Assembly: GCF_002886185.1 (NCBI RefSeq)
Contig: NZ_KZ614147.1
Coordinates: forward strand, 1,151,187 to 1,215,186
From: Salipaludibacillus neizhouensis
GTDB taxonomy: Bacteria > Bacillota > Bacilli > Bacillales > Salisediminibacteriaceae
Length of the DNA: 64,000 nt
Direction: 5' to 3'
Both the position numbers and the translations under genes were made by a program. Below are positions 1 through 64,000 of this stretch, piece by piece (positions within the stretch are counted from its first letter, which is position 1; each line of letters starts with the position of its first letter). The notes under the pieces are model-generated. The model searched no databases, was not told the origin of the DNA, and saw only the letters and a program-made list of their open reading frames with translations.

Positions 1-2
1 CC

Positions 3-974
3 GATTGGATTATACAGACACCGGAAAGAGTTCCATCATACGGCAGGAATCAGCTTATACTGGATTTTAGTCGGGAAGAAGTCGTTGACTATATTTTCGA
101 GCGAATGGCTTCTATTATAGAAGATACTAAATTGACTTATATAAAGTGGGACATGAATCGAAATATCACCGAAGCATACTCTTCTTCGCTTGCTATTAGT
201 CAACAAGGAGAGTTTTATCACCGTTATATTTTAGGGGTCTATAAATTGTATGACCGATTAACTAGTGCCTACCAGCATGTATTGTTTGAGTCTTGTGCAG
301 GTGGCGGCGGCAGGTTCGATCCAGGCATGCTTTATTACGCGCCACAAGCTTGGACGAGTGATGATACAGATGCTGTCGAACGGTTGAAAATTCAGTATGG
401 GACTTCTCTTGTGTACCCTATCAACAGTATGGGGTCTCACGTTTCCGCAGCTCCGAATCATCAAACGAGCAGATCGGCCTCATTAACTACTCGAGGAAAT
501 GTTGCTTACTTTGGGACGTTCGGGTATGAATTGGATCCTCTGCAGCTAAGTGAGGAAGAGAAAAAGATTGTCAAAAACCAAATTAGATTTTTTAAAGAGT
601 ATCGTCAATTAATTCGTAAGGGTGAGTTTATTCGTATTAAAAGTCCATTTGAGGGTAATGAGACAGCCTGGATGATTGTGAACGAAGATCGTTCGGAAGC
701 ACTCGTTGGGTATTACAAAGTGCTTGCGATTCCTAATCCGCCGAAAAACCAGACGTTAAGGTTATCGCATTTGAAGGAATCAACGTCTTACGCTGTGACA
801 GCTTTGAATGTTACTGAGGAAAAAACGGTTTCCGAAGAAAGTTATTTTGGGGATGAACTGATGAACCGGGGTGTGCCGTTGAAGACGGAGTTTAATGGTG
901 CTAATCACGCGTTTGCGGAACGTCATGGCGATTTTCAGTCAGATGTGTTTTATTTAAAGGGTGAAAATAAGTAA
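3..974 (+). CDS. Alpha-galactosidase, GH36 family (C-terminal part; start outside window)
   Basis: Hydrolyses terminal alpha-galactosides such as melibiose and raffinose-type sugars, probably in the cytosol. The open frame runs in from the window edge with no start, so only the C-terminal ~323 residues are seen. Two GH36 hallmarks are visible: KWDMNR near fragment residue 50, whose Asp is the family nucleophile, and a CAGGGGRFD segment (~99-107) followed by WTSDDTDA (~117-124), which carries the acid/base Asp. The rest is the C-terminal beta domain. A GH42 beta-galactosidase and a LacI regulator follow on the same strand, which fits a galactoside-use cluster, although ~450 bp of repeat-rich DNA separates it from the next gene. 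Family assignment is firm; the exact substrate is not. Confidence 0.93.
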   Translation, partial: DWIIQTPERVPSYGRNQLILDFSREEVVDYIFERMASIIEDTKLTYIKWDMNRNITEAYSSSLAISQQGEFYHRYILGVYKLYDRLTSAYQHVLFESCAGGGGRFDPGMLYYAPQAWTSDDTDAVERLKIQYGTSLVYPINSMGSHVSAAPNHQTSRSASLTTRGNVAYFGTFGYELDPLQLSEEEKKIVKNQIRFFKEYRQLIRKGEFIRIKSPFEGNETAWMIVNEDRSEALVGYYKVLAIPNPPKNQTLRLSHLKESTSYAVTALNVTEEKTVSEESYFGDELMNRGVPLKTEFNGANHAFAERHGDFQSDVFYLKGENK

Positions 975-983
975 TAAGGAGGA

Positions 984-1110
984 GCTCGAATCCGCTCTAG
1001 GCGGACGTTTTCCGCGGGCAACGACTTCAGCCTCCTCGGGAAAGTTCGCCCTGCGGGGTCTTCAGTCGTTGCTATTCCGCAGGAGTCGCCGCCTTCGCTC
1101 CTTCGATTTA
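984..1110. repeat. GC-rich palindromic repeat, family B copy 1
   Basis: Non-coding and much richer in G+C than its surroundings. The sequence CGGACGTTTTCCGCGGG is followed by GGGCAACGACT and, further on, AGTCGTTGCT, so the copy folds on itself; CCGCAGGAGTCGCCG mirrors the left end. Degenerate relatives of the same text lie at 14139-14180, 16683-16905 and 21370-21435. Such palindromes are scattered through Bacillaceae genomes (family knowledge). The overlapping short ORFs here are artefacts of the palindrome. Confidence 0.7.
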
Positions 1111-1149
1111 TTTTTTGGGGAAAGTGAAAGTGTAAACTGCCTATCTAAA

Positions 1150-1285
1150 AAATTGTTGTTTGGAAGAATCCGCGAGACTCCTGTGGAAGAATGGTCCAAG
1201 CGAGACCCCGCAGAGCGTTTTTTGGCTCGAGGAGGCTCGCGGATCATCCACGGAAAGCGAGCGGTAATTCTTCCAAACAACCTTC
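1150..1285. repeat. GC-rich palindromic repeat, family B copy 2
   Basis: A second palindrome directly after the first. The outer arms GTTGTTTGGAAGAAT (about 1156-1170) and ATTCTTCCAAACAAC (about 1267-1281) are perfect inverted repeats; the interior holds CCGCGAGACTCCTGTGG and CGAGACCCCGCAGAGC, the second half of the family B text. No ORF here looks real. Confidence 0.65.
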
Positions 1286-1296
1286 CATGATAATAA

Positions 1297-1336
1297 AGTA
1301 ACAAAATAGAAAATAGACGCTACGCGTTTTTCTAAA
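1297..1336 (+). repeat. Solo copy of the family A terminator tail
   Basis: GACGCTACGCGTTTTTCT preceded by an A-rich run matches the 3' terminator hairpin of the five full family A elements (for example 25708-25812), but the structured 5' part is absent. The hairpin GACGC-TA-CGCGT is weak. It lies ~95 bp before the beta-galactosidase start. Confidence 0.5.
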
Positions 1337-1428
1337 GCCAGGGGGAAAGGTTTCCTCTGGCTAAAGTTAAATATCCATTTGTAATGGACCAATGGATTGT
1401 TGATCTGAAAGTGATGGAGGTTATAAGG

Positions 1429-3384
1429 ATGCATTTAGGAGTAGATTATTACCCGGAGCATTGGGATATCGAGATGATCGATGAGGATTTAACGAGAATG
1501 TTGAAAATGGGCGTGAATACTGTTCGAATTGGTGAGTTTGCCTGGGCTATGATGGAAAAGTCACCGGGAGCGTTCGATTTTTCATTTTTTGATCATGTGA
1601 TTAAGAAATGCAAAGAGTACGGGTTACAGGTGATGTTTGGAACGCCGACAGCAACTTTTCCTGCATGGTTAGCTAAAAGGGAACAAAGTATTTTTAATAT
1701 AACAAAAGAGGGCAACCGTTTGGCTTTCGGTGGTCGCAGACAATATTGCTATAACTCCGACGTATATATGAATTATTCGTTACGAATCGTTGAAAAGCTC
1801 GTGCAACATTATCAAAAAGAGGATCAAATTTTTTCGTGGCAAATTGATAATGAGCTTGGACATGAAGGAAGTGATGATTGCTATTGCGAAAACTGTTTAC
1901 ATGCGTTCCAACAATATTTGGCAGAGAAATATGCATCTATTGACGAGTTGAATCAGCAATGGGGAACGATATTTTGGGGGCAAACCTATAGTGAATTTGC
2001 TGAAATTCCTCTTCCAACGCAGACAATCACAGAACATAACCCTTCCATGCGTTTGGACTGGGCCCGATTTCGCTCGCATTCATTGAATCAGTTTGTGCAA
2101 AAACATATCGAGATGGTAAGGAAACATAAAGGAAGCCACCAAACAGTGACAACCAATCTTCCGGGTGGATTCTTTGATAAGTGGTTTGATCATAATGAAT
2201 TTTCCCGGGATTTAGATTTTGTTTCTTATGACAACTATCCTGTTTGGGGAGGGTTAAAAGAACCGGTCTCTCCAGCGATGCTTTCTATGACATTAGATTT
2301 TGTTCGAGGATTAAAAGGGGAAAACTTTTGGATTGTAGAGCAATTAATGGGGGCACAGGGACACGACGTCATAGGCTATCTACCACGCCCTAATCAAGCA
2401 AAACTATGGTCTTATCATGCATTCGCTCACGGAACGAATAATATGCTTTATTTTAGATGGAGAGGTATGACTCATGGTGCAGAGCAGAATTGCTTAGGAA
2501 TCATCGATGCGAATAATCAGGAAACTAGAAAATTCAACGAGGTTCAAGCATTTTTCAAAGATATTTCAGCCTATGAAACGATGGTGGACTCTTCAATTAA
2601 AGCGGATATTGCGGTTTTATATGATTTTGACAGCGTTTGGTCTTGGAGAATCCAGCGTGAAAGCTCACAGTTTAATTTCACGGAAGAAGTTGTTCGCTTG
2701 TATGAACCGTTTTATAAGCTGAACACGCCTATTGATGTGATTAGAGCCGATGTCGATTTTTCAAGCTACAAGGTTTTACTCCTTCCAGTAATGAAAGTGA
2801 TGGATGATGAGTTGACGCAACGTATTGAAACGTTTGTCAAGCAAGGTGGAACAGTTGTTTTCTCTTATCGGGCTGGCTTTAAGGATCGGGAAAATAATGT
2901 TCGTTTTGGTGAAAAACTGCCTGGACCATTAGCTGAACTTCTCGGGATTGAAATTGAGGAAGTGGAATCCTTGCATGAGGGTCAAACGTTCTCTGTCGTT
3001 TCAAACGATAATAATACAGGAACTGGCAAGGTATGGAGAGAGATGATCCGTCCTATGCAGGCAACGTCTTTATACAAATATACGGATACGTTCTACAGTA
3101 ACTACTCTGCTGTAACGGTGAATAAGTTTGGCGACGGGAAAGCCTACTATGTGGGTGGAGGAATAGAGGCAGCGTTATTAAATGAAATAGCTGAAGAAAT
3201 AGCTGACTCCCAAAATATAAGTACAATAGCGAGTGAAAAACAGGTAGAAGTTATGCCAAGAGTGACAGAAGACGGTCAATCCTATTTTATGGTGATGAAC
3301 CATTCTGGAGAAGATGCGACTTACAGGAATACTCCACTGGCACCCTTTGAATGCAAAATTATTCAAGGTGATTCAAAGCTGTAA
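1429..3384 (+). CDS. Beta-galactosidase, GH42 family
   Basis: Cytosolic hydrolase of terminal beta-galactosides (lactose, galacto- or arabinogalacto-oligosaccharides). The 651-residue product has the usual GH42 length and plan: TIM barrel, trimerisation domain, short C-terminal domain. The acid/base Glu is E142 in IDNELGHEG and the nucleophile E304 in WIVEQLMG. Cys107, Cys151, Cys153 and Cys156 match the zinc-cluster cysteines of GH42 enzymes. I chose the ATG at 1429 over the upstream 1384 because GGAGG lies 8 nt before it and MHLGVDYYPEHW is the standard GH42 N-terminus. It stands between the alpha-galactosidase and a LacI regulator, its probable controller. Confidence 0.95.
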   Translation: MHLGVDYYPEHWDIEMIDEDLTRMLKMGVNTVRIGEFAWAMMEKSPGAFDFSFFDHVIKKCKEYGLQVMFGTPTATFPAWLAKREQSIFNITKEGNRLAFGGRRQYCYNSDVYMNYSLRIVEKLVQHYQKEDQIFSWQIDNELGHEGSDDCYCENCLHAFQQYLAEKYASIDELNQQWGTIFWGQTYSEFAEIPLPTQTITEHNPSMRLDWARFRSHSLNQFVQKHIEMVRKHKGSHQTVTTNLPGGFFDKWFDHNEFSRDLDFVSYDNYPVWGGLKEPVSPAMLSMTLDFVRGLKGENFWIVEQLMGAQGHDVIGYLPRPNQAKLWSYHAFAHGTNNMLYFRWRGMTHGAEQNCLGIIDANNQETRKFNEVQAFFKDISAYETMVDSSIKADIAVLYDFDSVWSWRIQRESSQFNFTEEVVRLYEPFYKLNTPIDVIRADVDFSSYKVLLLPVMKVMDDELTQRIETFVKQGGTVVFSYRAGFKDRENNVRFGEKLPGPLAELLGIEIEEVESLHEGQTFSVVSNDNNTGTGKVWREMIRPMQATSLYKYTDTFYSNYSAVTVNKFGDGKAYYVGGGIEAALLNEIAEEIADSQNISTIASEKQVEVMPRVTEDGQSYFMVMNHSGEDATYRNTPLAPFECKIIQGDSKL

Positions 3385-3459
3385 CTTGCTTTTAGGGAAT
3401 AAGTACCATAAAATTTAGTGAGAGAAAGTTAAGATGTGAGAAAGGAGACTCTTGAAGAA

Positions 3460-4443
3460 ATGGCTACTATTAAAGATATTGCACTAAAAGTAGGCGTTTC
3501 TGCTTCGACCGTATCCCGTGTACTAAATTATGACCAGTCTCTATCGGTAACCGTCGCAACGAAAAAGAAAATTTTCGAAGTAGCCGAGGAACTCTCTTAT
3601 CAAAAAGGCAGAGGGAGAAAAACGCAAGAAAGAAAAATTGCTTTCCTTCATTGGGTCACTGAAAAAGAAGAGTTAGATGATATTTACTACATGGCCATCA
3701 GGTTTGGGATTGAGAAGCGAGCAGAGGCTATGAATGTCAAGCTACTAAAATATGTCGAAGATGACTACGCAAACATAGATTCGAATATTGATGGCATTAT
3801 TGCTGTAGGAAGATTTAATGATCAACAAGTGAAGCAACTGAAGGCAATCACCAAAAAAATTGTCTTTGTTGACTCGAATCCTGATGAGGGATCCTCCGAT
3901 TCAGTGGTTGTAGATTTCGAACGGATCACCCGATTAATTGTCGATCACTTTATTAATAAAGGGCACACGGAAATTGGTTTTATAGGTGGCTATGAGACGT
4001 TCAAAGACACGATCTCACCTATCCAGGATCCAAGAGAAAAATACTATCGTTTTTATATGATGGAAAAGGACCTGCTGGATGAACGATTTATTTATGTCGG
4101 TAATTTTTCAGTCGAAGAAGGGTATCGCTTAATGAAAAAGGCGATTGAAGAATTAGGAGATGATTTGCCCAAGGCTTTTTATGCGGCGAACGATCCGATT
4201 GCGATTGGATGCTTGAGGGCGCTTCTTGAAGCGGGGATAGCTGTTCCCGACAGAGTAAGTTTAATTGGAATCAATGATATTACTGTGTCCAAGTATGTGT
4301 ATCCGTCTTTGACTTCTGTGAAGATTTATACGGAGTTAATGGGTGAAACAGCGGTCGATCTTCTTTTGGAAAAAATAGATGAGAATCGCAAAGTATCTAA
4401 AAAGGTTTATATTGCTAATAAATTAAAGCTTAGACAAACTTAA
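3460..4443 (+). CDS. LacI/GalR-family transcriptional regulator
   Basis: Sugar-responsive DNA-binding repressor of 327 residues. The N-terminal helix-turn-helix MATIKDIALKVGVSASTVSR and hinge helix are typical, followed by a periplasmic-binding-protein-like effector domain (from about residue 60) ending in the usual CLRALLEAG...RVSLIGINDI region. ATG 3460 is preferred to GTG 3436 because the protein then starts exactly at the HTH and the GGAG at 3444-3447 lies upstream. It follows the beta-galactosidase by ~75 bp on the same strand, so it most likely controls the two galactosidase genes (inference; no operator was identified). An intrinsic terminator follows. Confidence 0.92.
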   Translation: MATIKDIALKVGVSASTVSRVLNYDQSLSVTVATKKKIFEVAEELSYQKGRGRKTQERKIAFLHWVTEKEELDDIYYMAIRFGIEKRAEAMNVKLLKYVEDDYANIDSNIDGIIAVGRFNDQQVKQLKAITKKIVFVDSNPDEGSSDSVVVDFERITRLIVDHFINKGHTEIGFIGGYETFKDTISPIQDPREKYYRFYMMEKDLLDERFIYVGNFSVEEGYRLMKKAIEELGDDLPKAFYAANDPIAIGCLRALLEAGIAVPDRVSLIGINDITVSKYVYPSLTSVKIYTELMGETAVDLLLEKIDENRKVSKKVYIANKLKLRQT

Positions 4444-4460
4444 TACTCTATCAATAAAAC

Positions 4461-4490
4461 TGATGACTAAAACTTGGTCATCGGTTTTTT
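4461..4490 (+). terminator. Intrinsic terminator after the LacI gene
   Basis: GATGAC...GTCATC stem with a ~9-nt loop followed by GGTTTTTT, 20 bp after the stop codon of the regulator. Confidence 0.8.
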
Positions 4491-4510
4491 GCGTTTTTCT
4501 TATGTTGAGG

Positions 4511-4540
4511 TTCTTCCAAATAATGGGGGGTCAGACCCCA
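4511..4540. repeat. REP palindrome (GGGGTCAGACCCC), copy 1
   Basis: GGGGTCAGACCCC at 4527-4539 with the left flank CTTCCAAATAATGG that recurs at 6580 and 9941. It belongs to the eight-copy family discussed with the RAYT gene at 14192-14890. Confidence 0.75.
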
Positions 4541-4573
4541 AAAAATACAAAAAACTAAAAAAGTAACATAAGG

Positions 4574-4601
4574 TGACTCCTTTTGTTTTTGTTTACGTCT
4601 A
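4574..4601 (+). promoter_or_regulatory. Candidate ECF-sigma promoter of asnB
   Basis: TGACTCC (4574-4580), then 15 nt of T-rich spacer, then CGTCTA (4596-4601). The same arrangement with the same spacing (TGACACC-N15-CGTCTA) stands before the ECF sigma gene at 6642-6669. CGTC-type -10 elements are typical of Bacillus ECF sigma factors. It lies ~60 bp before the asnB start. Confidence 0.65.
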
Positions 4602-4663
4602 CGATCATGACGGATAAGAATTGCGTAGATTCTTAGATAAAACAATCGAGGGGGTATGATATC

Positions 4664-6571
4664 ATGTGTGGAATTAATGGAATGATGTTTTTTAATCAAC
4701 AGGAGGTTTGTCGGGCTTCGCTTCAAAACATGGGAAATCAAATGGTTCACAGGGGGCCGGATGAGGAAGATATTTGGGTGGAAAAGAATGTCGGACTGGG
4801 TTTTCGCAGGTTATCGATTATTGATGTGGAACATGCGAAGCAACCAATTACCAATGAAGATGAAACATTAGTTTTAATATGTAATGGAGAGATTTATAAT
4901 TATAAAGGGTTAAGAGAAGAATTACAGACTAGAGGACATCAATTTAAAACAAATGGGGACGCGGAAACGATTCTGCATCTATATGAGGAATATGGCGTGG
5001 ATTGCGTGGATCATTTAAGGGGTATGTTTGCATTTATGATTTGGGATATGAAAACAGAGACCTTGTTTGCGGCTCGGGATCATTTTGGTATAAAGCCATT
5101 TTACTATTTTTATAATGACGAGAAGATCGTGTGCTCCTCGGAACTAAAAAGTATTACCCAGGAAATGGGAAGTTTAAAAGAGTTGGATCCACAAAGTATG
5201 TTGTACTATCTAACGTTTCAGTATGTGCCTGATCCAAGGACGATGATAAAAGGAGTTTCAAAACTTCCGCCGGCTCACCGTCTTATTGTGAAAGGAAACA
5301 AGGTTAAAGTAGAACGGTATTGGCAGCCAACATTTGAAGAAGAAGAACAATCAGAGAAAGAAATGCGCAAAAACATTCTCGAGACCATGGAAGAATCGGT
5401 ACAGCTACATATGCAAAGCGACGTCCCGACTGGGTGTTTTCTGTCCAGTGGAATTGATTCAACAGCAATCGCATCTCTCATGCGAAAGCATGGACCGCTT
5501 AAAACCTTTTCGATCGGGTTTGAAGGGAAACAAAATGAGTGTGACGTTGCGAGGCAGACGGCGGAGATACTTGGAACAGATCATCATGAATCGATTGTGA
5601 GTGAATCGGAGTTTTTTGGTGCGGTATCAGAAGTTGTCTGGTATCAGGATGACCCAGTGGCGGATCCGTCAGCGGTTCCATTATTTTTACTATCGAAAAT
5701 GGCGTCTAAACATGTAAAAGTTGTCTTATCCGGCGAAGGTGCGGACGAACTATTTGGTGGCTATAGAATCTATCAAGAGCCAGAAGCGCTGCGTCATTTT
5801 CAGTGGATGCCTTCAGATTTAAAAACCAGGGTACGATCTGTGGTCCAGTATGCACCATCTTTTTACGGGAAAAACTTTCTCCTCCGGGGTTTAACGTCAT
5901 TAGAGGATCGATTCATCGGCAATGCGAAACTTTTTACTGAGGATTTATACGATGTTTTACGAGAGAGAAATGATTCCTTCCATAACGCATTCGAGTGGAC
6001 AAAGCAATATTACGCGGAAGTAGAAGGGCTAGATGATGTCACTCGTATGCAATTCATAGATATGAATCTTTGGCTGCCTGGGAACATTCTCGCTAAAGGA
6101 GATAAAATGTCCATGGCTCATTCATTGGAGTTAAGGGTGCCGTTCCTTGATCGGGAGCTGTTTGATGTAGCTCGGAAAATCCCTGCTAGTAGCAGGGTTG
6201 ATAATAAGACGACGAAGCGAATTTTCAGAGAGGCGATGGACGGTGTTGTACCTGACCATGTTCTGAACCGAGCAAAATTAGGCTTTCCGGTTCCTTTAAG
6301 GAAGTGGTTACAAGGGCCTCGTGGAGATATGTGTTTGTCTCTAATTCAATCGAGTGGGATAAGTAAGTATATTCATGCAGATTATGTAGAAAGGTTAGTT
6401 CGTGAGCACCAAACTGGTAAAAAAGATCACGCCCGGAAAATCTGGGCTTTGTATGTGTTGGCGAAATGGCATATTCATTACTTGGAGGAAGGTCAACCAA
6501 AGGTGCCATTGCAGGAAGGGCAGCAAGAACAATCTCCAACTGAACAACCTGTCATTGATCATGTTGTATAG
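4664..6571 (+). CDS. asnB: Asparagine synthetase (glutamine-hydrolysing)
   Basis: Makes asparagine from aspartate, ATP and glutamine in the cytosol. The N-terminal MCGINGMM supplies the catalytic Cys2 of a class II glutamine amidotransferase domain (to ~residue 200), with the RRLSIIDV, NGEIYN and DAETILH segments of that domain. The synthetase domain carries the pyrophosphate loop LSSGIDST and the LSGEGADELFGGY motif. At 635 residues it matches B. subtilis AsnB in length and order. The ATG follows GAGGGGG. The gene stands alone between REP palindromes and has an ECF-type promoter shared with the downstream sigma factor. Asparagine synthetase-like enzymes can also amidate cell-wall peptide, which could explain envelope-stress control, but nothing here proves that. 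Confidence 0.95.
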   Translation: MCGINGMMFFNQQEVCRASLQNMGNQMVHRGPDEEDIWVEKNVGLGFRRLSIIDVEHAKQPITNEDETLVLICNGEIYNYKGLREELQTRGHQFKTNGDAETILHLYEEYGVDCVDHLRGMFAFMIWDMKTETLFAARDHFGIKPFYYFYNDEKIVCSSELKSITQEMGSLKELDPQSMLYYLTFQYVPDPRTMIKGVSKLPPAHRLIVKGNKVKVERYWQPTFEEEEQSEKEMRKNILETMEESVQLHMQSDVPTGCFLSSGIDSTAIASLMRKHGPLKTFSIGFEGKQNECDVARQTAEILGTDHHESIVSESEFFGAVSEVVWYQDDPVADPSAVPLFLLSKMASKHVKVVLSGEGADELFGGYRIYQEPEALRHFQWMPSDLKTRVRSVVQYAPSFYGKNFLLRGLTSLEDRFIGNAKLFTEDLYDVLRERNDSFHNAFEWTKQYYAEVEGLDDVTRMQFIDMNLWLPGNILAKGDKMSMAHSLELRVPFLDRELFDVARKIPASSRVDNKTTKRIFREAMDGVVPDHVLNRAKLGFPVPLRKWLQGPRGDMCLSLIQSSGISKYIHADYVERLVREHQTGKKDHARKIWALYVLAKWHIHYLEEGQPKVPLQEGQQEQSPTEQPVIDHVV

Positions 6572-6579
6572 TATTACAT

Positions 6580-6606
6580 CTTCCAAATAATGGGGGGTCT
6601 AACCCC
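6580..6606. repeat. REP palindrome, copy 2
   Basis: CTTCCAAATAATGG followed by GGGGTCTAACCCC; one base off the perfect family palindrome. It follows the asnB stop by ~10 bp. Confidence 0.7.
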
Positions 6607-6641
6607 AATCAAACTGTTTTTTCATAAAAAGTGAAATGAGG

Positions 6642-6669
6642 TGACACCTTTTTTCGTTTTTTGCGTCTA
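6642..6669 (+). promoter_or_regulatory. Candidate autoregulated ECF-sigma promoter
   Basis: TGACACC (6642-6648), 15-nt spacer, CGTCTA (6664-6669), ~29 bp before the sigma factor start. It is almost identical to the element before asnB, flank included (AGGTGACNCCTTTT). Autoregulation is the rule for Bacillus ECF sigma factors, so the matching pair suggests both are read by this sigma. Confidence 0.65.
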
Positions 6670-6697
6670 AATTAAGAACGAATGAGAGGTGATTAGT

Positions 6698-7264
6698 GTG
6701 GAAGATGAAAATTTAGTTGAGTTGGTGTTAGATGGCGATGACGGTGCCTTGGAAACATTACATGCAAGATATTTTCAGCAATTATTTCAATATATTTATA
6801 TGCAAACTAGTGATTATCATGATTCAGAAGAGATTATTCAGGATGTTTTCTTTAAAATGGCTAGAAATCTAGGGGAATTCGAAGGCAAGTCGAGTTTTAA
6901 AACGTGGCTTTTTTCGATAAGTCGGAATACTGTGATTGACTATTACAGGAAGCGAGACAAACATAGAAAAACGATGGCAATGGAGCAGCAGGAACTAGAG
7001 AGTTTTACAGACACAGTGAGATCTTCAGAGGAGCAAGTGATACAAAACGGCATGATGGATCAGATTGTTCAAGAATTAAATCGGTTATCACCTGATTACC
7101 GGACGGTGCTCCATTTAAGGTTAATGGAAGGATTTTCGACAAAGGAAACAGCGAATATCATGGGGAAAACGACATTTTCGGTAAAATCACTGCAAAAAAG
7201 GGCAAGGAAAAAATTGCAGAGCGTGTTAGAAATGAGGTGGACGGATAGTGAAGCAAACATTTAA
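6698..7264 (+). CDS. ECF-type RNA polymerase sigma factor
   Basis: Group 4 sigma-70 factor of 188 residues. Region 2 covers about residues 20-90, including the core-binding HDSEEIIQDVFFK and the -10 recognition segment FKTWLFSISRNTVIDYYRK. Region 4 (about 125-180) shows LSPDYRTVLHLRLMEGFSTKETANIMGKT, the -35 helix-turn-helix. GTG 6698 is chosen because AGAGGT lies at proper distance; GTG 6689 overlaps that site. The downstream anti-sigma candidate overlaps it by 17 nt, giving translational coupling. The subgroup and inducing signal cannot be told from sequence. Confidence 0.92.
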   Translation: MEDENLVELVLDGDDGALETLHARYFQQLFQYIYMQTSDYHDSEEIIQDVFFKMARNLGEFEGKSSFKTWLFSISRNTVIDYYRKRDKHRKTMAMEQQELESFTDTVRSSEEQVIQNGMMDQIVQELNRLSPDYRTVLHLRLMEGFSTKETANIMGKTTFSVKSLQKRARKKLQSVLEMRWTDSEANI

Positions 7265-8153
7265 CGGCGATGAGAACAATAATAGGAAAGAGAGCCTAAG
7301 TGATGATGAGATCAAAAAAGCGATGACTAAAACGAAGGTAAATCCTAGTGAACGTGCGAAACGAGAAAGTCTATCTAAAGCTATGGAAGGAATCGAGTTT
7401 GCCAGGAATAAAGCTTCCAATAGACATCAAAAAGCTCATAGGAAAAACTGGGTAAAAGGAATGGGCGTCACGGGATTAGCAGCGGCAATAATGGCACTGA
7501 TTATCGTGAATACAGAGGTTTTTCAGGATGCCTTCACTTCAGGTAACGGAACTGGGACTTCCCCTCAAGAAGAGATAGCAGACGAAAATGAGGAACCAGT
7601 GACACCCGATGAAGAGAAACGCCCTAAAACCATAGAGATTGTGACATACCCTGAAGGGATGGAAGAAACGAATACGTATCAACTAGTGAATGAAGAGGAT
7701 TTTCCTTTTACGACGTATATGCCGGATAATTTCATTTCTGAAAGGATGTATGTTGACAATGGATTAGGAATCAAGTTTTCGTCTGAGAATTCGGATGTCA
7801 TGATGATGGAAATCGTGTTTTTCGATGCGGGGACTTCAGAGGAAGAGGCTCGAGAGTTGGTGAACGAGGAACTGCAACTTCTTGGTGGTGTTGAGGAATT
7901 ACCAAGCTCTGAAATTGAGGTGGATGTTCCCGAGTGGGCGATTGCTTCCTACCATCATTCAGAGGAAAAGTTCGGAATGTTAACGTTAGGAAGTGTTGAT
8001 GAGCAGTTCTTTTATATTCATGACCAGTATATTATTGAAGCTGGAGATGGCTGGGGGCCACGTAAAGAAGTGATTCTAGAGGAATGGGTATGGAAGGAAA
8101 CGGGGGAACCTCTGCAGGAAATAGAAGAAGGAGGCGAGGAAACAGGTGACTAA
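7248..8153 (+). CDS. Probable membrane anti-sigma factor
   Basis: 301-residue single-pass membrane protein coded in an overlap with the ECF sigma gene. Residues ~1-65 are charged and cytosolic, one membrane helix (GMGVTGLAAAIMALIIVN) lies near 68-88, an acidic linker follows, then a globular extracytoplasmic domain of ~180 residues. Topology and coupling to the sigma gene make it the cognate anti-sigma factor (inference). No HxxxCxxC zinc motif is seen, so it is not a classical ZAS protein. The outer domain resembles DUF4367-like sensor domains loosely; I do not assign a ligand. Confidence 0.75.
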   Translation: MKQTFNGDENNNRKESLSDDEIKKAMTKTKVNPSERAKRESLSKAMEGIEFARNKASNRHQKAHRKNWVKGMGVTGLAAAIMALIIVNTEVFQDAFTSGNGTGTSPQEEIADENEEPVTPDEEKRPKTIEIVTYPEGMEETNTYQLVNEEDFPFTTYMPDNFISERMYVDNGLGIKFSSENSDVMMMEIVFFDAGTSEEEARELVNEELQLLGGVEELPSSEIEVDVPEWAIASYHHSEEKFGMLTLGSVDEQFFYIHDQYIIEAGDGWGPRKEVILEEWVWKETGEPLQEIEEGGEETGD

Positions 8154-8264
8154 CATGGTGTGGAAAAATATCAACAGAAATTGCTTCTTTTTTCGTTGGA
8201 ATCGCCGTCCTTCGTTGCTTTGAATTGTTTTTTAGAGTGGAAATAGTGGTTATTGCATAAAATT

Positions 8265-8310
8265 GGGTATCGGACTATTTGTCATTTTGATAAATAGTCG
8301 GTACCCTTTT
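8265..8310 (+). terminator. Intrinsic terminator of the sigma/anti-sigma operon
   Basis: GGGTATCGGACTATTT pairs with AAATAGTCGGTACCC across a ~12-nt loop and is followed by TTTT. It ends the operon ~110 bp after the anti-sigma stop. Confidence 0.85.
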
Positions 8311-8363
8311 CATATAGGCTGATTTACATAAGCTTTGTTTGGGTATAGAAAAATAGGATGTAT

Positions 8364-8381
8364 ATTGAAAAGGTTTTCAAT
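8364..8381. promoter_or_regulatory. Short perfect inverted repeat upstream of gdh
   Basis: ATTGAAAA-GG-TTTTCAAT, 8-bp arms around 2 bp. It looks like an operator; the centre is GG rather than the CG of a cre site. It lies just 5' of the family A element that leads into glutamate dehydrogenase. Confidence 0.4.
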
Positions 8382-8387
8382 CGTTGG

Positions 8388-8493
8388 CAGCTAACTTTAC
8401 GCCACGCGTGTAAAGGGAAAACCACCCTTGACACTTAAATGATGGTGGCGAAAGATAACGCTGTATTTAACAAAAGACGCTTTGCGTTTTTCT
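8388..8493 (+). repeat. Family A structured repeat with terminator, copy A1 (before gdh)
   Basis: First of five ~105-bp copies. Outer arms CAGC...GCTG and CGCCAC...GTGGCG enclose an inner stem GTGTAAAGG/CCTTGACAC (one mismatch), then TATTTAACAAAAGACGC and a GACGC...GCGTTTTT terminator hairpin. It ends ~27 bp before the gdh start, where a leader attenuator would sit. Confidence 0.8.
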
Positions 8494-8520
8494 TAAAAAA
8501 ATATAAGGAGTGGTGCATGC

Positions 8521-9930
8521 ATGTCTTTAGTACAAACACAACGGACGATTGGGCAGGTAATGAATGAATTAAAGGAGGATGTAACTTTTCTTCCAAAGAT
8601 GACGGCGGAAGCTCGGGAAAATGCCTTTGAGTCTGGTAAAGAGATTTTGACTACGACCGACAAGGTGATTAAAAGTTACATACGGGTGTCGAAAGATGAT
8701 GGAAGAATTGTTCGGATTCCCGCCTATCGAATTCAGCACAATGATATCGCTGGTTTTTATAAAGGGGGGATCAGGTACAGTGAGCTAGTAAATGAAGAGG
8801 AAGTTGAAAATCTCGCTGTGCTGATGACGTTGAAAAACGCGCTACATGAACTTCCGTACGGAGGGGCGAAAGGCGGAGTTGTCGTTAATCCAAGTGATTA
8901 CTCTGAGAGAGAGTTAAATTTGATATCGAAAAAATATGTGCAAAGATTTGCTCCGGATATTGGACCGACACATGACATTCCTGCGCCTGATATGGGGACG
9001 AACGAACAAGTGATGGACTGGATGGTCGGCGAGTACAAAACGATTCATCCAGGCGAAAACTACATGGGTGCTTTTACAGGGAAAAGCATTGAAAACGGCG
9101 GAGCTCAAGGTCGGAGAGAAGCAACGGGTAAAGGAACCTATTACAGTTACACTTGGCTCGTGAATGAGTGGGCGAGAAAACAACCGGATGACTTTTTGCA
9201 TGATGGAAAAAACATCCACAAACTTCAGTTTGAGAAATTGAAAAACTTGTATACAAAGAGTGATCGTGGCGAGAAAATTTCGATTGCGATTCAGGGGTTT
9301 GGTAATGTTGGTTCCGTTGCTGCATTGGAGGCGTATAAGGATAAGAAGTTGCATCATAACGTCATTTCGGTCAGTGATCACCAGGTGACGCTGTTTAATA
9401 CAGATGGACTGGAAATCGTGAATTTAGTTTCCTATCAAGAAGAAAATGGTCACCTTCCAAGAACAAAAGAAGCATTGGAGAGTGTTGGTGTAAAAGCAGC
9501 AATATTAGAGAGAGATGCGATCTTGACGATGGAAATGGATGTGCTTGTTTTAGCCGCGATCGAGGATCAAATCATGGAAGGAAACATGAAAGAAATAAAG
9601 GCTGATATTTTGGTTGAGGGAGCCAATGCCCCGATCAATGTAGCTGCGGATACTCATCTTCATCAAAAAGGAAAAGTGGTTATTCCTGATATTTTGGCAA
9701 ACGCTGGTGGTGTGACAGTATCTTACCTCGAGTGGAAGCAGGATAGAATTACCCAATTATATACAAAAGAAGAAGCTTTAGATGAGATGTATCAGCACAT
9801 GGCAGCGAGTTGTGAAAAAGTATTCTCCTCGTACTTTTATCGAGAACTGGAAGGCATTCGGAAAACATGTTATCTCCATGCCGCCAAAAGATTGTTCAGC
9901 TTGCTTTACAAACACGGGAAGTTGTTTTAA
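8521..9930 (+). CDS. Glutamate dehydrogenase (Glu/Leu/Phe/Val dehydrogenase family)
   Basis: Interconverts glutamate and 2-oxoglutarate plus ammonium with NAD(P)(H), in the cytosol. The substrate domain holds GGIRYS and PYGGAKGGV, whose Lys is catalytic; the dinucleotide domain holds IQGFGNVGSVAA near residue 260, and the NAGGVTVSYLEW motif is present. At 469 residues it is ~40 longer than RocG/GudB-type enzymes; the extra stretch lies around residues 215-250 between the two domains (ARKQPDDFLHDGKNIHKLQ and after). ATG 8521 has AAGGAG ~10 nt upstream. The gene is monocistronic and preceded by a family A element and an inverted repeat. Cofactor preference cannot be read here, and the extra segment makes the isoenzyme class uncertain. 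Confidence 0.9.
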   Translation: MSLVQTQRTIGQVMNELKEDVTFLPKMTAEARENAFESGKEILTTTDKVIKSYIRVSKDDGRIVRIPAYRIQHNDIAGFYKGGIRYSELVNEEEVENLAVLMTLKNALHELPYGGAKGGVVVNPSDYSERELNLISKKYVQRFAPDIGPTHDIPAPDMGTNEQVMDWMVGEYKTIHPGENYMGAFTGKSIENGGAQGRREATGKGTYYSYTWLVNEWARKQPDDFLHDGKNIHKLQFEKLKNLYTKSDRGEKISIAIQGFGNVGSVAALEAYKDKKLHHNVISVSDHQVTLFNTDGLEIVNLVSYQEENGHLPRTKEALESVGVKAAILERDAILTMEMDVLVLAAIEDQIMEGNMKEIKADILVEGANAPINVAADTHLHQKGKVVIPDILANAGGVTVSYLEWKQDRITQLYTKEEALDEMYQHMAASCEKVFSSYFYRELEGIRKTCYLHAAKRLFSLLYKHGKLF

Positions 9931-9940
9931 TCGACGGTGG

Positions 9941-9996
9941 CTTCCAAATAATGGGGGGGGCTAATGGGGGGGCAGACCCGCAAATATTTTCCATAT
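9941..9996. repeat. REP palindrome, copy 3 (imperfect double)
   Basis: CTTCCAAATAATGGGG, a run of eight G, then ATGGGGGGGCAGACCCGC. The right flank (CAAATATTTTCCATAT) matches the copy at 10981. Confidence 0.65.
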
Positions 9997-10077
9997 CCGC
10001 AGTGCGTTTCAGTGGAATTCTCGTTTTTCGGAAGGTAGTATGAAAATGAGATAAGAATTACGAAAGGATGATGAAAA

Positions 10078-10642
10078 ATGGCTTATGATATCGTGGTAAT
10101 TGGAGCAGGACCTGCTGGAGCTAGTGCGGCACTTTTTGCTGCTAAGACTAGGAAGAAAAACGTTGGTCATTGATAGTGATCAAAGTATTACTAAAAAAGC
10201 ATGGGTTAAAAATCACTATGGGGTAAGTGAGATTACAGGACCCGATCTTGTGGAAACAGGATTAAACCAGGTGAAAAGTGTTGGCGGAGAAGTGGTCAAG
10301 GATAAAGTTTCTAACCTTTCCGGTGAGAAAGGCAACGTTAAGATAGAAACAGAAAATGGCAGCTATGAAGCGAACCATGTTATTTTGGCAACGGGAATGA
10401 TTGTTGAATTAGCAGAAGCATCAGGCATTAATACAAAAGACGGAACGGAGCCACGAGTGAAGAAAGTGGTTAAAGTTGATGAGCAAGGAAAAACAAACGT
10501 GAGCGGCATATGGGCAGCTGGAACATGTGCTGGTCAAAGTGTCCACACGATCATCACGGCTGGGCATGGAGCCTCGGTTGCAATCAATGTGATAAGTGAA
10601 ATCAATGGAGAACGTTATGTAGATCACGACATTTTAAAATAA
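10078..10642 (+). pseudogene. FAD/NAD(P)-dependent oxidoreductase (thioredoxin-reductase-like), frameshifted
   Basis: Small flavoprotein of the thioredoxin-reductase superfamily without the redox CxxC. The ATG at 10078, with AAGGATG upstream, starts MAYDIVVIGAGPAGASAALFAAK, a complete FAD-binding Rossmann start. The frame then fails near 10142-10150; the protein continues one frame over as LGRKTLVIDSDQS and runs to a normal end with GIWAAGTCAGQSVHTIITAGHGASVAIN. One extra base at AAG-A-CTAGGA, or loss of two, explains it. The joined product would be ~188 residues, a normal size for this subgroup. It could be a recent pseudogene or a sequencing error, since everything downstream is well kept. 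Confidence 0.8.
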
Positions 10643-10659
10643 TAGTCTTTATCAAATTT

Positions 10660-10709
10660 AAACAAGCGAAAGCCGAATCGTTTATCCGGCTTTCGCTTGT
10701 TTTTTTATT
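10660..10709. terminator. Strong intrinsic terminator
   Basis: AACAAGCGAAAGCCG and CGGCTTTCGCTTGTT pair perfectly around a short loop and are followed by TTTTTTATTT; ~20 bp after the oxidoreductase stop. Confidence 0.9.
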
Positions 10710-11083
10710 TGGGTTAGAAGTATTTTGGGCTAAGAGAGTATGACGGTTGTGATACTTAATGATAAAGGCGACTCTGGGAAAAGGGTGTGGGGTGTGAGTG
10801 TCGCTATAGGAATAAGATAGTGCCACCCAGAAGAAGCGTATAGTGTGAATGTAGGCATACGGGTCTAATAGTGACGCTCGGAGCACGAAGGAAAAATGAA
10901 AGTCGCTATATGCAACTAATAGTGCCTTCCAAAAGAAATATTCAGTACGACTGTCGCCAATCATCCCTTGTTGGGAATTTATGGGGGGACAGACCCGCAA
11001 AAATTTTCCATATTAGGGGTATTTATGACACTTTTTCTGTATAATTAAGTGTGTCGGGTGGTGTGAGGAAGGGGGAATAGGGG
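10710..11083. other. Intergenic stretch with degenerate short repeats and REP copy 4
   Basis: No credible gene. Short motifs such as ATAGTG(C/A)C and GTCGCTATA recur several times between 10780 and 10965, suggesting a decayed repeat. REP copy 4 (ATGGGGGGACAGACCCGC, ~10981-10998) follows, with the same right flank as copy 3. A TATAAT-like box near 11040 may be the promoter of the next operon. Confidence 0.5.
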
Positions 11084-11764
11084 ATGCTTCGGTTGTTTAG
11101 AACTGTTAAACATTATTTTGCCAAGGGTGTAGATCTAGAAAAGCAAGAAGACCAAGATCCGGTATCAATTGCCGATGAATTGTTAAAGGACATGGATCGA
11201 GAGTTATCTCACATGCGAGAATCGCTGAATAAACAGATTGCGAGTGAAAAACGGTTGAAACGAAGAGTGGAAGAAGCTTATCTGGAGGTTGGTCAAAGAG
11301 AAGCAGATGCGCTTGAGTTTTCACAACAGGATGATGAAAACTCTGCAAAGCTTGCGTTGTTAAAAAAAGAAGAGCTACGGCACCATGCAGCTGAAATGGA
11401 GACGTTATTAACCCAAACTCAAATACATAAAAAGGAGCTCCTTCAGCACATGGATGTGCAAACCGCGAATTATCATCGATTACAGGAAAAAAAGCTTCAT
11501 TTACAAACGAAGCGGAACCAACTGCGGCCTCCAACCGTACATGAAGTAGAGGAACTAAAAGTGCACGAGAAAAGAGTTTCTTCTTTATCCGTTCATCCAC
11601 ACATTGAAAATCCTGAGCAAGAAATGCCACTAAACTCAGGTGATGAACTGCCTGAGAGTCCGACACCGATTAATAGAGCTACTGGAAAACATGGTGTTAC
11701 TAATGTGGAAGAACGGTTAGAAGAACTTAAGAAATCACTCAAGCAAAAGGAATTAGGTGAGTAG
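11084..11764 (+). CDS. PspA/IM30-family protein
   Basis: 226-residue, mostly helical protein of the phage-shock/ESCRT-III-like PspA family, acting at the inner face of the membrane. MLRLFRTVKHYFAKGVD is the amphipathic N-terminal helix, DPVSIADELLKDMDREL the conserved start of the coiled coil, and long Glu/Lys/Gln-rich coiled coil runs to about residue 145; the last ~70 residues are a variable acidic tail. It is the first gene of an operon with a YuaF-like NfeD protein and a flotillin, starting 1 bp before the second gene. In B. subtilis yuaF-floT lack a pspA partner, but other bacteria link PspA-like, NfeD and flotillin functions in membrane stress. Confidence 0.85.
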   Translation: MLRLFRTVKHYFAKGVDLEKQEDQDPVSIADELLKDMDRELSHMRESLNKQIASEKRLKRRVEEAYLEVGQREADALEFSQQDDENSAKLALLKKEELRHHAAEMETLLTQTQIHKKELLQHMDVQTANYHRLQEKKLHLQTKRNQLRPPTVHEVEELKVHEKRVSSLSVHPHIENPEQEMPLNSGDELPESPTPINRATGKHGVTNVEERLEELKKSLKQKELGE

Positions 11765-11765
11765 T

Positions 11766-12296
11766 ATGGAGGTATTTGGTTTCCCGATCGAAACACTGTA
11801 TTTATATGCACTTATTTTAGGTGTGATCCTAACGGTTCTCTTTCTGTTCGTGGGAGACCTACTCGAAGGTCTGTTCAATATTTCAGGCGATGGGGTGATA
11901 AACCCGATTACGTTAATAGGTTATATTACTTTATTTGGTGGACTAGGGTACGTGTTGGAGACGGTGACATTCATGAACAGTGGTACGATCATTGTGATAA
12001 ATGCAGTCATATCGCTTATTGTTATCGTGCTCGTCAATTTTTTCATTGTTATTCCCGTGAAGCGGTCGGAAAAAAATATTTCATACTCTGTTCAAGAATT
12101 GAAAGGAACTATAGGTGAAGTATATACAACCATTCCGATTGATGGGTTTGGAGAAATTGTCATTCCGAGAACGCATGGAACGATGAGTAAGCCGGCAAAA
12201 AGCTTCGATGGCGATCATTTGCCTGAAGGAACAAAAATTCTTGTCATTGATATTGATGACGAAGGTGTGTTTCTCGTTTCCAAGCATTATGAATGA
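11766..12296 (+). CDS. yuaF: NfeD-family membrane protein, YuaF-like
   Basis: Partner of flotillin in lipid-domain maintenance. The 176-residue product has about three membrane helices (residues ~8-30, 45-65, 73-97) and a C-terminal cytosolic OB-fold NfeD domain containing LKGTIGEVYTTIPIDGFGEIVI. ATG 11766 is taken because AGGTGAG lies 5 nt before it; GTG 11757 is possible. It sits immediately after the PspA-like gene and 126 bp before floT, the yuaF-floT order of B. subtilis, where the pair is under the envelope-stress factor sigma-W. No clear sigma-W promoter was found here. Confidence 0.88.
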   Translation: MEVFGFPIETLYLYALILGVILTVLFLFVGDLLEGLFNISGDGVINPITLIGYITLFGGLGYVLETVTFMNSGTIIVINAVISLIVIVLVNFFIVIPVKRSEKNISYSVQELKGTIGEVYTTIPIDGFGEIVIPRTHGTMSKPAKSFDGDHLPEGTKILVIDIDDEGVFLVSKHYE

Positions 12297-12422
12297 AGTG
12301 AAATTGAGGGAAGAAACGATGTATCTAGTTTTATAAAAAAAAAGTGAAATTCGGTTCAAACTCGGGCATTTTTAGAAAAAAGGAAAGCGTGGACTATTAT
12401 GAGATAAAAAGGGGATGGATGT

Positions 12423-14009
12423 ATGGAGTTTTTAAGTTCTGCAGTTATTATTGGTATTGTTGTTGCATTTGTATTTCTCGTATTAATAGGTGTTTACTTT
12501 ACCCGATACCAAACTTCCGGGCCGAACGAAGCCTTGCTTGTTACTGGTAGCTATTTAGGAAAAGGTAAAAATATTTCCGATGATTCCGATGGGAAAAAGA
12601 TGAAAATTTTGCGTGGGGGCGGGGCCTTTGTCGTACCGGTTTTCCAGCAATATGCAAAATTCAGTTTAGCAAACTATAGCTTAAACATTGTTACGACAGG
12701 TGCTTATACAGAGCAAGGGGTACCGGTTTCTGTTGATGGTGTGGCGATTATCAAAGTCGGATCTACGATGGAAGAGATTGCAACAGCGGCAGAACAATAC
12801 TTAGGTAAATCTACAGAAGAATTTGAAGAAGAAGTCCAAGATGTGCTTCGAGGCCATTTACGTTCTATTCTTGGTTCGATGAGTGTAGAAGATATTAATA
12901 ATAATCGGGAGCGTTTTAACCAAGAAGTGCAATCGGTAGCATCTCGCGACTTTAATAAAATGGGGTTGGAAATCAAGTCATTTACGCTTCAGGAAGTAAC
13001 AGATACAGAAGGCTATTTAGACTCACTTGGTAAACCGCGAATTGCTGAAGTGAAGCGAAATGCCGCAGTAGCAGAAGCGGAACGAAAGAAAGAAGCGCGA
13101 ATAGAGAACGCACGAGCTGAACAAGAAGCGAAGGCACAGGAATTAGTGCGTGATACGGAAATTGCGAATTCTGAGAAAGAAAAGCAATTAAAGATTGCGA
13201 TCTATAACCGTGAACAGGATCAAGCCAAAGCAGAAGCGGATCAGGCGTATGACTTACAGACAGCCAAATCCAAACAACAAGTTACGGAAGAAGAAATGCA
13301 AATTCGCATCATTGAACGAGATAAGCAAATTGAATTGGAAGAGCGTGAGATTAAGCGTCGTGAGAAACAGTATGACGCTGAAGTTCGTAAAAAAGCGGAT
13401 GCCGATCGTTATGAGCAGGAACAAAAAGCGGAAGCGAATAAAGTCCAGCAAATGCGTGCCGCGGAAGCATCTCAGTATCAAATTGAAGCAGAGGCCAGAG
13501 CTCAAGCGGACGCTGAACGTTTACGCGGGGAAGCCGATGCTAGTGTTATTCGCAACCGTGGTGAAGCGGAAGCAATGGTTATTCTTAAAAAAGGTGAAGC
13601 CGAAGCAGAAGCGAAGAAAATGCTTGCAGAGGCATTCGATAAATACGGCGATGCAGCGAAACTCAGCATGATTCTTGAAATGCTGCCAGCTTACGCGCGA
13701 GAAATTGCTGCACCTCTTAGTGCGATTGATAGTGTGACCGTTGTTGATACTGGTGGAAGCAGTAAAGATGGTGGAGGTGGAGCCGGAAAAATGTCCAGTT
13801 ATGTGACAGATTTGATGGCAACACTACCGGAGAACCTTAAGGCAGCATCAGGGATTGACGTCCAAGATTTATTAGAGAATTTCTCTGGAAAAGGAAATGT
13901 AAAACAAAGCATGGATGAATTAACAGAGCAACTATCGGCTCAAAACCAAAGTGGGGAAGCATCTGCAAATTCGGAAGTTACGAACACAGATACACCTAGT
14001 AATTCTTAA
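12423..14009 (+). CDS. floT: Flotillin
   Basis: Scaffold of functional membrane microdomains that influences membrane fluidity, secretion and signalling. The 528-residue product has an N-terminal membrane hairpin/helix (SSAVIIGIVVAFVFLVLIGVY), an SPFH/Band-7 domain (about 30-200), then long Glu/Ala-rich coiled coil (about 210-400) with the flotillin repeats AEAERKKEARIE and GEAEAMVILKKGEAEAEA, and a Ser/Asn-rich tail. It is similar in size to B. subtilis FloT (~509). ATG 12423 follows AAGGGGATGG. It is the last gene of the pspA-like/yuaF/floT operon and has its own terminator; yuaI does not follow. Confidence 0.94.
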   Translation: MEFLSSAVIIGIVVAFVFLVLIGVYFTRYQTSGPNEALLVTGSYLGKGKNISDDSDGKKMKILRGGGAFVVPVFQQYAKFSLANYSLNIVTTGAYTEQGVPVSVDGVAIIKVGSTMEEIATAAEQYLGKSTEEFEEEVQDVLRGHLRSILGSMSVEDINNNRERFNQEVQSVASRDFNKMGLEIKSFTLQEVTDTEGYLDSLGKPRIAEVKRNAAVAEAERKKEARIENARAEQEAKAQELVRDTEIANSEKEKQLKIAIYNREQDQAKAEADQAYDLQTAKSKQQVTEEEMQIRIIERDKQIELEEREIKRREKQYDAEVRKKADADRYEQEQKAEANKVQQMRAAEASQYQIEAEARAQADAERLRGEADASVIRNRGEAEAMVILKKGEAEAEAKKMLAEAFDKYGDAAKLSMILEMLPAYAREIAAPLSAIDSVTVVDTGGSSKDGGGGAGKMSSYVTDLMATLPENLKAASGIDVQDLLENFSGKGNVKQSMDELTEQLSAQNQSGEASANSEVTNTDTPSNS

Positions 14010-14039
14010 GTTAATGATAGATTAATAGTTTTCTATGAG

Positions 14040-14076
14040 TAAAAGCGACGGAATAAGCTCCGTCGCTTTTATTTTT
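14040..14076 (+). terminator. Intrinsic terminator after floT
   Basis: AAAAGCGACGGA pairs with TCCGTCGCTTTT around a short loop and is followed by ATTTTTG. Confidence 0.9.
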
Positions 14077-14138
14077 GAACAGTTAAGAACTTATAAAATT
14101 CTTTTTGAGAGATTGTTGTATGCTTTTGAACAGAGGTA

Positions 14139-14180
14139 CTCGAATTCGCTCTAGATGCCTGATTTCGGTGGGCAATGCCC
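14139..14180. repeat. Family B repeat fragment
   Basis: ACTCGAATTCGCTCTAGATG followed by TTTCGGTGGGCAATG resembles the left part of the family B palindrome at 984. It abuts the 3' end of the RAYT gene. Confidence 0.5.
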
Positions 14181-14191
14181 CCTTGAAAATG

Positions 14192-14890
14192 TTATTCTAG
14201 TAAAGGAGTTTCTTTTTTGTCATTTTCGGTGTAAAAACTTTCAGCAACGATGAGGTTAGCATTTTCTTCAGAAATTGTCGCTAAACTTTTTTTCGCGGCT
14301 TCCTTTAAATAGTCATCATAAAAATCTGTTAAAAAATCTCGATTCGCATGTTTATCAAGATCTTTTTCCACAAATTCTTTATAGAGAACCACTGAATCTT
14401 CCGAGAAAAACTGGAGAACCTTTGTGGTGGTTAAAAACGAATGATTCGTTTTAGCAAGATAATTTTTATAACTGCTCCAATAATATTTCTCTGGAGAATC
14501 AACGATATTTGCCATATATGGGTTTAAATGAATGTATTTACTGACTTCCAAAAAATAAGTGGTGTTACGAATAAGGAGCGCATGATATCTTCCACTAAAA
14601 ACATGTCCACTAAGGTCGTGACGTTTGTTAAAATAGATAGCATACAGGGAATGTAGTCGTTTCATAATTTTTTTACTATGGTAATCTGTTGTTTCCATTA
14701 GAAGGTGAATGTGATTGGTCATCAGGCAGTATGCATGAATTCTAAACGGGAATTCCTGATGTACTTCTGAGAGGAGAGCGAGATACTTGAGGCGGTCAGC
14801 GTCATCATAAAATATCGCACTTCGACGATTACCTCTACTTGTAATATGATATGTTGCACCTGGGTACCAAATTCTCGGTTTTCTACCCAT
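14192..14890 (-). CDS. REP-associated tyrosine transposase (RAYT, TnpA_REP / Y1 family)
   Basis: Single-copy HUH endonuclease related to IS200/IS605 TnpA; RAYTs bind and cut REP palindromes and are usually kept as host genes. The 232-residue product starts MGRKPRIWYPGATYHITSRGN, has the metal-binding HxH motif in MTNHIHLLME (His60, His62) and the probable nucleophile Tyr119 in SKYIHLNPY. ATG 14890 is taken because the family N-terminus begins there with AAAGG upstream; the longer frame to 14995 adds unrelated residues. There are no IS200-type ends immediately around the gene, but eight GGGGTCAGACCCC-like palindromes flank it at 4.5-24.7 kb, one of them ~230 bp upstream. These are its likely substrates (inference). 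Confidence 0.9.
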   Translation of the reverse strand: MGRKPRIWYPGATYHITSRGNRRSAIFYDDADRLKYLALLSEVHQEFPFRIHAYCLMTNHIHLLMETTDYHSKKIMKRLHSLYAIYFNKRHDLSGHVFSGRYHALLIRNTTYFLEVSKYIHLNPYMANIVDSPEKYYWSSYKNYLAKTNHSFLTTTKVLQFFSEDSVVLYKEFVEKDLDKHANRDFLTDFYDDYLKEAAKKSLATISEENANLIVAESFYTENDKKETPLLE

Positions 14891-15115
14891 ACATATTTCA
14901 CACCTTTCACTTGCTGAAATGGGATAAAGATGGTAAGTCATTTGGAAGTTAATCAAATTAAAAGGAAAGACGAAGGTCAAACTGGGGAAAAACATTTATT
15001 CGGTCGTAAAATAACAAATAAAAACGAATAATAGAGTAATGTCATTGCTCTAAAAGATAGGATTCGACACTAAACTCAAAAATCCTTCTATTTAGTGAAA
15101 ATAAATAAAAGGAAA

Positions 15116-15142
15116 ATAATGGGGGGGGCTGCCCCCCCAGAA
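15116..15142. repeat. REP palindrome, copy 5
   Basis: ATAATGGGGGGGG-CTG-CCCCCCC: a perfect G/C palindrome variant of the family, between the RAYT gene and the AEC transporter, ~15 bp before the latter's ribosome-binding site. Confidence 0.65.
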
Positions 15143-15158
15143 ATTAGGAAGCGATGAT

Positions 15159-16055
15159 ATGACAATTTTTATTACGGTTGTGTTGCCTGTGTTGCTTGTG
15201 TTTGTTGCAGGTTATGTGGTGCAGAAGTGGCGTAAGGTGGACATTAAACCAGTCTCAACAGTAGCAATCTATATTTTGACTCCAGCACTAGTATTTGAAA
15301 CGTTTTATTATGCAGAAATGAATATTCAGTATGCTTATATGATTGCTTTTGCGTTGATCTTACTTTTCGCACTAATTATTATTACAAAAGTATATTCATG
15401 GAAAATGAAATATTCTGCTAGCACGGAAAGTGGTCTTATCCTCTCGACGGCATTTATGAATTCTGGTAACTATGGGGCACCAATTATCCTCTTTGCATAT
15501 GGGGAGGCGGGATTTGCCTTTGCGATTTCGTTCATGGTTTTACAAGCGGTAATTATGAATTTCTTTGGTATTTACTATGCTGCCAGAGGAGTATCCGGGA
15601 TGAGAACTGCTTTAAAAGTTCTCATGAAAATGCCTGTGACATATTCCATGCTCTTAGTGATTCCACTAAAATTTTTTGATATCCCGATGCCGAGTACCAT
15701 CATGCAGCCGGTTGAATTAATCTCCCAAGCTGCCATTCCAATTGTCATGTTGATTTTAGGTATGCAGTTAGCAAGAATTGAATGGGGAAATTCCGCATGG
15801 GGAAAGGTTTCCTACGGGGTTATCGTAAGACTAGTTATTTCACCGATCATTGCTTACGGAATAACCTTGATGATGCCGATGGACCCGTTGCTGGCAGACG
15901 TTCTTATCGTCTCTGCTGCGATGCCATCCGCAGCAACAATCGTCATGTTTGCAGTAGAGTTTGATGCAGAACCAAAATTAGTATCCAGTACAACCCTGAT
16001 CACAACCTTATTAAGCGTCGTTACCATTACGCTGATCTTAACAATATTAGGGTAG
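15159..16055 (+). CDS. AEC-family transporter (auxin efflux carrier / malate permease type)
   Basis: Integral membrane permease of 298 residues with about ten helices in two five-helix repeats. Family features include PVLLVFVAGYVVQKW at the N-terminus, a NSGNYGAPI segment near residue 104 (conserved crossover loop) and the C-terminal half ending SAAMPSAATIVMFAVEFD. Bacterial members carry malonate, malate or other organic acids, so the substrate is open. AGGAAGCG precedes the ATG at 15159. The gene stands alone between two REP palindromes. Confidence 0.9.
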   Translation: MTIFITVVLPVLLVFVAGYVVQKWRKVDIKPVSTVAIYILTPALVFETFYYAEMNIQYAYMIAFALILLFALIIITKVYSWKMKYSASTESGLILSTAFMNSGNYGAPIILFAYGEAGFAFAISFMVLQAVIMNFFGIYYAARGVSGMRTALKVLMKMPVTYSMLLVIPLKFFDIPMPSTIMQPVELISQAAIPIVMLILGMQLARIEWGNSAWGKVSYGVIVRLVISPIIAYGITLMMPMDPLLADVLIVSAAMPSAATIVMFAVEFDAEPKLVSSTTLITTLLSVVTITLILTILG

Positions 16056-16077
16056 GTTTTGAGTCATTTGTAAAAAA

Positions 16078-16112
16078 AATGGGGGGTCTGACCCCAAAAA
16101 TGGACCCCAAAA
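16078..16112. repeat. REP palindrome, copy 6
   Basis: ATGGGGGGTCTGACCCCAAA, i.e. GGGGTCTGACCCC, followed by a partial direct repeat TGGACCCCAAAAATG. It lies between the AEC transporter and the ComEA-like gene. Confidence 0.75.
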
Positions 16113-16136
16113 ATGAAACGGATTGGAGGGGAAGGC

Positions 16137-16562
16137 ATGTTTAAAAGAATGTTTGTAATTTTGGTTACAGGTTTCTTGGTTTGGAAAGTGATTCTTCCAT
16201 TTTTAAAGAATCAGCTGCAGTTGGAGGTAGCTGTTGAGCAAGACGAACTGGATGAAACAAGACCGTTGATAAACGATAAAATCGAACCTAACAGCGAGGA
16301 AGCAGTATTTTTGAAAAAGTCAGCTCCCTCTGATTTGCGTGTTTCTGAAGAAAGTTTCCTAGAAGAGGTTGCTAGTGTTTCGATTAATCAGGCAAACCTT
16401 GAGGAACTTTTAAAACTTCCTGGCGTTGGCGCTGATTTGGGCTCTAAAATACTTGACTATCGTAAGCTCAACGGAGACTTTCAAGATAAAAAAGAGTTGC
16501 TTGCAGTCCCTGGCATTGGTGAAAAGAAGCTATTGGTTATGGAAGATTCTTTTCATATTTAA
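16137..16562 (+). CDS. ComEA-like helix-hairpin-helix protein
   Basis: 141-residue protein with an N-terminal membrane anchor (MFVILVTGFLVWKVILPFL), an acidic linker, and a C-terminal double helix-hairpin-helix (about residues 80-138) with LLKLPGVGADLGSKILDYR and LLAVPGIGEKKL. This plan matches ComEA, the membrane DNA receptor of competence, but the protein is shorter than B. subtilis ComEA (205 residues) and not next to comEB/comEC, so it may be a paralogue with another role. ATG 16137 is supported by GGAGGGGAAGG just upstream; the earlier start at 16113 overlaps the REP tail. A strong terminator follows. Confidence 0.8.
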   Translation: MFKRMFVILVTGFLVWKVILPFLKNQLQLEVAVEQDELDETRPLINDKIEPNSEEAVFLKKSAPSDLRVSEESFLEEVASVSINQANLEELLKLPGVGADLGSKILDYRKLNGDFQDKKELLAVPGIGEKKLLVMEDSFHI

Positions 16563-16595
16563 TAGATTGTTTGATAGTGACTCGTTTAGTACATA

Positions 16596-16641
16596 AAAAG
16601 ACGTCTCATTTTTCCTTAGCGAAGGAATGAGACGTCTTTTT
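16596..16641. terminator. Bidirectional intrinsic terminator
   Basis: AAAAGACGTCTCATT and AATGAGACGTCTTTTT are perfect inverted repeats around a ~17-nt loop, with T or A runs at each end. Confidence 0.9.
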
Positions 16642-16682
16642 GGATAGATAAGAATTTATAAAATTAGCACCTACAAAAGTAG

Positions 16683-16905
16683 CACATCGAAAACGAGAGC
16701 ATAGGCGAAAAAATCCGAGAGACTCCTGTGGAAGAGCACGCTATATTTAATAAAAGACGCTACACGTTTTTCTTAGAAGTGGTTGCTCGAATTTGCTCTA
16801 GGACGGACGCTTTCCGCAGGGTAAATGCTTCAGCCTTCGCTAGAAAAAAGTTTTCCACTAGCAGTTGCCTTCCTGCAGGAGTCTGCGTCTTCGTTTTCAT
16901 GCTTG
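16683..16905. repeat. Composite repeat: family B pieces around a solo family A tail
   Basis: CCGAGAGACTCCTGTGGAAG (family B right half) runs into GCTATATTTAATAAAAGACG plus CTACACGTTTTTCTTAG (family A tail, 16740-16776), then GCTCGAATTTGCTCTAGGAC and GGACGCTTTCCGCAGGG (family B left half). This looks like one repeat nested in another. No gene is supported; the forward ORFs here follow the repeat. Confidence 0.6.
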
Positions 16906-16918
16906 TTGTTTGTTCATG

Positions 16919-17551
16919 TCAAACCTGTTTTTCCAAATAACTTTGGCCGACTTGTTGAATGGTGGCTTGTCCATTTGTTAGGTTTTGCATCCACTCTTGA
17001 AATGACTCTTCGTCACCGTCTTTTACAAAGGCTTCTAACGTGACTTGTTCTAGGTAATCGATCGTTTTCAATTTGAATTGGGAGGAGCGGATTTCGTTTT
17101 CCACCTTACCAAGCAACGTGTAATCGAACGTACTTGAGTAAATGCTCATTAATTGTCTTTCTACAACCCCGGTTGTATTAATGCCTTCACTCGTGGCAGA
17201 TCCATAAGCGCGAATGAGACCGCCGGCACCGAGTTTAATGCCCCCGAAGTACCGTGTAACGACAACGACAATGTCTTTTAACTTACGCTGTTTTAATACT
17301 TCCAGCATAGGTACTCCTGCTGTTCCAGACGGTTCTCCATCATCGTTCGCCTTTTGGATTAAATCCTGTTCTCCGATCATATAGCAGGAACAGTTATGAT
17401 TCGCATCCCTATGCTTTTTTTTAATGGAGTCTATGAAATTCCGAGCCTCGTCCTCAGAGGTAACTCTTTGCACATAAGCAATAAATCGTGACTTTTGAAT
17501 GGTTAATTCATGTTCACCATAGCCTTTTACAGTATAATAAGACGGTAGCAT
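16919..17551 (-). CDS. yvyE: YigZ/IMPACT-family protein YvyE
   Basis: 210-residue conserved protein of the UPF0029/IMPACT family, whose biochemical role in bacteria is not settled. The N-terminal domain has the family core KANDDGEPSGTAGVPML (about residues 70-86) and VVVTRYFGGIKLGAGGLIRAYG (about 98-119); the C-terminal domain is ferredoxin-like. It is divergent from degS across ~470 bp, as in B. subtilis, which supports the name. GGGAGAG stands before its ATG. Confidence 0.92.
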   Translation of the reverse strand: MLPSYYTVKGYGEHELTIQKSRFIAYVQRVTSEDEARNFIDSIKKKHRDANHNCSCYMIGEQDLIQKANDDGEPSGTAGVPMLEVLKQRKLKDIVVVVTRYFGGIKLGAGGLIRAYGSATSEGINTTGVVERQLMSIYSSTFDYTLLGKVENEIRSSQFKLKTIDYLEQVTLEAFVKDGDEESFQEWMQNLTNGQATIQQVGQSYLEKQV

Positions 17552-18024
17552 GTTTTATCTCTCCCAGGTAAGCAAATGTGTAGTAAGACTCACAAATTGT
17601 TTAAAATTATATAAAAATAGGCAAAACATGATGATAGTTAATAAAATTAGGGTATGATGTAATACTAGGGGATGTCAAGCGTCGCAGCCTAAAACTTGAA
17701 GTAGACATCTTTCTATCATCGTATCATATCCGAATAAGTGGTATATGAGAACTATATATTATTTATTTATCAGAATAGCTACTCTTGTGAGAAAAAGGGC
17801 ATGTTATTAGGATGAGGAAAAACATCAAAAGAAAATTATGGGGAATTAGTGAACCAATTGTCGGATTACCCCCATAAAGCAAACGAACCGTACGATTAGT
17901 CATTAGAGCATACCGCTCAAAAACAACTTTTTTCACTTGCCATGAGCTCCTCTACTAAAATGAAGGAAATTTTAATAGATAGACGGTTCCTTTGATTCAG
18001 AGCTGAAGAAAGCGAGGGTTTGGA
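17552..18024. other. yvyE-degS divergent intergenic region
   Basis: No gene seen. It must hold the promoters of both flanking genes. A hairpin with GATGTCAAG and CTTGAAGTAGACATC lies at about 17671-17711. The sequence is AT-rich with several TATAAT-like boxes, none decisive. Confidence 0.5.
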
Positions 18025-19155
18025 TTGAATTCCGTTCAACCGATTGAAACAATATTAGATAAAATGATGGAAACAGTGGGTCAAAGTAAAGTCGATATTT
18101 TTGAAATTGGCGAAGACTCACGGACAGAGTACGAGTCCCTGAAAAAAGAACTAGTCGATATTCAAAAAAACGTCATTCACATGATAGAGAAATCGGAAAA
18201 AACAGAGCTCCATTCCCGTTTCGCAAGGAACAGACTAGCCGAAGTGAGCAAACATTTTGCCAATTTTTCCGACGTCGAAGTAAAAGAAGCTTACGAACAA
18301 GCTAATGACTTCCAAGTTCAATTAGCCGTTCACCAACAAGAAGAAAAGCAACTGAGAGAACGTCGCAATCAAATTGAACGAAGGCTCATGAAATTGGGAG
18401 AAACAATGGAAAGAGCCGATCACCTTATAAACCAAATTAATGTCGTTATTAACTATTTAACAGGTGATTTGCAGCATGTTTCTGAAATGGTAGCTGATGC
18501 AGAAGAAATGCAGCAATTTGGATTGAAAATTATTCATGCACAAGAAGAAGAACGAAAAAAACTATCCCGTGAGATTCATGACGGTCCTGCTCAATCAATG
18601 GCCAATGTTATGCTGCGTTCGGAAATTGTTGAGAGAGTATTAGACACTGAAGGGATAGAACAAGCTCGAATAGAAATTCGTGATTTGCGTGTGATGGTGA
18701 AGGATTCATTAAGTGAAGTCCGTAGAATCATTTATGATTTACGTCCCATGACGCTAGATGATTTAGGACTTCTGCCGACACTGGCTAAATACTTAAGGAA
18801 TGTTGAGCAACGTACAGGAATTTCAATAACGTTTAAAACGATGGGAAAAGAACAACGATTCCCTACTCATATGGAAGTTGCTATTTTTCGGTTTATACAA
18901 GAAGCCGTTCAAAATGCCTGTAAACATGCAGACCCAACGAACATTGTTGTAAAGCTAGAAATGAAGGCTGAGAGAATTACAATGGTTATTAAAGATGATG
19001 GTAAAGGATTCGATATTATCACGAAAAAAGAAGGTAGTTTTGGCCTTATAGGGATGAAGGAACGGGTTCATATGTTAGAAGGAAAGTTGAATATTGACTC
19101 TAAACCTAATGTCGGTACGTTAATTATTGTTCAGATACCTCTTGCAATAGTGTGA
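18025..19155 (+). CDS. degS: Sensor histidine kinase DegS
   Basis: Cytosolic kinase/phosphatase that phosphorylates DegU and so controls exoenzymes, motility and competence. The 376-residue product has an N-terminal sensor coiled coil (to ~165), a HisKA_3 dimerisation domain with the phospho-acceptor in SREIHDGPAQ (His185), and a HATPase_c domain (about 270-375) with EAVQNACKHA, DDGKGF and GSFGLIGMKERV. It lacks membrane helices, as DegS does. TTG 18025 is the only start that keeps the family N-terminus, with GCGAGGG ~6 nt upstream. DegU follows after ~200 bp, an unusually wide gap for this pair. Confidence 0.96.
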   Translation: MNSVQPIETILDKMMETVGQSKVDIFEIGEDSRTEYESLKKELVDIQKNVIHMIEKSEKTELHSRFARNRLAEVSKHFANFSDVEVKEAYEQANDFQVQLAVHQQEEKQLRERRNQIERRLMKLGETMERADHLINQINVVINYLTGDLQHVSEMVADAEEMQQFGLKIIHAQEEERKKLSREIHDGPAQSMANVMLRSEIVERVLDTEGIEQARIEIRDLRVMVKDSLSEVRRIIYDLRPMTLDDLGLLPTLAKYLRNVEQRTGISITFKTMGKEQRFPTHMEVAIFRFIQEAVQNACKHADPTNIVVKLEMKAERITMVIKDDGKGFDIITKKEGSFGLIGMKERVHMLEGKLNIDSKPNVGTLIIVQIPLAIV

Positions 19156-19354
19156 TTTTTTTAGTATAAAAGAACTATGTATTTCCGTTTTTTGTCGGGA
19201 AGAAATGCATGAGAGATTTGCGCAATTGCTTAGTTTAGACATACTTTTCTAAAGGAAAATGTAGCATTTCCTTATCACCTCTAGAATGCACTTTACAACA
19301 GACACAATACATCATAGACATTATATAACTAATAAATTTTAGGAGGATATTAAC

Positions 19355-20053
19355 ATGGAAAACGAACATAAATTAAAAATTATTTTGATTGACGATCACC
19401 AGTTATTCAGGGAGGGAGTAAAACGAATCCTTTCTATGGAAGAGAACTTTGAGGTTGTTGCGGAAGGAAGCGACGGCTCAGACGTTGTTGATTTAGTACG
19501 CCAAAATCAGCCGGATGTCGTTCTAATGGATATTAACATGCCGAATGTTAACGGAATGGAAGCGACAAAAAGTCTTGTTGAAACATTTCCGAACGTTAAG
19601 GTCCTTATTCTTTCCATTCATGATGATGAAACGTATGTAACTGCTGTACTGAAAACAGGTGCATCTGGTTATCTACTGAAAGAAATGGATACAGAAGCGC
19701 TCATAGAAGCCGTGAAGGTTGTTGGAGACGGTGGAGCGTACATTCATCCTAAAGTGACACATAACCTGATCAATGAGTACCGTCGTCTTGCATCAGATAA
19801 TGGTCCAGAAACAGAAATTGGCTTTAGAGAAGTAGAATACCGTCGTCCACTCCATTTATTAACGCGACGTGAGTGTGAAGTTCTTCAGCTGATGACTGAC
19901 GGGAAAAGTAACCGGTCAATCGGAGAAGCTCTTTATATTAGTGAGAAAACAGTTAAAAACCATGTAAGTAACATTTTACAAAAAATGAGTATGAATGACC
20001 GCACACAAGCTGTTGTAGATGCCATTAAAAACGGTTGGGTAAAAGTAAATTAA
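19355..20053 (+). CDS. degU: Response regulator DegU
   Basis: NarL/LuxR-type regulator of exoenzyme, motility, competence and polymer genes. The 232-residue product has a receiver (1-125) with the acidic pocket IDDH, the phospho-acceptor Asp59 in [13 protein letters not shown] and the conserved Lys in GYLLKEMD, then a LuxR HTH (about 165-230) with [19 protein letters not shown] and [22 protein letters not shown] precedes the ATG. It has its own upstream gap of ~200 bp and a terminator behind it, so it may also be read from its own promoter, as degU is in B. subtilis. Confidence 0.97.
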
Positions 20054-20067
20054 TTTTATTTTTCATC

Positions 20068-20103
20068 GACATGCACTCGCATTAGCGGGTGCATGTTTTT
20101 TGT
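20068..20103 (+). terminator. Intrinsic terminator after degU
   Basis: ACATGCACTCG...CGGGTGCATGT stem followed by TTTTTTG. Confidence 0.85.
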
Positions 20104-20125
20104 TTTCAAGTAAACAAGGATAGAA

Positions 20126-20166
20126 TAATGGGGGGGGGTCTGACCCCAAGAAGATCGACCCAAAAA
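20126..20166. repeat. REP palindrome, copy 7
   Basis: ATAATGGGGGGGGGTCTGAC followed by CCCAAGAAGATCGACCC: the GGGGTCTGACCCC form plus a half-site, 25 bp past the degU terminator. Confidence 0.75.
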
Positions 20167-20332
20167 GGATCCTAAAAGAGGCCTTGAAAGAAAAAGAACC
20201 TGAAAAAGTCGTCGAATCATAAGAGGTTTGCACAGTATATGAAGATAAGCGTAGACAATGGGACCTGTCAGTTGGTAGTATAAGTATAATGCTTCAAATA
20301 TGACAGATGTCATTTTTAACAAGACAAGTTGA

Positions 20333-20440
20333 CAGCTATCTTTACGCCACATGCATCAAGGGAAGTTCGCTCTTGATGCTCAAATGATATTGGCTTTAAA
20401 GATCACGCTGTATTTAATAAAAGACGGCTTTGCCGTTTTT
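20333..20440 (+). repeat. Family A structured repeat with terminator, copy A2 (before degV-like gene)
   Basis: CAGC...GCTG outer arms; TATCTTTA pairs with TAAAGATCA; inner stem GCATCAAG/CTTGATGC, a compensated change from the GTGTCAAGG/CCTTGACAC of copy A4. The tail TATTTAATAAAAGACGGC runs into GACGGCTTTGCCGTTTTT, a terminator hairpin. It ends ~40 bp before the next start codon. Confidence 0.8.
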
Positions 20441-20480
20441 ATTAATGAAATTTAGAAAAGAGAGAAGTGAGAAAACCTAG

Positions 20481-21335
20481 ATGAGTAAAATAGCTATAGT
20501 TACAGATAGCACAGCATACATACCAAAAGAATTACGGGAAGAACATCACATAATTATGGTACCCCTAGATGTTAACTTCGGTGAAGAAACGTATAAAGAA
20601 GAATGGGAAATTACCACGGAAGAATTTTATGCGAAAATGAAACAAGTCGAAAATCTTCCGACAACCTCGCAACCAGCCATCGGTCTATTCGAAGAAAAAT
20701 TCCAAGAGCTAGCAGAAAATCACGAGGAAATCATCGTCATTACGCTTTCAAGTGGGATAAGTGGGACACATCAAACAGCACTTGCAGCTGGAAACATGAC
20801 TGATGGTGTAGAGGTTCATTTGTTTGATTCGGAAGTAAGCTGTATGGTGCAAGGCTTTTATGTTCTATCTGCGGCAAAAATGGCGGAACAAAATTACAGT
20901 TCAAAAGAGATACTTGATCATTTATACGACATGAAAAACAACATACAAGCTTATTTTATCGCGGATGATCTCAATCACTTGCATCGTGGAGGTCGATTAA
21001 ATGGCGCGCAATTATTTGTAGGCAGTCTCTTGAAGATAAAACCTGTGCTACATTTTAAAGAAAAAATTATTGTCCCGTATGAAAAGGTTCGTACGGCTAA
21101 AAAGGCGTTAGCAAGGATATATTCGATACTAGACAAGGACGCGAAAAATGGAAATCCTCTTGATATTACAGTGATTCACGGAAATTGTCCGGATAAGGCA
21201 GCTGTAATTGCGGAAGAATTGCAGGCGAAATATCCGAATTCGAATGTTTCTATTAGTTATTTCGGGCCGGTAATCGGTACTCATTTAGGTGAAGGTAGTC
21301 TTGGTATAGGTTGGGTTGATTCGCGGATAAAATAG
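20481..21335 (+). CDS. DegV-family protein (fatty-acid binding, FakB-like)
   Basis: 284-residue two-domain EDD-fold protein. DegV proteins bind a long-chain fatty acid; some (FakB) present it to the kinase FakA. Seen here: IAIVTDSTAYIPKEL at the start (Ser/Thr loop), LPTTSQPAIG near residue 60, ITLSSGISGTHQTA near 90, and the RGGRLNGAQLFVGSLLKIKPVL motif near residue 170. In B. subtilis a degV gene also lies behind degSU, so position agrees with the name, but which fatty acid or kinase it serves is unknown. It is monocistronic behind family A copy A2. Confidence 0.9.
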   Translation: MSKIAIVTDSTAYIPKELREEHHIIMVPLDVNFGEETYKEEWEITTEEFYAKMKQVENLPTTSQPAIGLFEEKFQELAENHEEIIVITLSSGISGTHQTALAAGNMTDGVEVHLFDSEVSCMVQGFYVLSAAKMAEQNYSSKEILDHLYDMKNNIQAYFIADDLNHLHRGGRLNGAQLFVGSLLKIKPVLHFKEKIIVPYEKVRTAKKALARIYSILDKDAKNGNPLDITVIHGNCPDKAAVIAEELQAKYPNSNVSISYFGPVIGTHLGEGSLGIGWVDSRIK

Positions 21336-21369
21336 AAGTTTTGTGTTTTAATTAGAACTTACTAGGGAA

Positions 21370-21435
21370 AGGAATGTACTTGAATTAGCTTTAGGTGGAC
21401 GCTCTCCGCGGGGCAACACCTTTGCTTCTTCAAGC
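21370..21435. repeat. Family B repeat fragment
   Basis: TACTTGAATTAGCTTTAGG followed by TGGACGCTCTCCGCGGGGC is a decayed left half of the family B palindrome. Confidence 0.5.
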
Positions 21436-21578
21436 CTATTTTTCCGAGATTCATTCTTCTTTTAAAAAATAATTTTACAGATATCTTTAAAGAAGTATAC
21501 TAAAACTATAAATGACCAAATGTTTATCTTCATCGCTATTCCCCCACCCCTTACAATCCCATAAAGGAGGCGCATCCC

Positions 21579-23156
21579 ATGCGTTTTTATGTTTTACCTC
21601 TCTCCGAATCCACTTTGGAAAATCACAAGTATGCTGTGTATTTACCTCATGATCCTCAAGGGCTCGCTTATTGGCTTATTCCTGAACAACTACTTGAACC
21701 CATGACAGAATTGCCTCTCACTCGACTATCCGACTATGAAACTGCCATTGCAAATCCTAAAGTAAATCAAACGTTTGTCTCTAATCCAAACTTGGAAGCA
21801 ATGTTACGGGGGAGGCGATTACTTTTAGATGAAGTAACTGCAATGTTTTCGCTGCAGGAGATTCATGAGCATGTTTGCCACGGTTATATTCACTATTCTG
21901 CTGGCATAGTTCCGCAATCTCGCAAACTAGCATGTTCACGCTGTGGAACTTCGGATCCTTTTCTGTTAGCTCAGATCGAATGTGCAAGGTGTAATGACAT
22001 GTGTACGTATTGTCGCAGTTGCATTTTGATGGGGCGAGTCAATTCGTGCACACCTTTTCTTACTTGGCATGGGACGCAGCAGTTAAATGATACGAAAATG
22101 CCTCGGCTCGGCTGGCAAGGGGAACTATCACCAGCCCAGAAAAAAGCAGCGGATGCGCTTGTGAATGAGGTCAACACACCGCTTACAGAAAATCGTTCGT
22201 TCCTGACCTGGGCAGTTTGTGGAGCAGGGAAAACGGAAATGTTGTTCCCGGCTATTTTGGCTGGTCTTGAAGCTAAAAAACCTGTTCTTATTGCTACACC
22301 CCGGACAGATGTGGTCTTAGAACTGTTGCCGAGACTTCGGACGGCGTTTCCGAATACGGTTGTTGAAGGTTTTTATGGCGGGGCGGATGATCGCTATGCT
22401 AAAGCCCAGCTTTTGATTGCTACGACCCACCAACTACTCCGTTACCATAATTATTTTCCGAATGTGATCATTGATGAAGTCGATGCGTTTCCATTTAGCT
22501 ATGATGAAAAACTTCATTTTGCCGTGAAAAAAGCAAGCTTGAGTCCTAGTTTGACAATCTATTTAACGGCCACCCCTCCAAAAGAATTAAAAAGCGCAGC
22601 AGAAAACGGAAAAATTCCTCATGTAAAGGTCCCAAGAAGGTATCACGGTCATCCCCTTCCTGTTCCAAAACTGATGTGGATTGGAAATTGGATGAAAAAC
22701 CTTCAACGAAAAAAGAAGCTCCCTTACCATCTCCTCCATTGGATTAAGCAAACCTTAGAACGTAAAAAACAAGTATTTTTATTTTTACCAAGAATTGATC
22801 TCCAACCTGCTGTAGTCGCAGCACTTCGCCACGTTTTTCCGGAGGTAAGTACCGATTCGGTATACGCCAATGATGAAGAACGACGAGAGAAAGTCATGCG
22901 TTATCGGGAGGGGAAGATTCGCATTTTAGTAACAACGACGATATTGGAAAGAGGAGTCACAGTGAAAGGAGTTCAAGTAGGTGTGTTAGGCGCAGAAGAC
23001 CGGATTTTTACAGAATCAGCACTCGTGCAAATTGCCGGACGGGTCGGACGAAGTGCGGATGAGCCAACAGGAGATGTCATCTTTTTTCATCACGGAAAAA
23101 CGACAGCGATGGTTGAGGCGATACGACACATAGAAGCGATGAATCAAGAAAAATAA
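21579..23156 (+). CDS. comFA: Competence DNA translocase/helicase ComFA
   Basis: Membrane-associated ATPase that helps draw transforming ssDNA into the cell. The 525-residue protein has an N-terminal region with a four-cysteine zinc finger pair (CSRCGTSD near 118 and CARCNDMCTYCRSC near 138), a helicase core with Walker A AVCGAGKTEM (about residue 215), the DEAD-like IIDEVDAFP box (about 298), YLTATPP (motif III) and the C-terminal helicase domain with LVTTTILERGVTVKGV and QIAGRVGRS. AAGGAGG precedes the ATG. comFC follows after 22 bp; comFB, which separates them in B. subtilis, is absent. Confidence 0.95.
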   Translation: MRFYVLPLSESTLENHKYAVYLPHDPQGLAYWLIPEQLLEPMTELPLTRLSDYETAIANPKVNQTFVSNPNLEAMLRGRRLLLDEVTAMFSLQEIHEHVCHGYIHYSAGIVPQSRKLACSRCGTSDPFLLAQIECARCNDMCTYCRSCILMGRVNSCTPFLTWHGTQQLNDTKMPRLGWQGELSPAQKKAADALVNEVNTPLTENRSFLTWAVCGAGKTEMLFPAILAGLEAKKPVLIATPRTDVVLELLPRLRTAFPNTVVEGFYGGADDRYAKAQLLIATTHQLLRYHNYFPNVIIDEVDAFPFSYDEKLHFAVKKASLSPSLTIYLTATPPKELKSAAENGKIPHVKVPRRYHGHPLPVPKLMWIGNWMKNLQRKKKLPYHLLHWIKQTLERKKQVFLFLPRIDLQPAVVAALRHVFPEVSTDSVYANDEERREKVMRYREGKIRILVTTTILERGVTVKGVQVGVLGAEDRIFTESALVQIAGRVGRSADEPTGDVIFFHHGKTTAMVEAIRHIEAMNQEK

Positions 23157-23178
23157 CGAGAGTGAGGCGTTAACTAAG

Positions 23179-23964
23179 ATGCATTGGCGAGAACATGTAC
23201 AAGCAAATAATCGATGTGTGTATTGCCTCGAACGGTTCCACGAGGATGTGAGTTGGTCGTGGTTGTTGGGGATCACACAAGAAAGTATTCTCTGCCCTGA
23301 TTGTGCAGAAAAGTTGGAGCGAATCACTGATATCAGCTGTGAAATGTGCGGCCGGCCTGCTTTAAGCAAGGAAGAATCTCGTCATGCCAGCTTTAAAGCT
23401 GAGCCGGAAAAACAATGTCACGATTGCCTGCTATGGAAGGGGAAAGGGGGAATTATGCCTGTGCAACATCGTGCATTATACACGTATACACCTTTTCTGC
23501 AAGAAGTCATTGCCCGGTTTAAGTATCGGGGGGATGCTGAGATTGCACGCTTATTTTCTGGTGACTTGAAAAAAGCAAGTCGGGAGCTAGGGCATATAGA
23601 CATTGTGACAGTGATTCCATTAATGGAGGAAAGGTTATGGGAACGAGGTTTCAATCAAGGACTTTTGCTTGCAGAGAAGTTTCCATATGTGGAATTATTG
23701 GAACGGACTGGAGCGGCGGAAAAACAAAGTAAACGTCATCGGCAAGCTAGAATAGAAGCTTTGGATGGCGTCTTTCAATTGACTGAAAAAGGAATGAATG
23801 TGTCCTATGATGGTAAGCGAATCCTCCTCATTGATGATATTTATACAACCGGGGCGACACTGCATGCTGCAGCAAGTGTTTTCTATACAAACGGAGCAAA
23901 AGAAATATTTGGTCTTACAGTAGCCCGAGCGACAGGAAGTTTGAAAAAAACATTCAACACTTAG
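23179..23964 (+). CDS. comFC: Competence protein ComFC (phosphoribosyltransferase-like)
   Basis: 261-residue protein of the ComF/GntX family needed for natural transformation, partner of ComFA. It has an N-terminal zinc-finger part (CVYCLERF, CPDC, CEMCGRP, CHDC) and a C-terminal type I phosphoribosyltransferase fold with the PRPP loop ILLIDDIYTTGATL (about residue 214) and VIPLMEERLWERGFNQG. Four extra cysteine pairs agree with zinc binding in the family. The start is ATG 23179 with GAGG upstream. It is transcribed with comFA and leads into yvyF ~80 bp later. Confidence 0.94.
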   Translation: MHWREHVQANNRCVYCLERFHEDVSWSWLLGITQESILCPDCAEKLERITDISCEMCGRPALSKEESRHASFKAEPEKQCHDCLLWKGKGGIMPVQHRALYTYTPFLQEVIARFKYRGDAEIARLFSGDLKKASRELGHIDIVTVIPLMEERLWERGFNQGLLLAEKFPYVELLERTGAAEKQSKRHRQARIEALDGVFQLTEKGMNVSYDGKRILLIDDIYTTGATLHAAASVFYTNGAKEIFGLTVARATGSLKKTFNT

Positions 23965-24044
23965 CGAAATATGTCGATATATAAGAAAAGTGAAAACTGG
24001 CTTGGTCATCGACGTAAGAGCTGGAGTAAAGAGGAGTGATTAGA

Positions 24045-24479
24045 ATGGCGGAATTGGTCAATTGTCCAAACTGCGGAAAGCTTTATGTGAAGGCATTACG
24101 CTCGGTTTGTGATGTGTGTGCACGAGAAGTGGAAAACAAGTTTGATATCGTTTATAAATTTATTCGCAGACGAGAGAATAGAAAAGCAACATTAGACGAA
24201 GTGGTTGAGGGGACAGAGGTCGAAAAAGATATGATTGTTCGATTTATCCGCGAAGGACGACTTCATGTCTCACAATTTCCTAATCTAGGGTATCCATGTG
24301 CAAAATGTGGAAAAAACATCAATGATGGTAAACTTTGCGGGGATTGTACGGACGGATTTAGTCGTGATCTTGAAGCAGGAGATCGACAAAAAGCGTATGA
24401 GAAAAGAAAAGAGGATCGGGAAAAGGCGAAGTATCAAACCTACTCATCCATGAACGACCGCTTAAACCGTAATCGATAA
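24045..24479 (+). CDS. yvyF: Flagellar operon protein YvyF
   Basis: 144-residue protein of the YvyF (TIGR03826) family, found at the head of the flgM operon in bacilli; role unclear. It carries two zinc-ribbon-like knots, CPNCGKLY...CDVC near the N-terminus and CAKCGKNINDGKLCGDC near residue 92, with a helix-turn-helix-like middle (ATLDEVVEGTEVEKDMIVRFIREGRL). ATG 24045 is chosen over GTG 24036, which falls inside the GAGGAGTG ribosome-binding site. Unlike in B. subtilis, a terminator and a family A element separate it from flgM. Confidence 0.9.
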   Translation: MAELVNCPNCGKLYVKALRSVCDVCAREVENKFDIVYKFIRRRENRKATLDEVVEGTEVEKDMIVRFIREGRLHVSQFPNLGYPCAKCGKNINDGKLCGDCTDGFSRDLEAGDRQKAYEKRKEDREKAKYQTYSSMNDRLNRNR

Positions 24480-24488
24480 AATTATAAG

Positions 24489-24520
24489 TAAAAGCGTTCA
24501 TAAATATGGACGCTTTTTTA
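24489..24520 (+). terminator. Intrinsic terminator after yvyF
   Basis: AAAAGCGTTCAT...ATGGACGCTTTTTT; perfect 6-bp core plus G-T pairs, T-run. Confidence 0.85.
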
Positions 24521-24541
24521 GATGGTAATTTATAAAATTAG

Positions 24542-24650
24542 CAGCTACCTTCACGCCGCGCGTATCAAGGGAAACCCATCCTTGATACTTAAAAGATGGC
24601 GGCGGAAGCTGACGCTGTATTTAACAAAAGACGGCTCTGCCGTTTTTCTT
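24542..24650 (+). repeat. Family A structured repeat with terminator, copy A3 (before flgM)
   Basis: CAGCTACCTTCACGCCGC leads to an inner stem GTATCAAGG/CCTTGATAC, then GGCGGAAGCTGACGCTG, TATTTAACAAAAGACGGC and a GACGGCTCTGCCGTTTTT terminator. The inner stem again keeps pairing with changed bases. Unlike A1, A2 and A4 it lies 230 bp before the next gene and upstream of the sigma-D promoter. Confidence 0.8.
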
Positions 24651-24658
24651 TTGGGGAA

Positions 24659-24682
24659 AAATGGCGGGTCTGACCCCTTTTA
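24659..24682. repeat. REP palindrome, copy 8
   Basis: AAATGGCGGGTCTGACCCCTTTT: last copy of the family in the window, with one G-to-C change in the left arm. Confidence 0.65.
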
Positions 24683-24744
24683 AAAGGAAATGAGTGTTTT
24701 TGTGGTAAAATAGACTATTCTTAAATGTTTTTTTGACTGAATAG

Positions 24745-24771
24745 TAAAGATTGGCGGGGAATAACCGATAT
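24745..24771 (+). promoter_or_regulatory. Sigma-D promoter of the flgM operon
   Basis: TAAA (24745-24748), exactly 15 nt, ACCGATAT (24764-24771), against the sigma-D consensus TAAA-N15-GCCGATAT. It is ~110 bp before flgM, where B. subtilis also has a sigma-D promoter. It makes flgM, the sigma-D antagonist, autoregulated. Confidence 0.85.
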
Positions 24772-24882
24772 AGTTAGTAGAGGTTATAAAAGGTGTAAGT
24801 GGTGGTGACTTCGGTTAGTGCTGTATACCTTACCATAGGAGAATACCATATTCATTAATAGGATTGAAGGAGGTGCGTAACC

Positions 24883-25140
24883 ATGAAAATAAATCCGATG
24901 CATTCCGTAAAAGCGTATCAGAAGAGTCAAGAAGTCCAAGAGCGCCAAAAAAAGGACCATGTAAAAAAGCAGGATCAAGTGGAAATTTCACCTGAAGCAA
25001 AAAAACTAGCTAATACACCTGGAATTTCTGCGGATCGAATGGAACGCGTACAAGAGGTAAAAGAGCAAGTTAACAATGGCACGTATAAAGTGAACCCTGA
25101 AGAGGTAGCAAAGAAGCTTTATGATTTTTGGAATAAATAA
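24883..25140 (+). CDS. flgM: Anti-sigma-D factor FlgM
   Basis: 85-residue inhibitor of the flagellar sigma factor sigma-D, holding back late genes such as hag until the hook is complete. The start MKINPMHSVKAYQ, the middle DQVEISPEAKKLA and the C-terminal sigma-binding helices (RMERVQEVKEQVNNGTYKVN then VAKKLYDFW) are typical. GGAGGTG stands before the ATG. It heads the flgM-flgN pair and carries a sigma-D promoter upstream. Confidence 0.95.
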   Translation: MKINPMHSVKAYQKSQEVQERQKKDHVKKQDQVEISPEAKKLANTPGISADRMERVQEVKEQVNNGTYKVNPEEVAKKLYDFWNK

Positions 25141-25160
25141 ACAGAAGTGAGGTGTTTGAC

Positions 25161-25661
25161 ATGGTGCAGGAGCTTATCCAAATTTTCCAGGCAATGACGG
25201 TTGTTCATGAACGTTTTAATGAGCAGGCTTTTAAAAAAGAGGAAGTCATTAAAAAAGGGGATATGGCTGGTCTTGACCAAGTCTTAAAGGGTGAGTCCGC
25301 ATTAATTCAGCACCTCCGAAAGCTTGAGAATACGCGACAACATCTTATTCAGCAATGGATGGATGAAAAGGGACTGGTGAAAGAGAACGTAACGATGGAT
25401 CAACTACTTCCTCTCTTACCTGAAAAAGAGCGGGAGGATTTGAGTAATTGGCAAAACCGATTAGTCATTGAGATTCAAAAACTTAAAGAGCAAAATGAAT
25501 TGAATCGCCAAATGTTAGAGGACTCGTTGCGCTTTGTGAACCTTTCCCTTGATGCCATGCATCCGCAGAATCAATTCTCCAGTTATTCTGGTACTGGGGA
25601 AAATGAAGATGAGGATGATTTTGATCCGGGTAAACGATCGTTGTTTGATTCAAAAGTATAA
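25161..25661 (+). CDS. flgN: Flagellar hook-associated chaperone FlgN
   Basis: 166-residue helical chaperone (FlgN family, YvyG in B. subtilis) for the hook-filament junction proteins FlgK and FlgL. The body is a long coiled coil with FKKEEVIKKGDMAGLDQVLKGE near residue 25-45 and a C-terminal NRQMLEDSLRFVNLSLDAM segment that carries the substrate-binding helix in the family. ATG 25161 has GAGGTG 7 nt upstream; GTG 25152 lies in that site. It follows flgM by 20 bp. Two terminator-like structures lie between it and flgK, its client. Confidence 0.88.
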   Translation: MVQELIQIFQAMTVVHERFNEQAFKKEEVIKKGDMAGLDQVLKGESALIQHLRKLENTRQHLIQQWMDEKGLVKENVTMDQLLPLLPEKEREDLSNWQNRLVIEIQKLKEQNELNRQMLEDSLRFVNLSLDAMHPQNQFSSYSGTGENEDEDDFDPGKRSLFDSKV

Positions 25662-25668
25662 AATAAGA

Positions 25669-25692
25669 AAAATCCGCAAAGCGGTTTTTCTT
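25669..25692 (+). terminator. Terminator-like hairpin after flgN
   Basis: AAATCCGC-AAA-GCGGTTTTTC; short but followed by a T-run. Together with element A4 it puts two tandem terminators inside what is one operon in B. subtilis. Confidence 0.7.
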
Positions 25693-25707
25693 ATCAAGAC
25701 AATATGA

Positions 25708-25812
25708 CAGCTACCTTTACGCCACGCGTGTCAAGGGAAACCTGCCTTGACACTTAAATGAGGGTGGCGAAAGCTAACGCTGTATTTACTAAAAGACGCT
25801 ACGCGTTTTTAA
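25708..25812 (+). repeat. Family A structured repeat with terminator, copy A4 (before flgK)
   Basis: The cleanest copy. CAGCTACCTTTACGCCAC pairs with GTGGCGAAAGCTAACGCTG (CGCCAC/GTGGCG, CTTT/AAAG, CAGC/GCTG); the inner stem GTGTCAAGG/CCTTGACAC is perfect. TATTTACTAAAAGACGC and GACGCTACGCGTTTTT form the terminator, ending 16 nt before the flgK ATG and close to its ribosome-binding site. Confidence 0.85.
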
Positions 25813-25827
25813 TAGGGAGAGAATAGG

Positions 25828-27414
25828 ATGCTTTCGACATTTCATGGATTAGAAACTGCTCGCCGTGCTTTGAGCATGCATCAATCAGCATTAAATACAA
25901 CGGGACATAATATTGCAAATGCAAATACACCAGGCTATTCCAGACAGCGTGTGAACTTCACACAAACGGAAGCCTTTCCGAAACCCGCGTTTAACAAGCC
26001 GGGAATTCCTGGACAGTTGGGGACAGGTGTAAAAGCGGGAGAAATTCAACGCGTTCGTGAAGAGTTTTTGGATCAGCAATTTCGCGGGGAAAACAATAAA
26101 CATGGTTATTGGGAAACTCGGCAAAAGTCTCTCGAAAAAATGGAAGATGTAATGAATGAATTGTCTGGAAACGGTATTTCAAACGTCATGGATGAATTTT
26201 GGAAATCGATGCAGGATCTTGCTGCCAACCCGGAAGATGCCGGTGCTCGTTCCGTTGTTCGTCAATCGGGAATAGCTGTAGCAGATACGTTTAACTATAC
26301 GTATGAATCATTGGAAGCTATCCAACGTGATTACGGAAAACAAATCGGCATAGAGCAAAATCAAATTAATTCAACGCTGAATCAAATAAATGAATTAAAC
26401 AAACAGATTGCTTCTGTGGAACCTCATGGGTATTTACCGAATGATTTATACGATAAGCGGGATGTGCTCGTTGATGAGCTGTCTCAATTTGTAAATATTA
26501 GTGTGGACCGAGTTCCAAGCGGTGGTCAGGCAAAAGCAATGGCTGACGGGAAGTACACAATTTCATTATTAGACCGAAATGGACAAGATACTGGAATTAC
26601 GTTAGTAGATAGCGAAACAGCGGAATATAACCAGATAGAGGTGCAATTTGCTGACGGAGAAGGTGAATCTGGTCTTGTAACAGGAATTACTTTTACAAAT
26701 GATAACACGACAATTCCATTTTCTGACTTCGATTCTTCAGGTTCTCTCAAGGCAATGGTCGAAGGATTTGGTTATGAAGATGCAAATGGTGGTCAAGCTG
26801 GTATTTATCCTGAGATGATGCGTGACTTGGATCAGATGGTTGCCACATTTGCTGAGGCCTTTAATGAACAGCATCGAGAGGGCATCAGTCTTTCTGAGAT
26901 ACAGGGTGACCTTGGAGTCGGTTTTGAAGGATTTGACTTCTTTGCCTACTCAGATGATTATAACGGTGACGTTCAAGGAGCGGCAAAATATTTAAAAGTT
27001 TCAGACGAGATTTTGGCTAGCAGAAACAACATCGCTGCAGCGAAGAATGTTGGTGAGAACGGGGAACGCGTAGGTTTTGCTGGAGATGGTGGAAACGCAT
27101 TAAACTTAGCAGATGTAAAAGAAGCCTCTCTTAATTTTGGTGGGGACTTGACGAATGTAAACAGTTTCTTTCAAGGAGTGATCGGTGAGATGGCTGTTTC
27201 AACGAAAGAAGCTGGCAGATTAACGGATAACTCGGCTTCTTTACGAGACTCTGTTCATGCAAATCGCCAATCAGTAAGTAGTGTATCGCTAGATGAAGAA
27301 ATGACGAATATGATTCAGTTTCAACATGCGTACAATGCAGCAGCTCGAAATATAACCATGGTTGATGAGATGCTAGATCGCATCATTAACGGAATGGGCG
27401 TCGGCGGTCGATAA
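25828..27414 (+). CDS. flgK: Flagellar hook-associated protein 1, FlgK
   Basis: First hook-filament junction protein, exported by the flagellar type III system. The 528-residue product has the conserved N-terminal rod/hook signature LSTFHGLETARRALSMHQSA followed by NIANANTPGYSRQRV, a variable middle, and the C-terminal axial helix SVSLDEEMTNMIQFQHAYNAAAR...MLDRIINGMG. Lengths of 500-550 are normal. It starts 16 nt after family A copy A4, so attenuation at that element would act directly on flgK-flgL-yviE. flgL follows after 22 bp. Confidence 0.96.
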   Translation: MLSTFHGLETARRALSMHQSALNTTGHNIANANTPGYSRQRVNFTQTEAFPKPAFNKPGIPGQLGTGVKAGEIQRVREEFLDQQFRGENNKHGYWETRQKSLEKMEDVMNELSGNGISNVMDEFWKSMQDLAANPEDAGARSVVRQSGIAVADTFNYTYESLEAIQRDYGKQIGIEQNQINSTLNQINELNKQIASVEPHGYLPNDLYDKRDVLVDELSQFVNISVDRVPSGGQAKAMADGKYTISLLDRNGQDTGITLVDSETAEYNQIEVQFADGEGESGLVTGITFTNDNTTIPFSDFDSSGSLKAMVEGFGYEDANGGQAGIYPEMMRDLDQMVATFAEAFNEQHREGISLSEIQGDLGVGFEGFDFFAYSDDYNGDVQGAAKYLKVSDEILASRNNIAAAKNVGENGERVGFAGDGGNALNLADVKEASLNFGGDLTNVNSFFQGVIGEMAVSTKEAGRLTDNSASLRDSVHANRQSVSSVSLDEEMTNMIQFQHAYNAAARNITMVDEMLDRIINGMGVGGR

Positions 27415-27436
27415 TAATATAAAGTAGGTGAAAGAG

Positions 27437-28324
27437 ATGCGTGTGACACAATCAATGATGGCCAATAGCTCTCTGCGACATTTAGGAAATAGCTTTGAAA
27501 ATTTGAAAAACTATTCCGATCAATTATCGACAGGGAAGAAAATATCGCGGCCTTCACAGGACCCTGTAGTAGCTATGAATGGTATGCGATACCGTACGCA
27601 AGTTGCTGAAACGGAACAGTTTAAGCGCAACTTATCGGAAGCGTATAACTGGATGGACACAGCGGATTCAACGCTTGGTCAGTCAACTGATGCCCTTCAA
27701 CGAGTTCGAGAACTAACGGTTCAGGCGTCAAATGATTCCTATGAGGAAACGCAACGGGCAAATATTGCTAAAGAAGTAACACAGCTTCGTGAACACTTGG
27801 AATCAATGGCAAATACTCGCTCGAATAATAAATATATCTTTAATGGAACAGATACTACGAATCCTCCCGTCAGTGTTGATGATGCGGGGACCTATACTGT
27901 CTCTGATAACGAACAAAATGTAGAAATTGAGCTCTTAAAGGGTGTAAAAGTACCAGTTAATATCCGACCGCAAAACGTTTATTCAGAAGAACTATTTCAG
28001 GATATCCAAGAGCTGGAGAATGCTTTGAACGACGAGAACACAACGGCAGAGGACTTAACAGCGATGCTTGATGTTCTTGACGTGCATATAAACAACACGG
28101 TCAATGAAAGAGCAGAACTTGGTGCCCGTATGAACCGAGTCGAGATGATAGACTCTAGACTTCAGGAACAAGAAGTGATTGCAAAACGGATGATGTCTGA
28201 TAATGAAGATGCTGAAATTGAGCAAGTCATTACAAAATTGTTGGCGCAGGAGAATGTACACCGAGCAGCACTTTCTTCCACTTCGAAAATTATCCAACCT
28301 TCGCTTATGGATTTCTTGAGGTAA
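27437..28324 (+). CDS. flgL: Flagellar hook-associated protein 3, FlgL
   Basis: Second junction protein, joining FlgK to the flagellin filament. The 295-residue, flagellin-like protein begins MRVTQSMMANSSLRHLGNSF with ISRPSQDPV near residue 42, and ends with the coiled-coil ISKLLAQENVHRAALSSTSKIIQPSLMDFL-type helix. ATG 27437 has AGGTGAAAG upstream; the frame opens slightly earlier at 27428 inside that site. Confidence 0.95.
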   Translation: MRVTQSMMANSSLRHLGNSFENLKNYSDQLSTGKKISRPSQDPVVAMNGMRYRTQVAETEQFKRNLSEAYNWMDTADSTLGQSTDALQRVRELTVQASNDSYEETQRANIAKEVTQLREHLESMANTRSNNKYIFNGTDTTNPPVSVDDAGTYTVSDNEQNVEIELLKGVKVPVNIRPQNVYSEELFQDIQELENALNDENTTAEDLTAMLDVLDVHINNTVNERAELGARMNRVEMIDSRLQEQEVIAKRMMSDNEDAEIEQVITKLLAQENVHRAALSSTSKIIQPSLMDFLR

Positions 28325-28348
28325 TTTAGAAGGAAGGGGGCTTCTTGC

Positions 28349-28930
28349 ATGGATCTTGCACGTGTTCAAATTCAGACACAAGATGCCGTTACTGGTATGC
28401 AACAGCAACGCCCTTTTCTTTCGATAAGGCAGCGTCCAGCTGATATGACAATCGATCAAGAATTAGGGAGCACTCTAAGTATTAGTACGAATGCTTCTAA
28501 GCTTTTCATTGACCAAACGGAAGCTTTCGCTGATGCAAATTTGAAAAGCATTTTTAGAAGGAATGAGGAATTTGTTGCTAAAGCGCAACAAACTGCTTCT
28601 CAATACGTGGCAAAAACAGCTCAGCAAGGTGAAATGTTGAAAAAGATTGAAAATGGCACAAATGCGATTCCGCAAATTGCTCAACAAAACGGAACACGAG
28701 AACCGAAGCAATACAATCTTGCCATGGTACCAGAGCATATGGGGAAGGTTAAGATCGACTTTCAACCTGCAGAGGTAAGTATTCAATCAAATTGGCAAAA
28801 ACCAAGTATTCATGTCCGAAAAAATGAACCGGAGATTACCGTCCCACGTTGGGAAACAAACATCTACCTTCAGCAAAAAAACTCCATTCAATTTGATGTC
28901 ATTGGTGGATCGGTGAATAGACAACTTTAA
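28349..28930 (+). CDS. yviE: YviE-family protein (DUF6470)
   Basis: 193-residue protein of unknown function that lies between flgL and fliW in bacilli; position and the ARVQIQTQDAV start with ISIRQRPADMTIDQ-like text match B. subtilis YviE. It is rich in Gln and Lys, has no signal peptide or membrane helix, and the C-terminal half (LAMVPEHMGKVKIDFQPAEVSIQ) looks beta-rich. GGAAGGGGG precedes the ATG. Translation probably follows flgL on the same mRNA, and a terminator stands behind it, splitting it from fliW. Confidence 0.85.
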   Translation: MDLARVQIQTQDAVTGMQQQRPFLSIRQRPADMTIDQELGSTLSISTNASKLFIDQTEAFADANLKSIFRRNEEFVAKAQQTASQYVAKTAQQGEMLKKIENGTNAIPQIAQQNGTREPKQYNLAMVPEHMGKVKIDFQPAEVSIQSNWQKPSIHVRKNEPEITVPRWETNIYLQQKNSIQFDVIGGSVNRQL

Positions 28931-28953
28931 ATGAAAATTTATTCACTTTCTAT

Positions 28954-28994
28954 AAAAACCTGTCGAGTGCTTTAGTAACTCACAGGTTTTTTTA
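28954..28994 (+). terminator. Intrinsic terminator after yviE
   Basis: AAAACCTGT...ACAGGTTTTTTT with an inner GAGT/ACTC pairing. Confidence 0.85.
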
Positions 28995-29140
28995 TGTTAT
29001 AAAAGGACTTATGTAGGGAAGAGAAAGATATACACTTTATTTAAACGAACAGAGAGAGGTTAATTTACACGATTTTTTATATTTCCCAAGACAAATTCGA
29101 CAGGAATCGATATACTATAACTAAGTGAGGAGTGATTTAA

Positions 29141-29593
29141 TTGAATATCAAAACCAAGTATTCAGGTGATGCCGAGATCAAAGAAGAAAATATTATAAAT
29201 TTTGAACAAGGGATCCCAAGTTTTGAAACGGAGAAGGAATTTATCCTACTTCCTTTCAGTGAAGAACCGAGTGCCTTTTATATTTTACAATCGATACATA
29301 CAGCGGGATTAGCTTTAGTTGTGATGACACCGTTTTCATTTTTTCCTGACTATACGGCGAAGCTTTCGGATCAGACGATTGAAGCCCTTCAGATAGAAAA
29401 AGAAGAGGATGTTGCCTTGTTTGTTGTCCTGACGCTGCGAGACACGTTGGAAACATCGACAGCAAATTTGCGAGGACCTATCGTCATTAATAGTGCTGTT
29501 CAACAAGGGAAACAAATCGTATTAAATGAATCAGATTACCATACGAAGCACAACCTGAAAGCATTGGAAGCTTCGGGAAAAAAGGAGGGCTAG
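29141..29593 (+). CDS. fliW: Flagellar assembly factor FliW
   Basis: 150-residue beta-barrel protein that binds flagellin or CsrA. When flagellin is low, FliW frees to bind and block CsrA, so hag mRNA is translated. The family core DAEIKEENIINFEQGIPSFETEKEFILLP is at the N-terminus and LRGPIVINSAVQQGKQIVL near residue 120. TTG 29141 is the start, with GAGGAGTG upstream; no ATG is available at this place. csrA starts 3 bp after its stop, the usual coupling. Confidence 0.95.
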   Translation: MNIKTKYSGDAEIKEENIINFEQGIPSFETEKEFILLPFSEEPSAFYILQSIHTAGLALVVMTPFSFFPDYTAKLSDQTIEALQIEKEEDVALFVVLTLRDTLETSTANLRGPIVINSAVQQGKQIVLNESDYHTKHNLKALEASGKKEG

Positions 29594-29596
29594 GAG

Positions 29597-29827
29597 ATGC
29601 TTGTTCTCACTAGAAAGCTTAATGAATCAATTAAGATTGGTGATGATGTTGAGGTTACCGTAATTGGGATAGAAGGAGATCAAGTAAAGCTTGGGATAAA
29701 TGCACCGAGAAATATTGATATCCATCGAAAAGAAATCTACCTCGCCATCCAGGAAGAAAACACTGCAGCAGCTGCCGGCTCTCTAGATGTTTTAAAACAG
29801 TTACAAACATTCACGAAACCAAAGTAA
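29597..29827 (+). CDS. csrA: Carbon storage/translational regulator CsrA
   Basis: 76-residue RNA-binding dimer that represses hag translation by covering its ribosome-binding site. [24 protein letters not shown] is the diagnostic N-terminus, [26 protein letters not shown] carries the RNA-binding Arg and the allosteric FliW contact region. AAAGGAGG stands 8 nt before the ATG. A likely target hairpin is visible in the hag leader at 31584-31600. Confidence 0.97.
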
Positions 29828-29884
29828 CTGCACGTTTCGTTGTTCTATTTAGTGGGAAATTTTTTAAGAGATAGTATAAAATGA

Positions 29885-29994
29885 CAGCTATCTTTACGCC
29901 ACACGCATCAAGAGAAGTTCGCCCTTGATGCTTAAGTGATGGTGGCTTTAAAGATGACGCTGTATTTAATAAAAGACGGCTATGCCGTTTTTCT
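29885..29994 (+). repeat. Family A structured repeat with terminator, copy A5 (after csrA)
   Basis: CAGCTATCTTTACGCCAC, inner stem GCATCAAG/CTTGATGC, GGTGGCTTTAAAGATGACG, TATTTAATAAAAGACGGC and terminator GACGGCTATGCCGTTTTT. It may serve as the csrA terminator, or as a leader of the regulator gene 170 bp downstream. Confidence 0.8.
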
Positions 29995-30163
29995 ACTTAA
30001 GATATAAATATAGATAAACTTGTAAACTAGTATCGTTATTTCTCTTAGTAGCTCTGAAATAAGGTACCAAAACAATAAAAGTCCTGCATGCCGAAAGACT
30101 ATCGAATCTTGTCTAAGAGTCATTACATAGTTAGGGTTGAGAGTAGATATTAAGGAGAGGTGA

Positions 30164-30868
30164 TTGCACGTGCTGAATTCTTTAGAATCAGTTACAAAAA
30201 AACATAAAGTTCTCTTTATCGATTACGACGAATGTTTGACTGGAACATTGATTCAGCAGGTAGAAGAGATCACAAACGATAAAGATGTCATTATAGATTA
30301 TACCTATCCGACTGGCCTGGACGATATCCGTTATATATTCTTTTTAATCGATGAATACCGATTGGATAGTTTGCGATGGGTCGAATCGATGCTGGAAAAA
30401 CCAACGATGGTGGATTCGTATGTTGTGATTATGACAAAAGAAAAACCTAAACAGTCTCTATTTCAATATTTAAATCACGAAATGAATGGCATTATTTCGC
30501 TTGATTACTTTTTGAATCACGGACAAAGAGTCATGGAGACACTTGATGAATACAATGTTTTTCTGGAGCAATCGCTTCATCAAGATCTCGTAAACGATAT
30601 CCATAAAAAGAAGATGAAGGATAAACCAATAAATCGACTTGTATTAAGAGAAGAAGAAATGGAGCTTTCATTAAATTCAAATGAAAAAAGAGTACTTCAA
30701 CATATATTAGACGGGCATAATAACAAGAAAATTTCCGAGCTCATGTATTTAGCACCATCAACTGTTAGTACAGTCATTAGCCATCTGCTCAAGAAATTAG
30801 GAGCCAATGACAGAACGGATGCAATGGTGAACGTCATTCGTAGGGGATGGGTGGATGCAGTTAGATAG
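30164..30868 (+). CDS. DegU-like (NarL/LuxR) regulator with degenerate receiver
   Basis: 234-residue orphan regulator. The C-terminal LuxR HTH is intact (LNSNEKRVLQHILDGHNNKKISEL, APSTVSTVISHLLKKLGANDRTDAMVNVIRRGW, about residues 170-232) and closely follows the DegU type. The N-terminal 125 residues keep a receiver-like strand pattern (VLFIDYDE, IFFLIDEYRL, SYVVIMTKE) but the MP after the presumed Asp is lost and the invariant Lys is replaced (IISLDYFL), so it is unlikely to be switched by phosphorylation. The start is TTG 30164 or GTG 30170 behind AAGGAGAGGTGA; I cannot choose. B. subtilis has no gene here; its place between csrA and hag suggests a flagellar role (inference). Confidence 0.85.
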   Translation: MHVLNSLESVTKKHKVLFIDYDECLTGTLIQQVEEITNDKDVIIDYTYPTGLDDIRYIFFLIDEYRLDSLRWVESMLEKPTMVDSYVVIMTKEKPKQSLFQYLNHEMNGIISLDYFLNHGQRVMETLDEYNVFLEQSLHQDLVNDIHKKKMKDKPINRLVLREEEMELSLNSNEKRVLQHILDGHNNKKISELMYLAPSTVSTVISHLLKKLGANDRTDAMVNVIRRGWVDAVR

Positions 30869-30955
30869 AAGAGAGTTGAAAAATTTTTTGACTCTTTTCT
30901 AAAGTAATGAGCGAAGTATTTATTTTTGAGGCGACTTGTCACTAACTTTTCACTA

Positions 30956-30998
30956 AAAAGCAAAGCAGAACCTTTCATTCTAGGTTCTGCTTTGCTCG
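30956..30998 (-). terminator. Long hairpin; U-run lies on the minus strand
   Basis: AGCAAAGCAGAACC pairs perfectly with GGTTCTGCTTTGCT around a ~10-nt loop. The A-run AAAAAG is on its left, so read from the minus strand it is a terminator with a T-tail; read from the plus strand it has none. It lies ~90 bp after the regulator stop. Confidence 0.65.
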
Positions 30999-31240
30999 GA
31001 TACTTGGTGTCACCACTCAGTGAATAGATTACCAACTTGAACTTCACGTTTCATTTCTACATAAACCTACGATTGAGCGAGATTAATATATAATCCATCT
31101 GTCTCTTAATTCTTTTCTTTCTCCCCATTTTTCTTTTATTGCCCGCACTTCCACCATTTGATAACTAATGTATATCTACTTACACATATCATATCCCGTT
31201 AAGTGTATTTCCTCTTACACTCTTTTATTGGTAAAAATAA

Positions 31241-31294
31241 AATTATCTCGAATGCATAAATTGTATGTAATTAATTTATGCATTGGAGATAATT
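31241..31294. other. 54-bp near-perfect AT-rich palindrome
   Basis: 22-nt arms (31241-31262 and 31273-31294) match with a single mismatch, around the 10-nt loop GTATGTAATT. Arm ends are AATTATCTC and GAGATAATT, arm cores AATGCATAAATT and AATTTATGCATT. No T-run follows. A smaller hairpin AGTGTA/TACACT with TTTT stands just before it. Confidence 0.8.
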
Positions 31295-31488
31295 ATGTCG
31301 GTTTAAGTAAAAAATGTAGTTTAGTTATGGGCAATTGTATAATTTGTTAGAGAGTTTAATAGAGGATGGACTATGGCATTATCCGCTGAAACAACTTGAA
31401 AGAATGTTTTATGAGTTTATCTAATGGGAATAACTCCCCTCATTAATATAAAGAAAGAAAAAAAATTTAAATTTTTTTCATCTTTTGC

Positions 31489-31515
31489 TAAACATCTTTC
31501 GTTTGCATCCGATAA
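31489..31515 (+). promoter_or_regulatory. Sigma-D promoter of hag
   Basis: TAAA (31489-31492), 15 nt, TCCGATAA (31508-31515). Six of eight -10 bases and the spacing fit sigma-D. It puts the start of hag mRNA about 110 nt before the ATG, leaving room for the CsrA site. Confidence 0.85.
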
Positions 31516-31583
31516 TACTATTGTAAGGCGAGAAGGACTAGGGCGGCCGACCTTTTTCCTTTGAAGCCAAAACAGAAACTTCC

Positions 31584-31600
31584 ACTCACAAGGATGTGAA
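31584..31600 (+). promoter_or_regulatory. Candidate CsrA-binding hairpin in the hag leader
   Basis: ACAAGGATGT (31588-31597) fits the CsrA consensus ACANGGANGU exactly, and TCAC/GTGA flanks place the GGA in a hairpin loop. The ribosome-binding site CAAGGAGG (~31614-31621) offers a second GGA, the same two-site layout as B. subtilis hag. Confidence 0.75.
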
Positions 31601-31631
31601 CAGGAAGCAAAACTCAAGGAGGAATTTTATT

Positions 31632-32465
31632 ATGATTATCAACACTAACATTAGTGCAATGAACGCTCACCGTCAATTAGGTTCAAACCAAAATTCTATG
31701 CAGTCTTCAATGGAGAAATTATCTTCAGGTCTTCGTATTAACAAAGCTGGAGATGATGCAGCTGGTCTTGCAATCTCTGAAAAAATGCGTGCGCAGATTA
31801 ATGGTCTTGATCAAGCTAGTCGTAACTCACAAGATGGTATCTCAATGATCCAAACTGCTGAGGGTGCGCTTGATGAAACACACAGTATCCTTCAGCGTAT
31901 GCGTGAATTGGCTGTTCAATCATCTAACGATACTAACGTTACACAAGATCGTGAAGCATTAAATAATGAGTTTACAGAGCTAGGAAATGAACTTGAAAGA
32001 ATCAAAGACAACACTCAATTCAACAAACAAAATCTTCTTGATGGAACTGCTGGCCAGAGTGGAACTGTAAACATACAAGTTGGAGCTAATGGCACTGAGT
32101 TAACAGAGCTCAACTTTAATACTGATGGTGTTAATTTATCAGGAGTAGTCGCTGCTGCTCAAAGTGGAGATATTTCATCTTTTAGTGGAGCTCAAACTGC
32201 TATTGAAAGTATTGAAACTCAAATCAAAACTGTGTCTGAGGGGCGTTCTTATCTTGGTGCAATGCAAAACCGATTAGACCACACTATTTCTAATCTAGAT
32301 AACGCTTCTGAGAATCTATCAGCTGCTGAGTCTCGTATTCGCGATGTAGACATGGCACAAGAAATGATGGAGATGACTAAGAATAATATTCTTTCTCAAG
32401 CTTCTCAGTCTATGCTAGCACAAGCTAACCAACAGCCACAATCAGTACTTCAATTACTAGGATAA
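31632..32465 (+). CDS. hag: Flagellin
   Basis: Filament subunit, 277 residues, exported by the flagellar type III system. The N-terminal D0/D1 region (MIINTNISAMNAHRQL, EKLSSGLRINKAGDDAAGLAISEKMR) and C-terminal D1/D0 region (ESRIRDVDMAQEMMEMTKNNILSQASQSMLAQANQQPQSVLQLLG) are complete; the middle is short, so there is almost no D2/D3 domain. ATG 31632 follows AAGGAGG. Ser/Thr residues in the exposed middle (about 130-200) are probable sites for pseudaminic acid from the island behind (inference). Confidence 0.97.
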   Translation: MIINTNISAMNAHRQLGSNQNSMQSSMEKLSSGLRINKAGDDAAGLAISEKMRAQINGLDQASRNSQDGISMIQTAEGALDETHSILQRMRELAVQSSNDTNVTQDREALNNEFTELGNELERIKDNTQFNKQNLLDGTAGQSGTVNIQVGANGTELTELNFNTDGVNLSGVVAAAQSGDISSFSGAQTAIESIETQIKTVSEGRSYLGAMQNRLDHTISNLDNASENLSAAESRIRDVDMAQEMMEMTKNNILSQASQSMLAQANQQPQSVLQLLG

Positions 32466-32476
32466 TATAATAATAA

Positions 32477-32516
32477 AATTCAAAAGGCTCTAGCCCTGCT
32501 AGAGCCTTTTGAATTA
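32477..32516 (+). terminator. Intrinsic terminator after hag
   Basis: AATTCAAAAGGCTCTAG and CTAGAGCCTTTTGAATT are perfect 17-bp inverted repeats with a 4-nt loop; 12 bp after the flagellin stop. Confidence 0.9.
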
Positions 32517-32541
32517 ATGTAACTAATACTTTTACCGATAA
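32515..32541 (+). promoter_or_regulatory. Weak sigma-D-like promoter before the maf/pse island
   Basis: TAAT-N15-ACCGATAA, three of four and six of eight consensus bases, ~90 bp before the first island gene. It would put the glycosylation genes under flagellar control. Confidence 0.35.
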
Positions 32542-32630
32542 TTTCCATCATCAAATTTGTTTGTAATGATATTTTGATAGAATATTGTTTTATAATAAAA
32601 GAAATAGTTTAAAAAGATAGGTGTTGTTAA

Positions 32631-32981
32631 ATGAAACAGTTAATTATTGAAACTAAAAAATCCTTGCTAGAATATATTCCAAGACTAATACAAGGCTCTG
32701 AAAGTATAGGGGAAGCTTTACAGTCCGGTGAACAATATAAAGCTATGAAACAATTACCGGATTTGTTTGAAGGTATTCAATGGATTACGAGTGCTCTAAA
32801 AGGAATAGAAAAAAATCACTATTCATTTAATATAAATACGGCAGAATTAAATGGGAATTTAAAGGAAATGGAAGATGCTCTTAAAAACCAGGACTTTGTG
32901 TTACTTGCAGATTTACTTGAATATGAAATCTCACCAATATTAGAAGATTGGTTAAATAAAATAGAGGCTTTTAAGGTGTGA
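32631..32981 (+). CDS. Unknown 116-aa helical protein, first gene of the glycosylation island
   Basis: Not recognised. An all-helical, cytosolic-looking protein with no signal peptide, rich in Glu, Leu and Lys (KKSLLEYIPRLIQGSESIGEALQ; LADLLEYEISPILEDWLNKIE). It starts at ATG 32631 after a weak Shine-Dalgarno and ends 9 bp before the first Maf gene, so it is probably transcribed and used with it. By position it may be a chaperone-like partner of flagellin or Maf. It is not FlaG or FliS by sequence. Confidence 0.75.
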   Translation: MKQLIIETKKSLLEYIPRLIQGSESIGEALQSGEQYKAMKQLPDLFEGIQWITSALKGIEKNHYSFNINTAELNGNLKEMEDALKNQDFVLLADLLEYEISPILEDWLNKIEAFKV

Positions 32982-32990
32982 TATCAAAGT

Positions 32991-34259
32991 ATGAAGTGGA
33001 AACTAAGTGAAGCGAAAAATGGACAAGCTTTCGTGGAATTAGAATGCAATAAAGGACGAAAAAATTATTTACACAGCCGTTATAATCCAGAAAAAGAGTC
33101 AAGACGGTGGGTAGAAGGATTAGAAGTTAATATAGTTATCAATAAACTTGTTGTGGTTGGAATGGGAATGGGGCACCATATTTTTGCTTTAAGGGAAAAA
33201 CATCCTCATCTGGAAATTGAAGTTTGGGAATTCAATAATAAGTATAAAAATTGGATTGAAAATAACTTAAATAATAACTTGTTGAGGGATTGTAAAATAA
33301 GCTATTATTCTTCGGAATTAGTTGAGGAAATCAAGGAACAATTTCTCTTGAAATTAGAGCGTGATGATGTGCAATTAGTAATACATCAGCCATCTCTAAG
33401 TGCTATACCAGATTCGCTAGCACTTTTACGAACGAAACTAGTAGATATTGACTATATGAAACGTTCGTATCTTTCTAATAGAGAAATCTTAGAAGAAAAT
33501 TTTCAATGTAATGTCAATCTGAATGATGCTGGTATCAATAATTTTATTAATAACTATATGCATAGGCCTTTCATTTTAGTTTCCGCTGGGCCCTCATTAA
33601 CAAAGCAGTTACCGCTTATCAAGGAAATACAGCAAAATTCAAATGTTGTCGTGGGTTGTGTTGGAACAGCATTGAAACCTTTATTAAATAGTGGGATAAA
33701 ACCTGAATTCTTAATGGTTTCCGATCCTAATGAACAAATTTATTCTCAAACAGAAGGACTTGACACAAATGATTTAACTCTTTTTTATCTATCTACTGCC
33801 AGCCATAAGATAGTTTCGGCATTTAAAGGAAAGAGGTATATTGTCTGGCAAAAAGGATATAAAAACGCTGAAAAACAAGGAGCATTCAGAAATGAACCTT
33901 TAATTGATACTGGAGGATCAGTTGCTACTTGCCTTCTAGATTTAATAGTCAATATGGGTGCTTCATTAATCGCTCTTGTTGGCCAAGACTTAGCGTTTAC
34001 AGACGGTAAAAGTCATGCGCAATCAACAACCGGACTAAGGGAAGTCAACCTTGAGCATACAACGATTGAAGTGGATAACTATTACCTGACTGATAGAATT
34101 CAAACATCGAGAAACCTATCTCTTTATTTGAAGTGGTTTGAATCTTATGCTAAAAATTCTAACTTTAGAGTAGGCTATTGGAATTGTACGGAAGGCGGAG
34201 CGCATATAAATGGATGGAATCATCAGTCCCTCTATTCTTTTTATAAACATATTAAATGA
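32991..34259 (+). CDS. Motility-associated glycosyltransferase Maf (first copy)
   Basis: 422-residue Maf protein (MAF_flag10/DUF115 domain). Maf enzymes transfer nonulosonic acids such as pseudaminic acid onto flagellin. The central domain has the family start FILVSAGPSLTKQLPLIKEIQ (about 185-206), then KPEFLMVSDPNEQIY and VGQDLAFTDGKSHAQ near residue 330. The N-terminal ~160 residues are the Maf-specific domain with VVVGMGMGHHIFALREKHP. It lies next to a second Maf of 618 residues. Which one modifies Hag is unknown. Confidence 0.9.
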   Translation: MKWKLSEAKNGQAFVELECNKGRKNYLHSRYNPEKESRRWVEGLEVNIVINKLVVVGMGMGHHIFALREKHPHLEIEVWEFNNKYKNWIENNLNNNLLRDCKISYYSSELVEEIKEQFLLKLERDDVQLVIHQPSLSAIPDSLALLRTKLVDIDYMKRSYLSNREILEENFQCNVNLNDAGINNFINNYMHRPFILVSAGPSLTKQLPLIKEIQQNSNVVVGCVGTALKPLLNSGIKPEFLMVSDPNEQIYSQTEGLDTNDLTLFYLSTASHKIVSAFKGKRYIVWQKGYKNAEKQGAFRNEPLIDTGGSVATCLLDLIVNMGASLIALVGQDLAFTDGKSHAQSTTGLREVNLEHTTIEVDNYYLTDRIQTSRNLSLYLKWFESYAKNSNFRVGYWNCTEGGAHINGWNHQSLYSFYKHIK

Positions 34260-34278
34260 TAGGAAATATGGTGGTTAA

Positions 34279-36135
34279 ATGTTAATAGAAAATATTAAGT
34301 TTTTAAATAATACTAATCGAGATTTAAGGGAGTTAATGAAAAAATACGAAAATGAAGAAAATAGGGACTCTTCTGTTGAATTGATAACATCAAAAAACGG
34401 ATTACCTACTATCAGATATAATGATGGGCTATCTAAGCTTTTTTTACACAGTAAATATGATCCTTTAAAAGAGAGTGATAGGATTTATAAAAAATATGAA
34501 TCTAGTATTAGTAACTGTGAAAATATTCTTTTCTTTGGAGTGGGAATGGGATATCATATTCAATTTATTATGGAGAAATACCCCAACCATCGTTACTTCT
34601 TGTTTGAGCCTAATCCTACTATTTTATATCAATTTTTATCTGTTCATTCTGTAAAGGAAACTTTCTCTGCTAAAAAATATCAGTTATATACAGCAGACAA
34701 TGAAGTAGACCAACGCAGAGTCATTAAGGATATATCTGAGCAAATTTGTGGAAGTATATTTTTGATTTCACACCCTAGTTATGAACGGATTTTTAAAAAA
34801 GAATATCATTCTTTTTTAACAGATTTCAATGAGTTTTTGAAAGCTGAGATCACGAATGTTAAAGTCAAAGTATCTTTTCAAAAACAATGGTTGTTTAATA
34901 GTGTTAAAAACATTAAACATACGCTGAATTGTCCGAATGTCTTGCTTGATATAGATAAAAAAGTATTTAAAGGGAAACCGGTTATTATTGCTTCAGCAGG
35001 TCCTTCATTAATAGATGAATTAGATACACTTCGTAAAATAAAAAAAGAGGGATTGGCTTATATTTTTGCGGTTGGTTCAGCTAATAAAGTATTAATAAAG
35101 AATAATATTGAACCCGATGCAGTTTGTACTTATGATCCACAAGCGCATAACTATAAAGTATTTGAGGAAATGATAGAAAGTGGAATTTCTCATATACCAA
35201 TGATTTATGGCACAACTGTTGGTTATGAAACATTAGAGAAATATAAGGGACCAAAGTTTCATGTAGTGATATCACAAGATAAACTAACACCCTATTTATT
35301 AAAAGACCATCGAGAAAATGTCGAAGTCCTTGACGATGCACCATCGATTGCTATTGTAATGCTACAAATGTTAAATAAATTAGACGCTTCACCAATTATA
35401 CTCGCTGGACAAAATTTTGCTTATAGAGATCAAGATTTTTACGCTGAGGGTATCGAGTATGTTAATCGCACACAAAAATTAACTCAAAATGACCAGAAGA
35501 AAGTGATCACAGTAGAGAGTGTTTTTGGACAAGATATATACACAAGTGAGGGTTTCTTTCGCATGAAGGAGACAATGGAAAAGTATTTAAATATATGGAG
35601 TAGAGAAGATGTAATAAATACTACTGCTGGCGGGGCAACTATAAAAGGTACCACTTTTATGCCATTAAAAGATGTTGTTACTAAATACTTAACAGAAAAG
35701 GTTGTTAATAATCATTGGCATACACTGACAAATCAAAAGCAGACAGATATAAATCTAATTATAAAGTTTAAGAATCTTGAAAGGCATCATTCATTTCATA
35801 AAAAAACTATTAGGGATCTAAAAAAGACAATAAAAGATATTGATTTTAATGTTAGAAGTAGTTGGGCGCGATCGGAACAAAAGTTTATAAAACTAGATAG
35901 TTTAGTTTCAAAGCTTGAAAGTAACGATTTTTATAAAATTTTTATTAAGCCAATTGTGCAAGTTGAGCATGAGCAGATTGTAAAGGTAAGTAGGGAATTG
36001 AAGTTTGTAAAGGATGTAAATGAAAAAGCTACTAAAATTGTTGAAAGCTTCGGTAAGTTTGTTAACACAGTAGATGTAAATACTTCTTATATTGAACCTG
36101 TATTTTTTGAATTAAAAACAGATTTTGGGGTGTAA
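34279..36135 (+). CDS. Motility-associated glycosyltransferase Maf (second, long copy)
   Basis: 618-residue Maf-family protein: N-terminal domain (FFGVGMGYHIQFIMEKYPNHRYFLFEPN near 80-107), central MAF_flag10 domain with PVIIASAGPSLIDELDTLRK (about 234) and DAVCTYDPQAHNYKVF, the AGQNFAYRDQDFYAEG motif near 380, and a helical C-terminal extension of ~140 residues lacking in the first copy. The two copies share motifs but are diverged, suggesting different acceptors or roles rather than a fresh duplication. It follows after 19 bp and abuts pseB. Confidence 0.9.
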   Translation: MLIENIKFLNNTNRDLRELMKKYENEENRDSSVELITSKNGLPTIRYNDGLSKLFLHSKYDPLKESDRIYKKYESSISNCENILFFGVGMGYHIQFIMEKYPNHRYFLFEPNPTILYQFLSVHSVKETFSAKKYQLYTADNEVDQRRVIKDISEQICGSIFLISHPSYERIFKKEYHSFLTDFNEFLKAEITNVKVKVSFQKQWLFNSVKNIKHTLNCPNVLLDIDKKVFKGKPVIIASAGPSLIDELDTLRKIKKEGLAYIFAVGSANKVLIKNNIEPDAVCTYDPQAHNYKVFEEMIESGISHIPMIYGTTVGYETLEKYKGPKFHVVISQDKLTPYLLKDHRENVEVLDDAPSIAIVMLQMLNKLDASPIILAGQNFAYRDQDFYAEGIEYVNRTQKLTQNDQKKVITVESVFGQDIYTSEGFFRMKETMEKYLNIWSREDVINTTAGGATIKGTTFMPLKDVVTKYLTEKVVNNHWHTLTNQKQTDINLIIKFKNLERHHSFHKKTIRDLKKTIKDIDFNVRSSWARSEQKFIKLDSLVSKLESNDFYKIFIKPIVQVEHEQIVKVSRELKFVKDVNEKATKIVESFGKFVNTVDVNTSYIEPVFFELKTDFGV

Positions 36136-37122
<987 letters not shown>

Positions 37123-37150
37123 ACGTGTATATAGATTTGGAGGTGGTTGG

Positions 37151-38341
37151 ATGAGCTTAGATAATGAAAAGGAAACGAAACCTGTTCGTGATTCCTACCT
37201 CCCCTATGGTAAACAGTGGATAGATGACAAGGATATACAAGCAGTGGTGGATGTCTTAAAGGGTAATTATTTAACAACAGGACCCGCTGTTAATAAGTTT
37301 GAGGAGTTATTTGCGAGTTATGTAGGGGTAAAATATGCCGTTTCTTTTTCAAACGGGACGGCTGCGTTGCATGGTGCTTGTTTTGTAGCAGGTATTGGTG
37401 CGGGTGATGAAGTTATTACCACACCAATGACTTTTGCTGCTAGTGCAAATTGTGTATTGTATCAAAAGGCAATTCCTGTATTTGCGGATATCTGTGAGCA
37501 GACGTACAACTTAGATCCTGTGAAAGTAAAAGAACTTGTTAATGAGAAAACTAAAGCGATTATACCTGTTGATTTCACCGGTCAACCAGCTAAATTAGAT
37601 GAAATAAATAAGATTGCAAAAGACCACAACCTCATCGTAATAGAAGATGCTGCTCATGCGGTGGGAGCAACCTATAAAGGCAAAAAAGTAGGAACTGTGA
37701 GTGATATGACAATGTTTAGTCTCCATCCTGTCAAGCATATTACGACGGGAGAAGGCGGCATGATTACGACAAATAATAAAGAATATTACGAGAAGCTGTT
37801 ACAGTTTCGTTCTCATGGAATTACTCGGGATGAGGATAAATTATTGAGAAATGACGGGCCATGGTACTATGAAATGCAATTTTTAGGATATAACTATCGA
37901 ATGACAGATATCCAAGCAGCCCTTGGGTTCAGTCAGTTAGAAAAACTTGATAAGTTTGTGGGATTGAGAAGAAAGTACGTTTCATTATACAATGAAGCTT
38001 TTTCTAAATTAGAACAAATAAAAACACCTTATCAAGCACCTGAAGGCAATTCTAGTTGGCATCTGTATATTATTAGACTCAATTTGGAAAAATTGATTGG
38101 TAGTCGAAAAGAAGTATTTGAAGCTCTTCAGAATGAAAATATCGGAGTGAATGTACATTACATACCGGTGTACTATCAACCTTATTATCATCAATTAGGA
38201 TATGAAAAAGGGTTATGTCCCAAAGCAGAGGAATTATATGAAGAAATCATATCGCTACCGTTATTCCCTAAGATGAGTGAAGAAGATGTTAATGATGTTA
38301 TAGAGGCAGTAAAAAAAGTCCTCTCATTATATTCAAAATAG
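37151..38341 (+). CDS. pseC: UDP-4-amino-4,6-dideoxy-AltNAc transaminase, PseC
   Basis: PLP aminotransferase of the DegT/DnrJ/EryC1 family, second step of the pathway. The 396-residue product shows FSNGTAALHGA, DFTGQPAKLDE, VIEDAAHAVGATYKG, the internal-aldimine Lys in FSLHPVKHITTGEGGM (about residue 199), and the C-terminal WHLYIIRL and VHYIPVYYQPYY segments. GGAGGTGG precedes the ATG. Confidence 0.95.
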   Translation: MSLDNEKETKPVRDSYLPYGKQWIDDKDIQAVVDVLKGNYLTTGPAVNKFEELFASYVGVKYAVSFSNGTAALHGACFVAGIGAGDEVITTPMTFAASANCVLYQKAIPVFADICEQTYNLDPVKVKELVNEKTKAIIPVDFTGQPAKLDEINKIAKDHNLIVIEDAAHAVGATYKGKKVGTVSDMTMFSLHPVKHITTGEGGMITTNNKEYYEKLLQFRSHGITRDEDKLLRNDGPWYYEMQFLGYNYRMTDIQAALGFSQLEKLDKFVGLRRKYVSLYNEAFSKLEQIKTPYQAPEGNSSWHLYIIRLNLEKLIGSRKEVFEALQNENIGVNVHYIPVYYQPYYHQLGYEKGLCPKAEELYEEIISLPLFPKMSEEDVNDVIEAVKKVLSLYSK

Positions 38342-38352
38342 AAGGTGAAAAG

Positions 38353-39090
38353 ATGAAGGTTGTGGCAATTATCCAAGCAAGGATGGGGTCGACGAGGTTA
38401 CCGGGAAAAGTTTTAAAAAAAATAAACAACAAACCCTTGTTAGAATATCAGATTGAGCGCTTGAAACGATCTACATACATTGACCAACTAGTAATAGCAA
38501 CTACTAATAAAAAATCGGATGATGCAATCGTTGAATTTTGCAAAAGTGTAGGACTATCCTATTTCAGAGGTTCCGAAGAAGATGTCCTTTCGAGGTATTA
38601 TGAAGCGGCGAAATATTTTGCAGCTGAAGTCGTTGTTCGAATAACGTCGGATTGTCCTATTATTGATCCCAATGTAGTAGATTATGTGATCGCAACCTTT
38701 AAAAATAATGAATATGATTATGTATCCAATACATTAGAGAGATCTTACCCAAGAGGAATGGATACAGAAGTTTTTGCAATTAATGTATTAAAAAAGGCGT
38801 ATAAAGATGCTTACAAACCATTTGAAAGAGAGCACGTTACCCCCTATATTTATTTAAACCCCGAAATGTTCAAGTTATATAACTTGGAATATATGACAGA
38901 TCAAAGTTCACATCGTTGGACCGTTGATACAAAAGAAGACTTTATATTAATTGAGAAGATTCTTGAAAATTTTAAGTCTCTAGATAATGACTTTAGTATG
39001 GAAGATACTCTATCTTTTTTAAATAAACACCCTGATCTTAAAGAAATAAATGCAGACATTGAACAAAAAAAAGTGGATTATAAATTATGA
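38353..39090 (+). CDS. pseF: CMP-pseudaminic acid synthetase, PseF
   Basis: Cytidylyltransferase (CTP transfer to pseudaminic acid), the last step. The 245-residue product has the nucleotide loop IIQARMGSTRLPGKVL (residues ~5-20), RGSEEDVLSRYYEAAK and VRITSDCPIIDP. GlmU/CMP-NeuAc-type relatives share the fold, but the neighbourhood pinpoints PseF. The start ATG 38353 follows GAAGGTG; the stop overlaps the pseG start by 4 nt. Confidence 0.93.
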   Translation: MKVVAIIQARMGSTRLPGKVLKKINNKPLLEYQIERLKRSTYIDQLVIATTNKKSDDAIVEFCKSVGLSYFRGSEEDVLSRYYEAAKYFAAEVVVRITSDCPIIDPNVVDYVIATFKNNEYDYVSNTLERSYPRGMDTEVFAINVLKKAYKDAYKPFEREHVTPYIYLNPEMFKLYNLEYMTDQSSHRWTVDTKEDFILIEKILENFKSLDNDFSMEDTLSFLNKHPDLKEINADIEQKKVDYKL

Positions 39091-40133
39091 AAACTGCTGT
39101 TATAAGAGTTGATGCTTCAGTTGAAATCGGAACAGGGCATGTAATACGATGTCTTACTTTAGCAGAAGACTTGAAAAGCTGTTATGATATAACATTTATC
39201 ACAAGTGATTATAGTGGTCATTTAGCTGAATTTATTCAATCAAAGGGTTTTAATGTAATATTGTTACATAAGTCCTCTACAAAGTGTGATATACAAGACG
39301 AACTTCAGCATAGTCATTGGCTGGGAGGATCACAAGAAGAGGATGCTAGAGAGACCTTGCATATAATGAAAAGTCAAAATAGAGTGGATCTTATGGTTGT
39401 TGATCATTATGCTTTAGACTACCGATGGGAAAAAATTATTAGGAATAGAGTAAGGAAAATTTTTGTCATCGATGATTTAGCAGATCGAAAGCATGAATGT
39501 GACGTACTATTAGATCAAAATTATTACTTAGACATGGGGAGAAGATATGATAATCTAGTAGATAAAAATTGCAAACGTCTCCTTGGACCCAAACATGCAT
39601 TACTGCGAAAAGAGTTCAAGGAAGCTAAGAAAAAATTAAGGAATCGCAGTGGAGAAGTCGAAAGAATACTTATCTTTTTTGGTGGTAGTGATCCTACAAA
39701 TGAAACAACAAAAGCAGTGAGGGCTATTGAAAAACTCAATAGAAAAGATATTCTTGTCGACGTGGTAGTAGGAGCATCTAATCCAAATAAAGAAACTGTC
39801 AAAGAACTGGTAGATAAACTTCCACATGTAACTTATCACTGTCAGGTTTCAAATATGGCTGAGTTAATGGTAAAGGCAGACCTAGCGATTGGTGCAGGTG
39901 GAAGCACTACGTGGGAGAGGTGTTATTTAGGTCTACCAACGATTACTGTAGAAGTAGCATTTAATCAGATGGAAATACTTCAGGCAGTTGAAAAATCAGG
40001 TGCTATCATAAACTTAGGTTACTCTTCTCAAGTTTCAATAGAGAATTTGAGAAGTCAGTTACTAAGATTAATTTGTAATTGTGATATTTTAATTGAAATG
40101 TCTATCCAGTCTAGAAGACTTCTTACGAATTAA
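39087..40133 (+). CDS. pseG: UDP-2,4-diacetamido-trideoxy-altropyranose hydrolase, PseG
   Basis: Removes UDP in the fourth step. The 348-residue GT-B fold enzyme has the N-terminal VDASVEIGTGHVIRCLTLA, whose His is catalytic in the family, a ILIFFGGSDPTNET motif near 196, and AIGAGGSTTWERCYLGLPTI near 268. It overlaps pseF in an ATGA junction. pseH follows after ~30 bp with a good ribosome-binding site. Confidence 0.94.
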   Translation: MKTAVIRVDASVEIGTGHVIRCLTLAEDLKSCYDITFITSDYSGHLAEFIQSKGFNVILLHKSSTKCDIQDELQHSHWLGGSQEEDARETLHIMKSQNRVDLMVVDHYALDYRWEKIIRNRVRKIFVIDDLADRKHECDVLLDQNYYLDMGRRYDNLVDKNCKRLLGPKHALLRKEFKEAKKKLRNRSGEVERILIFFGGSDPTNETTKAVRAIEKLNRKDILVDVVVGASNPNKETVKELVDKLPHVTYHCQVSNMAELMVKADLAIGAGGSTTWERCYLGLPTITVEVAFNQMEILQAVEKSGAIINLGYSSQVSIENLRSQLLRLICNCDILIEMSIQSRRLLTN

Positions 40134-40161
40134 GTTTTAGAAACTTTAGGAGGACGGGGTT

Positions 40162-40713
40162 ATTAATCCAGATGATTTTAAATTAGTACGCCTTGAAGAA
40201 GAGCATTTAGCAGTTGTTTTGAAATGGAGAAACTCGGATAAGGTTCGTAAAATGATGTATAACGAAAACATCATTACGAATGAAGAACATGTAAAATGGT
40301 TTGAATCTTTGAGAAATTCTGAAGTAACGCAATTGAAAGTGCTTTTATATTTAGAAACCCCAATAGGTGTGGTTAATTTCAATAAAATAAATCACTTTGA
40401 TAATACATGTTATTGGGGCTTTTATATTGGTGAATCGAACGCTCCTAAAGGATCGGGAACCATGTTAGGGTACTTAGCTCTTAGTTACATCTTCGAAAAT
40501 CAAAACATAAGAAAAGTGTGTTCTGAAATTATTGCTTATAATACACAAAGTGTTATATTTCATCAGAGAATGGGTTTTTTGGAAGAAGGACGTTTAATTG
40601 AACAAGTCAACAAAGAGAATGAACTTATTGATGTCATATTAATGGCAAAATTCAAACATCATTGGGATCATTTTAAAGTAGAACTCGAAGAACAAATTAG
40701 GAGGCACCACTAG
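40162..40713 (+). CDS. pseH: UDP-4-amino-4,6-dideoxy-AltNAc N-acetyltransferase, PseH (likely non-ATG start)
   Basis: GNAT acetyltransferase, third step. The typical N-terminal strand DDFKLVRLEEEHLAVVLKWRN starts around 40171, upstream of the first standard start (TTG 40219). AGGAGG (40148-40153) fits a start at about 40162, where the codon is ATT, with no ATG, GTG or TTG in reach; TTG 40219 would cut the first beta strand and has no ribosome-binding site. Family features follow: NEEHVKWFESL, WGFYIGESNAPKGSGTMLGYLAL (acetyl-CoA loop), and HQRMGFLEEG. Length 183 residues. Stop and pseI start are 3 bp apart. Confidence 0.85.
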   Translation: MNPDDFKLVRLEEEHLAVVLKWRNSDKVRKMMYNENIITNEEHVKWFESLRNSEVTQLKVLLYLETPIGVVNFNKINHFDNTCYWGFYIGESNAPKGSGTMLGYLALSYIFENQNIRKVCSEIIAYNTQSVIFHQRMGFLEEGRLIEQVNKENELIDVILMAKFKHHWDHFKVELEEQIRRHH

Positions 40714-40716
40714 ATT

Positions 40717-41769
40717 ATGACTAATAACTTTACAGTAGAAGGTATAAAAATCGGTCAAAATAATAGTCCGTTTATTATCGCTGAAATGTCAGGTAATCAC
40801 AATCAATCTCTAGAACGCGCTCTCGAAATTGTAAAAGAAGCAGCAAAGACTGGTGCACATGCCCTAAAGTTACAAACCTATACAGCTGAAACTTTAACTT
40901 TAAATGTTGAAAGCGAAGATTTTTTGATTAAAGATTCAGAGAGCTTATGGAAGGGTAATTCTCTATATAAACTTTACGAAAAAGCTTATACACCTTGGGA
41001 GTGGCATGAACCCATTTTCAATCGTTGTCGTGAACTTGGTATGATTCCATTCAGTTCCCCTTTTGATGAAACAGCTGTAGACTTTTTGGAATCATTAAAT
41101 GTTCCAATGTATAAAATTGCTTCATTCGAAAATAATCATCTTCCATTAATTAGAAAGGTAGCGGAGACTGGTAAGCCAATGATTATATCAACAGGAATGG
41201 CATCTATTGCAGAATTAGATGAGACCGTTAAAACAGCAAGAGAAGCAGGGTGTAATGACCTTATATTGCTTAAGTGTACAAGCACCTATCCGGCAACACC
41301 AGATAATACAAACATCACAACGATACCCCATATGCGAGAGCTATTTAAGTGTCAGGTTGGTTTATCTGATCATACCTTGGGATCGGGTGTAGCGCTAGCA
41401 AGTGTTGCTTTGGGAGCAACAGTGATCGAAAAACACTTCACCCTATCTAGGGATGATGGTGGTGTCGATTCAGCATTTTCAATGGAACCCTCTGAAATGA
41501 AGTCTTTAGTTGTAGAATCAGAGAGAGCATGGCAAGCACTTGGGAAGGTGAAATATGGACCAACTGAAAAAGAGAAAGCATCTTTAAAATTTAGAAGATC
41601 GATTTATGTTGCAAAAGATATAAAAGCTGGAGAAAATTTCACAATAGAAAACTTGAGAATTGTTAGACCTGGTTATGGTTTGGAGCCAAAGTTTTATGAG
41701 CAGATTATTAGAAAGAAATCGTTGACAAATCTCCAAAAAGGGACCCCTCTGAGTTGGGATAACTTTTAG
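40717..41769 (+). CDS. pseI: Pseudaminic acid synthase, PseI
   Basis: Condenses phosphoenolpyruvate with the 2,4-diacetamido hexose (NeuB family), fifth step. The 350-residue protein has a TIM barrel with FIIAEMSGNHNQSLERAL, LKLQTYTAETLTL, KIASFENNHLPLI, LLKCTSTYPATPDNTN and LSDHTLGSGVALASVALGATVIEKHFTL, then an antifreeze/SAF-like C-terminal domain RSIYVAKDIKAGENFTIENLRIVRPG. GGAGG precedes ATG. It completes pseBCFGHI in this window. Confidence 0.95.
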   Translation: MTNNFTVEGIKIGQNNSPFIIAEMSGNHNQSLERALEIVKEAAKTGAHALKLQTYTAETLTLNVESEDFLIKDSESLWKGNSLYKLYEKAYTPWEWHEPIFNRCRELGMIPFSSPFDETAVDFLESLNVPMYKIASFENNHLPLIRKVAETGKPMIISTGMASIAELDETVKTAREAGCNDLILLKCTSTYPATPDNTNITTIPHMRELFKCQVGLSDHTLGSGVALASVALGATVIEKHFTLSRDDGGVDSAFSMEPSEMKSLVVESERAWQALGKVKYGPTEKEKASLKFRRSIYVAKDIKAGENFTIENLRIVRPGYGLEPKFYEQIIRKKSLTNLQKGTPLSWDNF

Positions 41770-41853
41770 TTAGTTGCTATAAACATTTCTTAAGTTTTAT
41801 TTATTAATGTTATCAGTAACTACTTTCGAATGTATAAAGGGGATAGAAAGTCA

Positions 41854-42945
41854 ATGTCGGAACAGCAAAGTTTTAATATTATTGCACATCACAATATATA
41901 TACAGGAACTAGTGGTAGAGAATTGAGAATTGATTTTTCTGTACCACAAAATGGAGTGAATACACATACGGGATTATTAATATTTGTACCAGGTTTTGGT
42001 GGGAATATTGATTCAAAGGTGTACAAAAAGATGAGAGGAATATTTGCAGATCAATACAACATGATAACTATTCAATGCGAATATTTCGGAAGTGAATTTA
42101 TGCAAACTGCGGATAATTACTCAATTCAAAACAAGCAAATTCTCCATAATACCTTTACAGATGAAGAGTTAGAACAAATAAAAATAGATTCTTCTATGCT
42201 ATTAAAATTATTAAAAAACAAAAAGAAGATTCTGCCTGTAAAAGCAAAAATAGATGAAAAGGTAGAGGGATTTAATGATATGAGTTACATGCAGGCAATA
42301 GATATTATTACTGCAATTGAGGCTGTTAAAATTGTATTGGATGATAATAAATTGGAATTTAATCGCAAAAGAACAATTGGTTACGGACACTCTCATGGGG
42401 CATATTTACTTCACTTATGTAATGTGTTAGTACCAAATCTATTCTCATATATTATTGATAATTCTGCTTGGATAGAGCCAGTATATATAACAGGAAATAG
42501 GCATCTTTATCATCAAATTGGTTTCGGTACTCTCGATATTGAGTTTGAATACCTGGCCAAAAAAATCATAAAAAATAAAAAAGATTTGAATCTAAATGTG
42601 TTGTATGAAAACTATCCCGGAAACACTCAAATCTTATCTTTTCAAGGTAATGATGATAATTTAGTGAATCATAAAAATAAGCAAAAATTAATTGAAGGTT
42701 TATTTAAGTCTCTATTTATTCTTGTAACTGAGAAGGATATAGACAACAAAAAATATAATTCAAACGCCCATGGTTTAAATGCGGATTTCCTAGAATTATT
42801 TACATACGCATTAGAGTACGAGTTACCTATTGCAAAAATTCCGTCAATTCTCTGGGGACATACAGTTTCCTATAGTGGTGTAGAAATCACAAATAATAAT
42901 AAGATTGGTTTACCAGTATTTAAATTTATCTTCATGGAAAATTAG
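41854..42945 (+). CDS. DUF2920-family alpha/beta hydrolase
   Basis: 363-residue protein of the DUF2920 family, which in Campylobacter lies in flagellar modification loci. It has the hydrolase nucleophile elbow GYGHSHGAY (GxSxG, about residue 193), Asp in GNDDNLV and His in NAHGLN as a plausible triad. No signal peptide. ATG 41854 with AGGGGATAG upstream is taken over 41830, which has none. Its place right after pseI suggests acylation or deacylation of nonulosonic sugars or a Maf partner (inference). Confidence 0.82.
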   Translation: MSEQQSFNIIAHHNIYTGTSGRELRIDFSVPQNGVNTHTGLLIFVPGFGGNIDSKVYKKMRGIFADQYNMITIQCEYFGSEFMQTADNYSIQNKQILHNTFTDEELEQIKIDSSMLLKLLKNKKKILPVKAKIDEKVEGFNDMSYMQAIDIITAIEAVKIVLDDNKLEFNRKRTIGYGHSHGAYLLHLCNVLVPNLFSYIIDNSAWIEPVYITGNRHLYHQIGFGTLDIEFEYLAKKIIKNKKDLNLNVLYENYPGNTQILSFQGNDDNLVNHKNKQKLIEGLFKSLFILVTEKDIDNKKYNSNAHGLNADFLELFTYALEYELPIAKIPSILWGHTVSYSGVEITNNNKIGLPVFKFIFMEN

Positions 42946-42959
42946 AAATCTATTTGAAG

Positions 42960-43134
42960 TGTTGTAGAATCACACATCAACGAGGAACGGGAAATTCTAG
43001 GAGAGTGGTGACCTCCCTTGAAGATCATTCCTATGGGACAGTCCAGGAGATCCTTCAGTTCAGGCTCATTCCAAACGTGAAGAAGTTGAAAGCAGAAATG
43101 GAAACGATGTTTGAACCGTATCTCGTTTCTTAAT
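42960..43134 (+). pseudogene. Short protein-like remnant, unidentified
   Basis: An open frame ending in TAA at about 43134 gives EDHSYGTVQEILQFRLIPNV and KKLKAEMETMFEPYLVS. A GTG at 43008 with AGGAGA upstream would give a ~42-residue peptide, but more likely this is the tail of a lost gene. No family recognised. Confidence 0.35.
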
Positions 43135-43157
43135 TCAAATGGAAAGAAGGTGTTACG

Positions 43158-43329
43158 ATGGATATTGCAGCACTTTCGATGGCGATGAGTTAAGGAGAAG
43201 TGAAACAACAGGCATCGGTTTCGATGATGAAGAAAGTGATGGGACAAGTTGATAGATTCAGCTAATGTGCAAAAGATGGAGTAAGCAGCCCAGCCGCATC
43301 TCGGTGGAAGTATTGATGTGAAAAAGTAA
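43158..43329 (+). pseudogene. YjfB-family putative motility protein, broken
   Basis: ATG 43158, with GAAGG upstream, gives MDIAALSMAMS, then a TAA stop in place of the expected Gln codon, then GEVKQQASVSMMKKVMGQVD; a frameshift leads to ANVQKME, another stop, and AQPHLGGSIDVKK before the normal end. Joined, it is a complete small YjfB-type protein (sigma-D controlled in B. subtilis, function unknown). At least two stops and one frameshift show real decay rather than a single sequencing error. Confidence 0.75.
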
Positions 43330-44176
43330 TAGAATGACTTAGTGGAGCAGCTTGTGCGGTTGCTCTTTTTATTTTAATTAGGAAAATGTATTTTTCATAG
43401 TTTTAGGGTCTCTTCCTCTTGTTAATAATTTTGTGAACAACTTGTCTTCTCACTAAACAGTGGGAATCCAAATAGATTGGATGTTACATTTCTAGATAAA
43501 CAAACCATTCAAAGCTTCTCTAACGAAGTTAATGTAGCTATTACAGAATTTTTATAATTTTTCTAGAGTGTCTATCCATTATGTTAGCTTATTTGACATA
43601 TGGATAGACTTTTTTTCTACACTTGGCATTTCATTCTTTAGAAACGATGCTAGAATTTCTTGAATCTATAAAAGAAGGTAGAATCTATCATTTGAAAAGT
43701 ACATTCAATCGACCCAACCGATTGCCGAATGATTGTCCAAATGTGAATTTTAGAAGGTTAACTCGAGTTAAATAACGACCCAAAGCGTATGATCGAAGTA
43801 GATGAAAATGTTGAAGGTTGAATTGTTCGATTAAGAATTAGGTCGGGCACATTGTGGGAATTTAATAGGATATAATAATTAATATTTACATTAATTATTA
43901 GTGTTTATAAAAAGTAATAGGACACAAGTAATATTGTATATATCTAGTTAATACTGTATGTTAATAATAGTAAACGAAAACATTAAGTAAATTTTATTTT
44001 TATGATTGTTAGTCAAGTAATTTACGTAAGGGGGGCGAAGAATAGCTGAGGATACAATGATAGGTTAACTATGTTTCATCCTAACTGCTTTTTACTAGGG
44101 TAATCGTTTCACTTTTTTTTGAATGTAAATGTAAGGGTATTCATTTAAGCTAAAATAGAAGGGGAGAACAGAATAG
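43330..44176. other. Gene-free debris region before the arabinanase
   Basis: No intact gene. A weak hairpin GAGCAGCTTG...GTTGCTC with TTTTT lies at 43344-43377. A coding-like tail LDVTFLDKQTIQSFSNEV ending with a stop near 43556 is followed by a terminator at 43567-43617. 43680-43870 has short coding-like pieces with stops. The last 200 bp hold the arabinanase promoter region, with no clear cre site. Confidence 0.5.
43567..43617 (+). terminator. Intrinsic terminator in the debris region
   Basis: AGTGTCTATCCAT pairs with ATGGATAGACT (A-bulged) around a ~20-nt loop, followed by TTTTTTTC. Confidence 0.75.
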
Positions 44177-46588
44177 ATGAATAATAGTATATTTAAAAAG
44201 GTACTTATCATATTTTTAATAGTTTCATTTACTATACCAGCTATCGTGTTTGGACAGAATGGAAACAACACGGATTCAAAGAGTAAAAAAAGCAACCAGA
44301 ATAGTAATTCGCCTCACGCTGATTATGAGGGAGAAGCACCTGCATTTACGGAAGCGTCTGTGCATGATCCTTCTGTAATTAGAGTGGATGAGACTTTTTA
44401 TGTTTTTGGATCTCATTTAGCGGCGGCTAAAACAAATGATCTGATGAATTGGGAGCAAATTTCTTCAAATGTGAGTGAAGAGAATCCTCTCTTTGAAAAT
44501 GTATTTGAAGAGCTAGAAGAGGCTTTTGAATGGGCTAACTCAGATACTCTTTGGGCAGCGGATGTTAGACAATTAGAAGATGGCAAGTTTTATATGTATT
44601 ATAATGCATGCCAAGGAGATGCACCAAGATCAGCTCTTGGTATAGCGGTAGCAGACGACATAGAAGGACCTTATGAAGACCTAGGAATCTTTTTGAAATC
44701 AGGCATGTGGGATGAAGAGAGCCCGGACGGAACAATTTACGATGCAACGGTACATCCGAATGCGATAGACCCCGAAACCTTTTTTGATAAGGATGGTAAT
44801 CTCTGGATGGTCTACGGTTCTTATTCGGGAGGTATATTCGTATTAGAAATGGACCCTGAAACAGGATTTCCATTACCGAATCAAGGCTACGGAGACCATC
44901 TAATGGGTGGGAACCATAGTAGAATTGAGGCTTCTTATATTGAATATAATGCTGAAACAGATTTTTATTATCTTTATGTTACTTATGGTGGTCTTGATGC
45001 AGTAGGCGGTTATAATATGCGAGTGGCGAGATCTGAAAACCCAGATGGTCCTTATTATGACGCTGAAGGAAATGCGATGAGTGAAGTTATGGGGGAACCT
45101 GATACTATTTTTGACGATCGTTCAATAGAGCCATACGGCGTTAAGCAAATGGGTAACTTTTTATTCACAAGAGAATTAGGTGAAAGTGGGACAGGAAGTG
45201 GAACGGGCTATGTATCTCCAGGGCACAATTCCATTTACACGGATGAGGATACAGGCGATATGTTTATGTTTTTCCATGCCAGATTCCCAGAAACTGGTGA
45301 GATGCATGAGATTCGAGTTCATCAAATGTTTATGAACAAGGAAGGATGGCCAGTAGTAGCTCCTTATCGTTATGCAGAAGAAAAACTCGATAAACTAAAT
45401 AGGAAGGATTTAATAGGTGATTATAAATTTATTAATCATGGAAAAGAAATTTCAGCTGATATTAAAGAGTCAGTGACAGTTAGTTTAGATAAAAACAATA
45501 AGATCACCGGGGAAGTAACTGGTAGATGGAAAAAAACAGGACATAATAGCGCTGAGTTGACGATTGATGATTCTGTCTATCATGGTGTATTTTTACGGCA
45601 GTGGGATCCCACTTCTGAAAGCTATGTTATGACTTTTACAGCTTCATCTAATGAAGGTGTTACAATCTGGGGCAGTCAAATGGAAAGTAAAACAGATGAA
45701 GAAACCGTCACAGATGTTTTTAATGATTTATACCTTGAAGAAACTGTCATTAGCGATTTGACGCTGCCTACAGAGGGAGTTAGGAACACAGAAATTATAT
45801 GGGAATCATCAAACACTGAAATTATTTCCGAGACAGGTATTGTGAATCGTCCAGAAATGGGGAATGGAAATGCAGAAGTTGAACTTACTGCCACCATTAC
45901 CAAGGGGGGTGTAACGGAAATAAAAAGCTTTAACATTACTGTTCTAGCAAAAGGTGAAGGACAATTAATAGCGCATTATGAATTTAATGGAGACCTTGAG
46001 AATAGTGCAAATAATGAAGATTTCGGTTCGGGAACAATCACTGGTAATAGAATAAACAATGAAGGCGGTGTAATTTCATATACGGAAGGTGTCGTTAACA
46101 GTGCAGCCTACTTTGACGGCTCATCGGGTATTCTTCTTCCAAATGGTCTAATTTCAAGCAATAGCTACACCGTTTCTCTATGGTTAAACCCAGAGGAACT
46201 TACAGATTTCACAACGTCATTCTTTGGTGCACGGACTGAAAATAATTGGCTGAGTCTTTTACCTAGTGGTATCGGTAATAACAATACGATGATTTGGTCC
46301 GGAAGTAATTCCTGGTATGATGCAGGAACTGATATGAAAATTAATGTTGATGAGTGGTCGCATGTTGCATTTACTGTCGACGAAGGTGATTTAACGATAT
46401 ACGTTGATGGTGAAGTGAGGTACACAGGATCAGATTTTCCGAATATCTTTACTACAACTAGTGGTCACTTTAGTTTAGGTGTGAATTATTGGGATACCCC
46501 ATATAAGGGTTTGATGGATGATTTACAAATATATGACGAGGTTGCTCTGACAGTTGAGGAAATTGAACAACTGGCTGAGGCAAAATAA
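44177..46588 (+). CDS. Secreted GH43 arabinanase with Ig-like and LamG-type domains
   Basis: 803-residue exported glycoside hydrolase, most likely an endo-1,5-alpha-L-arabinanase like B. subtilis Abn2 (YxiA). A signal peptide (residues 1-27, KKVLIIFLIVSFTIPAIVFG) leads into a five-blade propeller. Expected residues are the base Asp in HDPSVIRV (~65), the pKa-tuning Asp in NAIDPETFF (~197) and the acid Glu in HSRIEASYI (~254). A C-terminal beta domain of the Abn2 type follows (~415-505), then a bacterial Ig-like repeat (~515-590, TEGVRNTEIIWESSNTEI) and a LamG/concanavalin-type domain (~600-800). These extra domains, absent from Abn2, probably bind carbohydrate. GAAGGGGAG precedes the ATG. A TRAP transporter follows, but arabinan is not an obvious TRAP substrate. 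Confidence 0.9.
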   Translation: MNNSIFKKVLIIFLIVSFTIPAIVFGQNGNNTDSKSKKSNQNSNSPHADYEGEAPAFTEASVHDPSVIRVDETFYVFGSHLAAAKTNDLMNWEQISSNVSEENPLFENVFEELEEAFEWANSDTLWAADVRQLEDGKFYMYYNACQGDAPRSALGIAVADDIEGPYEDLGIFLKSGMWDEESPDGTIYDATVHPNAIDPETFFDKDGNLWMVYGSYSGGIFVLEMDPETGFPLPNQGYGDHLMGGNHSRIEASYIEYNAETDFYYLYVTYGGLDAVGGYNMRVARSENPDGPYYDAEGNAMSEVMGEPDTIFDDRSIEPYGVKQMGNFLFTRELGESGTGSGTGYVSPGHNSIYTDEDTGDMFMFFHARFPETGEMHEIRVHQMFMNKEGWPVVAPYRYAEEKLDKLNRKDLIGDYKFINHGKEISADIKESVTVSLDKNNKITGEVTGRWKKTGHNSAELTIDDSVYHGVFLRQWDPTSESYVMTFTASSNEGVTIWGSQMESKTDEETVTDVFNDLYLEETVISDLTLPTEGVRNTEIIWESSNTEIISETGIVNRPEMGNGNAEVELTATITKGGVTEIKSFNITVLAKGEGQLIAHYEFNGDLENSANNEDFGSGTITGNRINNEGGVISYTEGVVNSAAYFDGSSGILLPNGLISSNSYTVSLWLNPEELTDFTTSFFGARTENNWLSLLPSGIGNNNTMIWSGSNSWYDAGTDMKINVDEWSHVAFTVDEGDLTIYVDGEVRYTGSDFPNIFTTTSGHFSLGVNYWDTPYKGLMDDLQIYDEVALTVEEIEQLAEAK

Positions 46589-46605
46589 AACAATTCATTT
46601 CAAAC

Positions 46606-46639
46606 ATAGATACCGTATTATTCAATGCGGTATCTTTTT
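46606..46639 (+). terminator. Intrinsic terminator after the arabinanase
   Basis: AGATACCGTATT...AATGCGGTATCTTTTTC; strong stem 20 bp after the stop. Confidence 0.85.
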
Positions 46640-46647
46640 CTTTAGGT

Positions 46648-46876
46648 TTCTAGTGCCTGTCACCACCTTAGTATTGTAGATATATGTCGATGGAATAAGA
46701 GATACATAGTTTTAATACATACATAATTATAAAAAGTAGTCAGAAGCATTTTGATGCAATTCGCATAAACATTTTTCCAAAGTAATCCTAACGGGTTACT
46801 CTTTTTTGTTTAATTGGACGATGATGTCCTGCAAGGTCAATGAATTTCCTGTGACTGTCACAACCCGAGTTAAAAG
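46648..46876. repeat. Second REP-like family (CCTGTCACCACC): two partial copies
   Basis: GTGCCTGTCACCACC at 46653-46667, and TTCCTGTGACTGTCACAACC with CGAGTTAAAAGG at 46846-46876. Relatives are at 54797-54840 and 62116-62161. GGTGACAGGCACC-type palindromes are common in bacterial REP families. Between them lies a T-tailed hairpin (46781-46808). Confidence 0.5.
46781..46808 (+). terminator. Small terminator-like hairpin
   Basis: AGTAATCC-TAAC-GGGTTACT, then CTTTTTTG. No gene lies directly upstream. Confidence 0.6.
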
Positions 46877-46908
46877 GTTCATACATTTAGCAACTATTTC
46901 TATCAAAG

Positions 46909-47003
46909 CCTAACGGAGGGTAACGTGGGTAAAGTTATTAGATGTACCGCTTCTGCTGTGATTTTAACCAGCGATCACCGCAGAACTTACGGCCTCTGTT
47001 AGG
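46909..47003. other. Large imperfect palindrome before dctQ
   Basis: Outer arms CCTAACGGAGG (46909-46919) and CCTCTGTTAGG (46993-47003) pair over 11 bp with one G-T; inner arms TTCTGCTGTGAT (46951-46962) and ATCACCGCAGAA (46974-46985) pair over 12 with one mismatch. There is no T-run. It may be an mRNA leader structure or a relic of a mobile element. Confidence 0.7.
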
Positions 47004-47049
47004 GACTAAAATGCTATAAACCTAAAAAAATCACAAATAAATCTAAAAA

Positions 47050-47063
47050 TGTAACCGTTACCA
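47050..47063. promoter_or_regulatory. LacI-type operator / near-cre site before dctQMP
   Basis: TGTAACCGTTACCA: palindromic with a central CG, 13 of 14 positions of the cre consensus TGWAANCGNTNWCA. It is 57 bp before dctQ, so CcpA or a LacI-family regulator could act here. Confidence 0.6.
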
Positions 47064-47119
47064 AAAATACGAAGGTCACTTACAATTAAAATAACATCAA
47101 GGAATGAGGGGGGATGAGG

Positions 47120-47629
47120 ATGTATAAAATTATAAAAAAACTTGCTCTTGGTTTAGATCGTCTGTTAGAAGTTTTTGCCTTAACAACACTGTCAGTAATG
47201 GTAATTATTGTAACTGTACAGGTGTTTACTAGAACTATAGGAAACTTTGTTTATTTCTGGTCTGAGGAAGTAACGCTTCTATTGTTGGTTTGGACAGCTT
47301 TTTTGGGAATTGCTATTGGTTTTAGAGAAAAGTTGCATCTATCGATGGATTCCGTTACACGTCGGATACCACAATCTATGCAAAAAATAGTTTCAAAGGT
47401 CATTACAATCACTGTATTTATATTCGGGCTGTACTTGGTGATCTACGGATGGCAATATACGGAGTTAATGCATGCTAACACACTAGCAGCTACTGGGTTG
47501 CCAAGAAGTATTCAGTATGTGATCGTGCCAATAACAGGAGTACTGGTTTGTATTTATTCTTTTCTACAAATCGTTGGTATCGATACACGCAGGCATCCAG
47601 AATCAGATGATGAGGAAGAGGTGAGTTAA
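47120..47629 (+). CDS. dctQ: TRAP transporter small permease, DctQ type
   Basis: 169-residue membrane protein with four helices (about 15-37, 50-72, 90-112, 128-150), the small subunit of a tripartite ATP-independent periplasmic transporter. Family hallmarks are the WSEEVTLLLLVWTAFLGIAIGFREKLHLSMD stretch near residue 50-80. ATG 47120 with AGGGGGG upstream is preferred to 47114. It begins a three-gene operon with dctM (2 bp later) and dctP; CcpA-like sites flank the operon. Confidence 0.93.
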   Translation: MYKIIKKLALGLDRLLEVFALTTLSVMVIIVTVQVFTRTIGNFVYFWSEEVTLLLLVWTAFLGIAIGFREKLHLSMDSVTRRIPQSMQKIVSKVITITVFIFGLYLVIYGWQYTELMHANTLAATGLPRSIQYVIVPITGVLVCIYSFLQIVGIDTRRHPESDDEEEVS

Positions 47630-47631
47630 CG

Positions 47632-48915
47632 ATGTTAGGAATCTTAGCTTTATCTATCAGTTTTATCATATTGCTATTATTAGGTTTTCCAGTTGCCTTA
47701 GTTCTTGCAGGTTCTACTCTGATAACGATGTGGGTGTTGGATATTTCTTTAGCAACAGCTGTACCTAACTTAGTTCAAGGAGTAAACTCCTATACTTTAT
47801 TAGCTGTTCCGTTCTTTATCTTGGCTGGACAGCTGATGGGTGAAGGTGGACTGTCTTTACGTCTGATCAATATGGCACAACTCTTCGTTGGAATGATTCG
47901 TGGTGGTTTGGCCATGGTAAACTGTTTTACTAGTTTATTATTTGGTAATATATCTGGTTCAGCAGTAGCCGACGTATCATCCATTGGATCTGTGATGATT
48001 CCGATGATGAAAGAGAAAGGTTACGATAGTGATTACACTGTTGCAGTAACAGCGGCAAGTTCCATTCAAGGGGTGATTATGCCACCGAGTCATAACATGA
48101 TTTTATATGCCCTAGCGGCTGGTGGAGTTTCCATTTCTTCTTTATTTCTTGCAGGCATAGTCCCAGCATTTATCATGTTGATTGGATTAATGGCTATGTC
48201 CTATGTGATTGCACGTAAAAGGAATTATGAAAAAGGAGAGCCCGTTCCACTTAAAAAAGCACCGAAAATCCTTTTAGATGGTTTTCTTTCTTTAATGACT
48301 GGAGCAATCATTCTAGGTGGGATTTTTTCAGGGCAGTTTACTGCGACAGAATCAGGGGCAATTGCTTGCTTATATGCATTTATATTAGTTTTTTTCGTTT
48401 ATCGTGAAATCCCTCTTTCCAGAATGGGTTTAATTATGAAAAAGACATTTAGAACTGTTTCGATGGTGTTGTTTTTAATTGCTGCATCTAAAGCTTTTGC
48501 TTTTATTTTAGCGTATCTACAAATTCCGGGAATGGTAACAGATCTTTTCTTAATGGTATCTGACAATCCTGTTGTGATTATGTTAATTATCACGGTATTA
48601 TTACTAGTATTAGGTGCACCGATGGATATGGCGCCTTTAATTTTAATTATGACTCCAATTCTTTACCCGATTACGGTAGGAACATTAGGAATGGATCCGA
48701 TTCACTTTGGGATTATTATGATTTTGAATTTAGGTATTGGACTAATTACGCCACCTGTTGGAACGGTATTGTTTGTCGGTTGTGCCTTAGGAAAAATCCC
48801 GATAGAAAAAGGAGCGAAAGCATTAATTCCATTTTACTTAGTACTAGTTGCTATTTTATTACTGTTAACATTTGTTCCAGGTATTGTCATGTGGCTTCCT
48901 AATAAATTCGGATAA
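47632..48915 (+). CDS. dctM: TRAP transporter large permease, DctM type
   Basis: 427-residue ion-coupled permease with about 12 helices. Family landmarks are FFILAGQLMGEGGLSLRLINMA (residues ~62-83), NCFTSLLFGNISGSAVADVSSIGSVMIPMM (about 102-130), VIMPPSHNMILYA and the C-terminal LNLGIGLITPPVGTVLFVGC. Its partner dctQ is 2 bp upstream, the binding protein 119 bp downstream. Na+ is the usual coupling ion in TRAP systems (family knowledge). Confidence 0.95.
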   Translation: MLGILALSISFIILLLLGFPVALVLAGSTLITMWVLDISLATAVPNLVQGVNSYTLLAVPFFILAGQLMGEGGLSLRLINMAQLFVGMIRGGLAMVNCFTSLLFGNISGSAVADVSSIGSVMIPMMKEKGYDSDYTVAVTAASSIQGVIMPPSHNMILYALAAGGVSISSLFLAGIVPAFIMLIGLMAMSYVIARKRNYEKGEPVPLKKAPKILLDGFLSLMTGAIILGGIFSGQFTATESGAIACLYAFILVFFVYREIPLSRMGLIMKKTFRTVSMVLFLIAASKAFAFILAYLQIPGMVTDLFLMVSDNPVVIMLIITVLLLVLGAPMDMAPLILIMTPILYPITVGTLGMDPIHFGIIMILNLGIGLITPPVGTVLFVGCALGKIPIEKGAKALIPFYLVLVAILLLLTFVPGIVMWLPNKFG

Positions 48916-48970
48916 AACATGTAACAATCTAAAAAAAACACAAAAAAATATAATATTAGTCACCTATTAG

Positions 48971-48984
48971 TGTAAGCGTTTTCA
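48971..48984. promoter_or_regulatory. cre site upstream of dctP
   Basis: TGTAAGCGTTTTCA fits the cre consensus TGWAANCGNTNWCA at all positions. It lies in the 119-bp gap between dctM and dctP, so CcpA could cap dctP expression under good carbon supply. Confidence 0.75.
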
Positions 48985-49034
48985 AATTACAATAAAGATA
49001 GATTTAACACATTAAAAAGGGGAGGTAAATTTTC

Positions 49035-50141
49035 ATGAGTAAAAAATGGATATTATTAAGTGTAGCAACTTTACTGGTCGTTTTAGTATTAGCAGCGTGT
49101 GGTGGTGATTCGAACGTCAGCCAGGAGGATCCAACGGAAGCTACAGATAACACCGCTGATGAAGCAGCAGATAATACAGCTAATGAAGAGGAAAATAATG
49201 AAGCAGGAAATAATGAAGCGGAGCCAGCGGAAGAGAAGGAAAGCTATCAATTCCGATTAGCTGAAACACATGCTCCAGATTACCCAACGACTTTGGCTGA
49301 TAAGCATTTTGCAGAATTAGTAGGTGAGCGTTCTGATGGCCGTATTACCATTGATGTGTTTCCTTCTGCGTCACTTGGTGAAGAGTCAGCTGTACTTGAA
49401 CAAGTTCAATTAGGGTCGATTGATTTTACAAGAACTAGTGCAGGTCCTATGGCAGAGTTTAATGAAGATTTTGGAGTATTCAGTTTACCGTATATTTTTG
49501 ATGACGATGACCATGTATGGAATTTCCTTTTAAGCGAGCATGGTGATAATTTATTGAAGAGCTTAGAGAGTTCGAATATGATGGGCTTAGCATACTACAG
49601 TTCAGGTGCTCGTCATTTCTACTCTTCTGAACCTATCAATAGTCTGGAAGATTTAGAAGGTCAAAAAATCCGTGTCCAACAAAACGCTATTAATATAGAT
49701 CTAATGAACGCACTAGGAGCAAGTGCAACTCCGATGGACTTTGGAGAAGTATTCAGCGGGTTACAAACAGGAGTTATTGATGCAGCAGAAAATAACTATC
49801 CAAGTTATTATTCCACGAGACATTTTGAAGTTGCACCCTACTATATTTTAGATGGTCATCAACGCGTTCCAGAAGTACTTGTTGCTTCTTCGAGTACGTG
49901 GGAAATATTAGATGAAGAAGATCAAGAACTTATTAAACAGGCAGCGATAGATTCCATCGATTTCCAAAGAGAAAATTGGGCAGAGTTTGAAGCGTTTGCT
50001 GAAGAAGAGGTTCGAGCTGCTGGCGCGACAATCATTGAAGTAGACGATGTATCCGTGTGGCAAGAAGCAGCAAGCACCGTAATTGACGAGCATGGTGAAC
50101 AATATAGAGAAGTATTAGATGCCATTGAGTCTGTCCGTTAA
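49035..50141 (+). CDS. dctP: TRAP transporter substrate-binding lipoprotein, DctP family
   Basis: 368-residue lipoprotein that delivers the substrate to DctQM. The signal peptide ends in the lipobox LAAC (Cys21), then an unusually Asn/Glu/Ala-rich acidic linker (residues ~25-62) before the DctP fold (YQFRLAETHAPDYPTTLADKHFAELV to the end). The conserved Arg of DctP ligand clamps is probably in GQKIRVQQNAI (about residue 220), which binds a carboxylate in characterised members, so an organic acid is the likely cargo. AAAGGGGAGG precedes the ATG. Confidence 0.94.
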   Translation: MSKKWILLSVATLLVVLVLAACGGDSNVSQEDPTEATDNTADEAADNTANEEENNEAGNNEAEPAEEKESYQFRLAETHAPDYPTTLADKHFAELVGERSDGRITIDVFPSASLGEESAVLEQVQLGSIDFTRTSAGPMAEFNEDFGVFSLPYIFDDDDHVWNFLLSEHGDNLLKSLESSNMMGLAYYSSGARHFYSSEPINSLEDLEGQKIRVQQNAINIDLMNALGASATPMDFGEVFSGLQTGVIDAAENNYPSYYSTRHFEVAPYYILDGHQRVPEVLVASSSTWEILDEEDQELIKQAAIDSIDFQRENWAEFEAFAEEEVRAAGATIIEVDDVSVWQEAASTVIDEHGEQYREVLDAIESVR

Positions 50142-50165
50142 AATGAATATCACATAACTAATAAA

Positions 50166-50205
50166 ACGAGAGGCACACATCTTTATGTGAGCCTCTTGTT
50201 AGTTA
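50166..50205 (+). terminator. Terminator-like hairpin after dctP
   Basis: GAGGCACACAT-CTTT-ATGTGAGCCTC with one mismatch, then TTGTTAGTT. Confidence 0.65.
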
Positions 50206-50280
50206 TAGAAGAATCTACTATGATCATAGATATATAGGACCATTTTTTTACTATAATACACACATATAGTAGGTGGAGAA

Positions 50281-52101
50281 ATGTCGCATAATTTTAGAGA
50301 AAATAAAATAATTAGGTTTTTTCTAATGATGGATCGCCCATTGTTCCAAAGGATGCTAGTTATTTTTACGGTAATCGTAATCGTACCTTTAATTACAGTA
50401 GGGGCAATTTCTTATGTACATTCTTCCAATGAATTACAGGATGAAGCAAAAGAATACAACTCACTAATCATTGAACAGGTAAAAACGTATATAGAGGATT
50501 ATATATGGGATTATGAAATTAGTACGTTAAAAATCGTCAATCATCCGGATACAATCGAATTTTTAAGAATGAACAGTAGTGAGGAAATTGAGGAGAGCGG
50601 GATAACCCAATCTATTATAAATGTACTTAGAAACGAGGCATATTCGCAATCAGATATTGCTAATATCACGTTAGTTCTTGACGATATTTCGATTGTAGAT
50701 TCAGCTGGAATCGTTGACGAATCAACGGCTGCTTCTTTAAGACAGACATCCTGGTATTATTCCATTACTGGTATGGCTAGGCCTACGATCATTAGTCGGG
50801 TAATTGATTGGCATGGAAATGAACGTCCGGTTATTTCAGTAGTTAAAAGGATTGTTAACCCACGTACGTTACAACCTTTTGGGATGCTCATTATCGATTT
50901 GAATTATCAACGTGTGAATGATGTTGCTAGAAAGATCAGTCCTGGAAATACTGGTTATTTCTTTATCACTGATCAAGAAGGTCATTATATATATCATCCG
51001 AATTCAAAAAAAATTGGAGAAGAGCATAATGAAAAACATTGGAAGGAAATCGAGGACAAGCAAAGTGGCTCCTATGTTAGTTCAGACAAAAATCCTGACT
51101 TAATCACATATAGTGAATCTAAGCAGTTAGGCTGGACGCTTGCGACAACTATTCCATATCATGAGGTTACTCAAGGGATTGAATATATAAAAAAAATTAT
51201 TCTTAAAACAATCGTTATTTCTCTTATTATAGTAATTGTCATTGGATACAGCTTTTCATCGAACCTATTACGACCTATTAGAAGACTTAAGGATTCCGTT
51301 AGTTGGGTGGATGAAGAAAATTTTTCGTTAAGGGTGCCCGTGGAATCGAAAGACGAGATTGGTCAACTTACCGAGGGATTTAATAACATGATGGACAGAA
51401 TCTCTTCTCTCGTAGAGGAAGTATATATTGCTCAAATAAAAGAAGCAGAATTACAGCTACTTCAAAAGGATACCGAATTAAAAGCCCTTCAGTCGCAAAT
51501 GGACCCACACTTTTTATACAACTCGTTAGAAACAATTCGAGGAATGGCATTGGAAAGCAATAGGGATGATATTGCGACAATTTCAGCTTCTATGGGAAAA
51601 CTACTACGTTATAATCTGAAAGAGCAGTCCAAAGTGGTAGACATTAAAAATGAAATAGAAATGAGTATGCTATATTTGAAGATTCAAAAATACAGATTTA
51701 ATGAGAAAATAGAATATCAAATCAACATGCCAGAGTGGTGTTGGAGACAAAAAATTGCCCGCTTTTCTTTACAGCCGTTAATAGAGAACGCTGTCATCCA
51801 CGGTGCAGAACCAAGTACCGCGCCTATTGTTATTGAAGTGACAGCAGAAAAGGATTCTGAAAATACCTTTGTTTTATTAATCAAAGATACAGGTGTAGGA
51901 ATGACAAAAGATGATAAGAAGCTGCGGCGTATTGATTTAAAGCAAAAGGATGTTTCTAATGGAGGATCCCACATTGGTATGGTTAACGTACACCGCCGTA
52001 ATCAACTCGTTTTTGGAAAGGAATTTGGGCTGGTCATTAAGAAGTCTGACAAAAGCGGAACTATTATTGGTATTTGTCTTCCATATGAGGAAATGGAGTG
52101 A
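50281..52101 (+). CDS. Sensor histidine kinase, YesM (LytS-like) family
   Basis: 606-residue membrane kinase. TM1 at about 22-45 and TM2 at about 302-326 enclose a large extracytoplasmic dCache-like sensor (SWYYSITGMARPTII; FFITDQEGHYIYHPNS); then a HAMP (RPIRRLKDSV...), a His_kinase domain with the phospho-acceptor in SQMDPHFLYNSLE, and HATPase_c with SLQPLIENAVIHGAEP and DTGVGMTKDD. YesM/YesN pairs control sugar or organic-acid transport genes. AGGTGGAG precedes the ATG. It follows the TRAP operon and is just before its partner regulator, so it probably senses the TRAP substrate (inference). Confidence 0.93.
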   Translation: MSHNFRENKIIRFFLMMDRPLFQRMLVIFTVIVIVPLITVGAISYVHSSNELQDEAKEYNSLIIEQVKTYIEDYIWDYEISTLKIVNHPDTIEFLRMNSSEEIEESGITQSIINVLRNEAYSQSDIANITLVLDDISIVDSAGIVDESTAASLRQTSWYYSITGMARPTIISRVIDWHGNERPVISVVKRIVNPRTLQPFGMLIIDLNYQRVNDVARKISPGNTGYFFITDQEGHYIYHPNSKKIGEEHNEKHWKEIEDKQSGSYVSSDKNPDLITYSESKQLGWTLATTIPYHEVTQGIEYIKKIILKTIVISLIIVIVIGYSFSSNLLRPIRRLKDSVSWVDEENFSLRVPVESKDEIGQLTEGFNNMMDRISSLVEEVYIAQIKEAELQLLQKDTELKALQSQMDPHFLYNSLETIRGMALESNRDDIATISASMGKLLRYNLKEQSKVVDIKNEIEMSMLYLKIQKYRFNEKIEYQINMPEWCWRQKIARFSLQPLIENAVIHGAEPSTAPIVIEVTAEKDSENTFVLLIKDTGVGMTKDDKKLRRIDLKQKDVSNGGSHIGMVNVHRRNQLVFGKEFGLVIKKSDKSGTIIGICLPYEEME

Positions 52102-52105
52102 TAAC

Positions 52106-52849
52106 GTGTATAGCATTTTGTTAGTTGAAGATGAAAAGTGGGTACGTACAGTCATTCGTAAGGTGATTGAAAAAACGAATCTTTCCTTTCAAGTAGTAAA
52201 AGAAGTAGCTCACGGAATGGAAGCATTAGATTGGTTAAACGATCATAGCGTAGATATCATTTTAACAGATATCCGAATGCCTGTAATGGATGGACTGGCT
52301 TTGACAAATCAAATCAGAGATAAAGAAATTAGCACAGATGTGATTGTTATAAGCGGCTATGATGATTTTGAATATGCCCAACAAGCGCTTCGAATGGGGG
52401 TTTTTGACTATTTATTAAAGCCACTAGAAGAGGAGGATATGAAGAATTGTCTAAAAAAATGGTTGGCTGATAACGAAACAAATCATGAAGTTGAAGAACG
52501 TACTGAAACAGAGATAAATGAAGAGCTTTCAACTACAGAGCAGGTGATTCGTCTAATAGAAGATTCTATGCCAGGTGGTGTAAGTTTGAAGGAAGCGGCT
52601 GGAAAAGTCTATCTAAATTCATGTTATCTAAGTCAGCTTTTTAAGGAAGAAACCGGAAAAAACTTTAATGAGTACGTAACATCGCTCAGGATGAAGGAAG
52701 CCGCCACTTTTCTAACGCGAACGTCACTACGAATTTCTGAAGTTGCTGAGAGACTAGGCTATTCAGATATTGCTTATTTCACCAATTCTTTTAAAAAGTT
52801 TTACAAGACGACTCCATCGAATTATCGGAGGCAACATAAAAAAGTTTAA
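52106..52849 (+). CDS. Response regulator, YesN family (AraC output)
   Basis: 247-residue regulator: receiver (1-120) with LLVEDEKW, phospho-Asp in IILTDIRMPVMDG (~53), the conserved Lys in FDYLLKPLEEED; then an AraC-type double HTH (about 145-245) with LKEAAGKVYLNSCYLSQLFKEETGKNFNEYV and ISEVAERLGYSDIAYFTNSFKKFYKTTPSNYRR. GTG 52106 with GGAGTG 5 nt before it is the true start; the longer frame from 51950 runs inside the kinase gene. The linker between receiver and HTH is much shorter than in the second pair (54936-56480). Confidence 0.92.
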   Translation: MYSILLVEDEKWVRTVIRKVIEKTNLSFQVVKEVAHGMEALDWLNDHSVDIILTDIRMPVMDGLALTNQIRDKEISTDVIVISGYDDFEYAQQALRMGVFDYLLKPLEEEDMKNCLKKWLADNETNHEVEERTETEINEELSTTEQVIRLIEDSMPGGVSLKEAAGKVYLNSCYLSQLFKEETGKNFNEYVTSLRMKEAATFLTRTSLRISEVAERLGYSDIAYFTNSFKKFYKTTPSNYRRQHKKV

Positions 52850-52942
52850 AAGGTTTGGTGAGTACTCGTGGCGGGCAAGGCAACAGCCAGAAATGGATAG
52901 ACTATGTCGTGGAATGGGATGACGATAGATTTAAACGCATCA

Positions 52943-53360
52943 TTATAAACCTTCCAGATACTTTTCAAACGCATTTTGTTCGAGTGTATTATCCTTGTTC
53001 AAGTACGCTTCAAATTTTGACCCAAAGAGTGTTTCCGGACGTAAATATTTATTCATATTGGGATCATTCTACCATTGCATCGTTTTTGTGTCGATGACTT
53101 CTTAGAAATCCTCCAGTCGATGATCCTCTTGCCATCTTGCTTTAATCAGCTCCTGAGTCTTTTTGACAGAGGGCTTGAAACCTTTTGACGTTCGGTCATT
53201 TAAATAGGTGATGATTTCTTTGCAGGGAACAGCAGTTGCAATCTCTGGTTTTAGTTGCTCTGGGACTCGTCTGAGAGAGTATTATCATCAGAAAGAGGTT
53301 GCTCAGCTAACTCTTCTTGCGTATCTAAAGAAGTGATCTGATCATTCACCTCCTGATTCT
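52943..53360 (-). pseudogene. Phage replication protein remnant (Phg_2220_C domain)
   Basis: Read on the minus strand, it gives KEIITYLNDRTSKGFKPSVK then KTQELIKARWQEDHRLEDF, a stop, EVIDTKTMQW, another stop, and NDPNMNKYLRPETLFGSKFE, ending at a TAA at 52943. This is the conserved C-terminal domain of phage replisome organisers of Gram-positive phages. Upstream, a SLDTQEELAEQPLSDDNTLS linker is in a shifted frame. Two stops plus a frameshift mark a dead prophage gene; the plus-strand ORF at 52855-53097 is its shadow. Confidence 0.75.
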
Positions 53361-53366
53361 CCGTTG

Positions 53367-54173
53367 GAAAGAGGATGTCGATTTTATAGCACATTTAGAG
53401 CAAATAAAAATGTTACACGTGGAGAGATGGCTGTCTTATTGGACCGAACGAATGATGACTTATTAGAGCAATCAGGAGCCGGTATTGTCCAAGGTGAAAT
53501 AACTGACATTTCTTATGAGGAAAATACGTTAGTGGAAAAGGATGTCATCCATGCTTCAGCAACTACGAGTGTGAGTTTAACTATTCAAACGTTTGACGGA
53601 GATGAAATAACCTATTCAATTTCACCTGAATTATTAGTACAATATGACAAGCGATTTATTCGCGCGGATCAGCTACGAGTAGATGATATTGTTACCTTGG
53701 TTGTACAAGAAGATAAGGTGGTAGAAGCGAATCTTGTTGATGAAGAAAATGTGAATACCACATCAAATATCGTCGAACTAGAGCGAGTAGAAAAAGAAGA
53801 GTTAAAGATAAAATACAAGAATAAAAAAAGTAAGATGGAAGCGGAAATTGAAACGGAAAAAGATGATGAAAAGGCTAAAGTCAAAGGGGAAGAAGCTATT
53901 AAATAAGTAGAAGAGCTAATGGAAAAGCTAGCTTTAACTCCTGATTTATCTTAAGAAGAGATTGTTGGGAGACTATTAACTGCCCTTGAAATAAAGGAAA
54001 ATACGTTCAAAGAACTGGAAATTGAAATAAAATTTTCAAATGGAGAAAAAGTTGCCATTGAGTTAGAAAATGAAGGACCTCCTGACGAGGATTTTAATGG
54101 TATTAGGGAATTTAAATTAGAGATTGAGCAATTAGATAAGTCTATACTAAAGCTAAAATATAAAAATCGTTAG
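53367..54173 (+). pseudogene. SLH-domain cell-surface protein, truncated and interrupted
   Basis: Begins mid-domain with STFRANKNVTRGEMAVLLDRT, the second half of an S-layer homology motif, continues with a beta-rich domain (VQGEITDISYEENTLVEKDV) and a Lys/Glu-rich linker (to 53906), then crosses two in-frame TAA stops (53904, ~53952) into a C-terminal YusW-like stretch (ELEIEIKFSNGEKVAIELEN) that stops normally at 54173. An intact gene would have three SLH repeats and a signal peptide, now absent. Its 5' end was lost near the phage remnant. Confidence 0.75.
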
Positions 54174-54549
54174 CATTAAGATTTCGCCCTTCCAAGGTTT
54201 TCCCCACGACCTCCAGCCAGTATTTGAAGCGCAGTGAAGACATGCTCATAAGATTAACACTATTTCTCTTCCGCGCAAGCCATAACTCGCTATTAAGAAT
54301 CGCCCCTCCGAAAATTATCGAAATATCACAAGACCGCTTAAGGTAATTTCAATTGTTATTAGATCGTTAAATTTCTTTGCTTTTTCATTGATAGTAAGAC
54401 CGATAGCTAACATGCTGGGAGTGGTGGTGGATTTCCAATAAATTTGAAGGGCACAGGACTAGTAGGCTCTATTTGCGTGTCCTGTCTGCCAAATCATCTG
54501 GATGATCATCAGCTAATTGTGGATGCCGTATGTGAGTTTTTAAATTAGA
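54166..54549. pseudogene. Rearranged UPF0303 gene copy with an inverted central segment
   Basis: Plus-strand 54412-54549 encodes GFPINLKGTGLVGSICVS...HLDDHQLIVDA and ends in FLN plus stop, matching the C-terminus of the intact gene at 62525-62992. Directly before it, 54166-54411 read on the minus strand matches the central part of the same gene (AIGLTINEKAKKF, ITIEITL, SMSSLRFKYWLEV) at high nucleotide identity, with a stop. The central ~243 bp is thus flipped relative to the tail, with GTTAGC and GCTAAC at its ends. The first ~28 codons are missing. Confidence 0.85.
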
Positions 54550-54935
54550 TCAGGAAGGTGAAGGTAGAGACGCTTATTTAAGCGATTGAAAACCTGTATG
54601 TCAGATTTAAAATACTAGCAGAGCTAATAGCCTGATAAGTAAATATTCTGTTTTCACTCTAACTTTTAGGGTGCAGTAGACAGTTGCCCGTTCTTGTATC
54701 AACGGTAGAGTTACTTCTATTGAAGTATCTTTACTACACCGAATGCCGTTAATTTGATTAAGCAGAAACTGTCTGTTCCTCCGAAGAAAAATTTTCGGTT
54801 CCTGTCACCACCCGAGTTTTTCCCCCTAGGATATACTGGTTTCATTCATGACAATACTAATAAGACCATAGTAATGTTAGTTGCTATATGTTTTTTGTTG
54901 TTAAAAAAGATAAATTGACTTTATTGAATAACCTT
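54550..54935. other. Gene-free gap with remnant of the duplicated flank and a second-type REP
   Basis: The first ~60 bp still resemble the 3' flank of the intact UPF0303 gene (ATCAGGAAG, GAAAACCT). 54797-54840 is CCTGTCACCACCCGAG followed by TTTTTCCCCCTAGGATATAC, homologous to 62116-62161. Inverted motifs around GACAGTT (54687) and AACTGTC (54767) may form a hairpin. No gene seen. Confidence 0.5.
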
Positions 54936-56480
54936 TTAAAAAGAATTACGAAACTCACTTGGTGTTTGGCCTTCTATTTTTTTAAACACTTTAATAAAGT
55001 ATTTATCATTTTGATACCCGACGGCTTCAGCAACATCATATATCTTCAAATATGGATTTTCAAGCAATTCCTTCGCTTTTTCAATTCGAATTCTTGTAAC
55101 ATAATCCGTAATCGTTTCCTGGTATTCCCGTTTGAATTTTCGTGAGATATATTCTCTACTTAAGAAAAATCGCTCTGCAATTTCTTGAAGTTTGATATTT
55201 TTTTGATAATTATTTCTCACATACTCCTCAATCAATTGCATACTGTTTTTTTCTTTTTGGAATTTACAATTATAGACTAAATTAATTAATTCATGGAACT
55301 CTTTTTTCTTTTCCTGTTGAAACGCTTCAAGTGAAAAACGACCATCGTCATGCCAATAGTTAATGCCCTTATATAAGGAGTCTCTTTTATGGATCTCATA
55401 TTCTTTTATCCAATGTTCTTTTAATAAATCAAATTGGATTTCCCATGTTTCAAGTTGCTCCCAAGTAAAAGCTTTTCTTTCTTTAAAAACTTTGAAAATC
55501 CGTTCAAGAATACTATCAATTTGATCTACGCTTCCACTCTGAATGGCCCATTTTATTTCCTCTGAATAATTAAATAGATGTACCACATCAGGATGAAGGA
55601 TATTTTCAATTACAACACCATTATCATCAAGGAGATTGATTTGCTTTAAAAGAGTAGAAGCTGTTTCGTATGCCTTTACTAATTGATGAGAAGATGGACC
55701 TATTGCCACATTACACAGAACATTTTTTCGCTGATGGATCTGAGATATGACTTTAGCCATAACATCTGCTCCATCGGAATCACCCCAAAGAAGAATTGCG
55801 AGTTCTTCCTCCTTTAATAAATTGCGAAAGGCCACTCCTTGAATGCTACATGACCGTAGCACCTCTTTACAAACTGTTAATATAGCAGAGAAAGCACCCT
55901 CAAAGTCTTCATTGTACCTTTTGTGAATGAGCATCTTCATAGGAATTAAAGCAATCGTATACGAAGCAACTGAAACATCCACGTGAAATTCTTTTTCAAT
56001 TTGGCTAACAATACGTTTCGATAGTTTTGATTTATCTAAACAGCTAGAAAGTAGGTGATCCCAAACGACCTTTTCATTTTCTAATGTAGATAGTCTATCA
56101 TGATTCTCTTTGTTCCATTCTTCTACAGCTCTTGATAAGGTTTCATTCAATTCTACTGGGTTGATAGGTTTTAATATATAATTAAAACCACCATACGTAA
56201 TACAATTTTTCGTATACTTGAAATCACCATAGCCACTAATGACAATCGTTTTAGAATTCATATTTGCAGAGTCAATCCATTTTAATAACTCAATTCCATC
56301 AAATCTTGGCATCCGCATATCCGTAAAAATAATAGCAGGTTGATGTTCTGAAATTAGTTTCGTTGCTTCTTCTCCATTAGTAGCTTCTAAAATTGTATCA
56401 ATCCCAAACTTTGCCCAATCTGCTAACAATAGCAGACCTTCGCGGACATGCTTTTCATCATCAACGATAATCGCTTTCAT
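54936..56480 (-). CDS. Response regulator, YesN family, long form
   Basis: 514-residue regulator: receiver (1-120) with IVDDEKHVREG, phospho-Asp in AIIFTDMRMPRFDG (~54), Lys in FNYILKPINP; a long central domain of ~270 residues as in many YesN proteins; and a C-terminal AraC double HTH (about 410-510) with IKLQEIAERFFLSREYISRKFKREYQETITDYV and IYDVAEAVGYQNDKYFIKVFKKIEGQTPSEFR. It overlaps its kinase by 20 nt. AGAAGGGGGA precedes its ATG. Most likely activates the adjacent ABC transporter operon. Confidence 0.93.
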   Translation of the reverse strand: MKAIIVDDEKHVREGLLLLADWAKFGIDTILEATNGEEATKLISEHQPAIIFTDMRMPRFDGIELLKWIDSANMNSKTIVISGYGDFKYTKNCITYGGFNYILKPINPVELNETLSRAVEEWNKENHDRLSTLENEKVVWDHLLSSCLDKSKLSKRIVSQIEKEFHVDVSVASYTIALIPMKMLIHKRYNEDFEGAFSAILTVCKEVLRSCSIQGVAFRNLLKEEELAILLWGDSDGADVMAKVISQIHQRKNVLCNVAIGPSSHQLVKAYETASTLLKQINLLDDNGVVIENILHPDVVHLFNYSEEIKWAIQSGSVDQIDSILERIFKVFKERKAFTWEQLETWEIQFDLLKEHWIKEYEIHKRDSLYKGINYWHDDGRFSLEAFQQEKKKEFHELINLVYNCKFQKEKNSMQLIEEYVRNNYQKNIKLQEIAERFFLSREYISRKFKREYQETITDYVTRIRIEKAKELLENPYLKIYDVAEAVGYQNDKYFIKVFKKIEGQTPSEFRNSF

Positions 56481-58236
56481 ATATTTCCCCCTTCTTCTCT
56501 AACGGCAGCATCATTATGACAAGAAACCCCCTTGAGTTCCGATTTTGAAGTTTCATCAGAGCCTCGTCTGAATAATAAAGTTGTAACCGAGCATAGACAT
56601 TTTTTAACCCAATATTAGAATGTACTTTGCCATCGTTTTGCTCGGAAAATAAATGGGTATTAATTTCTTTTAAACGGTGTTCTGTTACACCCCTTCCATT
56701 ATCTCGGATTGCAATAAATAAGTATGAATCTTTTTTCTCACATGTAACGATGATTTCCCCGACCCCTTCACGAATTTCAAAACCATGTTTAAAATAATTT
56801 TCAATGATCGGTTGGAGGATCATTTTGGGTACTTTGAAATCAAGGGCATCTTCATCTATGTCGAGAATATAGTGTAGATCATCACCAAATCGTTGCTTTT
56901 GTAATAATAGATACGATTTGGTATAGTTGATCTCTTTGGCTAAGGTTACAAGATCTTCATCCATATTCATACTGTATCTCATAATTTGTGAAAGATCTGT
57001 TAATGACGAATAAATTTCTGGTACCCTATTTTTTAAAGCCATTGTGCCAATTGATTGCAGTGTATTATATAAAAAGTGAGGGTTAATTTGTGAATGAAGA
57101 ACTTTTAATTGATTTGTTTTATTTTCTAGTTCGAGCTTATATTCTCTATTAATTAAATGATTGATTTTTTTGATCATTTCTTTAAACCGTTGACCAAGAA
57201 CGCCAATTTCGTCACTTCCAAGTGATTGAAATTGAACTTCCATATTTCCTTTTTCAACTTGTTTTATATTTTGCAAAAGTACCCTAATTGGTGATGTTAT
57301 TTTAAACGAAACAAAAAATGTTGCTAAAATAACCAAAGTTAAGCCAAGAACACCAAAAATAATATTAATAATAGCGACGCCATATGCACTCTCATATAAA
57401 GTGGCATTTGGAATTCTCTTAACTAAAATCCAACTGCCCATCGCGTCAGAAATCGTATCATAGACAACCACTCCATGAAAAGCAGAGTCTTTCCATTCTA
57501 TTGTACCGCTCTTTTGATCAGTTTGTTGCAACTCACTAATCCATGGAGAATGATCATGATCGTCAGAGTCAGCTACAGAACTGTATATAAATTGCCCTTC
57601 TGATGTTAAAATATAAAATTCCTCTTCCTCATCATTATAAAGATAATTGCTAAGTTCGATAATCTTTTCAGGGCCTATTTCTAATGTGATGAATGCAAGA
57701 ATCTCACTAGCAGGCACATTTCTAAATGCAAAATGGATTGCAAATGCATTTGATTTTAACGGTTCGATATAGACGTTATGAGGATTATTTTTAGCGATAT
57801 TATATGAATCAAAATATGTATCAACTTGCTCTGAATAGACAATTGTGGATCTCCTTGAAACCGAGACTAGTTTTTGATCTCTTACAAGCGACATATACAC
57901 TTTATTTATACTTTCATCACTATATAAGAGTGTTCGTAGTGTATTATCAACAATGCCAATCGACGTATAATCACTAGCTGACACATTTGATTTTCGTAAA
58001 TAATTCATGATATCAGCATTACTATAAAAAGATAGAGTGAAATTATTTAATTCTCTTAAATAGTTTTCTACGTTTATTTTCCCTTGATATAATAGGTTAA
58101 CATTTTCTTGAATTGATTGGTCCTTCAAGGATTCTTTTGTATATAAATACGTAACGATAATCGAAGTGCCAAAAGGGATAATCGTTATTACTAATAATAG
58201 GATAATTAGTTTATTTCTAATGCTTTTTTTGAACAA
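56461..58236 (-). CDS. Sensor histidine kinase, YesM family
   Basis: 591-residue membrane kinase: TM1 at about 11-32 (IILLLVITIIPFGTSIIVTYL), extracytoplasmic sensor, TM2 at about 290-312, HAMP (ITSPIRVLLQNIKQVEKGNMEVQF), His_kinase domain with SQINPHFLYNTLQSIG and HATPase_c with LQPIIENYFKHGFEIREG and DNGRGV. It is ~100 bp downstream of the ABC binding protein on the same strand and overlaps the regulator, so the pair probably senses the transported sugar. Confidence 0.93.
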   Translation of the reverse strand: MFKKSIRNKLIILLLVITIIPFGTSIIVTYLYTKESLKDQSIQENVNLLYQGKINVENYLRELNNFTLSFYSNADIMNYLRKSNVSASDYTSIGIVDNTLRTLLYSDESINKVYMSLVRDQKLVSVSRRSTIVYSEQVDTYFDSYNIAKNNPHNVYIEPLKSNAFAIHFAFRNVPASEILAFITLEIGPEKIIELSNYLYNDEEEEFYILTSEGQFIYSSVADSDDHDHSPWISELQQTDQKSGTIEWKDSAFHGVVVYDTISDAMGSWILVKRIPNATLYESAYGVAIINIIFGVLGLTLVILATFFVSFKITSPIRVLLQNIKQVEKGNMEVQFQSLGSDEIGVLGQRFKEMIKKINHLINREYKLELENKTNQLKVLHSQINPHFLYNTLQSIGTMALKNRVPEIYSSLTDLSQIMRYSMNMDEDLVTLAKEINYTKSYLLLQKQRFGDDLHYILDIDEDALDFKVPKMILQPIIENYFKHGFEIREGVGEIIVTCEKKDSYLFIAIRDNGRGVTEHRLKEINTHLFSEQNDGKVHSNIGLKNVYARLQLYYSDEALMKLQNRNSRGFLVIMMLPLEKKGEIYESDYR

Positions 58237-58334
58237 CGATATCCCCCCTCAATAGTATCTTTACTAGAGTATAAAGCAGAAAGCATATCTAGGTATAGAT
58301 ATGCTTCGCACTTTAATATGGAAGTTTATAACAA

Positions 58335-59642
58335 CTACTTTAAGTTATCCCAAGTAGCTTGGAACAACTCTAAAACTTCATCATACTCAATTTGGTCTGC
58401 TGAGTATTCTTGAATAGCTGCTCCAAAATCTTTGCTTGCACCGTCTGGCCATTGGAACCAAGTCCAAGGAATTGTTTTGTCTTCCTTCGAATACTCTAAA
58501 ATTGATTCACCTAAAGCACCTAATCCTGACGCTTCAACATTATCTAATGCGGGAATAAATGCAAACACTTCTGTCATGTAACGTTTACCCGTTTCTGAAG
58601 TTGTCATCCAATCTAGGAAGAACTTTGCTTCTTCTAGATGCTCTGAATTTTTGTTAATAACATAACTATTTGGAACTCCAACAGGTAAACGATCTGCATC
58701 CGCTTCATCACTTAAAGGAATTGGTAGAAATGCCATGTTCATTTCAGGATTGATTTCATAAATCATGTTTTCAGTCCAGTTTCCTTGTTGCATGATTGCA
58801 GCTTCACCTGTTGCAAACAATGTTACTTGTGTATTGTAATCTGTTGTTAATGGATTCTGGTTGCCATATTTAATTTCTAAATCGATGACTTTTTTAAAGT
58901 TCTCAAATGCATCGTTTCCAGCAAATGCTTCTGAACCAGCATTTAAACCTTCAATAAACGCCGCTGGATCCTCTTGTTGAGCGAAGGGAACATTTAATAA
59001 ATGTTGTCCAATGACCCACCATTCACCATAACCTGCAGCAAATGCAGTGATGTCAGCCGCTTCTAATTTTTGGGCTGCTTCTTCTAATTCTGATATAGTC
59101 TTAGGAGTTTCTGTAATTCCAGCTTGTTCAAATAAATCTTTATTGTAAATAAAGCCATATCCTTCTAAGTTTACAGGTCTGCCATAAAGTTTTCCATCTT
59201 CATCAGTCATAGGGACTTTCGCAAATGGCAGTACATGCTCTGCCCAAGGCTCGTCAGAAAGATCAGCTAAATGCTCTTTCCAAAGATCTAATTGTTTAAA
59301 ACCACCGTTTGTAAAAATATCAGGTGCTTCCCCAGAAGAAAACTTTGCTTTTAATGCAGCGTCAGCATCTGCTCCGCCACCAACTGATTCAAGCTTGACT
59401 TTAATGGTTGGGTTTTCTTCTTCAAATTCCTTAATCATTTCAAGAGCTTGATCATGAATTTCAACTTTACCATTAAAGAAATTTAGTGTAACAACCTCAT
59501 CACTATTACTTTCAGTTGCACTTGCATCCGTATCCTCACCAGTGTCCGTGTTATTAGACGTATTTTCTGAGTTCCCACCACATGCAGTAAGGATCCCCAC
59601 TGCTAACAACATTGATAAACATAAAACAATAATTTGTTTCAT
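58335..59642 (-). CDS. Sugar ABC transporter substrate-binding lipoprotein
   Basis: 435-residue family 1 extracellular solute-binding protein. Signal peptide MKQIIVLCLSMLLAVGILTACGG with lipobox LTAC (Cys21) and an Asn/Asp-rich linker, then the bilobal fold (VVTLNFFNGKVEIHDQALEMIKEFEEENP; GYGEWWVIGQHLLNVPFAQ; MQQGNWTENMIYEINPEMNMAFLPIPL). It is the third gene of the operon after two permeases and is followed by the kinase pair. No ATPase gene is in the window, as usual for bacilli, where a shared MsmX-type ATPase serves such transporters. Substrate not determined. Confidence 0.93.
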   Translation of the reverse strand: MKQIIVLCLSMLLAVGILTACGGNSENTSNNTDTGEDTDASATESNSDEVVTLNFFNGKVEIHDQALEMIKEFEEENPTIKVKLESVGGGADADAALKAKFSSGEAPDIFTNGGFKQLDLWKEHLADLSDEPWAEHVLPFAKVPMTDEDGKLYGRPVNLEGYGFIYNKDLFEQAGITETPKTISELEEAAQKLEAADITAFAAGYGEWWVIGQHLLNVPFAQQEDPAAFIEGLNAGSEAFAGNDAFENFKKVIDLEIKYGNQNPLTTDYNTQVTLFATGEAAIMQQGNWTENMIYEINPEMNMAFLPIPLSDEADADRLPVGVPNSYVINKNSEHLEEAKFFLDWMTTSETGKRYMTEVFAFIPALDNVEASGLGALGESILEYSKEDKTIPWTWFQWPDGASKDFGAAIQEYSADQIEYDEVLELFQATWDNLK

Positions 59643-59749
59643 AATTAATTGACCTCCTCTTAAATTTTACTTAAATTTTAATATATTTAATTTTTGCAGA
59701 TATAAATAACTACAAAAAGTTTTAAACAAATGGTATTGAGTACAATAAA

Positions 59750-60577
59750 TTACTTAATAGATCCTGATGCGATTCCTTTAATAATATGTTTTTGTAAAAA
59801 CAAGAAGAAAATAATAACAGGAGTAATCCCTAAAACTAAGGCCGCTAACCCCATATCCCACTGTTTTGTATATTGAGCAAAAAACGAGCTCGTCGCAAGT
59901 GGAATTGTTCTTAATGATGCATCTTGTAACACAAGAACTGGTAATAAATAATCGTTCCAAATCCAAAGTGTATTTAAAATGATAACCGTTACCGTAATTG
60001 GTTTTAATAAAGGGAATACAATTCTCCAAAACACACCAAATTGTGAGCACCCATCAATTCTTGCTGCTTCTTCGATTTCTTTTGGTACTGTTTTTACAAA
60101 TCCATGATAAAGAAAGAGGGAAAGAGGTACACCAAACCCGAAATACATAATAATGATGCCAGGTATACTATTCATTATCCCTAAGATTCCACCAAACTTT
60201 ATAAGTGGGATCATCACCGTTTGAAATGGTATAACCATCGCTGATACAAACCAGATAAAAAGAATTTTACTAAACTTACCTGGAGTTCTCACCATTTTCC
60301 AAGCTGCCATGGATGAGATTACTATCAGTCCGATTATACTAAAGAAGGTAATAATTAATGAGTTAAAGAAGGCGGATGAAAAATCGAGAATCTGCCAGAC
60401 TTTCGTGAAGTTAGAAAATAAAATCTCATTAGGTAACGCCGCTGCATCCACTAAAATTTCTGGAAAACTTTTTACTGAGTTTACTATAACGAAGTAAAAA
60501 GGAATTAGAAATACAAGACCTAAAAGGATGCCGATCACTTCAAGAATAAAGGTCTTACTTGTATACCTTGAATTCAT
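59750..60577 (-). CDS. Carbohydrate ABC transporter permease, MalG type
   Basis: 275-residue permease with six helices and the ATPase-contact EAA loop EEAARIDGCSQFGVFWRIVFPLLKP near residue 180. Its ATG overlaps the stop of the first permease by one base (TAATG), so the two are translationally coupled. Members of this class take up oligosaccharides. Confidence 0.95.
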   Translation of the reverse strand: MNSRYTSKTFILEVIGILLGLVFLIPFYFVIVNSVKSFPEILVDAAALPNEILFSNFTKVWQILDFSSAFFNSLIITFFSIIGLIVISSMAAWKMVRTPGKFSKILFIWFVSAMVIPFQTVMIPLIKFGGILGIMNSIPGIIIMYFGFGVPLSLFLYHGFVKTVPKEIEEAARIDGCSQFGVFWRIVFPLLKPITVTVIILNTLWIWNDYLLPVLVLQDASLRTIPLATSSFFAQYTKQWDMGLAALVLGITPVIIFFLFLQKHIIKGIASGSIK

Positions 60578-61518
60578 TATGCCTCAACCTCCTTTTTCTT
60601 CGTAAACATAACTTGTATGGTTGTGACAATTGCTACAACTAAGAAGAATAAAATTGCTTTGGCTGTACCAAGTCCATAATTATTATTTGTGAATGCTTCT
60701 TGATAGATATTAATCGCAACTGATTGAGTGGAGTTAAATGGTCCACCGCCAGTTAATGACAAGTTTAAATCGAAAATTTTAAATGCCATCGAGATGGTTA
60801 AAAATAAACAAATCGTAAAGGCGGGTAAAATTAAAGGAATAATAATTTTCGTGATCGTTGTAAACGCATTGGCACCATCAATTTTTGCTGCTTCTAGTAA
60901 ATTGTTATCGACACCTTGTAGAGCTGCGATGTAAATAACCATCATATACCCGCTGATTTGCCAAGCAAATACGATGACAATTCCCCAAAATGCCGTATCA
61001 GCATCACCGAGCCAAGGCTGTTGGAAAAATGATATATTCGTCATATTTCCAATCGAGGAGAATCCTTTTACAAAAATAAATTGCCAGATGAAACCTAGTA
61101 ATAATCCCCCGATAACATTTGGAATGAAAAATACCGTACGTAAAATATTTTTTGTTTTCAACGAAGCATTTAATAGTAACGCTAAGGAAAACCCTATAAC
61201 ATTACTAATGATGACTGCTGCAAACATAAACTTAACTGTAAAAAGAAACGAGTCATAAAACTTCTGATCATTAGTAAATATTTTTTTGTAATTTTCTAAG
61301 CCTACCCACTCAATTGCTGAACTAACTCCATTCCAAGATGTAAAGGAATAATAGACTCCCATGAGAAAAGGAATGATTTGAATGACAATAAAGAATAGTA
61401 GTGCAGGACCAACAAACGCTGCGTAAGATAAGACTTTCCTCATTTTCGTGTTATTTTTCACTTCTTTTTTTACCTTTGTATCCGTTTTCAACTTACCTGT
61501 TTCTAGAGTCTTATTCAA
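60577..61518 (-). CDS. Carbohydrate ABC transporter permease, MalF type
   Basis: 313-residue permease, first gene of the operon, with six helices and the EAA motif LLEAAKIDGANAFTTITKIIIPLILPA (about 205-231). TTG 61516-61518 is the start, with AAGGCGGTGAG upstream, giving MNKTLETGKL. A cre-like site lies ~25 bp before the ribosome-binding site. Confidence 0.94.
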   Translation of the reverse strand: MNKTLETGKLKTDTKVKKEVKNNTKMRKVLSYAAFVGPALLFFIVIQIIPFLMGVYYSFTSWNGVSSAIEWVGLENYKKIFTNDQKFYDSFLFTVKFMFAAVIISNVIGFSLALLLNASLKTKNILRTVFFIPNVIGGLLLGFIWQFIFVKGFSSIGNMTNISFFQQPWLGDADTAFWGIVIVFAWQISGYMMVIYIAALQGVDNNLLEAAKIDGANAFTTITKIIIPLILPAFTICLFLTISMAFKIFDLNLSLTGGGPFNSTQSVAINIYQEAFTNNNYGLGTAKAILFFLVVAIVTTIQVMFTKKKEVEA

Positions 61519-61542
61519 TTTGTTCTCACCGCCTTATATTAA

Positions 61543-61556
61543 TGTAATCGCTTTCT
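61543..61556 (-). promoter_or_regulatory. cre-like site of the sugar ABC operon
   Basis: TGTAATCGCTTTCT (plus strand), 13 of 14 cre consensus positions. It is in the promoter region of the minus-strand permease operon, so CcpA repression is likely. Confidence 0.7.
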
Positions 61557-61841
61557 TAACTCTTATTATAGAGAGTGTGTAAGGTGTCGAATAGTAACTG
61601 TATTGACTTAAAAGGTACACTATTTTAACCTATTGGAAACAATTAAGCTAAGAGCAGCAAATAAAGCATCTTGACTTCACTTGAATAATGATACTTGTAT
61701 GAGTATTTGACTCTTTACAAGGAGTTTATTTAAGAACTCAAACTCACGATCACGAGTATATAAGTCCATTGAAGGAAAAACCGATTTTTTCATTTTAATC
61801 TTTCTGTCTCTACTATTAATTAAAAGGGGGTTTGTTAGAAA

Positions 61842-61955
61842 ATGAGTTTTTGGATTATGTTAGTTGTTTTATTATTAGTCCTATTAATTTCCCGTACGTG
61901 GTCACACCTAGAATCGAACGTAACCTGTGATCGCTACCTTAGTTGTGTAGGTTAA
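61842..61955 (+). CDS. Possible 37-aa single-helix membrane peptide
   Basis: ATG 61842 with AAAAGGGGG ~12 nt upstream gives MSFWIMLVVLLLVLLISRTW then 17 polar residues to a stop. The hydrophobic helix fills residues 3-16. Small membrane peptides of this sort occur in bacilli, but the second half runs through a palindromic stretch, so it may be chance. Nothing else supports it. Confidence 0.3.
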   Translation: MSFWIMLVVLLLVLLISRTWSHLESNVTCDRYLSCVG

Positions 61956-62115
61956 AATTAAATCATAGATAGATGGCCGTTTAAATCTAATGAGAACTCG
62001 GGCAATTCTTGTTTTATTGAGCGACTAAGTTAAAAATGATGAATTTAGAGCGTCTACGCAAGAATACGAATCAAATTTAGGGAAACTTATACCTCTGGTT
62101 ACCCGGAATTTGAGC

Positions 62116-62161
62116 GCTGACAGGCACCACCGGAATTTTTCCCCTTAAAATATATAGGTCT
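62116..62161. repeat. Second REP-like family, copy near UPF0303 gene
   Basis: CTGACAGGCACCACC then GGAATTTTTCCCCTTAAAAT. The tail is homologous to 54805-54840. Both copies stand near a UPF0303 sequence, but differ from it in distance. Confidence 0.55.
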
Positions 62162-62524
62162 ACACAAACATAAGCATCTACGTGGATGTATAAAATCAGG
62201 CTTGTATTATGCAGCAACCTCTAGGTATTCATTGAAAGAGTAGATTTGTATTGCAATATATAAACAATGAAAGGTATTATAAAATCTATGTCGAATGTCA
62301 CCATATAAAGGAAACCATGTTATTGAAAATTAGATAGATATCTGAATTTAATAGATAGGTATTTTATTGCGTATGACAATTGAAAATTTAAGGTTGGTGT
62401 TTTGGGAATTGTAGATATTTCATTCTTTATTCATTCGCAAAGTACATGGAATCGATCCAAGCCATTAACAAAAGTAAAGGTTAAAATGTAAAATTTTTTA
62501 ATAGAGAGGAGAATATAAATACTT

Positions 62525-62992
62525 ATGAATAATTCAAAAGACAATTATGAAGAATTAGCCATTCAAGAGAAAAATTTGGAGTTTGAAAGGTTTTCCCGTA
62601 ACGATGCGTTAGCTATCGGTCTTACTATTAATGAAAAAGCAAAGAAATTTAGCGATCCAATCACAATTGAAATTACCTTAAATGGTCTTGTGATATTTCG
62701 ATACTTTTCGGAGGGCGCGGTTCTTGATAGCGAGTTATGGCTTGTACGGAAGAGAAATAGTGTCAATCTTATGAGTATGTCTTCCCTGCGCTTCAAATAC
62801 TGGCTGGAGGTGGCGGGGAAAACCCTGGAAGGCCGAAATCTTAATGCTAGCGATTATGCTGCTGGAGGTGGGGGATTTCCAATAAATTTGAAAGGCACAG
62901 GACTAGTAGGCTCTATTTGCGTATCTGGGCTGGCGAATCATTTGGATGATCATCAACTAATTGTCGATGCCATAAGTGAATTTTTAAATTAA
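62525..62992 (+). CDS. UPF0303 family protein (heme-degrading-domain / GlcG-HbpS-like)
   Basis: 155-residue protein of the UPF0303 family (YBR137W-like, related to HbpS/GlcG folds). The family core is DALAIGLTINEKAKKFSDPITIEI near residue 28-51 and AGGGGFPINLKGTGLVGSICVSGL in the C-terminal half. Biochemical function unproven; heme or cofactor binding is suggested in relatives. A broken, partly inverted duplicate lies at 54166-54549. GGAG lies 13 nt before the ATG, rather far. Confidence 0.88.
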   Translation: MNNSKDNYEELAIQEKNLEFERFSRNDALAIGLTINEKAKKFSDPITIEITLNGLVIFRYFSEGAVLDSELWLVRKRNSVNLMSMSSLRFKYWLEVAGKTLEGRNLNASDYAAGGGGFPINLKGTGLVGSICVSGLANHLDDHQLIVDAISEFLN

Positions 62993-63065
62993 ATCAGGAA
63001 GCTAAGACGGTTATTTAAGTAACCGAAAACCTTTATGTTAGATCCCACTGATAACTGTTCAGTAC

Positions 63066-63107
63066 AAAAAAGGACAAAAGGCGATTTGGGCCTCTTGTCC
63101 TTTTGAA
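63066..63107. terminator. Bidirectional terminator
   Basis: AAAAAGGACAA and TTGTCCTTTT with AGGC/GCCT inside, between converging genes (UPF0303 plus strand, LacI-type regulator minus strand). Confidence 0.85.
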
Positions 63108-63128
63108 TTACAAACGCCAGCCGTTTTG

Positions 63129-64000
63129 CTACTCCCCAACCAAACTCGACACCTCAAGACTATTATTTTCTCTGCACGACTTACGTTCCACCAATTCTGT
63201 ATCGACAAATATTTTCATTTTGGCATTGTCGTTTTCCTCTATTTGCTTAATTAACTTATCTACCGCCATCGTTGCAATGCTATCCTTCTTAACATGGATC
63301 GTCGTTAGTTCAGGACTGACAATCTGTGCCTCAAAAATATTATCAAAGCCCATTACCGATATTGTTTCAGGTGATTTTATACCTAACTCAGCCAAAGCTT
63401 TTATGACGCTAATCGCCATATAATCACATTCGCAAAACAATGCTGTTGGAAGGTTATCGCCATTTTCAAGTATTTTTTGCTTGAATACGTCCTGACTGGA
63501 AACCAGTGTCGGAGAGATGGAATAAAGATGATTTTTATCCACTTCCAAATTGTGATCACTTGTTGCTTTCATAAATCCTCGTTTTCTTTCATCAAAATTA
63601 TACATACGTGAGTTGGATTGGACATAACCAATTTTTTTGTGTCCTAATTTAGCTAAGTGTTCCCCGGCACGAAAAGCTCCTAAAAAGTTATTCATGACAA
63701 CAAAATTAACGTCCAGAGTTTCAAAGCAAGTGTCTAATACAACTAATTTTGGTTGCTGTTTTGCAACGATATTAATCTGGTTTGCAGTTAAGTTCGTTCC
63801 TAATAATAAGATTCCCGCTGATTTTTGCTCTTGCTCGAGTTGAGAAATTTCTTCTTCAAGATTCTTTGAATTAATCGATGAAATAATAAGGGAATAATCT
63901 TTTTCAGAGATTGTTTGGTCAATGGTATTAATTAACTCCATAAAGAAAGATAAGGACTGATATTGTTCCGTTACAATTCCAATATTTGTGCACGCTACAA
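63129..64000 (-). CDS. LacI-family transcriptional regulator (effector domain; N-terminus outside window)
   Basis: The open frame continues to the window edge and on (TNIGIVTEQYQSLSFFMELI at the edge), so the helix-turn-helix lies outside. What is seen is the LacI/PurR effector domain: GILLLGTNLTANQINIVAKQQ, FRAGEHLAKLGHKKIGYVQ, DLPTALFCECDYMAISVIKALAELGIKSPETISVMGFDNI, and the C-terminal TIHVKKDSIATMAVDKLIKQI. Probably controls a sugar cluster beyond the window. Downstream lies a bidirectional terminator. Confidence 0.92.
   Translation of the reverse strand, partial: VACTNIGIVTEQYQSLSFFMELINTIDQTISEKDYSLIISSINSKNLEEEISQLEQEQKSAGILLLGTNLTANQINIVAKQQPKLVVLDTCFETLDVNFVVMNNFLGAFRAGEHLAKLGHKKIGYVQSNSRMYNFDERKRGFMKATSDHNLEVDKNHLYSISPTLVSSQDVFKQKILENGDNLPTALFCECDYMAISVIKALAELGIKSPETISVMGFDNIFEAQIVSPELTTIHVKKDSIATMAVDKLIKQIEENDNAKMKIFVDTELVERKSCRENNSLEVSSLVGE

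Follow-up and report, generated by a model that had tools for sequence, protein, structure and literature searches.

A terminator-bearing, replication-oriented repeat of about 240 copies in Salipaludibacillus neizhouensis and its probable movement as single-stranded DNA

The genome of Salipaludibacillus neizhouensis contains about 240 copies of a short intergenic element that ends in an intrinsic terminator and is oriented with replication. The element is probably non-autonomous mobile DNA that moves in single-stranded form on the lagging-strand template, as do the IS200/IS605-derived PATEs, and that brings its own terminator with it. A replication-directed, terminator-bearing family of this size would document naturally occurring lagging-strand insertions in Bacillus-like bacteria, and it offers a concrete case in which to test how small repeats without a transposase are moved, a question still open.

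The starting point was a 64,000-nucleotide stretch (the window; contig NZ_KZ614147.1, positions 1,151,187 to 1,215,186), which was scored with a covariance model trained on 39 copies from the genome, A1-A5 included. The following features were located:

8387..8495, + strand: copy A1, 141.2 bits; 25 nt to the gdh ATG (8521)
20320..20444, + strand: copy A2, 135.2 bits; 36 nt to the degV-like ATG (20481)
24520..24651, + strand: copy A3, 133.5 bits; no start codon following
25695..25814, + strand: copy A4, 126.6 bits; 13 nt to the flgK ATG (25828)
29866..29995, + strand: copy A5, 142.1 bits; 3' of fliW, preceded by TTTTTT
16644..16775, + strand: sixth copy, a variant (model match 16644-16778), 41.5 bits, E 2.4e-7
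1310..1333, + strand: tail-like terminator only (AAAATAGACGCTACGCGTTTTTCT); no model match

The five copies reported in the first-pass annotation, whose starts correspond to the CAGC arm, are all present and score 126.6-142.1 bits; its length of ~105 bp is too short, as copies measure ~120-132 bp once the 5' leader is included. The solo tail that it placed at 16740 is actually the end of the sixth copy, which has a leader and tail like the others and a different inside. Its second solo tail, near 1297, exists as a 24-base terminator and is possibly the remnant of a copy, but the model gives no match there. At E ≤ 1 no plus-strand match was obtained beyond A1-A5 and the sixth copy, and three weak minus-strand matches are located over A2, A4, and A5 themselves. 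The tail pattern, allowing up to 3 mismatches, matched six places in the window and none in 100 shuffles. Pfam identifies the products of the genes following A1, A2, and A4 as Glu dehydrogenase, DegV, and FlgK, in agreement with the earlier assignments, and the location of these three copies just 5' of start codons was confirmed. The leader of A1 is degenerate, with a TTGAAAAGGTTTTCAA hairpin in its place, and its left tip is therefore undefined; A2 is preceded by TTTTTAA and has a leader shortened to CAAGACAAG. A host hairpin and T run (GGACGCTTTTTT) are located immediately 5' of A3, and a host hairpin followed by TTTTTCTTAT immediately 5' of A4.

From left to right the element consists of a tip (NNNG[AG]TAAG), a leader (about AATTTATAAGTTG), an extensive, imperfectly paired hairpin of ~80 nt (P1-P4), a linker, a terminator hairpin, and the right tip TTTTTCTTA; the best-defined copy is 131 bp. 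Palindromes are present near both ends. There is no terminal inverted repeat, and the tips are complementary over 6 bases (TAAGAA near the left, TTCTTA at the right). The five window copies fold more stably than their shuffles (z -2.8 to -5.1), and the paired base changes described earlier are real: RNAalifold on the 39 copies gives 6 of 23 pairs changed on both sides. Among 28 sequences from two genera, 52 doubly changed cells were counted against 19.4 in shuffles (reached in 0 of 500); two other measures in this set are not clearly above shuffles, namely doubly changed pairs (7 of 31; shuffle mean 5.1, at least 7 in 29 of 500) and further pair types (500 of 500). In an alignment of 27 sequences from 8 genomes, which was fitted to the structure of covariance model R2 and hence leans toward it, 28 of 31 pairs are doubly changed, with 206 cells against 68.9 and a score of 0.599 against 0.215 in shuffles; P2 pairs in just 75.7% of cells. 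The stems are thus kept through paired changes across the 8 genomes.

Within the genome, the tail pattern matched 239 places and the left-arm pattern 234 at up to 2 mismatches, their reversed controls none, and covariance model R1 passed all 150 scored candidates. Four 20-kb stretches gave only two weak R2 matches in a spot check, so the copies are unevenly spread. In each of seven congeneric genomes a deeper model, R3, passed 0 of 150 scored candidates, and no copy occurs at the places corresponding to A3 and A4; since the intergenic DNA there is not alignable, the congeners give absence of the element and not a strain-level empty site. Seven non-congeneric genomes, spread over five genera in three families of the order, each yielded 56-135 R3 matches out of 150 candidates scored; in an eighth there were 2. 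In the genomes tested, the element is mostly either not found or present in dozens to more than 100 copies. Wider searches scored 13 or 29 candidates per genome and their negatives are weak: with 29 candidates each, R3 gave no match in any of 120 further genomes of the class, and the scan of 13 candidates missed a genome (G017) that has 125 matches when 150 are scored. BLAST in 40 relatives matched only the genome itself, as expected for diverged copies, and searches of plasmids, phages, and viral contigs with A5 and the exact arm pattern gave no match. A scan of genome contigs at large for the exact tail, which may leave out records near this genome, gave one match in Providencia that was taken as chance. 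The first-pass annotation had also proposed a covariance-model and Rfam search; the former revealed copies in other genera, and Rfam returned nothing over threshold in the window, and at 14 loci (E ≤ 5) nothing above gathering score and one sub-threshold match touching a copy edge.

Sites lacking the insert were sought among 31 junction-spanning matches, of which three were judged clear and most of the rest fall in the query's own neighborhood. The first, C1:1341407(-), was compared with a paralogous stretch near C1:1330600 (TTTTTTCTTA^TAATATG, where ^ is the insertion point of the 131-bp insert); taken alone, it could be a precise loss between two CTTA repeats. The second, C2:660543(-), is located inside another repeat, B (TCTTTGTCC^GAGGAGGCTG), and the third, C1:103249(+), where a B copy ends (TTTGTTC^AAAAAAGAAAG). 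Insertions at C1:2216385 and C1:3543707 fall within about a base of this third B position. If no duplication is assumed, the left tips of all three inserts match in exact register; a duplication is impossible at site 3, and site 2, taken by itself, permits one of 3-4 bp (GAGG). CTTA is found at the right end in 72 of 89 scorable copies and on the left flank in 15, and therefore does not represent a target duplicate; it is part of the element. These data demonstrate that insertion takes place 3' of T-rich sequence, that the element arrives whole, and that a target duplication is not needed at the three sites. The suggestion in the first-pass annotation of a mobile terminator repeat, the reading toward which it leaned, is thereby supported, given these base-exact sites, the copy number, and the absence from the congeners. 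A candidate for a fourth empty site is C1:2844495(-), where identity to B is 68%.

Target specificity is loose: a T run (at least 6 of 7) lies 5' of the leader in 99 of 174 copies, and the empty sites end in CTTA, GTCC, and GTTC. Where the upstream gene is in sense, the T run precedes 80 of 137 copies (104 of 730 control 24-mers), and where that gene is antisense, 19 of 37 (116 of 950); copies without a clear leader or tail were dropped from the T-run and end counts. Among 93 copies whose upstream gene is in sense, 47 have a hairpin plus T run within 55 bp, compared with 47 of 594 random intergenic 63-mers. Terminators as the target were rejected, as only 3 of 28 copies with an antisense upstream gene have one and gene 3' ends generally do in 41 of 82; the T run, which holds for sense and antisense upstream genes alike, is the better target. 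The tail hairpin of one copy (L079) had been considered a copied host terminator, but the hairpin on its 5' side is part of a tandem copy.

The orientation of the copies follows replication, independently of the neighboring genes. On contig C1, 111 of 128 copies (one per gap) are oriented with replication, and the GC-skew sign change coincides with the replichore switch as set. Between leading-strand gene pairs the copies are 70 sense to 5 antisense, whereas between lagging-strand pairs they are 3 to 11 (Fisher p 3.6e-8), the copy being antisense to both genes in 11 of 14. Convergent and divergent gaps together give 30:9 with replication (p 0.001). Copies without a called neighbor and second copies per gap were excluded. 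Two replichores also fit 53 of 56 listed copies in genome G084 (the top of 135 matches) and 50 of 53 in G045 (the top of 99), with switch points picked from the same data.

IS608 and ISDra2 insert into the lagging-strand template and have guide and hairpin ends (PMC6006769). By analogy, the element would leave and enter the lagging-strand template as single-stranded DNA, with cutting and joining done in trans by a Y1 (HUH) transposase similar to IS200/IS605 TnpA. TAAG motifs in the leader and 5' of the tail may serve as guides for CTTA-like cleavage sites, and the predicted circle junction consists of CTTA followed directly by CAAGATAAG. The orientation bias matches insertion into the lagging-strand template, which would be the strand used during the act itself. 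The closest parallel is with PATEs, palindrome-associated transposable elements of Haloquadratum that are derived from IS200/IS605 transposons (PMC3119063); the two share a transposase-less size, palindromes near ends without terminal inverted repeats, many copies, and no target duplication. In contrast to PATEs, the element has a bacterial host, an intrinsic terminator as its right-end hairpin, and a far longer left hairpin conserved by covariation across families, and an IS605-type parent was not found. Its large hairpin also far exceeds the 20-25-nt ends bound by TnpA (PMC6006769).

No transposase could be tied to the element. Y1_Tnp matches, obtained in 11 of 13 genomes, do not track it and include stop-free ones in five of seven element-free congeners; R1 found no copy in 12 Y1 loci (E ≤ 1), nor did R2 in the Y1 regions L274-L279. 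An end pair around a long insert was not evident in 95 stretches (442 kb) plus 12 more. Paired copies in genome G008 were rejected as an autonomous element: they adjoin, by eye, duplicated cold-shock-like genes, and no transposase was seen. Because ends shared with a Y1-encoding element were not found in the part of the genome sampled, the family is classified as working like PATEs and IS200/IS605 elements, not as a member of them.

A REP/REPIN-like element moved by a domesticated Y1 protein (RAYT, TnpA-REP) appears unlikely, although a candidate is at hand: a 267-aa ORF at 14192-14995 of the window, among the copies, matches Y1_Tnp at 53.7 bits (cut-off 23), an element-like leader (3 mismatches) and half a B repeat adjoin its 3' end, and Y1 matches were obtained in all 5 genera tested. 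However, G002 and G003, two genomes in which no copy was found, have Y1 ORFs of comparable length some 10 kb away from the flagellar locus; the gene may therefore be an old one, unconnected with the element. The 12 Y1 loci without an R1 match likewise speak against this scheme. The element resembles REP/REPIN sequences with their RAYT in being intergenic, hairpin-forming, and of high copy number, with a proposed HUH-type enzyme (PMC6006769; PMC3116915). REPs are described in the former as 21-65 nt long with a GT[AG]G-type guide, whereas the element is ~130 bp and asymmetric, has TTG/TTA before its consensus P1 foot instead of such a guide, and has no tied RAYT.

Movement through RNA is a still poorer fit. 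A SINE-like element would give a transcript that stops at the terminator it carries, and a group-II-type reverse transcriptase would then copy this RNA into T-rich sites on the lagging strand, a scheme we regard as quite improbable. Group II introns use lagging-strand priming, with which the replication orientation also fits, and group IIC introns insert beside terminators, which the terminator-adjacent insertion of the element resembles. The element ends in its own terminator, needs no target duplication, and is 5'-shortened in some copies. The pairing speaks against an RNA phase: G-U does not exceed A-C in the cross-genome stems (16 and 18 of 797 cells), whereas tRNAs of five of these genomes have G-U in 171 of 2530 pairs (ARAGORN, which draws allowed pairs only and no A-C, so that the comparison concerns G-U alone). 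In P1-P4 of 87 copies within the genome, raw counts are 76 G-U and 35 A-C, and 22 and 30 once three pairs, each carrying a single change common to many copies, are set aside (mis-registered tail pairs left out, copy relatedness unweighted). Left arms (234) are as numerous as tails (239), and no copy has an Rfam match over threshold. Group IIC introns have a GUGYG 5' end, domain V, and an AY 3' end; the tips of the element are NNNG[AG]TAAG and CTTA, and no Rfam match of any kind was found in the window. An order-wide superfamily of such retroelements, with a folded transcript reverse-transcribed at T-rich single-stranded gaps behind the fork, is very improbable; if true, it would account at once for the terminator, the orientation with replication, and the missing target duplication.

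An ordinary MITE moved by a DDE transposase is equally doubtful: size, copy number, lack of a transposase, and the complementary TAAGAA and TTCTTA tips would suit one, but the tip inverted repeat is no longer than 6 bases, orientation is tied to replication, and a duplication is not needed at three empty sites and impossible at site 3. EFAR, which we take to be the repeat Efa-1, integrates into stem-loop targets, and some copies of the element likewise lie beside stem-loops. Compared by description only, Efa-1 of Enterococcus faecalis is a 163-bp intergenic repeat with two adjacent stem-loops (PMC2267715, PMC3733652), a layout resembling that of the element. A comparison of the same kind with bcr1 of the Bacillus cereus group, a 147-167-bp mobile repeat with 11 to 130 copies per strain (PMC6542083, PMC2267715), reveals another short mobile repeat of Bacillaceae, with TTTAT motifs for bcr1 as opposed to the T run and CTTA of the element.

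Gene context refutes, at the family level, the function raised in the first-pass annotation, a regulatory leader RNA or riboswitch with attenuator for the genes after A1, A2, and A4. Their spacing to the ATGs and the covarying structure with its terminator are what such a leader would have, but the reading is now scarcely credible: in 45 of 128 unique C1 gaps the copy and the downstream gene are on opposite strands, the A3 and A4 places are copy-free in seven congeners, the cross-genome G-U excess is absent, and 120 copies with a sense downstream gene include 45 more than 150 bp from the start and 41 within 60 bp (41 of 189 placed copies overall). Unique gaps with a copy are tandem in 121, convergent in 43, and divergent in 13 cases, compared with 100, 23, and 45 copy-free control gaps of at least 60 bp, and divergent (promoter) gaps are therefore depleted. 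Genes were called by our own codon-scored script, 9 of 202 tails (>2 mismatches, no left arm) were dropped from the gap counts, and copies were selected by model rank and tail matches, not at random. A conserved gene set with copies in sense position before it was not found, and the link between nitrogen metabolism, a DegV protein, and flagellar genes is a coincidence of position, given a family without a gene-specific leader role. Covarying, terminator-bearing structures 5' of start codons can thus be mobile DNA and not riboswitches, and such families could slip through common filters for structured-RNA discovery. Most copies land in 3' intergenic space, each with a ready-made terminator. Those just 5' of start codons may lower or reshape expression there, and A1, A2, and A4 could affect gdh, the degV-like gene, and flgK.

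The five copies of a structured element that the first-pass annotation placed in the window (A1–A5, plus strand, 8387-29995) are present as described, and score 126.6–142.1 bits with R1, a covariance model built on 39 genomic copies that include these five (alignment A1). The same model gives 41.5 bits for a sixth, variant copy at 16644-16778. BLAST of the 5.51-Mb S. neizhouensis genome (G000; window at C2:1151187-1215186) with copy A2 gave at least 44 matches, 40 of 301 candidates being scored. Patterns for the tail and left arm occur at 239 and 234 places, respectively, with none for either reversed control, and all 150 candidates scored with R1 pass; the genome therefore holds about 240 copies. 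The inner hairpin is longer in 81 of 174 sampled copies bearing the left arm and short in 93, and a few copies differ inside but have the same leader and tail.

Three of 193 copies share more than 70 bp with a called gene (genes for these positional counts came from our own gene-calling script, not the annotation). Unique gaps holding a copy are tandem (121), convergent (43), or divergent (13), as compared with 100, 23, and 45 control gaps of at least 60 bp lacking one (convergent versus divergent, Fisher p = 2e-6). On contig C1 the sign change in gene strand and GC skew falls in the interval from about 1.8 to 2.0 Mb; with the replichore switch set at 1.88 Mb, the copy points with replication in 111 of 128 C1 gaps. 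The key orientation test was provided by tandem gene pairs, where sense and antisense copies number 70 and 5 on the C1 leading strand and 3 and 11 on the lagging strand. Because the bias reverses in this way, we conclude that orientation is set by the fork, or something tied to it, and not by gene direction. In copies facing an opposite-strand gene, the right-end CTTA often coincides with that gene's stop codon (TAA); the median distance from copy end to stop is 5 bp in convergent gaps and -2 bp in antisense tandem gaps.

For 155 copies the two flanks were joined and used as a query against the available sequence. Most of the 31 junction-spanning matches were to the copy's own neighborhood, and three places are clear empty sites, two of them involving B, a second dispersed repeat.

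Empty sites (slashes mark junctions)
Site 1, filled form: AACTCCTTTTTTCTTA/CAAGATAAG...GCGTTTTTCTTA/TAATATGTC
Site 1, empty form, a paralogous stretch: CCCCTTTTTTCTTATAATATGTCC
Site 2, within a B repeat: TCTTTGTCC/GAGGGTAAG...CTTA/GAGGAGGCTG
Site 3, at a B repeat end: TTTTGTTC/GCAGATAAG...CTTG/AAAAAAGAAAG

Two more element copies lie within about 1 base of the site 3 position in other B copies. On this reading of the three sites, the left tips match base for base and target duplication is not needed; taken alone, site 2 permits a 3-4-bp duplication and site 1 precise loss of the element. The leader follows a T run in 58% of copies with a sense upstream gene and 51% of those with an antisense one, versus 14% and 12% of control 24-mers.

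R1 found matches in 6 of 35 family genomes, G000 among them, and in none of 7 congeners. Model R2, applied to 249 genomes of the order (13 candidates scored each), added two further families. With model R3 and 150 candidates scored per genome, passes numbered 99 (G045), 113 (G010), 125 (G017), 56 (G050), 97 (G075), 135 (G084), 96 (G028), and 2 (G008), and zero in all 7 congeners; among 121 genomes of the class (29 candidates each) R3 matched G000 only. Among genomes tested at depth, occurrence is close to all-or-none, as expected of a mobile element.

On the left, a T run stands ahead of the leader, as seen in 100 copies whose leader is clear. The element contains the nested stems P1 (ACAGC/GCTGT), P2 (ATCTTT/AAAGAT), P3 (GCCAC/GTGGC), and P4 (10-12 bp); the internal loop on the 3′ side is A-rich (about CTTAAATGATG). 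A linker comes next, and then a terminator hairpin whose end reads TTTTTCTTA. Its right boundary is sharp: in 171 copies C, T, T, and A are conserved at 88, 94, 92, and 89%, and conservation is at background from the next base. The left ends at C1:2992360 and C1:258816 give way, inside the inner stem, to unrelated sequence; these copies are cut or interrupted at that point.

Double changes occupy 52 cells, versus 19.4 when shuffled, in 28 sequences from G000 and G045. Alignment A4 (27 sequences, 8 genomes; matches at E≤1e-4 from 25 loci of our choosing), which was fitted to the R2 structure and hence leans to it, has double changes in 28 of 31 pairs and 206 such cells versus 68.9 shuffled, with covariation of 0.599 versus 0.215 shuffled and at most 0.099 in slid versions. 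The structure is kept beyond the genus. Unpaired bases around P4 in this alignment look alike by eye across families (NCG before, CTTTAAAA after), which suggests a putative protein-binding site. G-U is no commoner than A-C (16 and 18 of 797 cells). The raw P1-P4 count in G000 is 76 G-U versus 35 A-C, with 54 of the 76 in three pairs that each carry one widely shared change; without these pairs it is 22 versus 30. We read these counts as suggestive, not proof, of selection on DNA hairpins, or of none after insertion, rather than on RNA.

IS200/IS605 transposons combine absence of target duplication, a T-rich target, end hairpins, and lagging-strand-template orientation. This set is given in PMC6006769 together with general background, and the definition of PATEs, the palindrome-associated elements derived from them, uses it except for target and orientation (PMC3119063). 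The present element shows this combination and most likely moves like an IS200/IS605-derived PATE. It shares with PATEs the lack of duplication and the hairpins near both ends (PMC3119063). A transposase with ends like the element's was sought and none found in the part of the genome examined; for this reason we do not count it among the PATEs and say only that it would work like one. A 267-aa Y1_Tnp (IS200-like/RAYT-type) ORF at 14192-14995 (minus strand) is a candidate for the enzyme by its domain only; stop-free Y1 matches also occur in five congeners without the element. An element-like leader and half a B repeat (14077-14190, plus strand) adjoin the 3′ end of this ORF, and genomes G002 and G003 have Y1 ORFs of comparable length some 10 kb away from the flagellar locus.

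Copies A1, A2, and A4, singled out in the first-pass annotation for lying just before start codons, place a terminator upstream of the ATGs of gdh (25 nt), the degV-like gene (36 nt), and flgK (13 nt). Where the downstream gene is in sense (120 copies), 41 copies lie within 60 bp of its start and 45 more than 150 bp away, so these three sites are one end of a broad spread; any effect on expression of the three genes is putative.

Searches of an open-access library did not bring up the element family among the papers listed. B is palindrome-rich, reads CTCGAATCCGCTCTAGGCGGACGCTTTCCGCGGGCAATGCTTCAGC onward, and was seen at 16 places in the sample.

B copies in the window
about 1024-1161: B repeat
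16785-16895: B repeat (by eye)

Some B copies have the leader and T-run position in common with the element, and B was possibly moved by the same enzyme. Exact GGGTCTGACCC palindromes at 4528, 16084, 20136, and 24666, one of them 14 bp past copy A3, represent another putative small repeat family; when ≤1 mismatch is allowed, the two strands together carry 11 matches versus 0.19 expected.
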